This document shows positions 1-64,000 of a stretch of DNA of 64,000 bases, in pieces; within the stretch, counting starts at the first letter, position 1, and every line of letters starts with the position of its first letter. Origin of the DNA: Chloranthus sessilifolius (taxonomy: Eukaryota > Streptophyta > Magnoliopsida > Chloranthales > Chloranthaceae); NCBI GenBank assembly GCA_021018995.1, contig CM037587.1:91571251-91635250 (forward strand). Reading direction: 5' to 3'. The notes under the pieces are model-generated. The model saw nothing but the letters and a program-made list of their open reading frames with translations, ran no database searches and had not been told where the DNA came from. The translations under genes were made by a program, and so were the position numbers.

Positions 1-1503
1 TCTCCTTCTATGGACTCTCGATTTTGACCCGATTCTTTCAATATCACATAGGACTTGAGTGCGTTGGCTTCGATTTCGTCACAAACTATTTCGGGGGCAT
101 AGGATCTTGGTATGCGCTATCGGGGCATGCGCCCCCGGGGTTCGAGGTCCGGATAGTTCTTATTTTGAAAAAAAATGGAAAAAGCAATCATTAGAAAAAA
201 AAAAAAATTAAAAAGAAGAAAGAAGAAGAAGAAACTTGTGTTTTCATACCACGCACAGCTACGCACGTGTTGATTTTAATGCGGTAAAATATCAATATTT
301 TATCGGCAACGTAGTTGTGCTAAATTAATGTCCTAAGTCTAAGGTTCGCCTTGGATCTTTGGATCCTACTTTAAAGTAGGAGCAACGATGTCAATCCCGA
401 TCAAATGGTCAATGTTTCGATCGGGTCGACTCTACTGCTAAATCTTTGCGGTGAGCACTCTGTTTGTGGATTCATATGAACGTGAGTGTCTAACTTCATA
501 TTCATCACGAGCTATTTCGAAGGTGTGGACTCTGGTTGAGACCAACCTGTTGAAAATGAAACTACATATCAATCAACTATGTATAAACATGCATGCAAAA
601 GGGTTCATTTCTCTTATTTTCGTAGGCTTAAAACCTGTATTAGTGCGGTATCCCTGTAAAGTGTATGCCATGCATTTGGGTATTCGTAGGATGGTCGTTT
701 ATTCTCATAAATTATATCCGGACAGAATCTGGGTCGAGACTTCCATCGCCTTTATTGCTTATCGCCCCTAATGGGTGAATGTTTATGTATAGTTAAATGA
801 TTTGTAAGATCATTGTCGGCAGAGACCAGGATTGGATGTCTCCTTTGGTAGACACCCAATTTTAGTCGGATCTGTTCAGTGTTATTTGAAGTTGGATGTT
901 CTAGGTCATATTGATTCAGGGCACATTATCAAAAAAGGGTACGCACTCCCAAAGAGCGTTGCGACATCAATATTCACTCCGCTCAGGTAGTTGTGCTAAA
1001 TTAACTTCAAGATCGATGGGTTCACCCAATGACCTCGAACCTTGCTCTACGCAGGGGCACCTGTGATCGGTCAAATGGGGCAATTAATGCCTCGTATGAT
1101 TGGACACAAGTCGTGGACTTTCGCGCATTTGTCTCATGCCTATCTTTAAGTATGAGTCGATCACCCTCTCACTACGGAGCTGTTATATTCAGAATAAAAC
1201 TTGAACATCAAATATCTTTAATCATCTCGAAAAGCGGGCATTTTTTCTAATATATTAGGCTTTCACAACTCACACCATCTCGGTTATGCCCAGTAATGTC
1301 TTTAAGTGTTTGGGGACCGATAGCCATGAGGAATGGACGCTTTTCTCGACATACAGGACTTTCATTTTCTCACCATGTTACCCGTCTGATGTTTAAAGTT
1401 TGTTCTGAATACAGCGAACGCGTCAGTAATACCTTGGGCCTCTTCTAATATCTCTTTTCTTTGGCATTCGATCATTAGTGATTAGATACCAAAGAGGGGC
1501 ATC
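1..1503 (+). mobile_element. 3' internal non-coding part of a Tat-like LTR retrotransposon
   Basis: No credible coding frame is visible; the short ORFs here do not look like proteins. The segment ends in a purine-rich tract (AAAGAGGGGC, 1491-1500) directly before an LTR that starts TGTAGATACCC. That is the usual junction at the 3' end of Tat/Ogre-type elements, which carry long non-coding sequence between integrase and the 3' LTR. A phrase TAGTTGTGCTAAATTAA occurs twice (about 309 and 986), suggesting internal duplication. The rest of the element lies left of the window. Lineage assignment is an inference from the junction and the LTR. Confidence 0.55.
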
Positions 1504-2985
1504 TGTAGATACCCAAATTTGGCCTAAGGCCCGATCGAGACACATTTCAAGAGAGGCGCACTTTCGAGCTTTCGATGACATGTATGGTACCCTTAAGAAC
1601 CTTTCTAAAACCTTAGGAGCCATTCTAAAACCTTAGAAAACCGTCGCGACCCTTAGAAACTATTCTGGACCTAAACCTAGCTTTCCTGAGCAATGGATGA
1701 AGAGTGGTCCACCAAGACTAGTTGTGACCTTTTACTGCGATCAAATCTCATACCATTAAAAAGTAGAAGTCTCCAACTTTCCAACAAGCCAGAGATCATC
1801 CCAATTGGAGTTCTGCATTAAAATATATGGCATTCTGAAGTTGAGGGGTAAAATAGGGATTTTAGGTTATAACCACATGGGATTTGGCGCATCTATTAGA
1901 TGTGCCAGGCTATAGGTGGGTCCCACCTCGAGCATCCAACTTCTAGGCCACTGTGTGGCACTATTTTACTGTACATATGTCTGGCACACCTATTAGTTGC
2001 GCCAGGCTTATGAACAGTACCCCTGGGTTTTTGCCTCGAATTTCAAGAATGAGGTTTGATTTATTGACCATCTTAATATTTGGGGTACGTTTTTCTAGTT
2101 CTATTACACCCATTCACTACCTATTTGTAACCCCTTAAGTGGTTTAAAGTCTCACCCTATCATTCACCATTGGAGCTCACCCTAGGAAATCTTAGATGGC
2201 TAGATTACCTAATTGCTAATCCAAGTCAGCCTCTAAACACCCTCTTAGCCTCTCTTTTTCCTATAAATAAAGAGGCACCCCTCCCTGTATAAAGGCTTGA
2301 AAATTTTTGCAAAGTAAGAGATTAAGGAATCCCTTCTCCCTCTCCTCTAGTGCATCTTTCCCATACAAATTCTAGAACCTTCAAACCCTCTTTAGACCTT
2401 AGCTTTTCATCTAAAAGCCTTAGGTTAGGTGTGTGCTACCCCCTAGCCTTCTCTCTCTACCTTTTAGCTATCAAACCCTAGGAGCTAGAACCCCATTTCT
2501 CACCATACAAGCCATTGAAGCTCACCGAAGTAAGCCTACGCAAGGTTCCACGACGGTACAACAAGGGCCTGAGAGCTCCAACTCTCTCCTCCATTCCTCT
2601 ACCTTCTCGATTCTTCCTCCATCCTCTCATTTTTATCATTACGCCGTCGAATTTTCGGTAGGAACGAAGAGGCACAAATAGGATTTTAAAGCCCTTTGGG
2701 CAAGAGGAAGACTTTTTTATTTTTTTTATATTAATTTTGTTTTGGCCATAAGTAGAGACCGCATTAAGCGGTTGATTGGGTGCCTAACACATTCTCAATC
2801 AATAATCGAAGCCCCTATCCAAGAGCCTTTGGCATAGTCCGGATTCAGAGTCAATTTTTGGCACTTCAGTGCTCTTTAAATTTGATTTGGGTTTCCCGGG
2901 ACACCAAAAGCTCCAGGTGGCGACTCTTTAATTTTTACAAGTGCGTGTCGTGCGACGGGAACGTCTTGATTCCCACGGTTACACA
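1504..2985 (+). repeat. 3' LTR of the Tat-like element
   Basis: It starts TGTAGATACCC just after the polypurine tract and ends ..GGTTACACA, giving TG...CA ends and a length of about 1.48 kb. A TATA box (CTATAAATAA, 2261-2270) is followed by a pyrimidine-rich leader. The 3' part contains CAGGTGGCGACTC and GTCGTGCGACGGGAACGTC, phrases typical of the R/U5 of plant Tat LTRs. Sequence immediately after 2985 continues as satellite, so the element inserted into the array. The exact 3' end could be 2983 or 2985. Confidence 0.65.
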
Positions 2986-4720
2986 CTGACGTCATTGACT
3001 ATCATATTTGGATCCCCTTTTGTATATCACTATTTTTTTTACTATAACAAGACTGATCTCATTAACTATCAGATTTGGAGCCTACAGGTCTCACATAAGT
3101 CTTACTTAGACTTATAAGAGTTAATAAATGACTCATATGTGACCTTATCATGCCAAATCCCTATTTGTACATCACTGTTTTTTAGACTATAACAAGACTT
3201 ATCTCATTGACTATCAAATTTGGAGCCTACAAGTCTCACATTAGTCTTATTTGGATTTATAAGAGTTAATAAATGACTCATATAAGACTCAGTCATGAAA
3301 AATGGTTATTAGTACATCACTGTTATTAGACTATAGGTTGACTACTCTCATATGAGTCTCAAATTTGAAGCCTACAGGTCTCACATGAGTCTTACTTTGA
3401 CCGACAAGAGTCAGTCAATGACTCATATGGGACCAAGTCATGCAAAATCTCTATTGGTACATCAATGTTTGCAGTGTCTAACATAACTGATCTCATATGA
3501 ATCTCAGATTTGGAGCCTATAAGTCTCACATGAGTCTCGGATTTGGACTGATAAGAGTCAGTAAATGACTCATATGGGACTAAGTCGTGCAAAATCCCTA
3601 TTGGTACATCAATGTTTGCGGTGTCTAACATGACTGATCTCATATGAGTCTCAGATTTGGAGCCTACTTGTCTCACATGAGTCTTACTTGGACTGATAAG
3701 AGTTAGTAAATGACTCATATGGGACCCTGTCATGCAAAATTCCTATTGGTACTTCGATGTTTGCGGTGTCTAGCATGACTGATCTCTCATGAGTCTCAGA
3801 TTTAGACTGTAAGAGTCAGTAAATGACTCATATGGGACCAAGTCATGCAAAATTCCTATTGGTACATCGATGTTCGCGGTGTCTAACATGACTGATCTCA
3901 TATGAGTCTCAAATTTGGAGCCTACAGGTCTCACATGAGTCTTACTAGGACTGATAAGAGTCAATAAATTTCTCATATGGGATCAAGTCATGTAAAATCC
4001 CTATTGGTACATCGATGTTCGAGGTGCCTAACATGACTAATTTCACATGAGTCTCAGATTTGAACTGACAAGAGTCAGTAAATGACTCATATGGGACCAA
4101 GTCATGCAAAATCCATATTGGTACATCGATATTTGTGGTGTCTAACATTACTGATCTCATATGAGTCTCAGATTTGGAGCCCACAAGTCTCACATGAGTC
4201 TTACTTGGACTGATAAGAGTCAGTAAATGACTTACCCTGTCATGTAAAATCCCTATTAGTACATCGATGTTCACGGTGTCTAGCATGGCTGATCTCACTT
4301 GAGTTTCAGATTTTGACTGATAAGAGTCAATAAATGACTCATATGGGACCAAGTCATGCAAAATCCCTACTGGTACATCAATGGTCGCGGTGTCTAACAT
4401 GACTGACCTCATATGAGTCTCAGATTTGGACCCTACAGGTCTCACATGAGTCTTACTTGGACTGATAAGAGTCAGTAAATGACTCATATGAGACCAACTC
4501 ATACAAAATTCCTATTGGTACTTCAATGTTCGCGGTGTCTAGCATGACTGATCTCATATGAGTCTCAGATTTGGCGCTTACAGGTCTCACATTACTCTAA
4601 CTTGGACTTATAAGAGTCAGTAAATGACTCATATAAGACCCAGTTACGAAAAATGGTTATCATATTTGGAGCCTACAGGTCTCACATGAGAAGAGTCAAT
4701 AAATGACTTATGTCACCCAC
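2986..4720. repeat. Tandem satellite array, about 145 bp unit
   Basis: About 12 diverged head-to-tail units. Each contains an 'actgatctcat' stretch, then 'cagatttggagcctacagg', 'tctcacatgagtctta', 'ataagagtcagtaaatgact' and 'ggtacatcgatgtt'. Most units are about 145 bp; two shortened ones of about 112 bp (near 3751 and 4010) lack the 'ggagcctacaggtctcac' part. Long minus-strand open frames across it are repeat artefacts. The same family in the same orientation occurs at 28240-28915. Confidence 0.9.
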
Positions 4721-5320
4721 TCATCTCATGCATCAACCTGCACTATACAGCAAAACATATTTCTCATTTGTCACTGACAATATTCAATCCTTGCAATACA
4801 TAGCCAGTACATCTAAGACATGAAAAATCCAACGAAATGACCAACATGATCAAATTCGGAAATTAACAATGAGCCTACTGGACTGCAATATTAATTGGAT
4901 TAAAATATCTACAATATTAATATCATAAGTATCTGTAATATACAGGCAGTGAAACATCTAAGATATTCAATATTCATTCATAAATATTTGCATTAATCAA
5001 TAATAAGTATATCTATTTGTGGTAAAACAACTCATAATAGACATAATGCAGTATAAATATGATTGCCAACCATAAATTGATAAATTCATTATACAAATTC
5101 CGAAATTCTCAAACTACTGCCATCCATAAATTCAAAACTTTAGCATAGAATATTACAAATTCTCAAACCACTACCATCAATAAACTCATCATACAGATCT
5201 ACCCTAAACCAGCAATGAGAGTCTAAAAATGACTCTTTGGCACATCCATTTGAACAATTTCTAAGCCACTTAGAATTGTTTAGCCTTTTACTATCATTTT
5301 TTTGAAAATAGTACAAAATT
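4721..5320. other. Unassigned sequence between satellite and truncated LTR
   Basis: AT-rich, with a short local duplication of 'ccataaattgataaattcat'-like phrases (5080-5200). It replaces the expected last ~825 bp of element A's 3' LTR. Because A inserted inside an Ulp1-like exon, the missing C-terminal end of that gene could have been here, but I see no recognisable motif. Confidence 0.4.
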
Positions 5321-6978
5321 ATTGGTAGCGGGGTTTCACTTGTCTCAATCAACACCCCTGGGGTGTGCTTACTGTGTACGGATAAGCCTCCGCACTGGCC
5401 TACAGTTTCGCCGCCGTATCGGTCATGGATATCCTGTCGTGTCAGTCGTGGATATCCCGCCACGTCGGTGGGGTACCCTATCAAACCTCAAATAATAAAA
5501 ATATCGGTGCCTTACATATAGTTATTCACCGTGTAAGTGTGCTATCTTATATCAGTTAGGCCCTATCAGACATGATTCAATCTTGGATACATCCCTGGGA
5601 TGTATCCATTCACTTGTATCACACCTGATGCTTTTATCTCTTTACTTCTTCATCCCCTGGGGATGACTCATTATGATTACTTTTATTGATGTCACACACA
5701 CACATTTTTCCCAAACTCTTTAAGCAATAAAACATTTTGAATTTCAAATCTATATCACTACATACATGCTCTTGTAAAATAAGGTACATGTTCAAGGAGT
5801 TCCCTACCTCAAGTCTTCGTTTGATCAATGCATCAAGGTCTCACGTGGCTCCTTGTGCACTAGCTCACGTACCACCTATGGTACCACATAACATGTGAAA
5901 CACATCACTAAGGATGCAATAAAGGAGGTCCAAGACCCCCTAAGAATCTTAAAGTCAAACTCAGAAGTCAACATAAACTGGCCCAGTCGATTAATCGATT
6001 TCCAAAATTGATTAATCGAAAGTCAATATCGATTAATCGATTCTCAAATCGATTAATCGAGATTCTCATTCGATTAATCGAAACCCAATTCGATTAATCG
6101 AAATTCTCTGCTCTATCAAGTTGATTCTCAATTCGAGTAATCGAATTTCCAAAATCGATTAATCGATCCCAAATCGATTAATCGAAAATATAAATCGATT
6201 AATCGAATTTTCATTTCGATTAGTCAATTTCATCAAGCCAATTTCTTTTCTCCACTGGAGTCCACTGTAGGCTCCCAATCGATTAATCAATTCTAAATTT
6301 GATTAATCGAAATCCAAAGTCAATTAATCGAAACCCAATTCGATTAATCGAAATCGGGGTCCTTTGACTTTTCAACTTCTTGGCCGATTTCTATTAATCG
6401 AAACCCAATTTCGATTAATCGAAATTGCCAGATTTTGTCTCCTTCTGGCTGCTCTTCCAAATCTTTCTCCATTTATTTTCTTTCTTTTTCTAAGCCTTTA
6501 ATCTATGATTTTAACCATTCCTAACTACGATTAATCTCCCATAACTTATGCATTTACTTCATAAGAAATTTACCTCAATAAAATCTCGATTTGATTAGAT
6601 CTAGTGGTTGGTCGATCCAGGCTTTTAATCCGATCGCTTGAATCTCCCTTCCAATCAGTTGCAATAACTCCTCTCTTTACTCCTCTCTCTCTCTCTCTCT
6701 CTCTCTCTTCTTTACTCTCCTTCAACAACCAAAACCATTAATTTTAGGGTTATTAAACCCTTTTATCTCTCCTCTCACTTGTGTGTTGAGCACATGCACC
6801 GGGATAGGTGTATGCGACTTCTCATTCACATCACACACCACATAATCACTCATACCATCACATCTCGTCCGTTCATCATACTCTATGCTAACCCTTGATC
6901 TCCTAATTGGTCAAACTTGTGACCAATCGGGCACAGATCCAGAGGTCACTGTTTAATGTGATTTTTCGAGATATTACA
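5321..6978 (-). repeat. 3' LTR of element A, truncated
   Basis: Aligns with 15981-17643 of the 5' LTR from the shared 'attggtagc' to the terminal TGTAATATC (minus strand, 6978). About 825 bp corresponding to 15154-15980 (the 3' end of the LTR) is missing. It differs from the 5' LTR by a longer (CT)n run (about 6686-6710) and by lacking a short segment matched at about 17250-17300 in the 5' LTR. No target-site duplication can be tested because this end is gone. Confidence 0.85.
5985..6425. repeat. Array of palindrome TCGATTAATCGA in the 3' LTR
   Basis: Around 18-20 intact or near-intact copies of TCGATTAATCGA or its core CGATTAATCG, spaced 10-30 bp apart by short A/T- or C-rich linkers. The 12-mer is a perfect palindrome. 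The array lies in the central U3 part of the LTR and is matched at 16650-17070 in the other LTR, with copies gained and lost. Confidence 0.9.
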
Positions 6979-6992
6979 TCCTTCCCACCTTG
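6979..6992 (-). other. Polypurine tract of element A
   Basis: On the minus strand a purine-rich run (AAGGTGGGAAGGA) abuts the LTR start TGTAATATC. This is the expected plus-strand primer position and fixes the 3' LTR boundary. Confidence 0.8.
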
Positions 6993-7196
6993 GGAATTTT
7001 CGTCCCCGAAAATAACCCAAAGTGCATCGGTCTGGGTCTCTACCTCCCCCCCCCCCCACACTCTGAGGTGAGGCGGTCTAGTGGACTCAGATGCATCCAG
7101 GTAATTATAATTTGACGACAATGAACGAATACAAGCATAGACTTATAATTTGACGACAATGAACAATTTACACAAAAATTTGACTTTCTATTAATA

Positions 7197-8811
7197 TCAG
7201 AAAATTTTTACAAGGCGCCAGTTAAGTTGGCGTACCAAATCTATATGTATACAATCATGACTGAACAAAATAAGTACAAGACTCAGGCAGTCCCCTCGCC
7301 AGGGTGGTGCTCTGAGGCTGGTGGTGGAGTCTGGCAGGATCATATGGTGCGATGGTGGAGAATGTGCTGGCTGGGTAGTCGGAGGTAGCGGCGGCTGTGG
7401 CTGGAGCGTCTCGGTCGGTGGAGCGGATGTAGATGTGGAAAGAGTCGCGTCAGTAGTGGCGGTGGTGGGATGGAAAACGGGACCTCTGTGGAAGGCGGTC
7501 CGTCCCGCAGTCCACTCCTCCTCCTGAGCGAGATAGCGGTGGTAGTCCGTCGGGTAGATGTAGCGGAGGGTGTGGAACATCAAGAAGTCCATCCTCCGGT
7601 TCATCCGCTCGTTGTTGGCCTCCATGCGAGCCAACACCTCCTCGATGGTAGGGCCGGATGGAGCGGCGCGCCGGCGGTATGATGAGGTGGGTGTAGCGGG
7701 CGCGGAGTGAGCTGGCGGTGTCGGTGACACTGTGGTATGAGAGGTAGCCCTCTCCACTGATGGCTCGGCCGGGTGTGGTGGGGGTGGTGGTGGTGCTACT
7801 GCTGCTGCTGCGGCTGGAGCGGGACCCGAGCAGGGGTCCGCTTGAGAGCGAAGCACGGATCCATGAAGACTTGGAGAATGTCTTCACGCAATCCGTAGCC
7901 CTCACCTCGTGAGGCGAGATGGTGTAGGAGGGATCGTTGGAGTAGCACTCCAACATGCTCGAGATGAGGCGAGCGTAGGGCATCTTCTCCTTGGGCCGGA
8001 GGTTGCCCTTCATCAATTTGCCCTTGATGTACCTCATCCCCTCAAGGATGACCATGGTGGCGTCGAACCACCGGCCAGAGGTGCAGAGTGCGTGTTGCAC
8101 TCGGTCCACGCGCTCGGTATCGTGGCGCATTGGGTAAAGGTTGCACTTGATCACCGAATCAAGCATCCACATGTAGTGGGGAAGGTCAACCCTCTTTATG
8201 GAGGATCTCGACCCCTTTTTGTCGTTGGTCATGCAGGTCATGACCTCCTCAAATCGAGGGTCCTCCTCAAAGGGTGGGAATAGGGTGGTCTCGGGTGCGA
8301 AATCGAGGTAGCACTCAAGCACCTCATGTACTTGGCGACGTGTGATCGTGTAGTCTCGACCCTCGATGGTGGTCTTGATCACGTCGTCCGTTGGGCCGTC
8401 CACAAGCCCTTGGTAAAACAATTTCACCAATCTAGGGTAATAGGAACCCCGGATTGGTTTGAGAAGGTTGCCAAGACCGACATTGTTAAGGTAATTTCGA
8501 GCCCATTGGGTCTCGCCCGGCACATCGGGATTGGTGAAAAGGGTAGGGTCGATGAGGTACTCGACCTCAAAAGTCTTTGCGGCCCACCACTCATTAGGTT
8601 GCACCACGTTAGTGGGTGGTGGCGGCATGGGTGTGGACTCGCGGGAAGACTCGCGCGAAGACACGCTCGTCGAACCGGAGGTGGTCTCCGATGCCAACGG
8701 TGATGGAGTCCTCACCGGCGATGGGGTAGGTGGTGGTGGTGCGGCGTTCTTACGCCGGACCGATAGCTTGGAGGCTGCCTTCTTCGAAGACAAACGGGTT
8801 TTAGGCGGCAT
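7197..8811 (-). pseudogene. Extra sense ORF of element A (plant-transposon-domain-like protein), frameshifted
   Basis: From ATG at 8811 the frame runs through a basic Ser/Pro-rich N-terminus (about residues 1-70), then a globular region with NEWWAAKTFEVEY, YYPRLVKLFYQGL and RRQVHEVLECYL, to about residue 300. It then becomes low-complexity SSSSS/TTTT. The more protein-like continuation, with a proline-rich linker and MEANNERMNRRMDFLMFHTL, is in another frame (7856-7197). I infer one frameshift between about 7890 and 7800, giving an ancestral protein of roughly 500 aa. The 'LVKLFYQGL ... V.G..Y.I....VHEVL' region resembles the 'putative plant transposon protein' domain found in TE-borne ORFs; this is family resemblance, not a proven homology. 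It sits between pol and the polypurine tract, same strand, with its own TATA box. Function is unknown. Confidence 0.65.
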
Positions 8812-9041
8812 GGTCGGTAAAATAGCAAGAATCTAGGGCTTTAACTAACTCAAATTTGAAAGAAGATCACGATTTTAGGGTTTATCGTGGGTTTTAGAGG
8901 CGTTATGATTTGAATACAAGCCAAAAAACCACAGAGATGCAAACCCTAGGGCGCCGGATGGTCGGAGAAGAAGAAGAAGATGAAGCGCCCAAAAATCTCC
9001 AAGCTCAAATGATTCGAATGGGGAATGAAATCCCCAATTTT

Positions 9042-9051
9042 TAATATATAG
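9042..9051 (-). promoter_or_regulatory. TATA box upstream of the extra ORF
   Basis: Minus-strand CTATATATTA lies about 230 bp before the ATG at 8811, directly downstream of the palindrome array. The intervening leader contains AAACCCTAAAATCG, a telo-box-like motif common in plant 5' UTRs. Together these suggest an internal promoter. Confidence 0.5.
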
Positions 9052-9058
9052 GCCCCGG

Positions 9059-9885
9059 CTCGATTAATCGAAATCCAGAATCGATTAGTTGAGATTCAAA
9101 ACTAGGTTAAGCCGCACAAAATCGATTAATCGATCCCCAAAATCGATTAGTCGAAAATCAAAATCGATCAATCGAATTCATTTCGATTAATCGAAATCGT
9201 ATCCGTTTAAAAATTTCAGTTTTAGAGCTCACTGGCGCGAGCCAGTCGATTAATCAAAATCCATTTCGATTAATCGAAATTTCAAAATCGATTAATCAAA
9301 ATTTACTTCGATTAATCAAAATCGTGCAGTCCCTTCCAAAAATTTCAGGATTCTTTAAGTTATTCGATTAGTCGAACTATGGTTCGATTAATCAAAATCT
9401 TAAATCGATTAATCGAATTCTACTTCGATTAATCGAAATCGTTTCTCTGACTTAGAATTTTTCATAGTTCCTTTAAGTCATTCGATTAATCGAATTTCCA
9501 GTTCGATTAATCGAAATTGCAAATCAATTAATCGAAATCCGCTCAATTAATCGAAATCCGCTCGATTAATCGAAAACTTCAGTAACTTCTTCTAAATCCT
9601 TCTAACATTTCCAGTTTGTTCGATTAATCGAACATATAGTTCGATTAATCAAAAACCTAAATCGATTAATCGAATTCCCAATTCGAGTAATCAAATTCCC
9701 AAAATCGATTTATCGATCCCAAATCGATTAATCGAAATTATAAATCGATTAATCGAAATTTCATTCTGTGTCTGTTCTAACTCTCATCCCAATTTTCAGT
9801 CACTGGCACATGCCAGTCGACTAATCGAACAAAATCGATTAATCAAAATTCCAAATCGATTAATCGATTTGAAATTCGATTAATC
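9059..9885. repeat. Internal array of palindrome TCGATTAATCGA
   Basis: Roughly 25-30 copies of CGATTAATCG(A) and one-base variants (GATTAGTCGA, GAGTAATC, GATCAATC) across about 830 bp of non-coding sequence between the chromodomain and the extra ORF. The motif is the same as in the LTRs of this element, but the linkers differ, so it is not a simple LTR copy. Confidence 0.9.
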
Positions 9886-10109
9886 GATTTTTGCCCAATT
9901 TCTGCAGATTTTCAAGTTCTTTGGTTCTTTGATTTCTCTTGGTAGTTTATGACATCAAGTGGCTCATAGTTCCATAGAAACACATACACTTGGTCATGTG
10001 CATACAAAATCTGTTCCTTTAGTCATACTTTTGATCAAGACTTCCATTGAATTACAAGTATTGTGGAGATTCCACAAACATGCTTGTGGTTTACATTGGA
10101 TTCTCACGT

Positions 10110-11604
10110 CGTTGGAAATAAGGCTGGATATTGTTCTTTCACATCGGCCTCTCGTTCCCAAGTAGCCTCTTCCTTTGGATGATTGTTCCACCGGACTAGC
10201 ACTAAGGGAATCACTTTAGTCTTGTGATGCACATTCCTTTCGATCCAAGATTTCCACTGGTTCCTCTATCATGCTCATGTCCTCACACATCTCCATAGGT
10301 TGACTTCCTAACACATGAGATGGATCGTTTACATACTTTCTGAGCATCGATATGTGGAAAACATTATGTACTCGATCAAACAGCGGTGGTAAGCCAATGC
10401 GATACGCAACTTCACCTATGCGTCCCAAAATTTCAAATGGTCCAACATAACGTGGGCTTAACTTCCCTCTCTTGCCAAATCTCATTACGCCTTTCATAGG
10501 TGACACTTTCACAAACACGTGCTCGCCCACTTTATAGTCGACATTAGTCCGCTTGATGTCGGCGTAACTTTTCTGTCTACTCTGTGCTGACTTCAACCTT
10601 TCTCTGATTATTCGAACGACGGTGGCGTTGTCTTCAAGTAGTTTTGGCCCTAAAATAAATTTCTCACTTGTTTCTTCCCAATTGAGGGGTGATTTGCATC
10701 GTCGTCCATACAGAGCTTCATACGGTGCCATGGCAATGCTTGTTTGGAAACTATTATTGTATGCAAATTCGAGCAACGGTAGATACTCATCCCAGTATCC
10801 TTGCATATCTAGCATGCACGCTCTGAGCATGTCTTCTATTACTTGGTTCACTCGCTCTGTCTGCCCATCAGTTTGAGGATGGAAAGCTGAACTAAAATCT
10901 AGTCGTGTTCCCATTCCTTCTTGAAATTTCTTCCAAAACTTGGACGTATATAGTGGATCACGATCTGAAACTATGCTGCTTGGAATCCCGTGTAGTCGTA
11001 CTATCTCCTTCATATATAAGTCACATCTTCTGCGTATACATAGTATGCGGTAAAAAGTGTCTTGATTTGGTCAATCGATCTATAGCGACCCAAATGGCAT
11101 TGTGTCTCTTAGCGATGCAGCAATCCAACAATGAAATCCATCGAGATCGATTCCCACTTCCATTACGGATTGGTAAATTTGCAATAGTCAATGAGGATGT
11201 CTATAGTCAATCTTCATTTCTTACAAGTGGACACCGTGACACGTATTCGCCACGCCGTCTTGCGCACCCTCCACGAGTTCTTTTTCAAGTCCTGGTACAT
11301 CTTGGTGCTACCAGGGTGGATAGCATAATTTGACTTATGGGCTTCATCAAGAATGGTTCGTCTTAGATTGGTATTGTCCGGAATACAGAGACGGCCCCTT
11401 AAATAATAAAGAACCATCTTCTTTAACTGAGAAGTCCGACCTGATGCCTTCACTCACGTCTTGATGAATCTTTGTTAAAGCCGGATCTTTCATCTGTAGA
11501 TCGTGGATATGCTCAAATATCACTGGCTTCACTGATATGTTAGCCAAAAAGGATCCGGTAGCTTTTGACTCAATGTTCGCATCGTAAAGTGCCAGGTCTT
11601 CCAA
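10110..11604 (-). pseudogene. Element A integrase and chromodomain remnant
   Basis: Pieces in order: N-terminal part (11604-11214, with HPGSTKMYQDLKK), a frame-broken middle, then the core end (11013-10216) with IVSDRDP and HPQTDGQTERVNQ holding the second Asp and the Glu of the D,D-35-E triad, followed by KVGEHVFVKVSP and HNVFHISMLRKY of the C-terminal domain. After a frameshift near 10228 a chromodomain tail is readable (VIPLVLVRWNNH, EEATWEREADV). The first catalytic Asp lies in the disrupted zone. In the family this domain targets integration to chromatin. Non-functional here. Confidence 0.85.
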
Positions 11605-11610
11605 TAATTT

Positions 11611-12969
11611 TCATCGGTGCATACCCAAAATCAAACAAGCTAACTGAGCTGAACCCTTCCGACTCAAGGCGTCTGCTACTACGTTCGCCTTTCCTGGATG
11701 GTACTGTATGGAACAATCGTAATCTTTGAGGAATTCCATCCATCTGCGCTGTCTCATGTTGAGCTCTTTCTGTGTAAACAGGTATCGGAGGCTCTTATGA
11801 TCGGTGAAAATTTCAAAAGTCTCACCATACAAATAATGTCTCCAGATTTTTAGCGCAAAGATGACTGCTGCTAGCTCCAAGTCATGAGTCGGGTAATTTT
11901 TCTCGTGTTCTTTCAGCTGTCTTGATCTGTAAGCTATCACCTTCTTATGTTGGTTGAGTACACAACCTAGGCCACTATATGGCGCGTCGCTATATACGAC
12001 GTATCCTCCACTGCCCGAAGGAATAGCTAGCACTGGAGCTGAAGTGAGTCTTGTCTTGAGTTCTTGAAAACTCTTCTCGCATGCCTCACTCCACTCAAAT
12101 CTTGAATCTTTTCGTGTCAGCTTTGTGAGAGGTCCCGATATCTTTGAAAACCCCTCGACGAAACGTCGATAATAGCCTGCTAAGCCCAGAAAACTTCGAA
12201 CATCGATCACTGTCTTTGGTGGCTCCCATTTAACCACTGCCTCTATCTTTGCTGGATCTACAGTGACACCATGCTTTGAGACGACATGTCCCAAAAAGCT
12301 AACCTCTTCCAACCAAAACTCACATTTGCTGAGTTTGGCGTACAATTGGTGTTTACGTAGCGTCTATAGGGCAATCCTCAAGTGTTCTTCATGTTCCGTC
12401 TTGTATTTGGAGTATATCAATATATCATCAACGAACACTACGACGCAGGAGTCCAAGTGTGGTTTAAACACTCGGTTCATCAGATCCATAAACGACGCCG
12501 GAGCATTCGTCAACCCAAACGGCATCACAAGGAATTCATAGTGTCCATACCGTGTCCTGAAAGCTGTCTTCTGGATGTCCACTGCCTTGACTCGCAACTG
12601 ATGGTATCCAGATCTCAGGTCAATCTTGGAAAAATACCTTGCTCCTTGTAGTTGATCAAACAAATCATCAATTCTAGGCAAAGGGTAGCGGTTCTTCACA
12701 GTGAGTTTGTTTAATTGTCGATAGTCAATGCATAGCCGCATTGACCCATCTTTCTTCTTGACAAACAAGACCGGTGCTCCCCATAGAGACACGCTCGGTC
12801 TAACAAACCCCTTGTCCATAAGCTCTTGTAGTTGTTCTTTCAACTCTTTTAACTCAGCAGGAGCCATTCGATATGGCGCTTTTGAAATAGGCTCCGTTCC
12901 TGGTGCTAAGTCAATGGCGAATTCTACTTCTCTCTCTGGAGGTAATCCAGGCAATTCTTCCGGAAACAC
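11611..12969 (-). pseudogene. Element A reverse transcriptase and RNase H
   Basis: RT (12969-12364) shows [34 protein letters not shown] and the catalytic FVDDILIYS motif. RNase H (12345-11611) shows [42 protein letters not shown] and [16 protein letters not shown] stop/frame break near 12350 separates the two frames. RT copies element RNA to DNA; RNase H removes the RNA strand. Confidence 0.9.
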
Positions 12970-12981
12970 GTCGGCGAAGTC

Positions 12982-13542
12982 TCACATAACTGCTATCTCA
13001 GAAATGACATTCTTTTCTTCCTTGTCCTCCTTTAAGAAAGCCAAGAATCCACTGCAACCCTTTCTGATCATTTTCTCAGCCCTTACTGCTGATATCAGTG
13101 GCACAGATGTTGACCTCACTCCTTGAAACCGAAATGATCTCCTTGTGTTGGGTCTGAAAATGACAACCTTGTTCTTGCAATCGACTGCTGCACAGTGCTG
13201 CGCCAACCAGTCTATGCCAAGAATTACGTCAAACCCTTGCATGTCTAACAGTATCAACTTCGCTTCCAATTCATGCACCTCTAGGTCTCGAACTGCTACA
13301 ATGATGGATTTGCAAGCTAACTCCGTGTCCACTAACTCTCCAGTCGGAATAGACATAGATAGGACGAAGTCCAACACCTCTGGAACAATCTTCATCCTCT
13401 TGGCGAAACGTGGAGTGACGAATGAGTGGGTAGACCCTGGGTCTATCAACACTTGAGCATCATATCCAACGAAGCATCCTTTCTCATATATAGTTAAAGT
13501 ACCTATAGTATACATACATACATACAATAATTTATACATCAA
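12982..13542 (-). pseudogene. Element A aspartic protease
   Basis: Contains VLIDPGSTHSFV, where chromoviral proteases normally show D-S-G-A/S-T, so the second active-site position is Pro instead of Ser. LGIDWL follows about 75 residues later. It is fused in the same frame to linker sequence toward RT. Stops before 12982 separate it from RT, and the gag frame ends upstream at 13651. Confidence 0.8.
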
Positions 13543-13650
13543 TTTACACTCCTAATTCACATATAAATTTAGTATTGAGAAAAAGAATCTATACAAATCC
13601 CTAATGCATGCACCTTCTCTATCTAAAATTTTAATGAGATAAAAATTTCT

Positions 13651-15051
13651 TCAATTTAAAAGAGTCTCACCTTGGAGGACGTCATGCACGTTCCCTGCTT
13701 CCTGAGCAGTGACTGCATAGGCTCTCCCCTGAATGACCGGCTTCCTTACTTGAATGGGTCGTGGTGCTGCAACCGAAGCTGTCTTTCTTTTATCCGTCTC
13801 AGGGCAATCCTTGATCAAGTGGCCCACCTTGCCACATCGGAAATAACCCCTAGTCCCCGCTCTGCAATCCACTATTCTATGAGGCTTGCCACACTTTGCG
13901 CAAGTCTCCCGAGGTGTGGAAGAAACAGTACGAGAACCCTGTGTGATAGTGGCGCCAGTAGACATGGCAAGGCTCTCATATCGTAAAGGTCTCCCTGACG
14001 CAAGTAGTGGAAACCTCTGTTGGTGTTGTTATTGCGCCGGCCTTCCAAAACCTCCTTGGAACTGTGGTCTCTGAGGTTGGGCCACTAACCTCGACTTTTT
14101 GTTCACCGGTTCATAGGTCCCCGTCCTTCCTTGTTCATTTCCTCCTCTCTGCTGCTCTCTCTGCCTATATCTGTTATTGTTCTCCTCCTCTACAACCAAC
14201 GCCTTGTTCATGACCTCTTCATAGGTCCTCAACTGAAATGGAGCTACGCCTCCCCTAACCTCAGGCTTCAAGCCTTGTTGAAACCTTTTTGACTTCATCA
14301 CGTCGATAGCGACGTAGTCCAGAGCAAAACGGGCAAGTCGTAGAAACTCCACCCCATATTCTCTCACTGTCATTCTCCCTTGCGCTAACTATAGAAATTG
14401 TATCTCAAGCTGATTTCTCACCACTTCCGGAAAATATTGTTTGTTGAACTCCTCAACAAACTCCTCCCACGTCCAAGGCAACTCCGGGGTCTCCTGAGCC
14501 CTAGTCCGTATCACGGACTTCCACCAAGGCCCAGCCTCCCCATTCAACATATAAGCAGCCCATCTCACACTCTCATCTTCCGTGCATGTCAGCACGCTAA
14601 AGACTTTCTCCATCTCCATAAGCCAGTTCTCAACGGCCATTGTGTCTGCCTGCCCAGAAAATGAAGGAGGTCTCATCCTCCTAAACTTTGTAAAAGATGA
14701 GGGCACATGCAGCACAGGTCCTACAGGTGGTGTAGGTGGCTGCTGTTCTCTTGATGCATGAACTGCAAAGGATGCGGCTTGTTGTATCATGACAGCTGCC
14801 ATAGTCTTCATAGTGTGTATCATCCTTTATCGCTCCTCTCTATCTTCCTGTCTTTCTCTCACTCTCTCCTGTTCTCTTAGATCTTGATCCTGACGATCTC
14901 GATCCTCTTCCTCATGCTGTCTACTACTACTGCCCCCTGGGGCCTCAGTACCTCCTAAAGGCACTCTATTGGTAGGAGAGATGTAATCATCTCCACTACG
15001 TAGACTCCTCTGTTGGCCTCCCCTTGGTCGGCCCCTTCCTCTAGATGACAT
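13651..15051 (-). pseudogene. Element A gag polyprotein, broken
   Basis: Four successive frames. A basic Arg-rich start (MSSRGRGRPRGG, 15051). A capsid region (14823-14389) with MAVENWLMEME and WTWEEFVEEFNKQYFP. A continuation (14373-14029) with MTVREYGVEFLRLARFA and MKSKRFQQGLKPEV. A zinc-knuckle part (13965-13651) with CAKCGKPHRIVDC and a second knuckle FRCGKVGHLIKDC whose first Cys is Tyr. Single stops at about 14825, 14386 and 14026 interrupt what was one ORF. Confidence 0.85.
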
Positions 15052-15139
15052 TGCGGCTGCATTTGAAACTAAAGTTTCGTTAGCAGAAGTCCCTATGTTA
15101 TGACCAAAAGAACAATTGTCAGAATTGCTAAAAGAAATA

Positions 15140-15151
15140 GCTCTGATACCA
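15140..15151 (-). other. Primer binding site of element A (initiator tRNA-Met type)
   Basis: Minus-strand TGGTATCAGAGC two bases inside the 5' LTR end (..TGTCACA). This matches the 3' end of plant initiator tRNA-Met and fixes the LTR boundary at 15154. Confidence 0.9.
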
Positions 15152-15153
15152 AC

Positions 15154-17643
15154 TGTGACAGCCCGAATTTTGGTACCCCGAAACCCGTGCCATCAGCACG
15201 ATCATCTTGACCGTGCCCCTTAGCTATGCGTGGAACATTGGTATATCAAGCAATGAATTGAATTGAAATAGTAAATGAAGCTACGGAATTAATTTACTAT
15301 ATAAGCATTTCTCAAAATACAGTTCTACCCTCATGCCTCTCCATGAACGGAGAACCGATCCGAACCATCGATGATCGCTAATCATCCCAGATGGTTCGCC
15401 CAAAAGAACTATCCCAAATCTATTTATATACATTGTTTAATCAAAACAAGGCTTGACATACCAAGCCGTACAAAATCTCTAAAAAAAAAAACCCTCAAAG
15501 CTGCACAACGGAGTCCTCTAGAAGAAATCCTCAGGAGGTGGCTCCAACTCGTCACCAGGTGCTAGGTCCGAGTCACCAGGGTCAGCGTCTCCTGAAGCCT
15601 CGGCAGCTGTTAGTAGTGGACCTGCGACGTATAGTCTATAGGGTGAGCTACATCCTAGCTCAATAGGGAACAAAACATAGTTGAACATATAAATTATTAC
15701 TCACATATATTCTATGATATGCCATGCATGACGTGTCTATGCAGTTACTGATGAAAACAGTTAAAAAGCATTACATTTTACTAGTAGTTTACTTATGTCT
15801 TTTATTTATTCATGAATGATGCTGAAAAGGCCTAAAGTAAAACTTAAACTTTCAACTTAAGTAATCCCCGAGCAATATAGCATCGAGCCCCGATGAGATG
15901 CCCATCATCGTCATCTATATAGACAGTTTTAACGTATTCTCTGGGAATACAATTAGTACCCAAGCCCCTTTCCCCTGGGGATTGGTAGCAGGGTTTCACT
16001 TGTCTCAATCAACACCCCTGGGGTGTGCTTACTGTGTACGGATAAGCCTTCGCACTGGCTTACGGTTTCGCCGCCGTATCGGTCACGGATATCCTGCCGT
16101 GTCAGTTGTGGATATCCCGCCACGTCGGTGGGGTACCCTATCAAACCTCAAATAATAAAAATATCGGTGCCTTACATATAGTTATTCACCGTGTAAGTGT
16201 GCTATCTTATATCAGTTAGGCCCTATCAGACATGATTCAATCTTGGATACATCCCTGGGATGTATCCATTCACTTGTATCACACCTGATGCTTTTATCTC
16301 TTTACTTCTTCATCCCCTGGGGATGGCTCATTATGATTACTTTTATTGATGTCACACACACACACATTTTTCCCAAACTCTTTAAGCAATAAAACATTTT
16401 GAATTTCAAATCTATACCACTACATACATGCTCTTGTAAAATAAGGTACATGTTCAAGGAGTTCCCTACCTCAAGTCTTCGTTTGATCAATGCATCAAGG
16501 TCCCACGTGGCTCCTTGTGCACTAGCTCACACTTACCACCTATGGTACCACATAACATGTGAAACACATCACTAAGGATGCAATAAAGGAGGTCCAAGAC
16601 CCCCCAAGAATCTTAAAGTCAAACTCAGAAGTCAACATAAACTGGCCCAGTCGATTAATCGATTTCCAAAATCGATTAATCGAAAGTCAATATCGATTAA
16701 TCGAGATTCTCATTCGATTAATCGAAACCCAATTCGATTAATCAAAATTCTCTGCTCTATCAAGTCGATTCTCAATTCGAGTAATCGAATTTCCAAAATC
16801 GATTAATCGATCCCAAATCGATTAATCGATTTTGGAAATCGATTAATCGAATTTTCATTTCGATTAGTCGATTTCATCAAGCCAATTTCTTTTCTCCACT
16901 GGAGTTCACTGTAGGCTCCCAGTCGATTAATCGATTCTAAATTCGATTAATCGAAATCCAAAGTCGATTAATCGAAACCCAATTCGATTAATTGAAATCG
17001 GGGTCCTCTGACTTTTCAACTTCTTGGCCAATTTCGATTAATCGAAACCCAATTTCGATTAATCGAAATTGCCAGATTTTGTCTCCTTCTGACTGCTCTT
17101 CCAAATCTTTCTCCCTTTTTTTTTTTTTCTAAGCCTTTAATCTATGATTTTAACCATTCCTAACTACGATTAATCTCCCATAACTTATGCATTTACTTCA
17201 CAAGAAATTTACCTCAATCAAATCTCGATTTGATTAGATCTAGTGGTTGGAAAGGCTAGGGTTCCAGCTTTGGCTCTAACGGATCCAAACCGTGTCGAAT
17301 CCGACTTTTATCGCTTGAATCTCCCTTCCAATCAGTTACAATAACTCCTCTCTTTACCCCTCTCCCTCTCTCTTCTTTACTCTCCTTCAACAACCAAAAC
17401 CATTAATTTTAGGGTTATTAAACCCTTTTATCTCTCCTCTCACTTGTGTGTTGAGCACATGCACCGGGATAGGTGTATGCGACTTCTCATTCACATCACA
17501 CACCACATAATCACTCATACCATCACATCTCGTCTGTTCATCATACTCTATGCTAACCCTTGATCTCCTAATTGGTCAAACTTGTGACCAATCGGGTACG
17601 GATCCCGAGGTCACTGTTTAACATGATTTTTCGGGATATTACA
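15154..17643 (-). repeat. 5' LTR of element A, full length about 2.49 kb
   Basis: Begins TGTAATATCCCG (17643) and ends CTGTCACA (15154) on the minus strand. The part from 15981 to 17643 matches the 3' LTR. The distal 825 bp (15154-15980) has no counterpart in the window. It carries the TCGATTAATCGA array at 16650-17070. Confidence 0.9.
16650..17070. repeat. Array of palindrome TCGATTAATCGA in the 5' LTR
   Basis: Same array as in the 3' LTR, about 575-995 bp from the LTR start. Several copies are better preserved here (e.g. three adjacent perfect 12-mers near 16800-16850), while one unit present at 6040-6060 is absent. Confidence 0.9.
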
Positions 17644-17645
17644 TA

Positions 17646-20600
17646 TGGCTTTCGGAAAGCAAGTCTCTCTTTCGCTCTAAACTGGAACTTACCTTCTCTC
17701 TCGACCATAATATTTTTCAAGTATTTTAGCACAAATAATGCACATTCCACCGATTCTCGAGGCTGTTTTGGGAGGCCGTTAGTGAAGAATAATAGTCAGA
17801 AAGAGCTTTCTCGAGCACGTTGTCCTGTCCATTCAAATATAGCAGCCGCGAGAGATGGGAAGCCTAAAATAAATCGAGTACATAAACACAAAGTACATAA
17901 CCTATTGATGAGAAATAAATTAATAAATTAAATGACCCACTTATTTTCTTACCAAGGCATGCGTGTGTTGTTTCCACATGTCGAATGCTAGCTTGGCCGA
18001 TGGGTTTAGGAGATAAATTGCTTTCTCGTTGAGGTTGACACAGGCTAACGCATAATGAGAGCCAGTATCATTATGCAACGGAATTAAAACCTGTAGATGT
18101 AACATCTAAGTCGTGATTAGTGAAGGGTCACTCATATTATAGAATACTAATTATATGAGTGGTGAATAATAAGACATTTTGAAATAACGAATTACAGTTA
18201 CCGTTGCACAATGGGCTGCCACATTTTAAAAATAGTGTTTGTTGATAAATGGAAGGCAAAAGTGACGAAACCTATCATCGCCCTCCCAAATCGTAATTAT
18301 TTGTCCCTCATCCTTAATTATATTGTATACAGAGTCATTATTTTGGGACTCCTCAAATATCAGCACCTCCTCCTTCAGCAATTCTTATATGAAGATGCAC
18401 TCAATTAACGATTATCAGTCACAACTTATAAGACCTAAGGAAATGAGTGTACGAGAGGAGTGCTCACTGCAAATATAACCGGTAGAAGATACACGATATG
18501 CGAACTGTATTTTTGGTATAGGCCCATCATTATTGCGTTCAACACGTCATCCTCCACTTCTGTATTCGGCCTATGACTCTTAATGAGCTTAATAGTTATC
18601 TAGAGCTCTTCAACCTTAGATACTATCAATCTGTAAATGATACCCGCTATGCGAATTGTGAGTTGTTCATGCACGTGTAATTGATAAATTAAATTTTGAC
18701 TTGATAAAATAAGATATATTACTTATCAATTGCATCTGACAAGCCCCAAAAGAATGAGGCAAACTCATTTCTATCCTCTACCGTCATAACTCCCATTTTT
18801 TTTGCATCATCAATTTTTTATCAAATATTGTCAGCCAGTTAGATGAGGTATAGTCTTCCGATAATATTTCTTTCATTTTCTCAGTGACTACTGACGCTTT
18901 TCCTATCGTCTCCTGTCCTTCCCCTTGCTTCTTCAGCCTAGTCCTTACCCTTTCAGCTGACCAGTTAGTCATGTCAACCTGTCTCTTAGACTTTTTCTCT
19001 CTTACTAGATATTGTTGAGCAAGGCTGACCTCAGCTGGACGTGCCATTTTCGTTGAAACCTATATTTTATACAAACTCCATATTACTGAAGGGATAATAG
19101 GCGTTATGGATACATGAGAATATTGCGTAAAAGTAGATAGAGGACTGCATGGGCATCTATATTTAATTCAAAATAAAAACCTGCTCTCATTTAACAATTC
19201 TCGCAGTCATTTCTCCTCTCTCTTCTACTTCAACTGTCACAATATCAACTCCCTCTCCCATTCTCTCTTGGCCCTCTCTCATATGAGTCTCAGGCTCTCT
19301 ATTTTCCCCGCTCTCATCTCCCTTTCTCTCACACTCTCTATTTTCTCTGCTCTCATCTCCCTCTCTGTCCTCTCCCTCTCTCTCGCAATCTTTATTTCCT
19401 CCCCTCTTATCTCTATCTCTACCCTCTCCAATCTCGGAGCTCTCATCTATCTCTAATGTGTCCTCAAACGTCTTAACACATTCCAATAATAACAAATTTT
19501 ATTATTTCAGGACTTTGATCGAGTGGCCTTGCTTGTCAACGACCGCGAGAAGGGGTCGAATCGACCTCACTTCAGCTTCTAATGTATCAACTCTATAAAG
19601 AAGCCTAGTAATAACCTTAGATTCTCCAATATCGGTGCCTACTGATGCCAATCTTGGTCGCACCGTATACTCATCCACATCATTATCATCTTCTTCTTCT
19701 TCTTTCTCTTCCTCATTATCTTCTCCCTTTCTACACACGTATTCTCCTTATTCTAGTTGCTCTCTTTTCCTTAGTATCTCTTTTGGGTTGCTCGGTCTAG
19801 GAAGTCCAAGTCCCTTAGGTGGCTCAAGATCTACAGCGACAACTTACAATAACAGACATATGTATATCAGTCAAATAAGGTAGATATGATACATCAATAT
19901 TAGTACTTTATTAAATGTCTGATATCAGGTCTTATATTAGTACTTTATTGTCTAATATCAGTCCTCTAATGGTCTGATATCAGAAATATTAAATGTTTGA
20001 TATCAGTCCGTTAATGGTCTGATATCAGTACTTTATTAAATATTTGATATCAAGTCTCATATCAGAACTTTATTAAATGTTTGATATCAGTCCTCTAATG
20101 GTCTGATATCAGTACTTTATTAAATGTCTGATATCAGTCCTCTAATGGTCTGATATCAGAAATATTAAATGTCTGATATCAGTCCTCTATTGGTCTATAT
20201 CAGTTCTTTATTAAATGTCTGATATCAGTCCTCTAATGGTCTGATATAAGAAATATTAAATGTCTGATATCAGTCCTCTAAATGGTCTGATGTCAGAAAT
20301 ATTAAATATTTAATATTAGTCCTCTACTAGTCTGATATCAGAAATATTATTGGACTTATGAGAGTCAGTAAATTACTGATATAGCGGAGAAAAATATAAA
20401 ACTACATATTCTGTATCCAGTAATTGATCTTATTGATAGAATAGTACCTCGAACTTATGAAACTTTCGAAAATAGAAGTTCACATCGGCGCGTGAAATCT
20501 TTAGTGACATATATTTCAAGAGCAGTGGTCACTCGTTACATGCGTTCTTCAATTTACCCGACAAAATTTGAGGAACATGCTCGAATGCCCATACATATAA

Positions 20601-21170
20601 CAAAATAGTGCATCCTAGCACACAATACCTCTTACTACCAAGAGAACATGTGGCTGTATTTATGGAATCGATCAACTAAGCGTAAACCACATCCCCCTAA
20701 TTGTGGCTATTGAACGTGTGAAGATCATTTGCGAGATCGATGTAGTCCCAATCGATTGTATGACGAATGTCAGGGAGGAGGAAGTTCGCTAACATGTACA
20801 AGTTCACAAGTCGGATGAAGTCAACATCGGCTAGGTTAGGTGAATCGAGGGTTGATTCAATCTGATCCCTAGTGACCAACTGTCTGACTGCCACTTGGCC
20901 AAATAACCACTCTCTAAAAGTGGTTGTACCTTCAGGATCTGCCGGCACTGAAGGTTTTGCCGATGCTGAAGGGGAGCCAACTTTCAAACCCAAAATCTTA
21001 GTCATGTCTGTCCGGACAAACAAAACAACATACTCTCCAATGGAGAATGTCTCGTGCTCCGAATCGAAGCCTCTAACAATGGCAGCAGAAGCTATCCGGA
21101 TTGAGAGGAATTCGCTAATTAACCATAGATGTTTAAAACAGCTTTCTTGAACGAGGAGTTGCTTCTTGTC
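17646..21170 (-). pseudogene. Decayed Ulp1-like C48 protease gene with plant-mobile/DUF1985-type N-terminus
   Basis: Read on the minus strand. 21170-20460 carries FDSEHETFSIGEYVV, MTKILGLKVG, FIRLVNLYMLANFLLPD and VLGCTILLYVWAFEHVP, the pattern of DUF1985/plant-mobile-type domains, with one in-frame TAG near 20698. 19738-19187 and 19047-18784 are acidic/charged linker exons. About 18095-17943 reads VLIPLHNDTGSHYALACVNL, the His-containing block of Ulp1 proteases. 17800-17646 reads LPKQPRESVECALFVLKYL with the Gln and catalytic Cys block. The position usually occupied by the triad Asp looks like Asn (LLNPSAK). Element A's LTR interrupts the last exon at 17643. Same strand as the mudrA gene to the right, as in Kaonashi MULEs that carry Ulp1 genes. 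(CTGATATCAG) arrays occupy its apparent introns and flank. Confidence 0.7.
19895..20350. repeat. CTGATATCAG tandem array, left block
   Basis: A ~45 bp unit alternating 'cctctaatggtctgatatcag' and 'aaatattaaatgtctgatatcagt', with about 15 copies of CTGATATCAG or one-base variants; the 10-mer is a perfect palindrome. It ends in 'gacttatgagagtcagtaaa', a phrase of the 145 bp satellite, linking the two repeat types. It lies in an apparent intron between the DUF1985-type exon and the charged linker exons. Confidence 0.85.
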
Positions 21171-21329
21171 ACTGCTTAATTGATCGTACCATCAGTCTAA
21201 TTTGCGGCAGTTCATTGCTCCTTTCATGACTTGTCAGTCATCCTCATCGACTTTCCATTTCCCTTTCTTCAATCATTTGGTCATTTCTATTTTGGACTTT
21301 AAAAGTTAAATGAATATCTGAAATAAGAT

Positions 21330-22700
21330 GATTGAAAGATGTTAGAAAACTAATATGAGATCGATATAAGACATTATAATACATTAAATAACTGATGTGA
21401 GAATATTAGAGGACAAATATCAGAGAATAAAGTACTGATGTAAGATAGTAAAGGATTGATATCAAACTATTAGAGGATTGATATCAAACATATAATGTTT
21501 CTGAGATCAGACCATTAAAGGACTGATATCAAACTGTAAAGTGCTGATGTGAGACAGTAAAGGACTAATATCAGACTATTAGAGAATTGATATCAGACAT
21601 ATAATATTTATGAGATCAGACCATTAAAGGACTGATATCAAACAATAAAGTACTGATGTGAGACAGTAAAGGACTGATATCAAACTCATATTTAGCTTCA
21701 AACTATATTATCACAAGCATGACTAATTTTATCTAAAACATTAAAGGACTGAACCCAGGCCATAAAGTATTGATGTGAGACAAGACAAGAATGATATCAG
21801 ACTCATATTTACCTTTAAGCTATATTATCATAGGCATGAGTAAAGTTATCTGAAATATTAAATGTCTGATATCAGACCATTAGGACTCATAGCAGACATT
21901 TAATATACTGATGTCAGACTCATTTAGCTTCAAACTATATTGTCACAGGACTAATATCAGACATTAAATGACTGATATCATACCATAAAGTACTGATGTG
22001 AGAAAAGACATGACTGATATTGGACTCATATATACCTTTAAGCTACATTGTCACATGCATGAGTAAAGTTATCTGATTCTATAAAAGACTGATGTCATAA
22101 CATTAAAGGACTGATATCAGATAATACAGTACTGATGTGAGACAAGAAAGGGCTAATGTCAGACTCATTTTCAGTATTAAACTACATTCTGACCTGCATG
22201 AGTAATTTAAATCTATAAAATATTAATGTGAGAATATCAAAGGACTGATATCAGATAATAATATAATAATGTGAGAAAGTACATGACTGATATCACACTC
22301 ATATTTTACTTTAAACAATATTCTAACCTACAGGAGTAAAGTTATCTAAACCATTAAAGGATTGATGTGAGAACATTAAGGGTTTATTATCAGACAATAA
22401 AGTCCTGTGGTGAGACAGTACATGACTGATATCAGACTCATTTTCAGCATTGAACTATATTCTGACCTGCATGAGTAATCTGAATATATAAATGACGGAT
22501 GTGAGAACACTAAAGGACTGATATCAGAAAATAAAGTATTATTGTGAGATAGTATATGTCTGATATTAAACTAATATTTAACATAAACTATATTATAACC
22601 TGTATGAGTAAAGTTGAAGAATTATAAAGTACTGATGTATGAATAATAAAGGACTAATATCAGACAATAAATTACTGATATGAGACCATACAGAGATCCA
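21330..22700. repeat. CTGATATCAG array with ~105-140 bp higher-order period, right block
   Basis: Repeats of 'aaaggactgatatcag', 'taaagtactgatgtgagaca' and similar alternate with a longer phrase 'actcatatttagcttcaaac..gcatgagtaa' that recurs near 21690, 21800, 21918, 22022, 22158, 22290, 22432 and 22567. Two periodicities are therefore nested. The array lies upstream of the Ulp1-like gene and downstream of mudrA. Confidence 0.85.
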
Positions 22701-23567
22701 CATATATTACACATCAGAGAAAAAGAATAGTGGATTATCCAATAACATAATAAAGTACGATGGTCGTACAATGAGTAACACAAGACTCATAGAAGTTATA
22801 CATTGTCTAACAATATACTCATTATAATGTTTTAACTATTTCTCACCACTTTTCTCATTCAGTATCCTACTTATTATAACAAGTTTGTCATTTATAAATT
22901 TTCATAATTTTTTTCTATATTTTTTTTATCGTGGTCTTTGTCAAGTTCAACGATTGTGTCCCTCATCAACTTCCCATTTGCCTTAGGCGTTTTATCATTC
23001 TCAATTTACTTTTAAGGAGAATTGAATATTTGAAATAAGATTCACCTTTAGACATATGAGTAAGAAGAGGAAGAGTTGATGACATTATAAGAACTGGTAT
23101 GAGACAATAAAGTACTATTGTCAGACAATAAAGGACTTATATGAGAGTTAAAATAAAACTTTAAACTTCAGTTATCCCTTGCATGAGTAAAATTTAGGAA
23201 CTAAATATGATATTAAAGGATCGATGCGAGACATAGTAAGCAATTTATATGAGAAATAAGAGAACCTATTACAAATATTATGGACTGATATAAGCTGTTA
23301 ACATCCAGCGAATGACACATATTAGACATCGGAGACAAAGGAAAAACAGTGGATCATCCATATAAATAATAAGGTACAATAGCTACTTATTATAATGTAT
23401 TATACATTTCTCACTATTGTTAAGATCGAATACTCTATTTATTACAAAATATCTCACTTAGTAAAATTAATTATTTCGTTTTGCATTTTTTTTACTGTGG
23501 TCATTAACAAGTTGAATGATTGTGTCCCTCCTGCTTACAAGTTGTACAATGTATTCTCCATTTTTTT
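22700..23567. repeat. Internal direct duplication downstream of mudrA
   Basis: Two diverged copies of a ~300 bp AT-rich segment, about 22730-22985 and 23345-23540, sharing the phrases 'caatgattgtgtccctc'-like, 'taataaggtac' and 'tttctcac'. Short 'gactgatat..gagac' motifs lie between them. I see no gene. Confidence 0.5.
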
Positions 23568-26500
23568 TCAAGTACGAATTTTAACCTTCTTTTTCGTGGT
23601 CGACCTGGGGGGTTCCTACAGTGAGGCGGGTGAATAATATGACTAACATGTTTGACGTGCCATTGAGATTCATTTAGAGTCGGTTCGATTACCTTACTAT
23701 GTGTCTCACAATACCATACAGATGTATACTATTCCTCACAATATATCGACGGATCTGCATTACTTTAACGAATGGCAGCCATGACATGGATACAAGGGCG
23801 GCCTAGAACGTCAAAACAATGGTAAGAATAAGACCTCTAATGTAAATATATATTATACTTAAATGTCGACATTGATACCTCAAAAATATTGGGTGATGAT
23901 GGTAGAACTTGACAAAATTTAGCTTCTTCGTCAGCCTCTTCCAAGATATCGGAGGCATATGGGGTTAAATCCTTTGACATCTTCTGACCTTTTATTTCTC
24001 TATCATGAAAAAGTTGGGTAACTTTTTTTCTCATTGCTTCAATAAGGGCTATTATTGGTAAACCTCTAGCATGAACTAAGATTTTATTCAAGCACTCAGA
24101 CATGTTTGTAGTCAGAAGATTGTATTTACAATCAGGGAAGAGAGCTCTAGACCACCTCCATGGTTCACTCTGTCGAAGATATATTACACCAGCAGGGCTC
24201 ACACCCTCAAGTTTCATCATTAGCTCATCATATTCTTTTACGATATATGCCCGAGTAATAAGTCAAAGTTGACTTCACAAAGCCGAATTTCTAAACTTCT
24301 CCTTGAAGTTCTTGACAATGTGAAAGAAGTAAAAGCTATGAGTGGCATTAGGAAATATTTTTATAATCGTCGATCTAATTGCATAAGCACAGTCTGAAAT
24401 TATGACAATTGCTCTATCATCATCCATGATCGCATCTTGAAGACATCAAAGAAACCATTTCCGAACATCTTTTATTTCACCATCAACTACAGTAAAAGCA
24501 ATGGGGAATAAACTGTTGTTGCCATCGACAGCTGTCGCAATTAGCATCGGGCAGAGAAATTTACCTTTTGAGTATGTTTCATTAATCAAAATTATAGGCC
24601 TCAACGTTCATCTATATTCATCGATAGAGGAACTGAATGCTCAAAAAAATTTAAGGAATGAGTCATCATATAAACATTATAGTTTTGAAGGCGTCGGGAT
24701 CAGATCTATGCAATTCTATAATATATGAAGGGAGATTAGCATAAGACGACTCTCAACCACCCCTAATATTAGCCAACACTATCTATTTCGCTTTTCACGC
24801 TTTACAATAGCTTATTATAACCCCCCAATTTATTTGAATTTCAAATATAATTATCACAGGCGCATAATCAATAACGTATGTCAACATATTCATTATTTTA
24901 GAAGCTACCCAATCACTTGAGGCTTGTCGATGACCTCCCTCTTTTTGCATAGCTACGCTAAGTGGACCGTGCTTGTGCTCCGAATTTATTATTTTAATTA
25001 TAAAAGATTCACCATCGATGTTGCCCCTATTCGCGCGAATATGCCATGGACAAATATTGTCCGTACATCTAGCAGCAATAATCCTCTTAGTTGTCTTTAT
25101 TGGTTTCAATTGAAAGTTCTCCAACACAGTATTACTCTTCAAGGAAGTGAGAAATTCTTCTCGAGAAGAAAAAGTTTTTTCGACAGTCAAAGATGTATTT
25201 CCAATCCTATTAAATCTCGGCTTTCTTACGAAACTCGCTCCTTCTAAGTTATCATCTTCAATTTCGAAGTCTGCATCTTTTAATTTATTCCCAATAATTC
25301 GTCCCTGAAATCCCACTCCAATTGAATAACTCGAGTCACTATCTGAGCCCGTATATTCAGTAATCTCATCGTCTCCTGATAGTTTCTTAATACTGTAATT
25401 CTGGGTACTAACTAAATCGAAAACTCATGTCTTCGATGGCGGAACACTCTCGTTCCTCTAATTAAAACAGATATACAATGTGTCACTCATATGTGAGATA
25501 TGACTATAATATTACACATGATTATGTAAAAAATCAATTCATAGTCACCTCTGAATTGGTGGAGAATTTTTCACCGAATTTGAGTCTTTATATACTTGCC
25601 CCTCTTAAATTACTTTCTCTTCTACACGAGTATCGAGGAGGAGATGTGGAAATAGACGTGAATACTCGAAACTGTAAAATTACTTATAAGTATCAACCAA
25701 AGGATGTGAGTCCTCATTAATAAAATTTGTCCTTTTTCGAAGGAAATGGGAGACCAACCCACCTAAAATTGGTACTCCGTTCACGCGTTTCTTTGGCAAC
25801 AGGGAAGGAAAAATTAAATCATAAGTATTGCGAGAGGTTGAATACTATGTGTATAAGAAAATAATTATAAACCATATAAAAAATTATGTAAAATACTCAC
25901 TATGAGTTTGATGGGCTCTTGAATTAGGAAACATGCGGTCATGAGTAATTCTACGATCGAAAGCATACCAGCATATATCAGTCAACTTATTGACAGTTTC
26001 TCAATTAATATTAAATAAAAGCACAAACATATAACTTCATCGACTTACCTAAATGTCTCTATTTCCTCTCATTTCTTCACTGTGTCTAAGTAGCGGTTGT
26101 GTCGTTCATTACATCCAACACCTTTACTCTGTGAGCCGTTGAATTTCTCACTACCAAATAAGCAACATAAACCAATGAATGTTTGACTACTAAATAAATT
26201 TAATTACATTTACTTCTAATCTACTAGCACATGCCTCCCTAGCATTCCTGTCTCCAGACTTTCCTTTCTTTTATGCTCGTTGAGCTTTTTTGACTCTACG
26301 GTCTTTTTAAAAATATATAGGACAATGTGAGGATAGTCAATAGGGTATAGAGTCATCATATCATGAAAGTCGGTCTCCTTGTCTATGTAAAAAATAAAGC
26401 TCCTTTCAATAGTCAGGTATCTATATCTAAACCTTAGATCCATCTGCTCCGATATTGACTTATGCAAGTCATACAACTTTCTCATAAATTCGTTATATGC

Positions 26501-26617
26501 TGCATCCCAGCTTATCGATTTCTATTTATATTTTCCGCCACTATATATCATATTATTTCCTTGGAGTTTCGATAGCCCATTATAGTGACATATTAGTATA
26601 ACTGTGTCAGTACTCAT
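23568..26617 (-). pseudogene. mudrA-type MULE transposase, near-complete architecture but inactive
   Basis: Starts at ATG 26617. The first exon has MSTDTVILICHYNG and SGGKYK, then WDAAYNEFMRKLYDL and PHIVLYIFKK (26617-26216), the N-terminal PB1-like region. After an intron comes the DNA-binding domain (25316-25000: CTDNICPWHIRANRG, EHKHGPL). The MULE core (about 24610-24240) reads KGKFLCPMLIATAVDGNN, LFPIAFTVVDGEIKD, VIISDCAYAIRS. Then WSRALFPDCKYNLLTTN and ARGLPIIALIEAMRKK, a SWIM zinc finger block (CFDVLGRPCIHVMAAI) and a C-terminal GRPRKKK ending at 23568. The first catalytic Asp block reads INETYSKGK where VDGTY/F is usual, so Asp is Asn. Several stops are present. Neighbouring Ulp1-like gene on the same strand fits a Kaonashi-type MULE. 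Confidence 0.85.
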
Positions 26618-26637
26618 AATGTGCCTGCATTCGAAAC

Positions 26638-27190
26638 CTATATATATTAATATATAAGGTATTATCCAACTCTATAAAGATTAAATAGTCCATTATAGTG
26701 ACATACTAGTATAATCGTGTCAATACCCATAATGCAACTACATGTAAAGCCTACATATATAAGGATTATCTAACTCGGATTGGTATGGAGAATATAACTA
26801 CGAACAATTAATTAGTCATCATAATATTTTATTTCATATTTCTACGATGTGTCTTATATAAAAGCCAAATAAGAAAAAAATAAAATTTTAAACCCTAATA
26901 TCTTAAAGAAGACACTAATCATGTCTTAACGAAGACACTGTCTAACGAAGGGACATCACAGTCTTATATAAAAACTACGATGCGTCTTATATAGAAACTA
27001 CTGATCGTGTCCTAAAGAAGAAACTGCCTAACGAAGGGACATCACTCTCTTATAAAAGGCTAATCTGATCATATCTTCTATAAGTAACTAACTTATAAAT
27101 AGACAATACGGTTTTATAAAAGACTTATCATGTCATCGAGAAGCAATTGACTAATAAATGGACGATATGATCTTCTAAACATTGATCATG
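26638..27190. repeat. Left copy of a ~200+ bp direct repeat
   Basis: 'tatattaatatataaggtat..ctctataaagattaaat' (26645) and 'gaagacactg..taacgaag..gacatcacagtctta' (26930-27060) recur in the same order at 28007-28210. Part of the MULE's non-coding flank. Confidence 0.7.
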
Positions 27191-27607
27191 ACTTACCACT
27201 GCTGTGATTATTCTAATTTTTTTATCAATCTATAATGCAAGCATGTCTTTACACATGCAAAACTGAAAAATAATAAAAAATTTATTTTCTAGATCATAGT
27301 TTTATATTCTATAAAGATTAAAAATCATATTTCGATTCAAACAAATAATTTAATCTATATGATATAGGTCAGAAAGATAATTCGTCATGTGTAACAATAT
27401 ACAAACCCTAAAATTTATGAATTTTTATAATTACCTACGAACAAAGGAAAAAAAAAACTTAAACTCTAAATATTAGTGTTTTAAAAAATATAAAAATATA
27501 CCCCATCATCAAAGTGAAGGTTACGATTTCACAAATTTAAAAATATCGAATAATTATCAACCCTAAAGATTAGGGTTTCACAAACAAAATAATGTTTCTA
27601 TTTGAGA

Positions 27608-27609
27608 TG

Positions 27610-27643
<34 letters not shown>
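27608..27643. repeat. (TA)n microsatellite
   Basis: Uninterrupted TA dinucleotides at the left edge of the fold-back element. Confidence 0.9.
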
Positions 27644-27646
<3 letters not shown>

Positions 27647-27669
27647 TGTGAGCAAAAAATATAGATTTT

Positions 27670-27920
27670 AAATATTTATAAATAATCCCCTGATTTGTAT
27701 TTTCTGTTTAAATAGCACCTTCATTTATTGTTATGTTAAGTGTCGTCTCTAAAAAATTAAATTGCAATTATCACATATACTATTTTTTTCTCGTGTTGGG
27801 TAATTGCACTTTCATGATAATTACACTTTGATTTTCTAGAGATGGAAATTAACAAAACATTAATTCAAGCTATTATTTAAACAAAAAAATAAAAATTAGG
27901 GGGTTATTTATAAATAAGTT
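27670..27920. mobile_element. Fold-back MITE, ~100 bp arms
   Basis: The left arm beginning 'tttataaataatcccctgat' pairs with the right arm ending 'ggggttatttataaa'. Inner phrases also pair: 'gtttaaatagc' with 'attatttaaac', 'gtctctaaaaaatt' with 'tctagagatgg', and 'gcaattatcac' with 'atgataattac'. The transcript would fold into a long hairpin. No coding potential. Confidence 0.65.
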
Positions 27921-27999
27921 AAATAAGGGTGGCATTTATATATAATGCTAAAACATAGGATATATGCTAAAACCCATATATATTTTTTTCAATACACCT

Positions 28000-28240
28000 G
28001 CATGCGAAGCGTACATATATTAATATATAAGGTATTATCTAACTCTATAAAGATTAAATAACCCAATATAGTCAATGAGATCAGTCATGTTATAGTCTTA
28101 AAGAAGATACTGATTATGTCTTTAAGAAGATACTGATTATGTCTTAAAGAAGACACTGCCTAACGAAGGAACATCACAGTCTTATATACAAACTACGACA
28201 GGTCTTATATACAAACTACAACATGACTAATCAGACTATA
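28000..28240. repeat. Right copy of the direct repeat, leading into satellite
   Basis: Matches 26638-27060 in compressed form, with a tandem doubling of 'gattatgtctt..aagaagatact', and runs directly into the 145 bp satellite at 28240. Confidence 0.65.
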
Positions 28241-28915
28241 ACATGACTGATCTTATTGACTATCAAATTTGGATCCTACCGAACTCACATGAGTCATCAT
28301 TGGACTTATAAGAGTCAGTAAATGACTCATAAGAGACACAGTCTTGAAAATTATTTATTGGTACATTACTGTTATCAGATCATAACTTGACTAATCTCAT
28401 TAACTATCAGATTTGGAGCCTACATGACTCACATGAGTCTCCCTTTGACTTATAAGAGTCAGTAAATGACTCTTATGTGACCCAATGATGTGAGATCCCT
28501 ATTGGTACATTACTATTATCAGTGTATACCATGATTGATCTTATTGATTATTAGATTTGGATCCTACAGGACTCACATGAGTCATCCTTGGACTTATAAG
28601 AGTTATTAAATGACTGATAAGAGACTTAGTCATGAAAAATCTCTATTTGTCAGTGCTCTGGTGAGTATAATATAACTTTATCGCGACTGACTATCAGTTT
28701 TGAAGCCTATATGACTCACATGAGTCTCCCTTTGACTTATAAGAGTCAGTAAATGACTCTTATGTGACCCAGTCATGTGAGATCCCTATTGGTACATCAC
28801 TATTATCAGTGTATAATATGATTGATCTTATTGACTATCAGATTTGGATCTTAGAGGACTCACATGAGTCATCCTTGGACTTATAAGAGTTAATAAATGA
28901 CTCATGAGAGACCTA
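28240..28915. repeat. Second block of the ~145-150 bp satellite
   Basis: About 4.5 units with 'gatcttattgactatcagat', 'ttggatcctacaggactcac', 'atgagtcatccttggactta' and 'taagagtcagtaaatgactc', in the same orientation as 2986-4720. It is better preserved between neighbouring units than between blocks. Confidence 0.9.
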
Positions 28916-29719
28916 TTCATAAAATAATAAATAAATCCTTTAATTATTTTTCCAACAATCAAGAAGAAAGAAAATCAATGGAAACACAAAAAAATATTCT
29001 TGCCATTTATAAACATCTATTTTACATAAATAAAATAGCATTCTTATCATTTATAAGCTCTTGACATTTATTATACATAATCATAGCAGAACATCTGAAT
29101 AGAGAATCAAAACCCTAGAAAGGTAGTGAGTTTTTATTTTAATCAGCTCATAAATCTTAACCTAGAATCATAGGCTGTGGAAAAGAACCCAAAGCCAACA
29201 AAAGTTCTTTCTAACAATAATAGATGGCAAGAAAAAGATCGAGCTTGCAATGGGTCCTAAACCCAATACGAATTTTAAACTGAAAAAAATAACAAAAATA
29301 ATGTCCCTATTTGTACCGATTTATGGTAAAACCCTACTTCAATTCCAACTCACAAAAATCATAACTACAAACCCTAAAGATTAGAGTTTTACAAAAAGAA
29401 AAAAATAAATAAACTCCACTTGTAAAATGGAGAAGACGAAGAGTGAAAGGGAGATTGAGAATTGACTCCACCTCTGCAAATGAATGCCCGCTTCGCTTTC
29501 TTCTTTTCAAATAAAGGGCATTTTCGTTATTTTCACTATGTTTAAGTAATGGCATTTTCAACATTTCCTCTTTTTTAAATATTGGCAATTTTCTCCTTTT
29601 ATTACACACGTGTTCATTTCGTTTGAAGTTAAAACTTACAAACTGAAAAGTTTGAGGGCCTTAGACCCTGTTGGGCCGTTTTATGAAGTTGGGACCCCGG
29701 TGGGTAATTAACTCATTAT
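28916..29719. other. AT-rich sequence without recognisable genes
   Basis: Contains 'aaccctaaagattaga' (29370), which also occurs near 27565. The 91-codon minus-strand frame at 29609-29334 has no recognisable motif. Confidence 0.4.
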
Positions 29720-31699
29720 TTTACTTATGGTTACTATAAAATATCTTTTGTAAGACTTTCGAAGGCAGCTGATTATTAGTGCAAATAGTTATTTGCTTTA
29801 AGCTTGAGATGAGTTTTAATGGAGAGTGATTCTTCTTCCCCGTGAGGGTTTGGTGTGATGCCCACAAGATCTTAATCTTCTCGTTATCTTCTGTTTCCCT
29901 ATTTCCTTGCTAATCCATTGAACCCATTTCCACATTCTTATTCGACTTTATACAATCCCAAAACTCTAGATCGGATTTGAGTCATTGGATTGTTTCAATT
30001 CAAAAGCCTTAGCGCGGATTTAGCGATTCCACATTAAATTTACAACCTAGAAAATGCTAGAGTTTTATCTCTAAGATTGCACATTTCACAAATTTAAACG
30101 GATCACACCGCCATATTGGACCCTAGCCGAAACAAACATGATCACTTAAGCAGGAATTCATAAAACCTAAGGTATTGCCAAGGTATTAAAATCAGAATTG
30201 GTTTGCCCGAGGTTGATACGAATTGGCCGATACCGATACGTACCAACTAATTTTATTTTTATTTAAAAAAAACTAAAATCTCGATCGAATTCAATAAGTA
30301 TCAACCAATACGTATTGGCGATACCAATACGAGATACTGATACGTATCGGTATCGACCAATTTTTGTTACCTTGGGTATTGCATTAATTTGAGATTTTAT
30401 TGCTTAATTAATTAGTTTAATTTCGACAAACTAGCATTTCATTATCATTCACATAGTTTAGGGGCGCTGTCTCGCGTCAATTTTGGTATCAAAGGCTAGG
30501 TTCCAGGTTAGGGCATATTTACATGTCATTTCAATTTCATTGAATTTTATTTCATTTGTGTGTTCACTAGTATGCACATGTTGTGTTTGTTAAAAATACT
30601 CACTTGTTGTGTAGTTCACATTTGTGTACTTATTTTTTGTTAGTTAAAATTATTCAGTCATTGTGTGGTTCATGGTTGCTTGTGCATTTTAAAATTCACG
30701 TTTCAGTGGTGTTTGTGTCGTTCATCATGCACGCCCCTCTTGCACGTCAATGCGAGTTCTTTACCGTCATGAAAGGATACTAGTGGAACAAGGAAATCGT
30801 TACACTCCAAATCCTAGGCGAAGTTCCGAAAGCTGCGATGAGATTAGAGTTAGGGATACTCCCAACATTGTGAAGCCGAATATGATCTTGATAGAGAATC
30901 TCTAAGGTCTATTCAAGTCAAAGTCCTGGATTTTGAGGGTACAGTGAATCTTAAATCCTTCGTGGGATGGTTGTCTAACATAGAGGAGTATTTTGACTCA
31001 TATGATGTATTGGATGAGTGTAAGGTTGAGTTAGCCAAAACGAGGTTGGTGAGCCATGCCAAAACCTATTAGGCTAATGTGGAGTTTTGACGCGAGTTAC
31101 TTCTAATTAAGCCCATCACACGATGAGAGGATATGAAGGAGTAACTTATTAAAAAGTAAGTTCCTTTCACGCACTACCACCTTCTATAGTATTTGGAAGC
31201 TAAAATGGATAAGTGTCATGATTTTCGCAAGTTTGAGTCTAGGAGCATCTACACTAATGAGAACTCTAATTCTGGGGTTTAACCATTGAAACTCGCAAAT
31301 ACTCCCACGAAGCTCCAGATTGATCATGGGAAAAGAGTTGTCCATGAAAGATATAATTTCGGGGTTCAACCATCGAAACCCGTGATTACTCCTCCGAATC
31401 CCCAAATCGGCAATGAGAAAGGAGCGATTAATGAAAGCCCCAAAAGTTGTGGTTATAACAAGTGATATAAGTGTCAAGGACTTGAGCACTTTGCTTATTA
31501 ATGTCGCACAAAAATTTTCGCTCAAAATTTATTGATTAAAAGAGGGAGTTCCAAAGCGTCAGAAAATATGAAAGCGGAAATCCATAAAACCTAATGTATC
31601 ACGTTTTTTGGGATCTTATTGCTTAATTAATTAATTTAATTTTGACAAACTAACATTTCATCATCATTCACGTAGTTTAGGGCCATTGTCCCACGCCAA
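29720..31699 (+). mobile_element. Element E: decayed gypsy fragment related to the composite at 49.5-59.6 kb
   Basis: 29760-30479 matches the 3' half of the 49824-50748 LTR ('gcttgagatgag', 'ggtttggtg', 'tcattcacatagtttaggg'). A degraded primer site (TGGTATCAAAGGC, about 30483) and 'aggttccaggttagggca' follow. About 30900-31180 aligns with the gag region (GWLSNIEEYFDSY, ECKVELAKTRLV) with several stops; a broken zinc knuckle (YKCQGLEHFAY) is at about 31467. At 31577-31699 the LTR 3' end recurs, so the fragment is LTR-gag-(deletion)-LTR end. Confidence 0.75.
30178..30375. mobile_element. 198 bp MITE with GATACGTATCGG core
   Basis: Terminal inverted repeats CCAAGGTA/TACCTTGG, flanked by a perfect 6 bp duplication GTATTG (30172-30177 and 30376-30381). 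The duplicate LTR piece at 31577 lacks it, confirming insertion into element E's LTR. The interior holds several copies of gatacgtatcgg and inverse forms. Confidence 0.75.
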
Positions 31700-31709
31700 T
31701 CTCTCTCTT

Positions 31710-32200
31710 AAGGTTGTGTTTGGGTTAGCTCTTATAGGAGCAGAAGCAGCTCTCTGCCTGTTTTCTATCAGAGCAAATAAAATTTATTCTGGCATAAAGT
31801 AGACAGAGAGCAGCTTTATCACTTACAATAGCTCTCTATCAGAGCAAATGAGGCAAGGAGTTGTGTTACCAACCATGAAAAAAATTATCTGCCGGAGCCA
31901 AAGAGCTACTCTTTGCCCTGCTCTCAAACTCCCAAACTCTCATTAAGAAATCATATTGTAAATATTTTTTTTTAAAGATCTTATGGCTGTGTTTGTCATT
32001 GCTCTTTAAAGGTAAAGAGCAGCTCTTTGCTCTTGCACGGAGCACTTTAATATGAGATTGTATTGGTCATAAATGCTCTTTGCCCTTTCAAAAAGTAAAA
32101 GAGCTGAATTTAAATCTCTTTAGAAGAGTAATTTAAGCATGCCTTTTTAAATGAGTTGCTCTTTGGCCCGAAAGAGCATTTCAAACACAAGCTATATTCT
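31710..32200. mobile_element. MITE(s) with TGTGTTTG termini
   Basis: 31986-32192 has inverted ends GCTGTGTTTGTCATTGCTC and GAGCATTTCAAACACAAGC. A second left-type end (TTGTGTTTGGGTTAGCTCT) at about 31716 starts a related, broken copy rich in 'gagcagctct' and 'tatcagagcaaa'. GTGTTTGG-type ends are common in plant hAT/PIF-like MITEs; superfamily not assigned. I find no clean target duplication. Confidence 0.55.
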
Positions 32201-32279
32201 CAATAGAAAAAGATTTTTTAAAAATTTATGAAAGGGCAAAGGATTAAAGTAGACTCTATAGCTCCCCTTTCATAATCTC

Positions 32280-32480
32280 ATTCTATTCGACCCACCAATT
32301 AATAATTGGGTTGGGTCAGGCTTGCGTTGTAAAGCTTGATGCGGGTTGTGCTTTGACTAGGAGTCATAAACTGGCCACGAGCCCGAGCTTAGGCCGAGCT
32401 TTGGGCCTAATTCAAACTTTCCGGGCTGGGCTTGGTTTATACTCTAACGGTGCCAAAGCTCGGTTCTTTGGCCACCCCTA
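32280..32480. repeat. GGGTTGGGTC / GCCCGAGC-rich repeat fragment
   Basis: Contains 'attgggttgggtcaggctt' and 'gagcccgagc..gggcctaa', and ends 'ctttggccacccctacga', reminiscent of one end of plant hAT-like MITEs (CAGGGGTGGCCAAA). The opposite end is not seen. Confidence 0.35.
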
Positions 32481-32658
32481 CGACCAATAGCTTAATCTTT
32501 ATAGCACTTTAAAATATTGAGGGTAATTCTGTCATTAGAAAAATTATAATAGGTGGAGAGGAGACGGGGTACGTCTGATTAAAGGAAGTCCACACTTTCA
32601 TCGACCATCCTGGTTGCGGAGCCGAATCTTCGGCTGCAAATACTGGTACAGGAACAGA

Positions 32659-32666
32659 TATAAATA
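32659..32666 (+). promoter_or_regulatory. TATA box of the JmjC gene
   Basis: TATAAATA 49 bp before the first base of the ATG (32715). This is the only well-placed TATA upstream of the first coding exon and would give a short 5' UTR. A small inverted repeat AGCCGAATCTTCGGCT lies about 30 bp upstream. Confidence 0.5.
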
Positions 32667-32714
32667 AGAGAAGCTTGGTCCTTCGGCTTGCAAATCAGTA
32701 GCGTGTAAGAGAGA

Positions 32715-33299
32715 ATGAATAAAGAGAAGCATTTGGCGGGTGAAGGAGAATCTCTCCAAATCCAACGGTTCCAACAAATCCCTTCTCTTCAACAGTTCTC
32801 ATCCCACATCGAATCAAGAAACGTACCTGCGGTAACCATTTTGTTTTTCTTCATATTAATAGTCATCATATCGTAATTATAATATCTGATCTCTCCTGAA
32901 GCTTTTGGAGGGATGCATAAGAGACTGGAAAGCTTTCTCCAAGTGGAACCCCTCTAATGGCGGTCTCGACTACTTACAGGTCCTCACCTCCGTCTTTGAT
33001 TCTTTTCTGTTGTTTCTAATCGTTCTTTCTTGATGTTTTTTTTTTTTTCTTTCTTTCTAAAAAGCGCGAGTTGGAATATTTTGTTGTTCGAAATTGATCT
33101 ATCCGATACATATCGACAGATATGCGTTGTACTCATGGTTTTAAATATTGGTTATATCCAATACATATCGACGGATATGCGTTGTACTCATGGTTTTTAA
33201 TATTGGTCGTATCCGATGCATATCGACGGATATGTGTGTACTCATGGTTTTAAATATTGGTCATATCCAATATATTGGCGAATATGTGTTTTACTCTTG

Positions 33300-33341
<42 letters not shown>

Positions 33342-36300
33342 GCAAATATATTAAAAAAATCAGTGAGAAGCTGGAAAGATACAAAAAGCCCGACCAAAAT
33401 AGGGACCAAGCACTAAGCCAAAAAGGAAAAAACTAAAAGGAGAAAATAGAAAACCCTCCACCTAGACTACGGGGGAGGGAGAGAAAAACAAGATTAGCCA
33501 AAGTCAAACAGCTCTGGGACCTCCCCAGTCCCAAGCTTGTCAAGCCTAACCCACTGGCACATCAAATCCATGATACCCTTCAAAATCAAACCCACCGGGC
33601 GACACCTCCTATGGGAAATCCTAGCATTCCTCTCGAGCCACATGCTCCAAAAGACTGCAAAGAAGCCCACCCTCCAAAAAGTCAACAACTGGCCCTCCAA
33701 GTGGGCCCCAAACCAGGAAACAAAATGAGGAGGAATATCACTAGAACAAACCCAAGCCATACCAAAGGATCTCAAGATAACTGCCCATATCTCCTCCGCT
33801 ACCCAGCGCCGAAGTAAGAGATGGGACACCATCTCTTCCTATTGCAGACACATGACACACCTATTTGTCATGACATTGCCTCGCACCAGAAGCTGATCAA
33901 TGGTCAAAACCCTTCCCCTCAACACTGTCCAGATGAAGAACTTAACTTTGGAGGGCACCGGAGCTCTCCACATCACTGCCCACTCCACTTTAACAAAAGG
34001 CCTTAGGGACACCATCCGATAGAAAGAACAAGCCGAAAACCTACCATTAGCATTATGGCACTAGCATCTAACATCACACCTTAGTCGATTCCTTCGAGCA
34101 CTATTCACACATTTCAGCAACCCAAGGAACGGAAGCACCTCTTCATCCTTAAGGACCTGCCGTGTAGCAATATTCCACACTGTCCGCCCCTCTTGATCCA
34201 ACGAGACCTCGTCCACCAAACACATAGGGGAATCCGCAATCCTATAAATGCTACGAAAATTGGCAAGCAAAGGGCTGCCACTAATCCAGGGATCCACCCA
34301 AAACCGGATGCGAGATCCATTGCCCCAACTGAAGTGGATCCCTCTCACAAAATCTGGCCAAGCCGAACAAACTCCCTTCCACCAAGCCGAAGTATTTCTG
34401 ATGCCGTTCGTCCGAATACCCCATTCCCCGCAACTCCAGCCATACTTATGAGACAACACTTGAACCCACAGACTATTCATTTCTTCCTCTAACCCAGCTC
34501 TCCATAGCCATTTATCCATCAGGGCTTTATTGACCAAATGAAAATTGCGGATGCCCAACCCTCCCGCCTCTTCAGGCAGTTGACAAATGCCCCAGTTGAA
34601 AAGGTGGTATCTCTTCTCGAGCCCTGACCTTTCCCAAAGAAAATTTCGCTGAATACACTCGAGCTTGTTAGTAAATGATTTCGGACATTTAAACATCGAG
34701 AGATAAAAAACCGGCAGACTCGTTAAAATTGACTTAACAAGGGTCAACCTACCACCACTGCTCAACAACTTGCCTTTCCAGGAGGCCATTCGAGCCTCAC
34801 ATCTTTGAATCACCGGATCCCAATCCGCCGTCGAAGGCTTGCCAATACCGAAAGAAGCCCCAAATAGCTAATTGGCAGCTGCTGAAGGGCACAATCAACC
34901 ATTGCAGCTAATCGAGACAGCAGTCCAGCCTCGACCCCAATCCCGACCATCGAGGACTTGAGAAGATTGATTTGTTGGCTCGAAACTGCTTCAAAAATTA
35001 CCAACACATATGCCATTGACTGAATCTCAGACGGGTCAGCCCTAAAGAAAAGCACTGTATCATCAACATACTAGAGATGGGTAACCACCTGACCTTGACC
35101 CCCCACCAGAATTTCGGAGATCAAGTTCCTTCGCCTAGCTTGTGATAAAAGACCCCCTAGCACTTCCCTGACTATTGTAAACAGCATGGGCAACAAGGAA
35201 TCTCCCTGCCTCAAACCTCTCGAGCTCTTAAAATAGCTAGCAGGCGAGCCATTAACCAGAATCGAAAACTAGGCCGAGGAGACACGCCTTAATCCACCCC
35301 CTCCAAATCTCTCTGAACTCGAACCGCTTCAACATATAATCCAAGCAAACCCAGCTGACCCTATCGTACGCCTTCTCCATATCCACTTTCCAAACTACCG
35401 CAGGAACTCTATCACGATGAGCACTATGCACGACTTCATGTGCCACAACCACCATATCAGTAAGCACCCTACCGTGGACAAAAGCTCCTTTGTTAGCAGA
35501 TATGATCTTACCCATAAGAAGTTTGATCCGATTCGCTAACACCTTGGCGAGACTTTTGTAAAGGCAATTCAAAAGACTGATGGGATGAAAATCTTTAATA
35601 TCCTCCACTCCCTCTGACTTCAGAATGAGGGAAATAAAAGTCGAACTAAGGCTCTGACCCAAAAAACCTCTCGCATGAAACTCCGCAAAGAACTTCAACA
35701 AATCACTCTTGAGCAAATCCCAGAAGGCCCTGAAGAACTCCATAGTAAAACCGTATGGACCCAGAAATTTATCCCTGCCGCTAAACTTGATCGCTTCCCA
35801 AATCTCCCTTTTTTCAAAGCGTCTTTCCACCTCCGCCCCCTGAGTCGGAGATAAACTAGGAAAATCGATACCATCTAGCTGTGGACGAGACATACTCTCA
35901 TTTGAGTACAACTCTAAATAAAAACCAACAATTTGCTATTTTATGCTTTTTTGGTCCATAAATACCTCCCCTTCAACCGTAATCTACCGGATCGTCTTCT
36001 TCATAACCATGGATCAAAATATCGTCCGATACCGATACGTATCGGTTTTGGACCGGAACGATACGGTAAAATGGGCTTTTATTGCCCCCCAAAAAAATAG
36101 TCAAATTATCGTTCGTATCGTCTGTATCGTTTAAATTATCGATCAATTTATCGCCAGTCCCAAAATTTTAGGGTTTTTCTATGGCCCCTTAGAAACAGTC
36201 AAATTATCGTCCATTTCGTCCAATTTATCGTTCGTATTGTCCGTATCGTCCAAATTATCGATCAATTTATCGTTCGTCCCAGAATACATTGTACTAGGAC

Positions 36301-39300
36301 GATACATTCAATGTATCGCCGATACATTGAATGTATCGGACGATTCGTGATACGTATCGTCTTGGAGGTTTGGACTATACGTATCGAAAATCCGATTTTT
36401 TGATCCATCCTTCATACCCTTCGCATTAGCCACCGAGTGAAAGTACTTATTATTGTCCCCCACCTTCAACCAATGCACCTTAGCCTTTTGCTTCCAGCTG
36501 GTCTCCTCTTCAAAACACTTATCATGAAACTCCATTCTGACCCTCACCCTCTCTCCCTTCTCAAGATTAGACAACCCTCTAGCCTCCTCTATGTCTTCCA
36601 ACTCCTTTAGCCTATCGAGAAGGAGCTGATTGGAGACATGAACCAGCCCAAACACTTCTCTATTCCAGCTTTTGATTTTGCTTTTGAGGTACCCCGAGCT
36701 TAGAGATAATTTTGAAAGCAGCTGAGGCAATAGGCGCGCTCTCCCTCCACCACCTCGGAACATGCGCTCGAAAATCCTCATTACGCAACCACATATTTTC
36801 AAAACGGAACGGAGAAGGGCCTTTCCCAATCGAGGCACTATCCATGACCAACGGCCTATGATCGGAAATGGCCTTGGCAAACCCCTGCAGAGCCACATTC
36901 AAAAAAATATTCATCCACTCTGGTGAACAAAGAAAACGGTCAATTCGGCTTAACGTGACCTGATCCTGCAGATTAGACCACGTAAACCTAGCTCCTATAA
37001 GAGGGAAATCAAACAACGCACAATCTTGAACGAAGGAATTAAGGCCCCTCATCGACGACCTATTCAGTGGCCCCCCATTTTCTCCGAAGGACACCTAATT
37101 GCGTTAAAATCACCGTCGAAGCAAACCGGTACATCCTATCTTGCCACAATCGTAGAAACCTCGAACCAGAAATCATCTCTCCTTCCATCGTCATTCGGGC
37201 CATACACCCTAGAGAAACACCAACGCAGACCGTTATCTCTTTTCTGGAGAACCACCAACGCCGAGAACTGGCCAATTTCCTCATCCACTTTGGAGAATAA
37301 CAAAGCATTCCAAACCACCAAAATCCCCCTGGAAGCACCCACCGAGTCTACCCCAATCCACTCCCAACAATTTCCCCCTAACACAGACTCCACTTTAGAC
37401 TGATCACAACACCCCCACTTAGTCTTTTGCAGCGAAAGTACCGCAGGATTATGCAAAGAGATCACATCTCTAACCCCCACTCTTTTCTTCCAGCCACAAA
37501 TACCTCGCACATTCCAAGAGAAAAACTTCATTAGACAGTAATCTACGCTCGACCGGACGCCTGAAGGGTCAACGTCCCATGGCACACCTCCCGTCCCGCA
37601 AACCCCACTCCAGTCTAGCCAGTTCACGCGCTCTAGATCCCTTCTTCCCTTTACCTCGATTGGAGCGACTTCCTTGAATATCCTCAAAGAGCTCTCTTAG
37701 AGAAGCATCCGACTCTTTGAAAGACATCCCGATGTCACGACCAAAACAAATTAATCGAGCAATGGCATCTGAGTTCACACTTTCTCCCCCTTCCGCCCTA
37801 ACCCTCGGAGCAGAGGATTCCTCCGAGTTCACTGATACCGACGCATCTCCTTCTGGATAGGAGCACTCCACCCATCCCCCAGACTCCAGTTGGCGAAGAG
37901 AGCACAGAGGCCTAGGCCCTCTATATAATGTAGTCGATGACTCAGAGTCCTCAACCGAGGAAGAGATCTCCTTCCGTTCAGACATTTGAGGCTTTAAAGC
38001 ACCTTCTCACATATCCCCCCAGACCTGGCTTAAAGTCGCTATCCTATCCCAGGGCTCAAGAGACGCTCACTGTTCAATTATCCCCCCATCTGCCAAGCAG
38101 CAGACCCTCGACCCACACCAGAGGGAGGTGGACCAGAGACCCATTCATATTCTACTGAATTGGGCCTCTCCTTCTAATAATCCGATCTAGTCTCGACACG
38201 AGGCCTCCATGCCCTAATACCACCTGACATTAATAGCCCTGCCTAGCTGTTCTCCACCAACCTTGCAAGACGACAAAACCAAAAGGGGCCGCTCGGTATT
38301 GTTCAAAACCATAGGCCGGAATAGGGTATCACCCCCACGTGTCACCTCTCTTGCCGAAAGCAACAGAACCACCTCTGCTTCCAAACCCATATACGACGGC
38401 TTCAAAACCCCTTCCTTTCCGCTCTCAAAACCACTCCCAACCTCCAAAGGCATACCAGTATCCCCCCCAGCCAAACATAACTCCCCGTCATCTCCTCAAC
38501 CATGGGGTCCTCCCTATACTCTCCCCTTACCTCCATGTAGAGACCTTTCCAACTCAGCACCTCATCCTCGACCACTTCAGAATTTGAACAAGTATCCATT
38601 GAGGAAGAGTACGAGGCTGAACCAGGAGCAATCATACCCATCGGATTAGGCAACAGTCATATCCTATACATATTGGCGAATATGTATCGGATTAGGTCCC
38701 ATCTGAAACGATATACACCCGATTTAATAAGGGGGCGAATATCGGGTGAAATTGGTCAAATATCAGCCCATATCACCCAATATGTATCTGATATGAACCA
38801 GACAAAAATCCAAAAATGCCCTTTAGGCAATTTTTTGTTAGTATGTTTATCCAAAAATCGGCTAGTTTGGCCGATACGTATCCAATCAAGGTAGTTAAGG
38901 CGGTGTGGCAAGGTCATGGCAAAGGGGCTCACCACGCCATGGCAAGGCCCATGGTTGTCAAGGCAACGCTATAACCTCGCCGTAGCTAATGACGATGAGA
39001 AACGCCACATACAATCAAATAGCCATGATGGCTAAATAACAACACCATATCACCGTCATGGCGGAATAGCACTATGGCGCTGCTATACATTCTATTTAGT
39101 TTTTTTTTATAATAGCGTATAATATTTATAAAATAGATAAGTTATAAGTATTACATTGTTATAGCTTATAATACTTATAAGTTATAACATTTTTATAATA
39201 TATAACTTACAAAAGGTAACTTACAAGTTATAAAATCTCAACTTATAATTTACAAAATCCTTGACTCTCTCTCTCTCTCTCTCTCATCACGACTAGGGGC

Positions 39301-42300
39301 AGACCCACTGAAGGCCTACCATGGGCATATCGTGGGCATATGCCCACGGTGAGTTAAAAAAATAAAAAATAAAAATAGTTGCCCTATGCTGTACCTATAA
39401 GCAAAAGCAACTGCTGCGTCTTCATCCCATCCCTATGCTATAAACCTATTCCCTATTTAATCAAAAGCAACTCATCATCCCTATGCCTATAAACCTATAC
39501 CTTACTTAAATTCAAAAGCAAGCAACTACTGCGTCTGCATCCCTTTCTCCTGAGAAAAACATAAAAAACCCCTTAATTCCTTAAACATCCGAGTATCCTC
39601 CTCATCAGTCATCTGAGTATCCGACTCATCTCTCTTAATCTATTACTTTAATATCTCTCCAAGCCTCCAATGGAATGGATGCCCAACGGCGACCGACGAC
39701 GGGTGATGATGTTGGGCGTAGGGCAATCAGCGATGGCAAACACGCGATTGTTTCCGGTAAACAATCAACCCTATTTATCCTTGAATCAACCCTAACAAAT
39801 TGTTTCTATTGCAGAGAGTTGAGAGCACTGGAGTGTTTTTTTTTTGTTTTCTTCGTTCGCTTTCGCAGAATTGTCACTGAATTGCTTTTACATGCTATAG
39901 GTTTACCGGTTTAGGGTTTATGTTTTTTTTTTTATAGATAGGCATTTTAGGAATCATTTAAGAGCATTTTACATGATCTAATGTATATATATAGGGATTT
40001 TTGTGTTATGCCCACCATAGAGAAAAATCCTGGGTCCGCCGCTGTTCACGACAACTACCAACATCAGTGTCGACGACATCTCAGTCAGCTATCGATCGAC
40101 AAAACCTCAACATCGACAACATTACAATATGTGTACTTGATATTTAAATATTTTTTTAATATTCTATATTTATTTGATATTTGATATTTATTTTATTTAT
40201 ATTTACCATGTTGTAAATTTGTTGATGTTCCATAATTGATTTATATTTATTGATATTTATTTATGCCTAGATATGAAATCCTCAATATTAGAATCAAAAT
40301 ATGATGCTTAAGTAGTTAAATTTTTTTTTCTATATATTATTTAATTTTTTTTCCCTATATAAAAAATTAAAAAGAATATTACTAATTAATAGATAAAATA
40401 AAATATAACAAAATTTTAAAATAATAAATAGCCTCACCATGGCGTAGTGAGCCTCTTTGCCATGACCTCGCTACACCATGGTGAGGCAATTTATTAATTT
40501 CTTTAATAATTTTAATTTTATTTATTAATCACTAATATGCATATATATATTTTAATTTTCTACTATTTTTATAGAGGACGAAAAAATTCAACCAATTAGT
40601 CAGGTAGATCAGTTTTGGGGAAAGATTGGAACGACTATCTGATAATATTTTCATGATCTTAAGGTCAATTTTGGGAAAAATTGGAACGAAAAACGATCTT
40701 TGTCAGTCCAATTCAAAGCGTCAACAATCAGTTGTACCTAATATTTAGCATATGGTGGGGAGCAACCCCCCCTCCTACCACAAAAAAAAAGGAAAAAAAA
40801 GATAAAATAGACAAAAACAAACAATAAAAAACAGATGAAAAAACATTAAAAATGATAATTGCTGGTATTAAAGTTCATAAACAAAAAGATTACATAATAA
40901 AAAACAAAATAAAATAAAAAATCATACATGCATGAGAGTCTGCGAAGAACTTGAGCGTTGACGGTCGTTGATTGAGTGCGAAGGTTCTAATTGGATTAAA
41001 AAAATGAGAGAGAAACAAACGAGAGAGGGTACTGATAAAAAAAAAGATAGACGAGAGATGAGAGAGAGAGAGTGCGAGATTAAAAAAATATGAAAATTTG
41101 CGTTGAGAGAGAGAGAGGCTGCAAGAGACACGAGAGAGGAGCTGCGAGAGAGGGGCTGCGAGAGAGACTAGAGAGTTTTACCTAAGTCCCAAATATGATG
41201 GATGTAACTTATCAAACATAAGTTATAAGTTATAAATATAACTTATAAGTTTTATAATATATAAGTTATAACTTAATGGTTATAAGTTATTAAATTTTTT
41301 TTAAAATAGTGGCCATGGCGCCGCCATTCCGCTATGGCGTCGCCATATATGCATTCTCGCCATATAGGTTCATATGACGATTCGCCTCGCCATTTGTCAT
41401 GGCGTTGCCATGGCCTTGCCTTGACAACCATATATCCGATATGTATCGGCCTAGGACCCGACCGGTGCCGATATATATCGGACTTTAAATCCCTGGTTGT
41501 ATACAATTCAAACACTTCTATTAGTGCTTAAGTCTCTAACCATGGATGATTTATTCATCACTTGGAAATAATTAGAACACAATTGGTATTTTTCAAGTTG
41601 ATGTGTTACTGGATGGATTTCTTATTGGTACTAATTTTAGGAAATTATATTCTGATTTTTGCCTCTAAGATTTAAGAAAAACAGAAATCACATTATGGAT
41701 GGCTAAATGGGAATTAAGGGACTTAAATAATTGTTCAACAAAGTAACGTACATCTCTAGGATAATTTCCCAAATTACTCTACTTATTTCTGTTAAAGTGT
41801 TACTCTTTTTTGTTACTATGTGATCCTTTGTATTGCTTCTTACTATATTCCTCCAACTAATATTGCTCTTTCTGGTCTCCTACTTCCTCGTGCTTGTTGC
41901 TTGTTTGGCCAATTAGCACCACATCATCAACAAAGAACATGCTATAAAACTTCATCCTGTATTTTGCTGCTAACTTGAATTGGGAATTTAATCTTATCTC
42001 CACTTTTAAACCAGCTTTGATTGAGAACTCAACCTTCTAGTTCTTACACTAGTTACTGCGCCTTTATACATCACCATTGTTCCCTTGTCGCATCTATTTG
42101 GGGTTGACTTTGCGAGTCCCATTTTTTCCGTTCAATTTTATCTAGGCCTAAAGTCTCTTTTCACTCAACAATCCTTCATGTTGCTTCTCAATGCTTCTCT
42201 TAACGTCTTTATATCTTCTTCTTATATGTCTTCGAAAATCCAATATATTCATTTGGGATGCATTCCCTCCTTATGCCAGGCAATCTACCTTCACACCTAT

Positions 42301-45186
42301 CATAGGTTTATTCCAAATCGTTGTAAAACATGTGTAAAATTTTCCTATTAATCTTTTTCTAAGTTTTCTTGGTACGGAAGTGACTTAACTTTTTATCTTA
42401 CTGACATAAACAAAACTGGCTCTAAAAAATTATTGGTTCTTTCTTCGAAGCTGCTTCACTACTCTCTCTCTTTCGGAGTTTGATAATATGACTCACAAGT
42501 TTCATGCTTCGATAGTTTTCACAATTATGAATGTCCCCTCTATACATATTAAGAGGGCTATAAACTCCTATATAGTTCCCAATATCTTGATGAACAATCT
42601 GGCCAACCAAAGAAGCCCCTCCCATCCATTAAATTCCAAGTTAATTGCAAATAAATCCCTTATAGGTTAATTGTAATAATCCCTGATTTATTGATAAGTA
42701 TACAGACATCCTCCTATTGTTGAGATTTTGTGCATAGCCTTCGGTTGTTCATGGATGGGCATTAGGGAAAAAGGTAATTCGAGGGAGTTAGAAAAAGTCT
42801 TTTTTATCCAGGGCCATTATATAATATTTATACACCCTTTAAACTTTGAGAGAATTATTAAAAAAATAAAAACCCATAAAAGTTGGTGGTCAATGATTGG
42901 ACAGCAATTTCTTAGGAGAAATCATGCGAGATCTCGACAACGCTCCGAGAAAGACAGTTTTTGTTCTTTTCACTTGATGTTTCAAATGGAGTCGACATCC
43001 AGGATCCATTACATGGTCCATGTTTGTCTGAAAGGACAACCATGGTTCAAAATTCCTGACTTAACCGATAGGTATCGGTTTTGGAGCAGACCGGGTCTAT
43101 TCATTCAATACATCAACCCATATTTTTTTTATGTATCGGTATGTATCGTCCGAAATCGATACGTATTGATTTGGGAGCTGGATGATACGTACTGGAAAAC
43201 CGAAATTTTGACCCATGGACACAACATAAACTTATAACCAATTTACCTTTGAGGGCACGACAAAGTGACATTAGGTTTTTTTAACATTGGAATTTTCTTT
43301 CCCTTTTTTATGGTATCAAATCAATTTTAATTTATATACATATTGTTTTTATAGGTTAAAATGACTTGTTTGCAATTAGGCTAGTGGAGTTTTGGTTGTA
43401 GACCTAACTGCTATATCAGTTAGATTCGTTAGGGATGGCATAAAACCAATATGACATTGTCCAATACGTAATCAACATCATTACCTTCCACAATATACAC
43501 TCGCGGCTTACACCATATAAAGATCTGAATTATTTTTCTATTTTTTAGATGTTCTATGATGGTGCTTTGCACCATGTAGTGCTTTCATTTTGAAGACTAC
43601 CTCCCAACTTTCAAGTATTGTATTTCTAGTTGCGGGGCACCCCATACACACGGGACGAGCACTGGGCAGTGGCCTTTTTCTTTGCCAAAGATCGCGGCCT
43701 CTATACTTCCATCTAGACCATTAAATTGATTGTCAAATTGATGAACCACTTGTTGGGAATGATCCCAAAAAACACACTCGTTGGATAAACAATAGCCATT
43801 CAATCAATTCCTTGTATTTTTTGATGGTCGATAAAAATTGGGAATGATGGCTACAAAGTTTTAAGAGGATGGTGATGATGGCAATGAGGACAGTGACATT
43901 GGGGTTGATGGTGATGATGGACGATAAAGATGGCAGTGATGATGATGATAATGACTTGAATGGTGAAGATGATGGGGATGAAGATTGAGATGATAACTAT
44001 GACATCAGTGATGGCATTGGGGAGGATGGTGATGCTGGATGACAAAGATAATGATGATGAGGTGGCAATAATGATTATATATGATGGAAGTTGATAATGG
44101 TGATGATAAGGAAGACTACAGATGGATGGTGAAGATGACAATGATAATCAAGAAGATAATGATGAATTTAGGTGGTTGGTTGCACAAAAACGTAGGACAT
44201 CAAATATTACCTCCTACAAATTTCCCATTTTGGCAACTACTATAAACCCCCAAGATGGGTTGTCCGGATCTTTTGAAAAATTGGACTAACAACAACCATG
44301 AGGGTGCGTCATGACGGGGCTACCCTAAAGCTTACGCTCAGGTCCTTTACAGAGCAATGCCTAAGCTTTTAAAGAAAATGAGCTTAAGGGCCATCAGAAA
44401 GCTCTAATTACTATGTTAATATGAATGATTCCTAAATTCGATTCTTGGTAAATTTTTTTTCTTTTTGTAACTCTAGAATGTTCATGTTTGACCAGGCAAT
44501 TTTCAATTCTCAGTTAAGTCTTTTACCATAGACCCATTGGCAGACTTGAGAAACAATAAGGCGTTTACTGCACATTTTGACACTGATACTCAAACTGTTT
44601 TTTCGATCATGCATCACATACATTAGTTTTTGGCAAATCCTTAGAAAGAAAATACCTATAATACCTTCGAGGGTGTACTTATCATTTTGTTCACGAGTGG
44701 TTTTCTAGGTGTGTTACAGGTAGCCTATCTTTATTTGTAGTGGCTCATTAGAAATGATTGATCACTAGGGCTATTGGAAAGCTATGGATGAGTAGGGGAA
44801 AGTAGCACTCTTAGTTATGTGAACCTCATAAATCATTGATCTAAATCATCCACATGTTAGACTGCTCTGTGGAGTTGCAGAAAAATAAGATATCAAAGCT
44901 AGAAGTCCTAATTGTCATATCAATGCATTTTTGCAGGTTAACTGTAAACAATTTCCCTCTTCTTAATCTTCCATTACCAGTTTACCACACTCTTAATTAG
45001 ACAATCAAGATCATCTGAGCAATGTGATTGTTTTTCCTAGCCTGCCATGTTGATTGTCCTGATCCATTTTTTGTGTGTCACATGTGATAGATATAGCCTA
45101 AGTACCATTTTTCGTACTTAGCCCAATATGTGGTTACAAATTTCAAGAGAATGGGCTGATACTTGGGCCTAATGTGATGGGAATAA

Positions 45187-45221
<35 letters not shown>

Positions 45222-48200
45222 GCATATATCCTTAACTTGGCACATGTGACAATTGAAACTGAATTACACAAGTGTTTGACCTTGACATTGTTTGGCCATA
45301 TACAAAAACTTATATTCATCTGATGACCCTAAATATCTAACAGATGCAAAATGTTAATCGTTGCTCATATATGTAATATACGTAACTTTCCGTTTATAGG
45401 ATTTTGATTGGAAGATCAAGATCCTTATATCGACATGATTTTTGGGCAGTAGCGCTTCTGCCAGATGGATGATGTCAATCTGCTTGAGTACTAACGAGGA
45501 TATCGAACCTCGACTGATACTAATATGTATCGGTATCGGCTTGAAGTCAGATTGATACCATTATTAGGATTGATATCGGCTGTATTGGCGGATATGTATG
45601 GACGGTAGGCGTTTGGTATTGGATGATACAAATCTTTATCAATAGGTATTGGCTGATACTGTCAATTTTTGTTTATCGACATGGGATTTGGTATCCTTGG
45701 TATCGGCCAATGCATATCTACCTCAAGGTTGGTAGCGAGGTATCAAACTCGGTATCGGTCCTTGTGGGACCGATACTGTGACTTCCCCAAATTTACATGC
45801 TGGATCAATGTGCTCATCTAGAGACGTCGCACTATGTAACATACATATAGGGCTACAATAAATAAAGATGATATAAAATAATGATCCGCATAAGAACCGG
45901 AATCAAAAGTTAAAACAAAATCCATAACATTATATGTATGAAAATAGAACTGAGATAAACAATTATCATCTAATTCGAAACATAAAATCCATAAGTACTT
46001 GTTCTATCAACTATTGTATCTCAAAACCAAAACAAAGTAAACCTCTCTTATCTCTCCAACCTAAAAGAAATGGTAAATCTCAAATTTAAAAACCTCATTT
46101 GTCAAGATCTGGATTCACGTATTCACGTATTCTATAATAGTGTATGCAATCTCTGCGTCAACTCTTTGAACCCGGGGGGCATGATTGACGAATTCGTGTC
46201 TCACACACAGGGAGGGGATGTTTGGGAGGTTGGCACAAGAAGAGCTTTGAGGGATGGCGAGTTTGTTTGCTTCGTGGCTCTCATACTGAGACTTTATGAC
46301 ATGCAGCGGAATCCTCAGGGGCAGGATTTGCGAATTTGGGACCCTAACAAGGACGGTAAATTTTCTGTTAAGTCGTATTATGGGCTGTTGTCGAGACGAC
46401 CACTCACTACCTTCGCCGGAAAATGGTTGTGGAGGCTGCCTATTTCGCTGAAGATTTGATTTTTTGGGTGGACGCTGTGCAAGGACAGAATTCTTACCTG
46501 CTTATCCGGAGGGGGCTCGATGTCCAGAATTCTTGCGTGACATGTACCATTGTGTCGAATTCGCTGCCCATCTATTTTTGCACTGTAGTTTTGCTTCTGC
46601 GGTTTGGACGGCTATGTATAAGGCTTTTGGTGTTAGATGGGTCGTGCCGGAGACACCTTATCAGCAGGTGTTGAGTTGGGCGGGTGCAAGGATTGACGGG
46701 GAGAGTGGGGGATACTGGACCGCGTCTTTGTTAGCTGTCTTCTGGTGTTTATGGTGTGAAAGAAACGTCAGAATTTTCGAAAATAAGAGCAAACCTGTGG
46801 GGATGGTTGTTAAGGCGGTTATGGATTTGGTCGGATTCTAGGTGACGAGAAGTGAGGGGGACGAGGACCGCAATGCTTTCTTGTGGGATCCGGGCTGAGT
46901 GTCACACGTTCCCCTATGGTCTGGCTGGCGTGTGTGTTGATATATTCTTTTGGCTTTCTATTTTTGTTTGTCTCCGGGTTTGATTTTTGTCTACTGGGGT
47001 TGTATTGCTGCTCAGTGTCTTACTGTTTTTAATATAATCTCCATTACCGATAAAAAAAATAAAAATATCATGACAACATATAAGACAATAAGAATAATCA
47101 ACCGCATAGCATATGTGAATCAGTGAAGAACAGTAAAGTAATTGAGTTGGCAATGTGACTTGTGGAGTTCATCTCTCTATTAGTCTTCAAGTGTAGTTCA
47201 ATTTCAATTAACTTATTAATGCATGTGTAGCATGAATCATACATGAACATGATCATTATATATGGTCCACCATTCCAACCGCTTACTTCCTTAGTTGGCT
47301 ATGGGGTTGTACATAACTATCTGAATTATATATTGGACATCTTATTCATTTTAGGTTACTTTACTTGCCCATTGAGTCCGGCTTCTACGGCTTACAACAG
47401 TAACCTCATTTACGTGCTTATTAGTATGCATGCTTACATCTTGTTAACTTTTTTCTTTCATCATAGCATGTTCATAATATTAGACCCGTAGATTCATGAT
47501 CTACCCAAGTCTCTTCATAGTTCTCATTTCATTATTCATGATTTAAGTCTTGTCTTGGCGTAAGATCTTTCGTCTTTTGACATGATCAAGCATATTCATG
47601 AACAATGCAAAAAAACATCGATAAAACATGTGCAATATTTCCTCTTGATTAGTCCATGGTAGATTTCCACAGTTCATTAACATTAATCTTCGATTCATAT
47701 TCAATCCTAATCGTTCTAAAAGACAAGTATTGATCATAGCATTCATGTGATATGTACATAGCATGACATATCATATGCATTAATAAGAAACTTGCAAGTA
47801 AAAAGATTGTATTATAGCATAGGAACAATTAGGGACAACCTTGAACTTAGAGTTTTGCATCAACATAGCATAAAAGATAATTGAGAACAACAATAAACCC
47901 TGAAGTAGCATTAAAAATAGGCTTGGAGGGCAAACCCTCGCATTATTACAACACTTGTCCCCTTAAACCAAAGTCGTTGATCCCACCAGACCCTGACATT
48001 CATAATTCCCTTTTGGAATTGAAGATGTAACATTTTTCCGCTGGACTTTTAATTTTTAACAATGTTTGAACATAATAGAATTTATGGGCTTTGAAGTCAT
48101 ACAAAGTAGCTTGCCATTTGAAAATTGAAAGTTTGATCAAACCTAAAAAAAATCGACATTTTACCTTGAACTAGAAATTTGACTTTTTATTCTTTTGGAA

Positions 48201-51200
48201 TTTCGATTTGGGACTATTTGTATTGCATCCAAATGGGGGGATTTCCTTATTTGCATAAAATATTTTAAGTAAATAAAAGTCATTTACTTAGACGATATTT
48301 GATGTAAATAAGGGCCTGAATTATCCCGATTCAGCCTTTTGAGGCCCAAAGTCTCAAAATCTAGGTTTCTGAGCAGTTTCCATAACGTCATAGTTTTGAT
48401 CCAAAACTCGTAGTTTGTGTATTTAACCATCTTATAATGAATTAAAACAACATGTTAAACATCGTGGGTTCGTTCTTTATTAATTTAATGAGTTTCTGGG
48501 TAGGTTCGGATCTACCCTAGCATGAATACCTATTTCTACATATTAAAAATCCTATTATTTTTTCATACCTCTAAATCAGACTGTCGATTGATGATGAAAA
48601 GATCTTCTAAATTCGATTTGCAATCTCCGAACTTGATTCCTTGAACGATCTTGAAATCCTCTCGCGTTCCTTGAATTCTCGATCCAAAATCTCCAAGGTT
48701 TCTTCTTCTAACCTCCTTTCTTCCTCTTTCTAGAATTCTCTACTTTCTCATTCTAAAAGTTTTAAGCTCTAAAAATCTGTAAATTTGACCTAATCTCTAT
48801 ATTTATGATACTTAAGGTTTCTTATTTAAGATCTAATTAGAATTAGAATTTCCTACATGAGTCTTAATTGATTCTATGGACCTCTATATTGCTAACGGGC
48901 CTTACTAATGGGTCTTTACTAATTTTAATGATTCTAATGAGCTTTATTAATTTACTAATGGGTCTTAAAGGTTCATTAATTATTACTAATGGCACACTAA
49001 AATTACTAACATATATTTAAGGGATTTTTGCATTTACCCCCTAAGATATTGCGAAATTGCACTCCGCTCCCCGTGTTATGCATATTTATTTTCCGCCTCT
49101 TTGACTGACGACATTTGTATAGAAAACTCCTTGCTGTTAGTTGACTGGTGCTGACTGCTAGATAGATGTTAACGAGAGTGTGTAAAGGCGTTCTTATCCT
49201 CACTACCCAAGAAAAATTACACTTTGAAGCCACGTACCCCTTACAGCTGTGACATACTACCATAAATGCCCCACATTTCATCTTAATTATTTTTTGTAGT
49301 AATGACATGTACATGGTGCCTTTATTTTAAAACCAAGAATTTTCATTCCAGATGGTTGACTGCTTTGAATCAGTTGATGAAGTTTGGTTTCACTTGAATC
49401 TTTGTGCTAATAGATCTTGAGATCATAAGCTGCCCATCAAACCATCAGATTTTGTTTCACATGGAACACATCTCGAAAACTGTTTCAAAAATTACATTTG
49501 ATGTATTCATTGGCCCCAGCCCCACCCCCTCGCAACCCCTTCCAAGCAGCCCCGAGCCCAAATTCCAGCCCCACCCTGCAACCCCTACCTTTCCCTTCCC
49601 CACACAAGCAACGCAGAGATGAGATCGAAGGGATACTAGATGATATGGCGATATCCACCCATGACGGTGGAATTCAAAAGTACTTGGTCAAGTGGTTGGG
49701 AAAGCTGGACTCCGAGAATTCATGGTTAGCTGAAGACGAAGTGCGACGTTTGGACCCTGACATGCTCGAGAGCTATCACGACGCCGCTTCATCGGTGATG
49801 AAGCCTTTTCGGCCCGGGAGAATTGACGGGGACGCCGACATCGTAGACATCGGATATGGGCCTTTTTGCGTGTATCGACGTTGGAAGAAGCGGAATGGAA
49901 ATCAAAACTAGGCGAAAAGGAAATTCTGGAAATGTAGAGGACGGGTACAAACCGCGAGGAAAACAGTGTCAAGCGACCTCTCATTCGAGCGGTTATAATC
50001 CTCGCTCGAGCGACCACTTAAGCTCGCTCGAGCGGTTATAATCCTCGCTCGAGCGGGCCCAGCGACGAAAATTTTCTTTTTTCTTCTCTTTTTTTGTCTT
50101 TTATTATTTTAGGACTATTTTAATTGCGAGTTTGATATCGTTTAGGGTTTTCTTAGCCTATATAAAGGCATTGTAAACACTCTATTGAGGAGATTATTGA
50201 TTATGAATGAAAAGAGCTTTTGCTTATGTGTGCTTGAGATGAGCCTCTACGAAGAGTGAATCTTCTTCCCAAGAAGGGTTTGGTGCGAAGCCAAGGATGT
50301 GAAGCCTACAATTCTATCTATCTATCTCTTTTATCTTTGATTGCGTGATTCTACAATCCTAAATCGACCATCTTCTTGTGAAATCCTAAACCCTAAATTT
50401 CTCTAAATCCTTGATTCCATCCGATTCAACAACCGTAGAGCTCAGCAGAGTTATTAAACCTTCCGCACCTGATATTAAGAGAAAATCAGTGATCCCATCA
50501 TTGAATCGTGAGCGCCCTAATCTGGAAAAACCTAGAGTTCTATCTCTAGGATCGATTTGCGCTGCAACCTAACGGATCTAGCGCTCGGACTGAACCCTGC
50601 CTAAATTATGCGTGATTCTCCCGTGGAATACTACGAAAACCTGAGGTATTCGTTATATTTTGCAAGTTTTATTGTTTATTTAATTCCAATTTAATTTCGG
50701 CAAAATTAATCATTGCATTCACGTGGTTTAGGGTACCGTCCTGCATCAGTTTTGGTATCAGAGCCCTAGGTTCTAGGTTAGGGCATACTAAGTGACATTG
50801 CATTCATTGCACTTTATTTTCATCACATATTATTTCAGTTTTGGCCAAAGTGTTCATCTTGCATTCCATTCTAGAGCCCGTCAGTAGTAAACTGTATCAC
50901 CATGGACATGAGTGAGATTGCCGAAGCTCTTAACGGCATGAGGGCTGACCTAAAATCGATCAATGATCGAATGACTGTCTTAGAGGCAACCCAAAGGACT
51001 CTCGAAACATCCAATGAGAGGTTGTTAGACCGAGTCAATCGGTTAGATGAGGGTGATGAGTACTTTGAACCACCCCGTGAGCGTAATGGTCCACGTTTTG
51101 AACGAAATGGCTACCAACATAATCAGAACCGGAATCATAGGTTTGATCATCATGGAGATGACTACGACCCGGAAGGGAGACTCCTCAAAAATGTCCGAGT

Positions 51201-54200
51201 TGAGTTCCCGACTTTCGATGGAAGGCTAGATCCTCAAGTCTTCCTCGACTGGTTATCCGACATGGACCAGCACTTTGAGTGGTTTGGAATGAGCGATGAA
51301 AGGTGTGTTAGACTTGCTAAAATGAAGCTCATAGGCCAAACCCGACTCTTTTGGGTCAACGTTGAACGCATTAGAACAAATGCGGGTTGTGCTCCCATTA
51401 CCCATTGGGAGGACATGAAGGAGCGACTTACAGAGAAGTACGTTCCTTCATACTACCATCGTCTCCTTGACCAATGACAAAATCTGCGCCAAGGTAGTAT
51501 GCGTGTGACGGATTACATTGGCAAATTTGAAGAGTTCATGATGAGAGCCAAGGTATCCAAGACCCCAAGTCACTCTATCCAGATTTCGTCAATTGAGACG
51601 ACTTGCAAAAGAGTTAGTCCCCACCCTGTTGAGACTCCACCGAGTGTTACACCGTTGTTCAAGACCTTGAACGATATTTGAAAATGACGGTGACTAGGCG
51701 ATCTGATTTTCACATTGGTCAATTCCGTACCAGCAAAGTGAAATCTAGTGTTGGAAACCTGCCTGCCAAACCCACGCAACCTACATCTACCAATGTGAGG
51801 TTTGACAAAGGTAAGGGTGTAGCCGGAGAATCCTCGAAGAGTGGGTCTCATGTCAAATGCTATAAATGTCAAGGGTTGGGACACTTTGCCGCCCAATGCC
51901 CTACGAGAGACCCACAAAGGAATCTCTTCATTGACGGGGAAGGAGAAGAGAGTAAAGGAGTTTATGAGGAAGAGGTCTTTGAGCCGAATGCCACACCTAG
52001 TGACGAGGAAGGTGATAGCATGAGTCGTGCTCTAGTTGTGAGGTGTGCCTTTGCGCAGCCTCAACGGGATGAAAAGGAGGATTGGCGAAGGGAGAACATC
52101 TTCCACACCTTTGCCACATGTGGGACAAAGAGTTGTAGGGTAATCGTGGATAGCGGAAGCTGCACCAATGTGGTGTCAGAACATACCGACACCCGCTTAG
52201 GGCTTACACCTGAAGCCCATCCGAGACCTTACAAAGTCGCATGGATTGACTCTTCATCCATTTCCGTATCTCAGAGGTGTCGTGTACCCATACAGTTGGG
52301 TTCATACACTGACACCTTATGGTGCGATGTGGTGCCGATGGATGTGGGCCACATTATCTTAGGGAGGCCATGGCTCTATGATTTGAACGTGACCATTTTT
52401 GGGCGATCTAACGTTTGTACGTTCAATTACAAGGGCAAGAAAATCACTCTTAACCCTTTGGGTCCCAAAGCACCATCGATCCAATGAGTTGAGAAGAAGG
52501 AGGTCAATCCAAGGCCATCAATATTGTGACCCCTTGAGTTTGAGAGAGCATCGAAAGATGAGAGTGTTGTGTATGTCGTTATTCTTTGTTGAGTACTTAC
52601 GAGTCGATGCGTGAGTACCCCAAGGAGGTAGAGCCCATCCTGAATGAATTTGCGGATGTCTTCCTCGAAGACTTACCTAATGAGCTCCCTCCCATGCGTG
52701 ACATTCAACACGCAATTGACTTAGTTCCCGGATCGATATTACCGAATCTGCCCCACTACAGGTTGAATCCGGTTGATCATGCCTAGCTGACCCTGCAAGT
52801 CAGTGAGCTCCTTTAAAAGGGGTTCATACAAGAGAGTCTGAGCCCGTGTGCTGTACCAGCATTACTCACGCCTAAAAAAGATGGTACATGGCGCATGTGA
52901 CGCAGGACGGTACCCTAAACCATATGAATGCAATGATTAATTTTGCCGAAATTAAATTGAAATTAAATAAACAATAAAACTTGCAAAATATAACGAATAC
53001 CTCAGGTTTTCGTAGTATTCCACGGGAGAATCACGCATAATTTAGGCAGGGTTCAGTCCGAGCGCAAGATCCGTTAGGTTGCAGCGCAGATCGATCCTAG
53101 AGATAGAACTCTAGGTTTTTCCAGATTAGGGCGCTCACGATTCAATGATGGGATCACTGATTTTCTCTGAATATCAGGTGCGAAAGGTTTAATAACTCTG
53201 CTGGGCTCTACGGTTGTTGAATCGGATGGATTCAAGGATTTAGAGAAATTTAGGGTTTAGGATTTCACAAGATGGTCGATTTAGGGTTGTAGAATCACAC
53301 AATCAAAGATAAAAGAGATAGATAGATAGAATTGTAGGCTTCACACCCTTGGCTTCGCACCAAACCCTTCTCGGGAAGAAGATTCACTCTTCGTAGAGGC
53401 TCATTTCAAGCACACATAAGCAAAAAAAAACTCTTTTCATTCATAATCAATAATCTCCTCAATAGAATGTTTACAATGCCTTTATATAGGCTAAGAAAAC
53501 CCTAAACGATATCAAACTCGCAATTAAAAGAGTCCTAAAATAATAAAAGACTAAAAAGGTAAAAAAAAAAATGAAAAACGAAAATTTTCCATCACTGTAG
53601 CCTGCTTGAGCGAGGATTATAACCGCTCGAGCGAGCTTAAGTGGTCGCTCGAGCGAGAAATTTAACCGCTCGAGCGAGGCCCGCTCGAACGAGGAATTTA
53701 ACCGCTCGTGCGAGGGCTCGCTTGATACTATTCTCCTCGTGGTTTGTACCCGCCCTCTTCATTTCCAGAACTCCCTTTTCGCCTAGTTTTGATTTCCATT
53801 CCGCTTCTTCCGGCGTCAGTACACGCGAAAAGGTCCATATCCGATCTCTACGATGTCGGCGTCCCTGTCAATTCTCCCGGGCCGAAAAGGCTTCATCACC
53901 GATGAAGCAGCGTCGTGATAGCGCTCGAGCATGTCGGGGTTCAAACATCGCACTTCGTCTTCAGCTAACCATGACTTCTCGGAGTCCGGCTTTCCTACTT
54001 GACCAAGTACTTTTGAATTCCTCCGTCATGGGTGGATATCGCCATATCATCTAGTATCCCTTCGATCTCATCTCTGCGTTGCTTGTGTGGGGAAGGGAAG
54101 GGTAGGGGTTGCAGGGTGGGGCTGGAATTTGGGCTCGGGATTGCTTGGAAGGGGTTGTGAGGGGGTGGGGCTGGGGCCAATGAAGGAACCGGGTCCTCCA

Positions 54201-57200
54201 CATTGAATGTAGAGCTGACCCCTATATCAGGTGGAAGCTCGATAACATATGCATTAGGGCCGCTCGTTGCCACAATTCTAAAAGGCCCAGCGCCACGGGC
54301 TTGAAGTTTCTTTGCGGCTCCCAATGGGAACCGCTTAGGCCTAACCCGAACCATGACGTAATCTCCAACCTGGAATTCCTTGAAGCGCCTGTGCGCATCC
54401 ACAAATATTTTGTATTGTTCATTGCTAGCATTAATTCTTTTTCTAATTTCGGCATGCAATTCATGTATATGCTGTGCAAATGAATCGACTGACTCGGAAA
54501 CTCGATGGGATGCAGATATAGGAATTAAATCAATGGGTGTTCTAGGCCTATGACCAAGGGCGACCTCAAAATGACTCATACCTAGGGATCTTTTGACTGA
54601 ATTGTTATATGCAAACTCGGCTAAAGGCAAAATAGAATCCCAAGTCTTAGGGTGATCATCAACAAGACAACGGAGAAGATTACCTAAGCTCCTATTGGCG
54701 GACTCCGTTTAGCCATTTGTTTGAGGATGATAGGCTGACGAAAATTGGAGCATCGTACCCATCATGTGCCATAAAGTTTTCCAGAAGTAACTGGTAAATC
54801 TCACATCTCGATTTGACACAATCGTCTGGGGTAAACCATGTAGACGCACAACCTCCCCGAAAAATAATTTGGCTATGTGAGCCGCATCGGAGGTTTTAAA
54901 ACAGGGTATGAAGTGGGCCATCTTGGAAAAGCGGTCCACTACCACAAAAATGGAATCGTGCTTTCGTTGAGTCTTTGGAAGCCCAAGCACGAAATCCATA
55001 GAGACGTCTTGCCACGGGGTGTGCGGCACGGGTAAAGGGGTGTACAAGCCCGTATTTTGTTTTATATGCTTTGCAACTTGGCAGGTACGACATTGTTTTA
55101 CGACCCTAGAGACATCTCTCGCAAGGCTAGGCCAATAGAACCTATCCTCAACAAGCGCACTGGTTTTATCGCGCCCAAAATGTTCGGCAATCCCTCCGGC
55201 ATGTAACTCCCAGATGAGGAAATCACGCAATGAAGTGCGAGGGATGCACAAACGTTTCCTTTTGAATAAATACCCATCCAGCAGGGTATATTCGGAGTTA
55301 TTGTTGTTCGGATTTTCAAAGAAAGCAGTGTATTCTGCCACCGAAATCTGGGCAATCAGGATAATCTTGCTTCAACTGCTCAAATCCGATGACTCGGTGC
55401 TCATAGACTGCAAAGTCATGACTCGACGACTAAGCATCGCGGATTGTTCTCAGACCAAACCTTATGCTTCAAAACAAATGTGAACCCTTGAAGGTACTCA
55501 ACCCACTTCGCGTGCCTCGGGTTTAACTTTTTCTGGGAAGCAAGCGAGGAAGCGTCGTGGTCAGAAAACAACACAAATTCTTGCGGTCTCAGGTAATGTT
55601 TCCAATACCACAGAGATCAGACGACCGCATAAAACTCCTTGTCATAGGTGGAGTATTTCTGCTTTGCCTCATTGGGTTTCTCACTAAAATAGGCCACAGG
55701 GTGACCTTCTTGGCTTAGCACTCCGCCTATGCCTACACCCGATGCGTCACATGCTACTTCGAAGACTTTGGAAAAATATGGTAGGCGCATGACAGGTGCA
55801 ATAACCATTTTCTCTTTTATCTCGGCAAAGGCCCTCGTCGCGGCTTTGCTCCACAGGAACTCCCCTTTTCTCATGCAATCGGTAATGAGAGCCATGATGG
55901 TGCTAAAATTCCGGATGAAGCGACGATAAAACGTGGCCAACCTGTGGAAGCTACGGACTTCATGAATATTTCGAGGTTCGGGCCACTCCACAATGGCCTT
56001 AACCTTCGTAGGGTCTGCAATCATCCCGTCTACTGAGACAATGAATCCCAAGAATACAACAGAGTGCTGCATGAAGGTGCACTTCTTGAGATTCGCGAAT
56101 AGCCTTTCTCTCCTCAAGGTTTCGCAAAGCAACCTCAGGTGGATAATGTGTTGCTCCTTGTTTGAACTATAAATCAGAATGTCATCAAAGTATATGACAA
56201 GGAACTTGCCAAGGAATGGCCTCAACACTTGGGTCATGAGCCTCATAAATGTGCTCGGGGCATTGGATAGCCCAAAAGGCATGACCATCCACTCATAAAG
56301 ACTGTCTTTGGTCTTGAAGGCGGTTTTCCATTCATCACCAGGGCGAATACGAACTTGATGGTAGCCACTTTTAAGGTCTATCTTTGAAAAGATAGTGGCT
56401 CAAACCATCATGTTAAGCATGTCATCAAGCCGCAGTATGGGAAACCAATATTTAACAGTGATCTTATTAATTGCTCGGCTATCCACACACATACGCCATG
56501 TACCATCTTTTTTAGGCGTGAGTAATGCTGGTATAGCACACGGGCTCAGACTCTCTTGTATGAACCCCTTTTGAAGGAGTTCACTGACTTGCCGGGTCAG
56601 CTCGGCATGATCAACCGGATTCAACCTGTAGTGGGGCAGGTTCGGTAATATCGATCCAGGAACTAAGTCAATTGCGTGTTGAATGTCACGCATGGGAGGG
56701 AGCTCATTAGGTAAGTCTTCGGGGAAGACATCCGCAAATTCATTCAGGATGGGCTCTACCTCCTTGGGGTACTCACAGACTGACTCAGAAGTACTCTCAA
56801 CAGTAACAACGACATACACAACACTCTCATCTTTCGATGCTCTCTCAAACTCTGAAGGGGTCACAATATTGATGGCCTTGGATCGACCTCCCTTCTTCTC
56901 AACTCTGTTGACTGATGGTGCTTTGGGACCCAAAGGGTTAAGAGTGATTTTCTTGCCCTTGTAATTGAACGTACAAACGTTAGATTGCCCAAAAATGGTC
57001 ACGTTCAAATCATAGAGCCATGGCCTCCCTAAGATAATGTGGCCCACATCCATCGGCACCACATTGCACCATAAGGTGTCAGTGTATGAACCCAACTGTA
57101 TGGGTACACGACACCTCTGAGATACGGGAATGGATGAAGAGTCAACCCATGCGACTTTGTAAGGTCTCGGATGGGCTTCAGGTGTAAGCCCTAAGCGAAT

Positions 57201-60200
57201 GATGGTATGTTCTGACACCACATTGGTGCAGCTTTCGCTATCCACGATTACCCTACAACTCTTTGTCCCACATGTGGCAAAGGTGTGGAAGATGTTCTCC
57301 CTTCGCCAATCCTCCTTTTCATCCCGTTGAGGCTGCGCAAAGGCACACCTCACAACTAGAGCGCGACTCATGCTATCACCTTCCTCGTCACTAGGTGTGG
57401 CATTCGGCTGAAAGACCTCTTCCTCATAAACTCCTTCACTCTCTTCTCCTTCCCCGTCAATGAAGAGATTCCTTTGTGGATCTCTCGTAGGGCATTGGGC
57501 GGCAAAGTGTCCCAACCCTTGACATTTATAGCATTTGACATGAGACCCACTCTTCGAGGATTCTCCGGCTACACCCTTACCTTTGTCAAACCTCACATTG
57601 GTAGATGTAGGTTGCGTGGGTTTGGCAGGCGGGTTTCCAACACTAGATTTCACTTTGCTGGTACGGAATTGACCAATGTGAAAATCAGATCGCCTAGTCA
57701 CCGTCATTTTCAAATATCGTTCAAGGTCTTGAACAACGGTGTAACACTCGGTGGAGTCTCAACAGGGTGGGGGACTAACTCTTTTTGCAAGTCCAGTCTC
57801 TTACGAAATCTGGATAGAGTGACTTGGGGGTCTTCGGATACCTTGGCTCTCATCATGAACTCTTCAAATTTGCCAATGTAATCCGATACGGGCATACTAC
57901 CTTGGCGCAGATTTTGTCATTGGTCAAGGAGACGATGGTAGTATGAAGGAACGTACTTCTCTGTAAGTCGCTCCTTCATGTCCTCCCAATGGGTAATGGG
58001 AGCACAACCCGCATTTGTTCTAATGCGTTCAACGTTGACCCAAAAGAGTCGGGCTTGGCCTATGAGCTTCATTTTAGCAAGTCTAACACACCTTTCATCG
58101 CTCATTCCAAACCACTCAAAGTGCTGGTCCATGTCGGATAACCAGTCGAGGAAGACTTGAGGATCTAGCCTTCCATCGAAAGTCGGGAACTCAACTCGGA
58201 CATTTTTGAGGAGTCTCCCTTCCGGGTCGTAGTCATCTCCATGATGATCAAACCTATGATTCCGGTTCCGATTATGTTGGTAGCCATTTCGTTCAAAACG
58301 TGGACCATTACGTTCACGGGGTGGTTCAAAGTACTCATCACCCTCGTCTAACCGATTGACTCGGTTTAACAACCTCTCATTGGATGTTTCGAAAGTCCTT
58401 TGGGCTACCTCTAAGACAGTCATTCGATCATTGATCGATTTTAGGTCAGCCCTCATGCCGTTAAGAGCTTTGGCAATCTCACTCATGTCCATGGTGATAC
58501 AGTTTACTACTGACGGGCTCTAGAATGGAATGCAAGATGAACACTTTGGCCAAAACTGAAATAATATGTGATGAAAATAAAGTGCAATGAATGCAATGTC
58601 ATTCAGTATGCCCTAACCTAGAACCTAAGGCTCTGATACCAAAACTGATGCAGGACGGTACCCTAAACCACGTGAATGCAATGATTAATTTTGCCGAAAT
58701 TAAATTGGAATTAAATAAACAATAAAACTTGCAAAATATAACGAATACCTCAGGTTTTCGTAGTATTCCACGGGAGAATCATGCATAATTTAGGCAGGGT
58801 TCAGTCCGAGCGCTAGATCCGTTAGGTTGCAGCGCAGATCGATCCTAGAGATAGAACTCTAGGTTTTTCCAGATTAGGGCGCTCACGATTCAATGATGGG
58901 ATCACTGATTTTCTCTGAATATCAGGTGCGGAAGGTTTAATAACTCTGCTGGGCTCGGATTGATTCAAGGATTTAGAGAAATTTAGGGTTTAGGATTTCA
59001 CAAGATGGTCGATTTAGGGTTGTAGAATCACGCAATCAAAGATAAAAGAGATAGATAGATAGAATTGTAGGCTTCACACCCATGGCTTCGCACCAAACCC
59101 TTCTCGGGAAGAAGATTCACTCTTCGTAGAGGCTCTCAGGCACACATAAGCAAAAGCTCTTTTCATTCATAATCAATAATCTCCTTAATGGAGTGTTTAC
59201 AATGCCTTTATATAGGCTAAGAAAACCCTAAACGATATAAAACTCGCAATTAAAAGAGTCCTAAAATAATAAAAGACTAAAAAGGTTAAAAAAAAAAAAA
59301 AAAAACGAAAAACGAAAATTTTCCGTCACTGTAGCCCACTCGAGCGAGGATTATATCCGCTCGAGCGAGGGCCCGCTCGAGCGAGCTTAAGTGGTCGCTT
59401 GAGCGAGGGCCCGCCCGAGCGAGAAATTTAACCGCTCGAGCGAGGGCCCGCTTAAGCGAGGAATTTAACCGCTCGAGCGAGGGCTCGCTTGATACTATTC
59501 TCCTCGTGGTTTGTACCCGCCCTCTTCATTTTCAGAACTCCCTTTTCGCCTAGTTTGATTTCCATTCCGCTTCTTCCGGCGTCGGTACACGCGAAAAGGT
59601 CCATATCTGATGTCTACGATGTCGGCGTCCCCATCAATGTACGCCCATGACCATTTTCACTTTTTGAATTGTTTGCCATATGGAATCAAAATAAAACCCT
59701 CTGACTGTTGGACCATGATCTCAAGATCTATTATCACAAGTATTGGGGCGAAAAACAATTTATATCTATTGATTCAAAGGGGTCAAAAGGTACAAACATG
59801 TAAAACCTGGGTTGAGAAGGAAGGATGCATTGTTTAAAATAAAGGTACCCATCTTCAAAAGCACTTCCCAAAACCGTTTCATTGCCTTGAATAAAGGTAA
59901 CTCCGACGTCCTCCCGAAATTCATCTCATTGCCTTAATTCAAAACACCAAAATCGAAACCCATTTTCATAACCTAGAACCTAATGTCGTTCAATCTCCGT
60001 CCTCGTGTGATCTTCATCCACCAATCCTTTTTTGTCACCATTTGTCTCTTGAATTTTTTTTTCTAAAACAAGGTTTTTTGGGTTTGGGTTTTATTTTCTT
60101 GAAAAGACTTTTGGTAGAAAAAAGAACCAAAACTTAAAAGGCTTTTTTCATGGTTGTTTCTCAAGCTAGGTGGTTCAGTAAAGTGGGTTTTAATAATTCT

Positions 60201-63200
60201 TTCTTTTGTTTTTGTAATTTTTTTTATCAACTAAAAGGGATATTAGTAGAAGGGTTTGTATCATTACATATTAGTAGAAGGGTTTGTCCCATCCAAAATT
60301 TGTTGGGGTATATTTTAGAGGGGATTTTCAGGTACATTTCATTTGAGCCTTGGCTCCACTAATTTTGATATTGTTTTTATTTTTATTTTAATAAAGATTG
60401 TGGGTTGTAGAGACCATGGAATTTACTGAAGTTCAAATTTCTAATGGAGGTCTTGGGTCATGAATTTAATGGAGATCCTGGAGTTTGCAAGGATCCAAAT
60501 GATTATGAGGTTGTGGGATGTATAGATCATGGAGTTTGTAGAGCTTTCCACCTGGCAAAAACCCCCCACTGGACCCTCTTCTTTCTCCACTTTTGGTCTC
60601 AACAAATAAACCCAAAACCCTCTTCTCTTCTCCTCCCTCTGGTCTCTGACTCTCTCTCTCTAGGCTCTGAATAGACTATATGACTTGGCACCAGTGAAGG
60701 GTAGAAATGATATTTCGTACCTCCTAGCCACCTTTAAATAAATAAACGTAATGACATGAAACAAATTTTAACGACCCGTCACAGTAAGGGGGCATATGTA
60801 CGAGAAATACTAGTCAAAGGGGCGGAAAATAATATGGGGTGCGGAGTGCAATTTCGCAATATCTTAATGGGGTAAATGCAAAAATCTCTTTATTTAAAAG
60901 CTCCTAAGGTCTATTAATTTAAATAATTTAATTACAATGGACTCTAATTAATTTAACTAACATTATACTTATGATCAACAATCAATCAAGTGCATCAAAA
61001 CAATCAAAATCACCATTTAAGCAAATACTAAGATCTAATTAAGCATAAAATGGTCGTTACAATAGTCAGATACGTATCAGCATCCGTCAATACAAAACTT
61101 TTTTTCTTATTTTTTTAAAGAATTTCCTAAAAATCATTAAAGACTATAAAACTATTAATATACAAATGTATATACTTATTAAATATTTAAAATTATTCAC
61201 GTGACTCTATAGTGGCGGCCGTTACATGTACCAATACCGATAGCAGACCGATATCAATACTAGTATTAGTAGTAGTATTGGTTTGGTCGAAAATGATACA
61301 TATCGGCAATACATATCAGTATTGGCCCAGTTTTGATTCTAAAATTGGCAGCTCTCTCCAATACTGAATTTATAAACCTTGCTGCCAACCACCATACTCA
61401 ATTCAAGTGTCACCCACAATGATCTACTGGAGTATTCTATTATCATTGTTAATGTGAGGGCCTATTTGGTTTCTTAACCATACATGCTAATTTTTAACGC
61501 ATATGACTTGTTTCATCCATCGTCATCATCATCATCATCACTTTCCTATTTTGTTGCTTAACCATACATGCTACATGTTGCACGTATGACATGTTTAATT
61601 CATCATCCTCGTCATTGCCGTCGTTATCGCTATCGTCTTCATCTTCGTCATTGCCTTGTTCCACCTATTTGGGGTTAGCTATGCAAGTCCTACATCTTCA
61701 ACTATATGTGCATTATTCCTGATACCTAGTAATTTTCAAATGAGCAGAGATTAGATAAACACCCCCAAAACCGCTTTAAACTAGCAAAAATCTATGCACA
61801 AATGCCGGAAAACATCAATATTCATAGAATCAAATGTTGTAAAGTCTAAATCACCAAAGTGGGTCCAAAAGTGAAAATTCTAAAATTTTTTTATGAAGTT
61901 TATGAAAAAAATGTGCTTTAAGCTCAAATGTCTTGAGAACATTTATGATTAGTAGATCATGCATGCATTTGAGGAAGAAATACAAAGAAAAAGATATTTC
62001 TCTAAAAAACTTTTCCAGAGAATCCATGAAACCCTAACAACTAAGAACAACTCTTTTGAAACAGTACCTTATGTAGCATGAAATTCACGAATGCATTGAG
62101 TTATTTCTCGAATGTTGCAGATGCCATTACTTGCCACTTTTTGTCCAAAATATAACAATAATCTGCTCGGAGTTACCTGTTCCCTAAGCAAAAATATTTT
62201 ATATGCATATTTATAAGTTTTTTTTGCATTTAGCCCCCTATGTTATTGTGAAATTACACTCCGCCCCCCGTGTTATGCATATTTATTTTCTGCCCCTTTG
62301 ACTAGTGTTTTCTGTACATATGGCCCCTTATCGTGACAGGTCGTTAAAATTTGTTTCCTGCCGTTACACTTATTCATTTAACGGTGATTAAGTGGTATGA
62401 AATACCATTTCTACCCTTCACTGTTCACCAGGTCACATCATCTTCAACCTCTTGACATGCAGATTCCAGCAACTTAGGAACTCCATTAAAATAGGAAGAA
62501 GGCCTCACCTATTACAATCTCGCTGCCAAATGCACATAGAATCATGATCTCACTGCTAAAAATTAGAAAGCTCTATCAATGGCCAGATTCCGAACCAGAT
62601 TCAGCCCTCCGATGACGACAGTGATGGTGTCCCGTGGAAAACCGGTGATCGCGTGGAAAACCGATGTTGATCAAGGTGTGGATCGAATCTAGAGGTTTTA
62701 AGAAATAAAAAATTTAAAATCCATAATATAAAAATTTAAACCCTAGAATTTGTTTCCGACACTGCCTTTTTTGCCGCCTTCGGTGGTTGATTTGGAGGAT
62801 GAAAATGGCAGGTTGCCTGCAACTCTGTGAAGAAGAAGAAGAAGAAGAAGAAGTACCCAAACCCACCTATGAAACCACTTCGTCTTCTTTCCCAAAATCC
62901 ATTGCTCAAGGGTAAGAACACCGGAGATCATGGGATGCCACTCGGAGAGGCAGGTTGCCTGATTGAGCATGCCTTGCTTTTGCCCCCTCAACTTCAACAC
63001 CTTCCTCTCCCTCAAGCTATTCAACAAGAGCTCCATAGGATTTTCCTAGACAAGGTATATCTCTCTCTTTCTCTCTCCTCCACCCACCGAAGTCAAAATC
63101 TTTTCTCTGCCTCACTGTTCACTAATCAAACGTTGGGGTTTATTATAGGTCATCCCAGATTTGGGACTATGCATCTCCGTCTACGACATTCGATCCATCC

Positions 63201-63981
63201 ATGGTGGCCACATTGTCCCTGGAGATGGAGCATCCACCTATCAGGTGCTTACTTTTTCTACTCATCTATTTACCCGTCCATGGCGGCCACATCGTCCCTT
63301 GAGATCCAAAAGCAACGGTCGATCCACAGGCCATATGCGATGATGAAAATGATGCTTGTGCGACAACATGGGATTATCAAACGACGGCTAACGATCAGGT
63401 AAGATTATGTAAGGGGTTTCAAATTGTAGGGGCATTTGTGGCTTCAAACTTAATTTTCATTGAGGCATAAGGGTAAGAACGTCGTTACACACTTCCGTTA
63501 ACGTCCGTCTAGCGATCAGTACCAGTCAAAGCTGGTCAACTAACCGCAAGGGGTTTTCTACACAGATCCCGCCAATCATCTGGGTGAAAAATAAATATGC
63601 ATAACAGGGGGGGCGGAGTGTAATTTCACAATAACATAGGGAGCTAAATGCAAAAAACCCTTTTTTATAAATTATACAATAGCTTATATTATTATTATAT
63701 AGTTTTGTAGTTGTATTGAAAACCAGTTCGTTACTTTTGGCTTTGCTTCCTTACTTGTACTTATATAGCAAAACATATTTTCGTTGTATATTCCTCATGA
63801 TGTAGATTAGATCTCCATTAGAAGGCACATGAAGTTGACATAAAAGCATACCTGTGATTCTATTATCTGAACAATCATATGATGGCTTAAATTGCAGGAA
63901 CAAGTCGGATCGTCGGTTGTGGAAGCTATGCTCTCTAGATCTGCCCCAGTTTTCTATGGAGATCTTAGAAATCATGAAAGG
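32715..63981 (+). CDS. JmjC/cupin-type 2-oxoglutarate oxygenase, first three coding exons (continues beyond window)
   Basis: Exon 1 (32715-32831, 39 codons) begins MNKEKH and ends [11 protein letters not shown]. Intron 1 is 70 bp (32832-32901). Exon 2 (32902-32979, 26 codons) reads [15 protein letters not shown] and ends GGLDYLQ|GT. Exon 3 (63898-63981, 28 codons), after TTGCAG, begins [12 protein letters not shown], contains [14 protein letters not shown] and is followed by GT. All three junctions are phase 0 and each exon is open. The order 'NVPA..GCI.DWKAF.KW.. / DYLQ / [14 protein letters not shown]' fits the N-terminus of plant JmjC (cupin_8) proteins of the JMJD5/TYW5-like group, which hydroxylate or demethylate protein or RNA substrates. 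The Fe(II)-binding HxD/H residues would be in exons beyond the window. Family call is from recognition of the pattern; the subfamily is uncertain. Intron 2 is about 31 kb. Confidence 0.7.
33096..33337. repeat. ~55 bp minisatellite plus (TA)n tail
   Basis: About 3.5 copies of a 54-55 bp unit containing 'actcatggttttaaatattgg' and 'catatcgacggatatg', then a pure TA run at 33303-33337, which abuts the 3' end of the LINE and may be its tail. Confidence 0.8.
33494..37531 (-). pseudogene. LINE ORF2: endonuclease, reverse transcriptase, zf-RVT
   Basis: Starts [13 protein letters not shown] at 37531, an APE-type endonuclease motif, then [24 protein letters not shown] and [10 protein letters not shown]. 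The RT region (35911-34800) shows [39 protein letters not shown] and [12 protein letters not shown], the last preceded by a stop. Beyond it are [18 protein letters not shown] and [13 protein letters not shown], and the C-terminal [16 protein letters not shown]2 nicks target DNA and reverse-transcribes the LINE RNA. Several stops and one 400 bp insertion disrupt it. Confidence 0.9.
36009..36408. mobile_element. 400 bp MITE inside LINE ORF2
   Basis: Inverted ends ATGGATCAAAA / TTTTTTGATCCAT. Flanks CTTCATAACC and CCTTCATACC look like a ~9 bp duplication with one indel. The interior contains two copies of a ~90 bp unit ('tcaaattatcgt..gtatcgt..caatttatcg') plus gatacgtatcg motifs. It belongs with the copy at 43040-43218, which has the same ends. 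Confidence 0.7.
38654..38886. repeat. GATACGTATCGG-type repeat, left part
   Basis: Contains tatacatattggcgaatatg, atgtatcggattagg and gccgatacgtatcc. It is interrupted at 38887 and resumes at 41432-41490 (atatccgatatgtatcggcc). Confidence 0.6.
38887..41431. mobile_element. 2.5 kb MULE-like non-autonomous element
   Basis: Left end 'aaggtagttaaggcggtgtg' pairs with right end 'ccttgccttgacaaccat', and further in 'ggtcatggcaa' pairs with 'ttgccatgg'. Sites at 38878-38886 (GTATCCAAT) and 41432-41440 (ATATCCGAT) agree at 7 of 9 positions, consistent with an old 9 bp MULE duplication. The interior is AT-rich, with a (CT)n run, a short palindromic 'gcctcaccatggcgtagtgag' insert (about 40431-40495), the hAT-like element and repeated 'gagagagaggctgcgaga' motifs (41040-41170). 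No transposase. Confidence 0.6.
39294..40044. mobile_element. 751 bp hAT-like element
   Basis: Ends TAGGGGCAGACCCA and TGGGTCCGCCGCTG are imperfect inverted repeats of the plant hAT consensus CAGGGGCGGACCCA. Flanking 8-mers ATCACGAC (39286-39293) and TTCACGAC (40045-40052) differ at one base, as expected for an hAT target duplication. The interior includes 'tgggcatatgccca' and a 79-codon frame (39675-39914) without recognisable motifs. Confidence 0.75.
41496..41849. other. Unassigned intron sequence
   Basis: AT-rich; I see no gene or repeat structure. Confidence 0.3.
41850..42660 (-). mobile_element. RTE-clade LINE fragment
   Basis: Minus-strand relics of [16 protein letters not shown] (42540-42490) matches the RTE 'GD..NC.NYRGIKL' block, [11 protein letters not shown] lies near 42050, and [12 protein letters not shown] near 41925 is the catalytic YADD-type motif. 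The stretch 42085-42360 carries the RTE 3'-tail phrase 'tatttggggttgactttgcg'. Order is scrambled by deletions. Confidence 0.65.
43040..43218. mobile_element. MITE, same family as 36009-36408
   Basis: Ends CCATGGTTCAAAATT and AATTTTGACCCATGG. The interior has ccgataggtatcgg, atgtatcggtatg and gatacgtattg. Flanks GGACAAC/GGACACAAC suggest a short duplication with an indel. Confidence 0.6.
43219..43859. other. Unassigned intron sequence
   Basis: No recognisable coding frame or repeat. Confidence 0.3.
43860..44165. repeat. GAT/GATG-rich microsatellite
   Basis: About 300 bp of imperfect gatgatgg/gatgatgat units with interspersed acaatgaggac-type phrases. Plant RTE LINEs often end in such trinucleotide tails, so it may be a relic RTE tail. 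Confidence 0.75.
44166..46069. other. Intron sequence with microsatellite and GATATCGG repeat
   Basis: Mostly unassigned. 45190-45222 is a (TC)n(TA)n microsatellite. 45490-45785 holds dispersed-repeat phrases (aatatgtatcggtatcggc, gatatcggctgtattggcgg, ggtatcggtccttgtgggac) like those at 30200 and 61060. Confidence 0.5.
46070..47070 (+). mobile_element. 5'-truncated L1 LINE fragment (zf-RVT end)
   Basis: [12 protein letters not shown] and [13 protein letters not shown] (to 46459), then in a second frame [13 protein letters not shown] and [15 protein letters not shown] with [14 protein letters not shown] (to 46841), are the C-terminal zf-RVT region of L1 ORF2. The last part matches the LINE at 33494 at the protein level. 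A 3' UTR and A-rich tail (about 47048-47065) follow. Sense orientation relative to the JmjC gene. Confidence 0.8.
47071..49011. other. Unassigned intron sequence
   Basis: AT-rich, with repeated 'ttactaatgggtctt' phrases near 48905-48980. No gene recognised. Confidence 0.4.
49506..49911 (+). pseudogene. C1 integrase C-terminus running into the LTR
   Basis: The proline-rich linker ([11 protein letters not shown]) is followed by [20 protein letters not shown], a chromodomain-like KWxG...SW block, then [13 protein letters not shown]. The frame continues past the LTR start at 49824 and stops at 49911, so the last ~29 codons are encoded by the LTR. Confidence 0.75.
49824..50748 (+). repeat. C1 LTR, 925 bp, flanked by integrase on one side and gag on the other
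   Basis: Starts TGACGGGGACGCC and ends CCTGCATCA. The TATA box CTATATAAAGG is at 50159-50168. It lies between the 3' end of pol and a primer site, the arrangement of a one-LTR circle or of two tandem elements sharing an LTR. Confidence 0.85.
49975..50060. repeat. CGCTCGAGCG palindrome cluster in C1 LTR
   Basis: Copies of CTCGAGCG and variants separated by 'gttataatcc' or 'accacttaag'. About 100 bp upstream of the TATA box. The two C2 LTRs have other copy numbers. Confidence 0.85.
50753..50765 (+). other. C1 primer binding site (tRNA-Met type)
   Basis: TGGTATCAGAGCC four bases after the LTR end. Confidence 0.9.
50902..52897 (+). pseudogene. C1 gag, protease and truncated reverse transcriptase
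   Basis: Gag from ATG 50902 ([13 protein letters not shown]) with [15 protein letters not shown], ending at an in-frame TGA (51475-51477) where a Trp codon is expected. The frame resumes ([15 protein letters not shown]), shifts by one base near 51645, then enters 51678-52487 with zinc knuckle [14 protein letters not shown] and protease [11 protein letters not shown] (intact D-S-G) and LGRPWLYD. The RT start (52586-52897) has [16 protein letters not shown] and a TAG within, and stops at ..GTWRM where C2's LTR is joined. Confidence 0.85.
52898..53870 (-). repeat. C2 3' LTR, 973 bp
   Basis: On the minus strand starts TGACAGGGACGCC (53870) and ends CCTGCGTCA (52898). Its end abuts C1's RT codons directly. 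It contains the CTCGAGCG cluster (53600-53725) and TATA box (about 53484-53494). Confidence 0.85.
53600..53725. repeat. CGCTCGAGCG palindrome cluster in C2 3' LTR
   Basis: Alternating 'cgctcgagcgag' and 'gaatttaac' or 'ggattataac' linkers; several half-sites mutated (CTTGAGCG, CTCGTGCG). Confidence 0.8.
53871..55341 (-). pseudogene. C2 integrase
   Basis: The zinc-binding HHCC region ([24 protein letters not shown]) is followed by the catalytic core MDFVLGLP with the first Asp. The second Asp block reads IVSNRDVRF (Asp to Asn), and the Glu block reads HPQTNG-stop-TE. The C-terminal part (54630-53995) has [11 protein letters not shown] and AYVIELPPD, and continues with a stop near 53994 toward the LTR. 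Cut-and-join activity would be lost on two counts. Confidence 0.85.
55617..57713 (-). pseudogene. C2 gag C-terminus, protease, RT and RNase H
   Basis: 57713-56400: zinc knuckle [14 protein letters not shown], protease site [11 protein letters not shown] (Gly of D-S-G changed to Glu), LGRPWLYD, then RT start with [13 protein letters not shown] and [14 protein letters not shown]. After a frame break near 56400-56290, RT continues [25 protein letters not shown] and [10 protein letters not shown]. RNase H start: [24 protein letters not shown] (to 55617). The remaining RNase H is broken up to 55345. Confidence 0.88.
57710..58492 (-). pseudogene. C2 gag N-terminal and middle part
   Basis: From ATG 58492 ([13 protein letters not shown]), with [15 protein letters not shown] and [12 protein letters not shown], ending at TGA 57917-57919 at the same codon as C1. 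It resumes at 57895 ([16 protein letters not shown]) and carries the same one-base shift before ..[13 protein letters not shown] as C1, so both copies inherited these lesions. Confidence 0.85.
58629..58641 (-). other. C2 primer binding site (tRNA-Met type)
   Basis: Minus-strand TGGTATCAGAGCC four bases inside the 5' LTR. Confidence 0.9.
58646..59636 (-). repeat. C2 5' LTR, 991 bp
   Basis: Starts TGATGGGGACGCC (59636) and ends CCTGCATCA (58646). The TATA box is CTATATAAAGG (about 59207-59217, minus). Right flank ATGTA equals the five bases left of the composite. Confidence 0.88.
59335..59490. repeat. CGCTCGAGCG palindrome cluster in C2 5' LTR
   Basis: The largest of the three clusters, about 10 copies of CTCGAGCG or variants (CTTGAGCG, CCCGAGCG) with 'gggccc', 'gaatttaac' and 'gcttaagtggt' linkers, about 120-280 bp upstream of the TATA box. 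Confidence 0.85.
59642..60711. other. Interior of the split MULE, right side
   Basis: No gene recognised. Together with 49320-49500 it forms the ~1.2 kb interior. The 75- and 76-codon frames at 59610 and 60444 lack known motifs. A captured gene fragment is possible but not shown. Confidence 0.4.
60898..62207. other. Intron sequence with repeat relics
   Basis: 61060-61390 has dispersed-repeat phrases (cagatacgtatcagcatcc, gatacatatcggcaatacat). 61505-61690 is a minus-strand RTE 3' tail: a (GAT)n-like run ending at 'cacctatttggggttagcta'. The rest is unassigned. Confidence 0.5.
62217..63661 (+). mobile_element. Pack-MULE carrying an RPC8-type gene fragment
   Basis: Left end 'ttttttgcatttagccccct' and right end 'agctaaatgcaaaaaaccc' are inverted repeats that continue through 'attgtgaaattacactccgc' and 'gttatgcatatttattttc'. 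Flanks TATTTATAA (62208-62216) and TTTTTATAA (63662-63670) are a 9 bp duplication with one mismatch. The interior (62960-63244) is a fragment of an RNA polymerase III subunit gene with its intron. Same TIR family as 49021-60888. Confidence 0.8.
62960..63244 (+). pseudogene. RPC8: Captured fragment of RNA polymerase III subunit RPC8 (RPC25/RPB7-like)
   Basis: Exon a (to 63054) reads [17 protein letters not shown] then [15 protein letters not shown]. Intron 63055-63148 (94 bp, GT..ATTATAG). Exon b (63149-63244) reads [16 protein letters not shown] then [16 protein letters not shown]. This is the N-terminal SHS2/RPB7-N domain of RPC8, the stalk subunit that helps Pol III initiate. Retained intron and donor sites show capture at the DNA level. 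No start Met of its own is visible; upstream in-frame sequence includes MPLGEAGC and a (GAA)n run. Downstream exons are absent, so no functional subunit can be made. Same strand as the host gene. Confidence 0.8.
63671..63897. other. 3' end of intron 2
   Basis: T/A-rich sequence leading to the acceptor TTAAATTGCAG. A branch-point-like context is plausible but not definable by eye. Confidence 0.4.
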
Positions 63982-64000
63982 GTGCGTGTTTTGTATTTTT

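Follow-up and report, generated by a model that had tools for sequence, protein, structure and literature searches.

In Arabidopsis, genes with heterochromatic introns, of which IBM1 is one, are handled by IBM2 and EDM2. Their counterparts in rice depend on OsIBM2, and loss of OsIBM2 leads to premature polyadenylation inside the intron (PMC7145194, from excerpts of that report). IBM1 is also a JmjC gene, and JMJ31 falls in a different JmjC subfamily; AtJMJ30-32 and AtJMJ20 are classed as "JmjC domain-only" (PMC9029850, in part), plant JMJ31 being At5g19840. Very long introns are known from several plants. In the published excerpts, Cornus officinalis has 13,567 introns of >12 kb (11.7% of all), its long introns are enriched in Gypsy elements, and longer introns correlate positively with expression (PMC12860560); Sapria himalayana has introns of >100 kb in 23 genes (PMC10246380); and two genes of Areca catechu, with introns of >17 and 6 kb, were earlier misannotated (PMC12046898).

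Here we describe a gene of Chloranthus sessilifolius that appears to have an intron of 31 kb filled with transposons. The window, the whole stretch of 64,000 nucleotides analysed, is C4:91571251-91635250 of a 2,168,743,587-bp (2.17 Gb), 32-contig assembly. Such an intron is of an already-known kind and is not exceptional in the published large plant genomes, as represented in these excerpts, because thousands of introns of >12 kb have been reported in one dicot (PMC12860560). The likeness to the long introns of Cornus officinalis, Sapria himalayana and Areca catechu lies in their being very long introns in ordinary genes, and that to the IBM2/EDM2-type genes in transposon insertions inside the intron of a gene; the difference, as far as the excerpts go, is that one gene is here dissected to the base, from sequence alone. 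The parts that may be novel are a putative inverted Ty3 hairpin in the intron, less ordinary than a transposon-filled intron as such, and a putative in-frame exon derived from the RPC8 gene. Among the titles listed, no literature was found on JMJ31 with such an intron. The features of the locus are given in Table 1.

Table 1. Features of the JMJ31 locus and of its intron 2, in window numbering (positions above 64000 lie beyond the window)
Feature	Position	Strand	Remarks
JMJ31 exon 1 (E1)	32715..32831	+	start codon, 39 codons, phase 0
Intron 1	32832..32901	+	70 bp; counterpart in broken C2 copy
JMJ31 exon 2 (E2)	32902..32979	+	26 codons
Intron 2	32980..63897	+	30,918 bp, mostly transposons
LINE-like element, antisense to host gene	33497..38495	-	Pfam RVT_1 E 1.2e-13; open-frame limits only
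Tentative repeat block inside LINE	near 36.1-36.3 kb		repeat evidence
Tentative TIR element, 2.5 kb	38952..41430	.	TIR-like ends TGGTTGTCAAGGC / GCCTTGACAACCA
Tentative LINE fragment, sense	45995..46838	+	zf-RVT E 0.057, below cut-off
MULE A, split by Ty3 block	49021..60888	.	TIR ends, TSD TATATTTAA/TTTATTTAA (8/9)
Left flank of whole Ty3 block	49501..49505	.	ATGTA
Ty3 piece, sense	49506..52897	+	3' end of pol (Chromo domain), single LTR (about 49824-50748), gag; truncated within RT
Ty3 element, complete, antisense	52898..59636	-	LTRs 52898-53870 / 58646-59636; frames broken by stops
Right flank of whole Ty3 block	59637..59641	.	ATGTA
Pack-MULE-like element	62217..63661	.	TIR arms 62208-62329 / 63548-63669
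Captured RPC8 exon A, then GT	62962..63054	+	sense
Captured RPC8 exon B	63149..63244	+	sense; 96 bp, phase 0-0, AG/GT
JMJ31 exon 3 (E3)	63898..63981	+	28 codons
E4	64121-64291	+	modelled exon
E5	65610-65678	+	modelled exon
E6	65941-66067	+	modelled exon
E7	66321-66393	+	modelled exon
E8	67530-67646	+	modelled exon
E9	82728-82847	+	model counted to 82827; end read by homology
C-terminal block	ends 90959	+	limit read from sequence by homology
C-terminal block	98838-98953	+	limits read from sequence by homology
C-terminal block	128202-128295	+	limits read from sequence by homology
Last exon	129186-129242	+	ends in TAG; limits read by homology

An earlier note on this DNA had described three exons of 39, 26 and 28 codons in phase 0 with GT/AG borders, the last two separated by 30,918 bp, which would join into the N-terminus of a JmjC/cupin protein. 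Exons and distance were found at exactly those bases; each exon length is a multiple of three, with GT after and AG before. The 93 residues of joined E1-E3 matched Pfam Cupin_8 (E 4.2e-7) and, by phmmer, 37 of 60 candidate proteins at E <= 0.001, the best being a JmjC protein of Quercus (E 2.3e-35, 77% identity). The matches bore names such as JMJ31, JMJ30 and tRNA-wybutosine-synthesizing protein 5. There is a likeness to TYW5-like proteins as well, some relatives carrying tRNA-wybutosine names from their sources. In the alignment with 19 of the 37 relatives both exon junctions were contiguous and no junction residue was missing. Twenty-five columns were invariant among these 19 (own sequence excluded), and 23 of them are kept here; the other two, V40 and F41, with which exon 2 begins, are both L. 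One of the 19 (P0022) breaks two as well when counted in this manner.

When the 37 relatives were compared with the window by tblastn, scores of 47.4 bits at E1, 58.2 at E2 and 60.8 at E3 were obtained, as against a maximum of 31.6 bits in 30 first-order Markov simulated windows. These scores, far above those of the simulated windows, together with the Cupin_8 and phmmer E values, ruled out chance exons. The same tblastn search revealed no extra exon and no second E3 inside the interval; strong window matches occurred only at E1/E2 and E3, and thus there is no second E3 near E2. A processed retrocopy was rejected because intron 1 is present. No Rfam match was found within the window at gathering scores.

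Beyond position 64000, where the earlier note had pointed for downstream exons, E3 is succeeded by ten further exon blocks, which keep its strand and the order of the protein down to a stop codon. For splice-site modelling, GT donors, GC donors under a penalty and AG acceptors close to the matches were admitted, on condition that phase was kept and no stop arose, and the choices were scored against six relatives. The best-scoring choice was GT/AG at 8 of 8 modelled introns, and the nine exons joined, open throughout under that condition, gave 312 residues. This model was identical to Magnolia JMJ31 (P0004) at 223 of 304 alignment columns, to Castanea P0002 at 209 of 305, to P0006 at 203 of 301 and to P0005 at 202 of 302, all four being among the six relatives used for splice scoring; Magnolia was the most identical of the four. 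The modelled protein matched Cupin_8 over residues 27-299 (E 8.5e-50) and JmjC_2 (E 2e-5). HxD and H motifs, which bind the metal in 2-oxoglutarate oxygenases, are present; HYD and FHQVDS line up with their counterparts in two JmjC-family chains of solved structure. By match names and identity, the gene is classified as JMJ31-type (Cupin_8/JmjC, 2-oxoglutarate oxygenase family), its likeness to plant JMJ31 resting on the Magnolia identity and the Cupin_8 domain.

From ATG to stop codon the gene spans 96,528 bp. It has three other long introns, one of 15,081 bp and two of roughly 7.9 and 29.2 kb; the last (98954-128201 in window numbering, about 29 kb) lies beyond the window in the same gene. 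No counterpart of one short exon of the relatives (the LTDKEM part) turned up in the downstream sequence between E9 and E10.

A search of the genome with the 93 residues gave four matches, three of which were the exons described here and the fourth C2:145253505-145253618. The C2 copy (C2:145253505-145253747) comprises E1, intron 1 and E2 only; its E1 contains a TAG stop, its E2 lacks 18 bp, and it retains V-F at the site of L-L in the intact gene. A search of 60 kb of surrounding sequence gave no further exons at E <= 0.05. With a 352-residue relative as query, seven matches were obtained, six at the JMJ31 locus and one at C4:112.4 Mb (29% identity), which is probably another JmjC gene; three of the matches run into a stop, and these stops fall outside the modelled exons. 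An intact copy elsewhere, with the exons studied here left as fragments, would according to the earlier note have spoken against its reading; two whole-assembly searches brought up no second intact copy among the best-scoring candidates, and the broken C2 fragment was the sole other piece. Among those candidates the JMJ31 locus is the only intact copy found. The idea of dispersed fragments of a gene intact elsewhere was not borne out, the C2 E1-intron 1-E2 piece being the only one seen.

At least eight separate transposon insertions had been claimed for intron 2. Four to five of them are firm (LINE, MULE A, Ty3 block and Pack-MULE), the count varying because the Ty3 block may be one event or two, and three others are tentative (Table 1). 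The antisense LINE carries a reverse transcriptase at 35252-35935; the six other frames of this stretch (34061, 36308, 37136, 33497, 36663 and 37572) gave no Pfam match and were assigned by eye. A sense open frame at 42698-43237 (+, 179 codons) had no Pfam match either. A TSD as good as the 8/9 of MULE A would arise by chance, if its ends are held fixed, at 0.6% of AT-matched sites. Upstream of JMJ31, two tandem arrays of ~145-bp units, related to each other, were seen at 3011-4660 and 28221-28930. Direct repeats at 5321-6979 and 15981-17644, 92% identical, flank retrotransposon frames (RT 12364-12981) and are likely LTRs, with TCGATTAATCGA repeats.

The Ty3 block (49506-59636), recognised by Pfam matches, lies inside MULE A, between exact 5-bp copies of ATGTA. 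It is unusual in that a sense piece directly adjoins a complete antisense element, and its left end is a non-LTR end despite the exact ATGTA on both sides. The block with these flanks may represent a complex single insertion, or the flanks may be a coincidence. The K2P distance between the LTRs of the antisense element was 0.035; the gag parts of the two Ty3 pieces differed by 0.030, and the sense LTR differed from the others by 0.053-0.057. At the rice substitution rate of 1.3e-8 per site and year, 0.035 would correspond to about 1.3 million years, and to several times more in slow trees.

At 52898 the end of a Ty3 LTR meets a Ty3 RT-coding site of opposite orientation; around this junction, the best 40 of 4,230 candidates were scored. 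The query, one place on C10 and one on C14 matched across the junction (the two at 80-81%), which falls on one site, within 2 bp, in the three loci, and the remaining 37 matched the gag side only. There are hints of a preferred insertion target of the Ty3 family in Ty3 RT sequence, in a sample that was not a fair one, the junction having been sought on purpose. At C10:15711064-15711259 a complete Ty3 relative lies antisense inside another Ty3, within 2 bp of the same RT-coding site, and CACAT was read by eye on both sides of it; C14:108285098-108285291 is arranged like C10 on the one side seen.

The two Ty3 pieces form near-perfect inverted arms of about 3.1 kb. Exact 21-mers cover 83% of the 3,077-nt arm, and the longest exact match is 214 nt. 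If the JMJ31 promoter transcribed this inverted Ty3, double-stranded RNA might be formed and processed to siRNAs contributing to the genome-wide silencing of the abundant Ty3 family, a reading that we rate as very unlikely; were it true, a JmjC host gene would carry an intronic silencing locus against retrotransposons, acting as was first suggested for Mu killer but tied to its own transcript. The nearest case known to us is Mu killer. In this maize locus, too, a transposon that is inverted and has lost some of its sequence lies close to a host promoter and is a candidate source of a long hairpin RNA, there from MuDR; here, as against what is given in excerpts of PMC3440606, the element is a Ty3, sits in an intron and is known from its sequence only. 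Plants in which Mu killer silences make antisense transcripts from inside the locus, read-through sense transcripts accompany silencing failure, and a simple read-through model is disputed (PMC3440606, in part). Because read-through at Mu killer went with silencing failure, read-through alone should not be assumed to be enough. No like locus was found among the matches listed in the literature on intronic hairpins or autointegration-type LTR insertions.

Pack-MULEs are defined by TIRs, a 9-11 bp TSD and a host gene fragment. The element close to E3 has TIR arms of 122 nt (80% complementary) and carries part of RPC8, a gene for a subunit of RNA polymerase III: two exons and the intron that separates them, identified by Pfam SHS2_Rpb7-N (E 2e-14), PDB RPC8 (E 3.7e-10) and all 65 candidate proteins (E <= 0.001). 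A parent-like RPC8 locus without TIR matches was found on C12 (86% over 62957-63281), and two further copies that include parts of the TIRs were seen, one at C4:0.86 Mb (86%, its interior longer by ~3.9 kb) and one at C8:24.9 Mb, where separate pieces match at 72-86%. The RPC8-carrying family has at least three copies in the genome. In its TIRs, captured host fragment with an intron, parent-like locus elsewhere and more than one copy the element is like Pack-MULEs; it differs in an inexact TSD and in its sense orientation in a host intron. The TSD was 5/9 at first placing and 8/9 only with the ends shifted by at most 2 bases, for which the chance among AT-matched sites was 3.2% (1-base slack) or 5.5% (2-base slack).

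A gene intact in sequence might splice intron 2 poorly, with most transcripts ending early in it, and the locus might be turning into a pseudogene or be expressed under certain conditions only. Premature polyadenylation in transposon introns is known from rice OsIBM2 and Arabidopsis ibm2 mutants (PMC7145194, in part), and the E2 donor (CAG/GTCCTC) is weak. It fits the consensus at 5 of 9 positions, and 575 of the 1,385 GT sites in intron 2 score as well or better; because the C2 copy has a similar GTCGTC at this position, the weak donor seems ancestral. The same reading would draw on the substitutions at two otherwise invariant residues and on a modest excess of AATAAA on the + strand of intron 2, where 34 were counted; 100 Markov simulations averaged 23.9 (s.d. 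4.5), and a single one of them reached 34. However, the sense Ty3 LTR has no AATAAA, no second intact copy was found among the best-scoring candidates to take over, and the nine modelled exons have all stayed open between GT/AG borders while the Ty3 LTRs diverged by 3.5%, so that decay has not begun since the Ty3 insertion. Poor splicing is rated as unlikely.

The distance of 30,918 bp might also suggest two gene pieces, E1-E2 and E3 onward, brought together in the genome or by misassembly. This is highly improbable, for the junction is residue-exact with 19 relatives, the phases match, no other E1, E2 or E3 was found besides the broken C2 piece, and both the Ty3 block and MULE A have flanks that agree with each other over a distance of 10-12 kb. 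A splice variant taking in RPC8 exon B would insert 32 residues between E2 and E3. The length, phase, borders and orientation of this exon would allow it, its donor fits at 7 of 9 positions, and E2, exon B and E3 read through without a stop; but the inserted residues would interrupt a conserved part of the cupin domain, and the acceptor, with 10 pyrimidines of 20, is average for AG sites in intron 2. We give this variant only a slim chance.

The earlier note took the locus for a JmjC host gene in which an intron of ~31 kb is filled with transposons. This is the best reading, supported by the ordered downstream exons and by no intact copy having been found elsewhere among the best-scoring candidates; long introns with transposons have also been reported from plant genes that are expressed. 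We consider it very probable that the locus is an intact JMJ31-type gene whose intron 2 was enlarged by transposons and which is transcribed and spliced with these transposons silenced. Intron 2 would have grown to 30.9 kb by successive insertions of LINE, MULE-type DNA transposon and Ty3 elements, which would have left the exons and splice borders of a multi-exon gene untouched. Intron 2 shows the GT/AG borders, matching phase and junction colinear with relatives of a spliceosomal intron, and in a primary transcript that runs some 96 kb as far as the stop codon, ordinary U2 splicing would join 32979 to 63898. As in other plant genes whose introns are heterochromatic, the transposons of intron 2 would be silenced within a gene that is transcribed.

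What the locus offers is a plant gene, apparently intact, with a coding sequence stretched over about 96 kb by introns that took in nested transposons, the modelled splice borders being kept. Gene finders may cut it into pieces. It is a defined place at which plant splicing across transposons could be tested, and likewise the putative production of small RNAs from an intronic inverted Ty3 and the possible use of a Pack-MULE gene fragment as a new exon.
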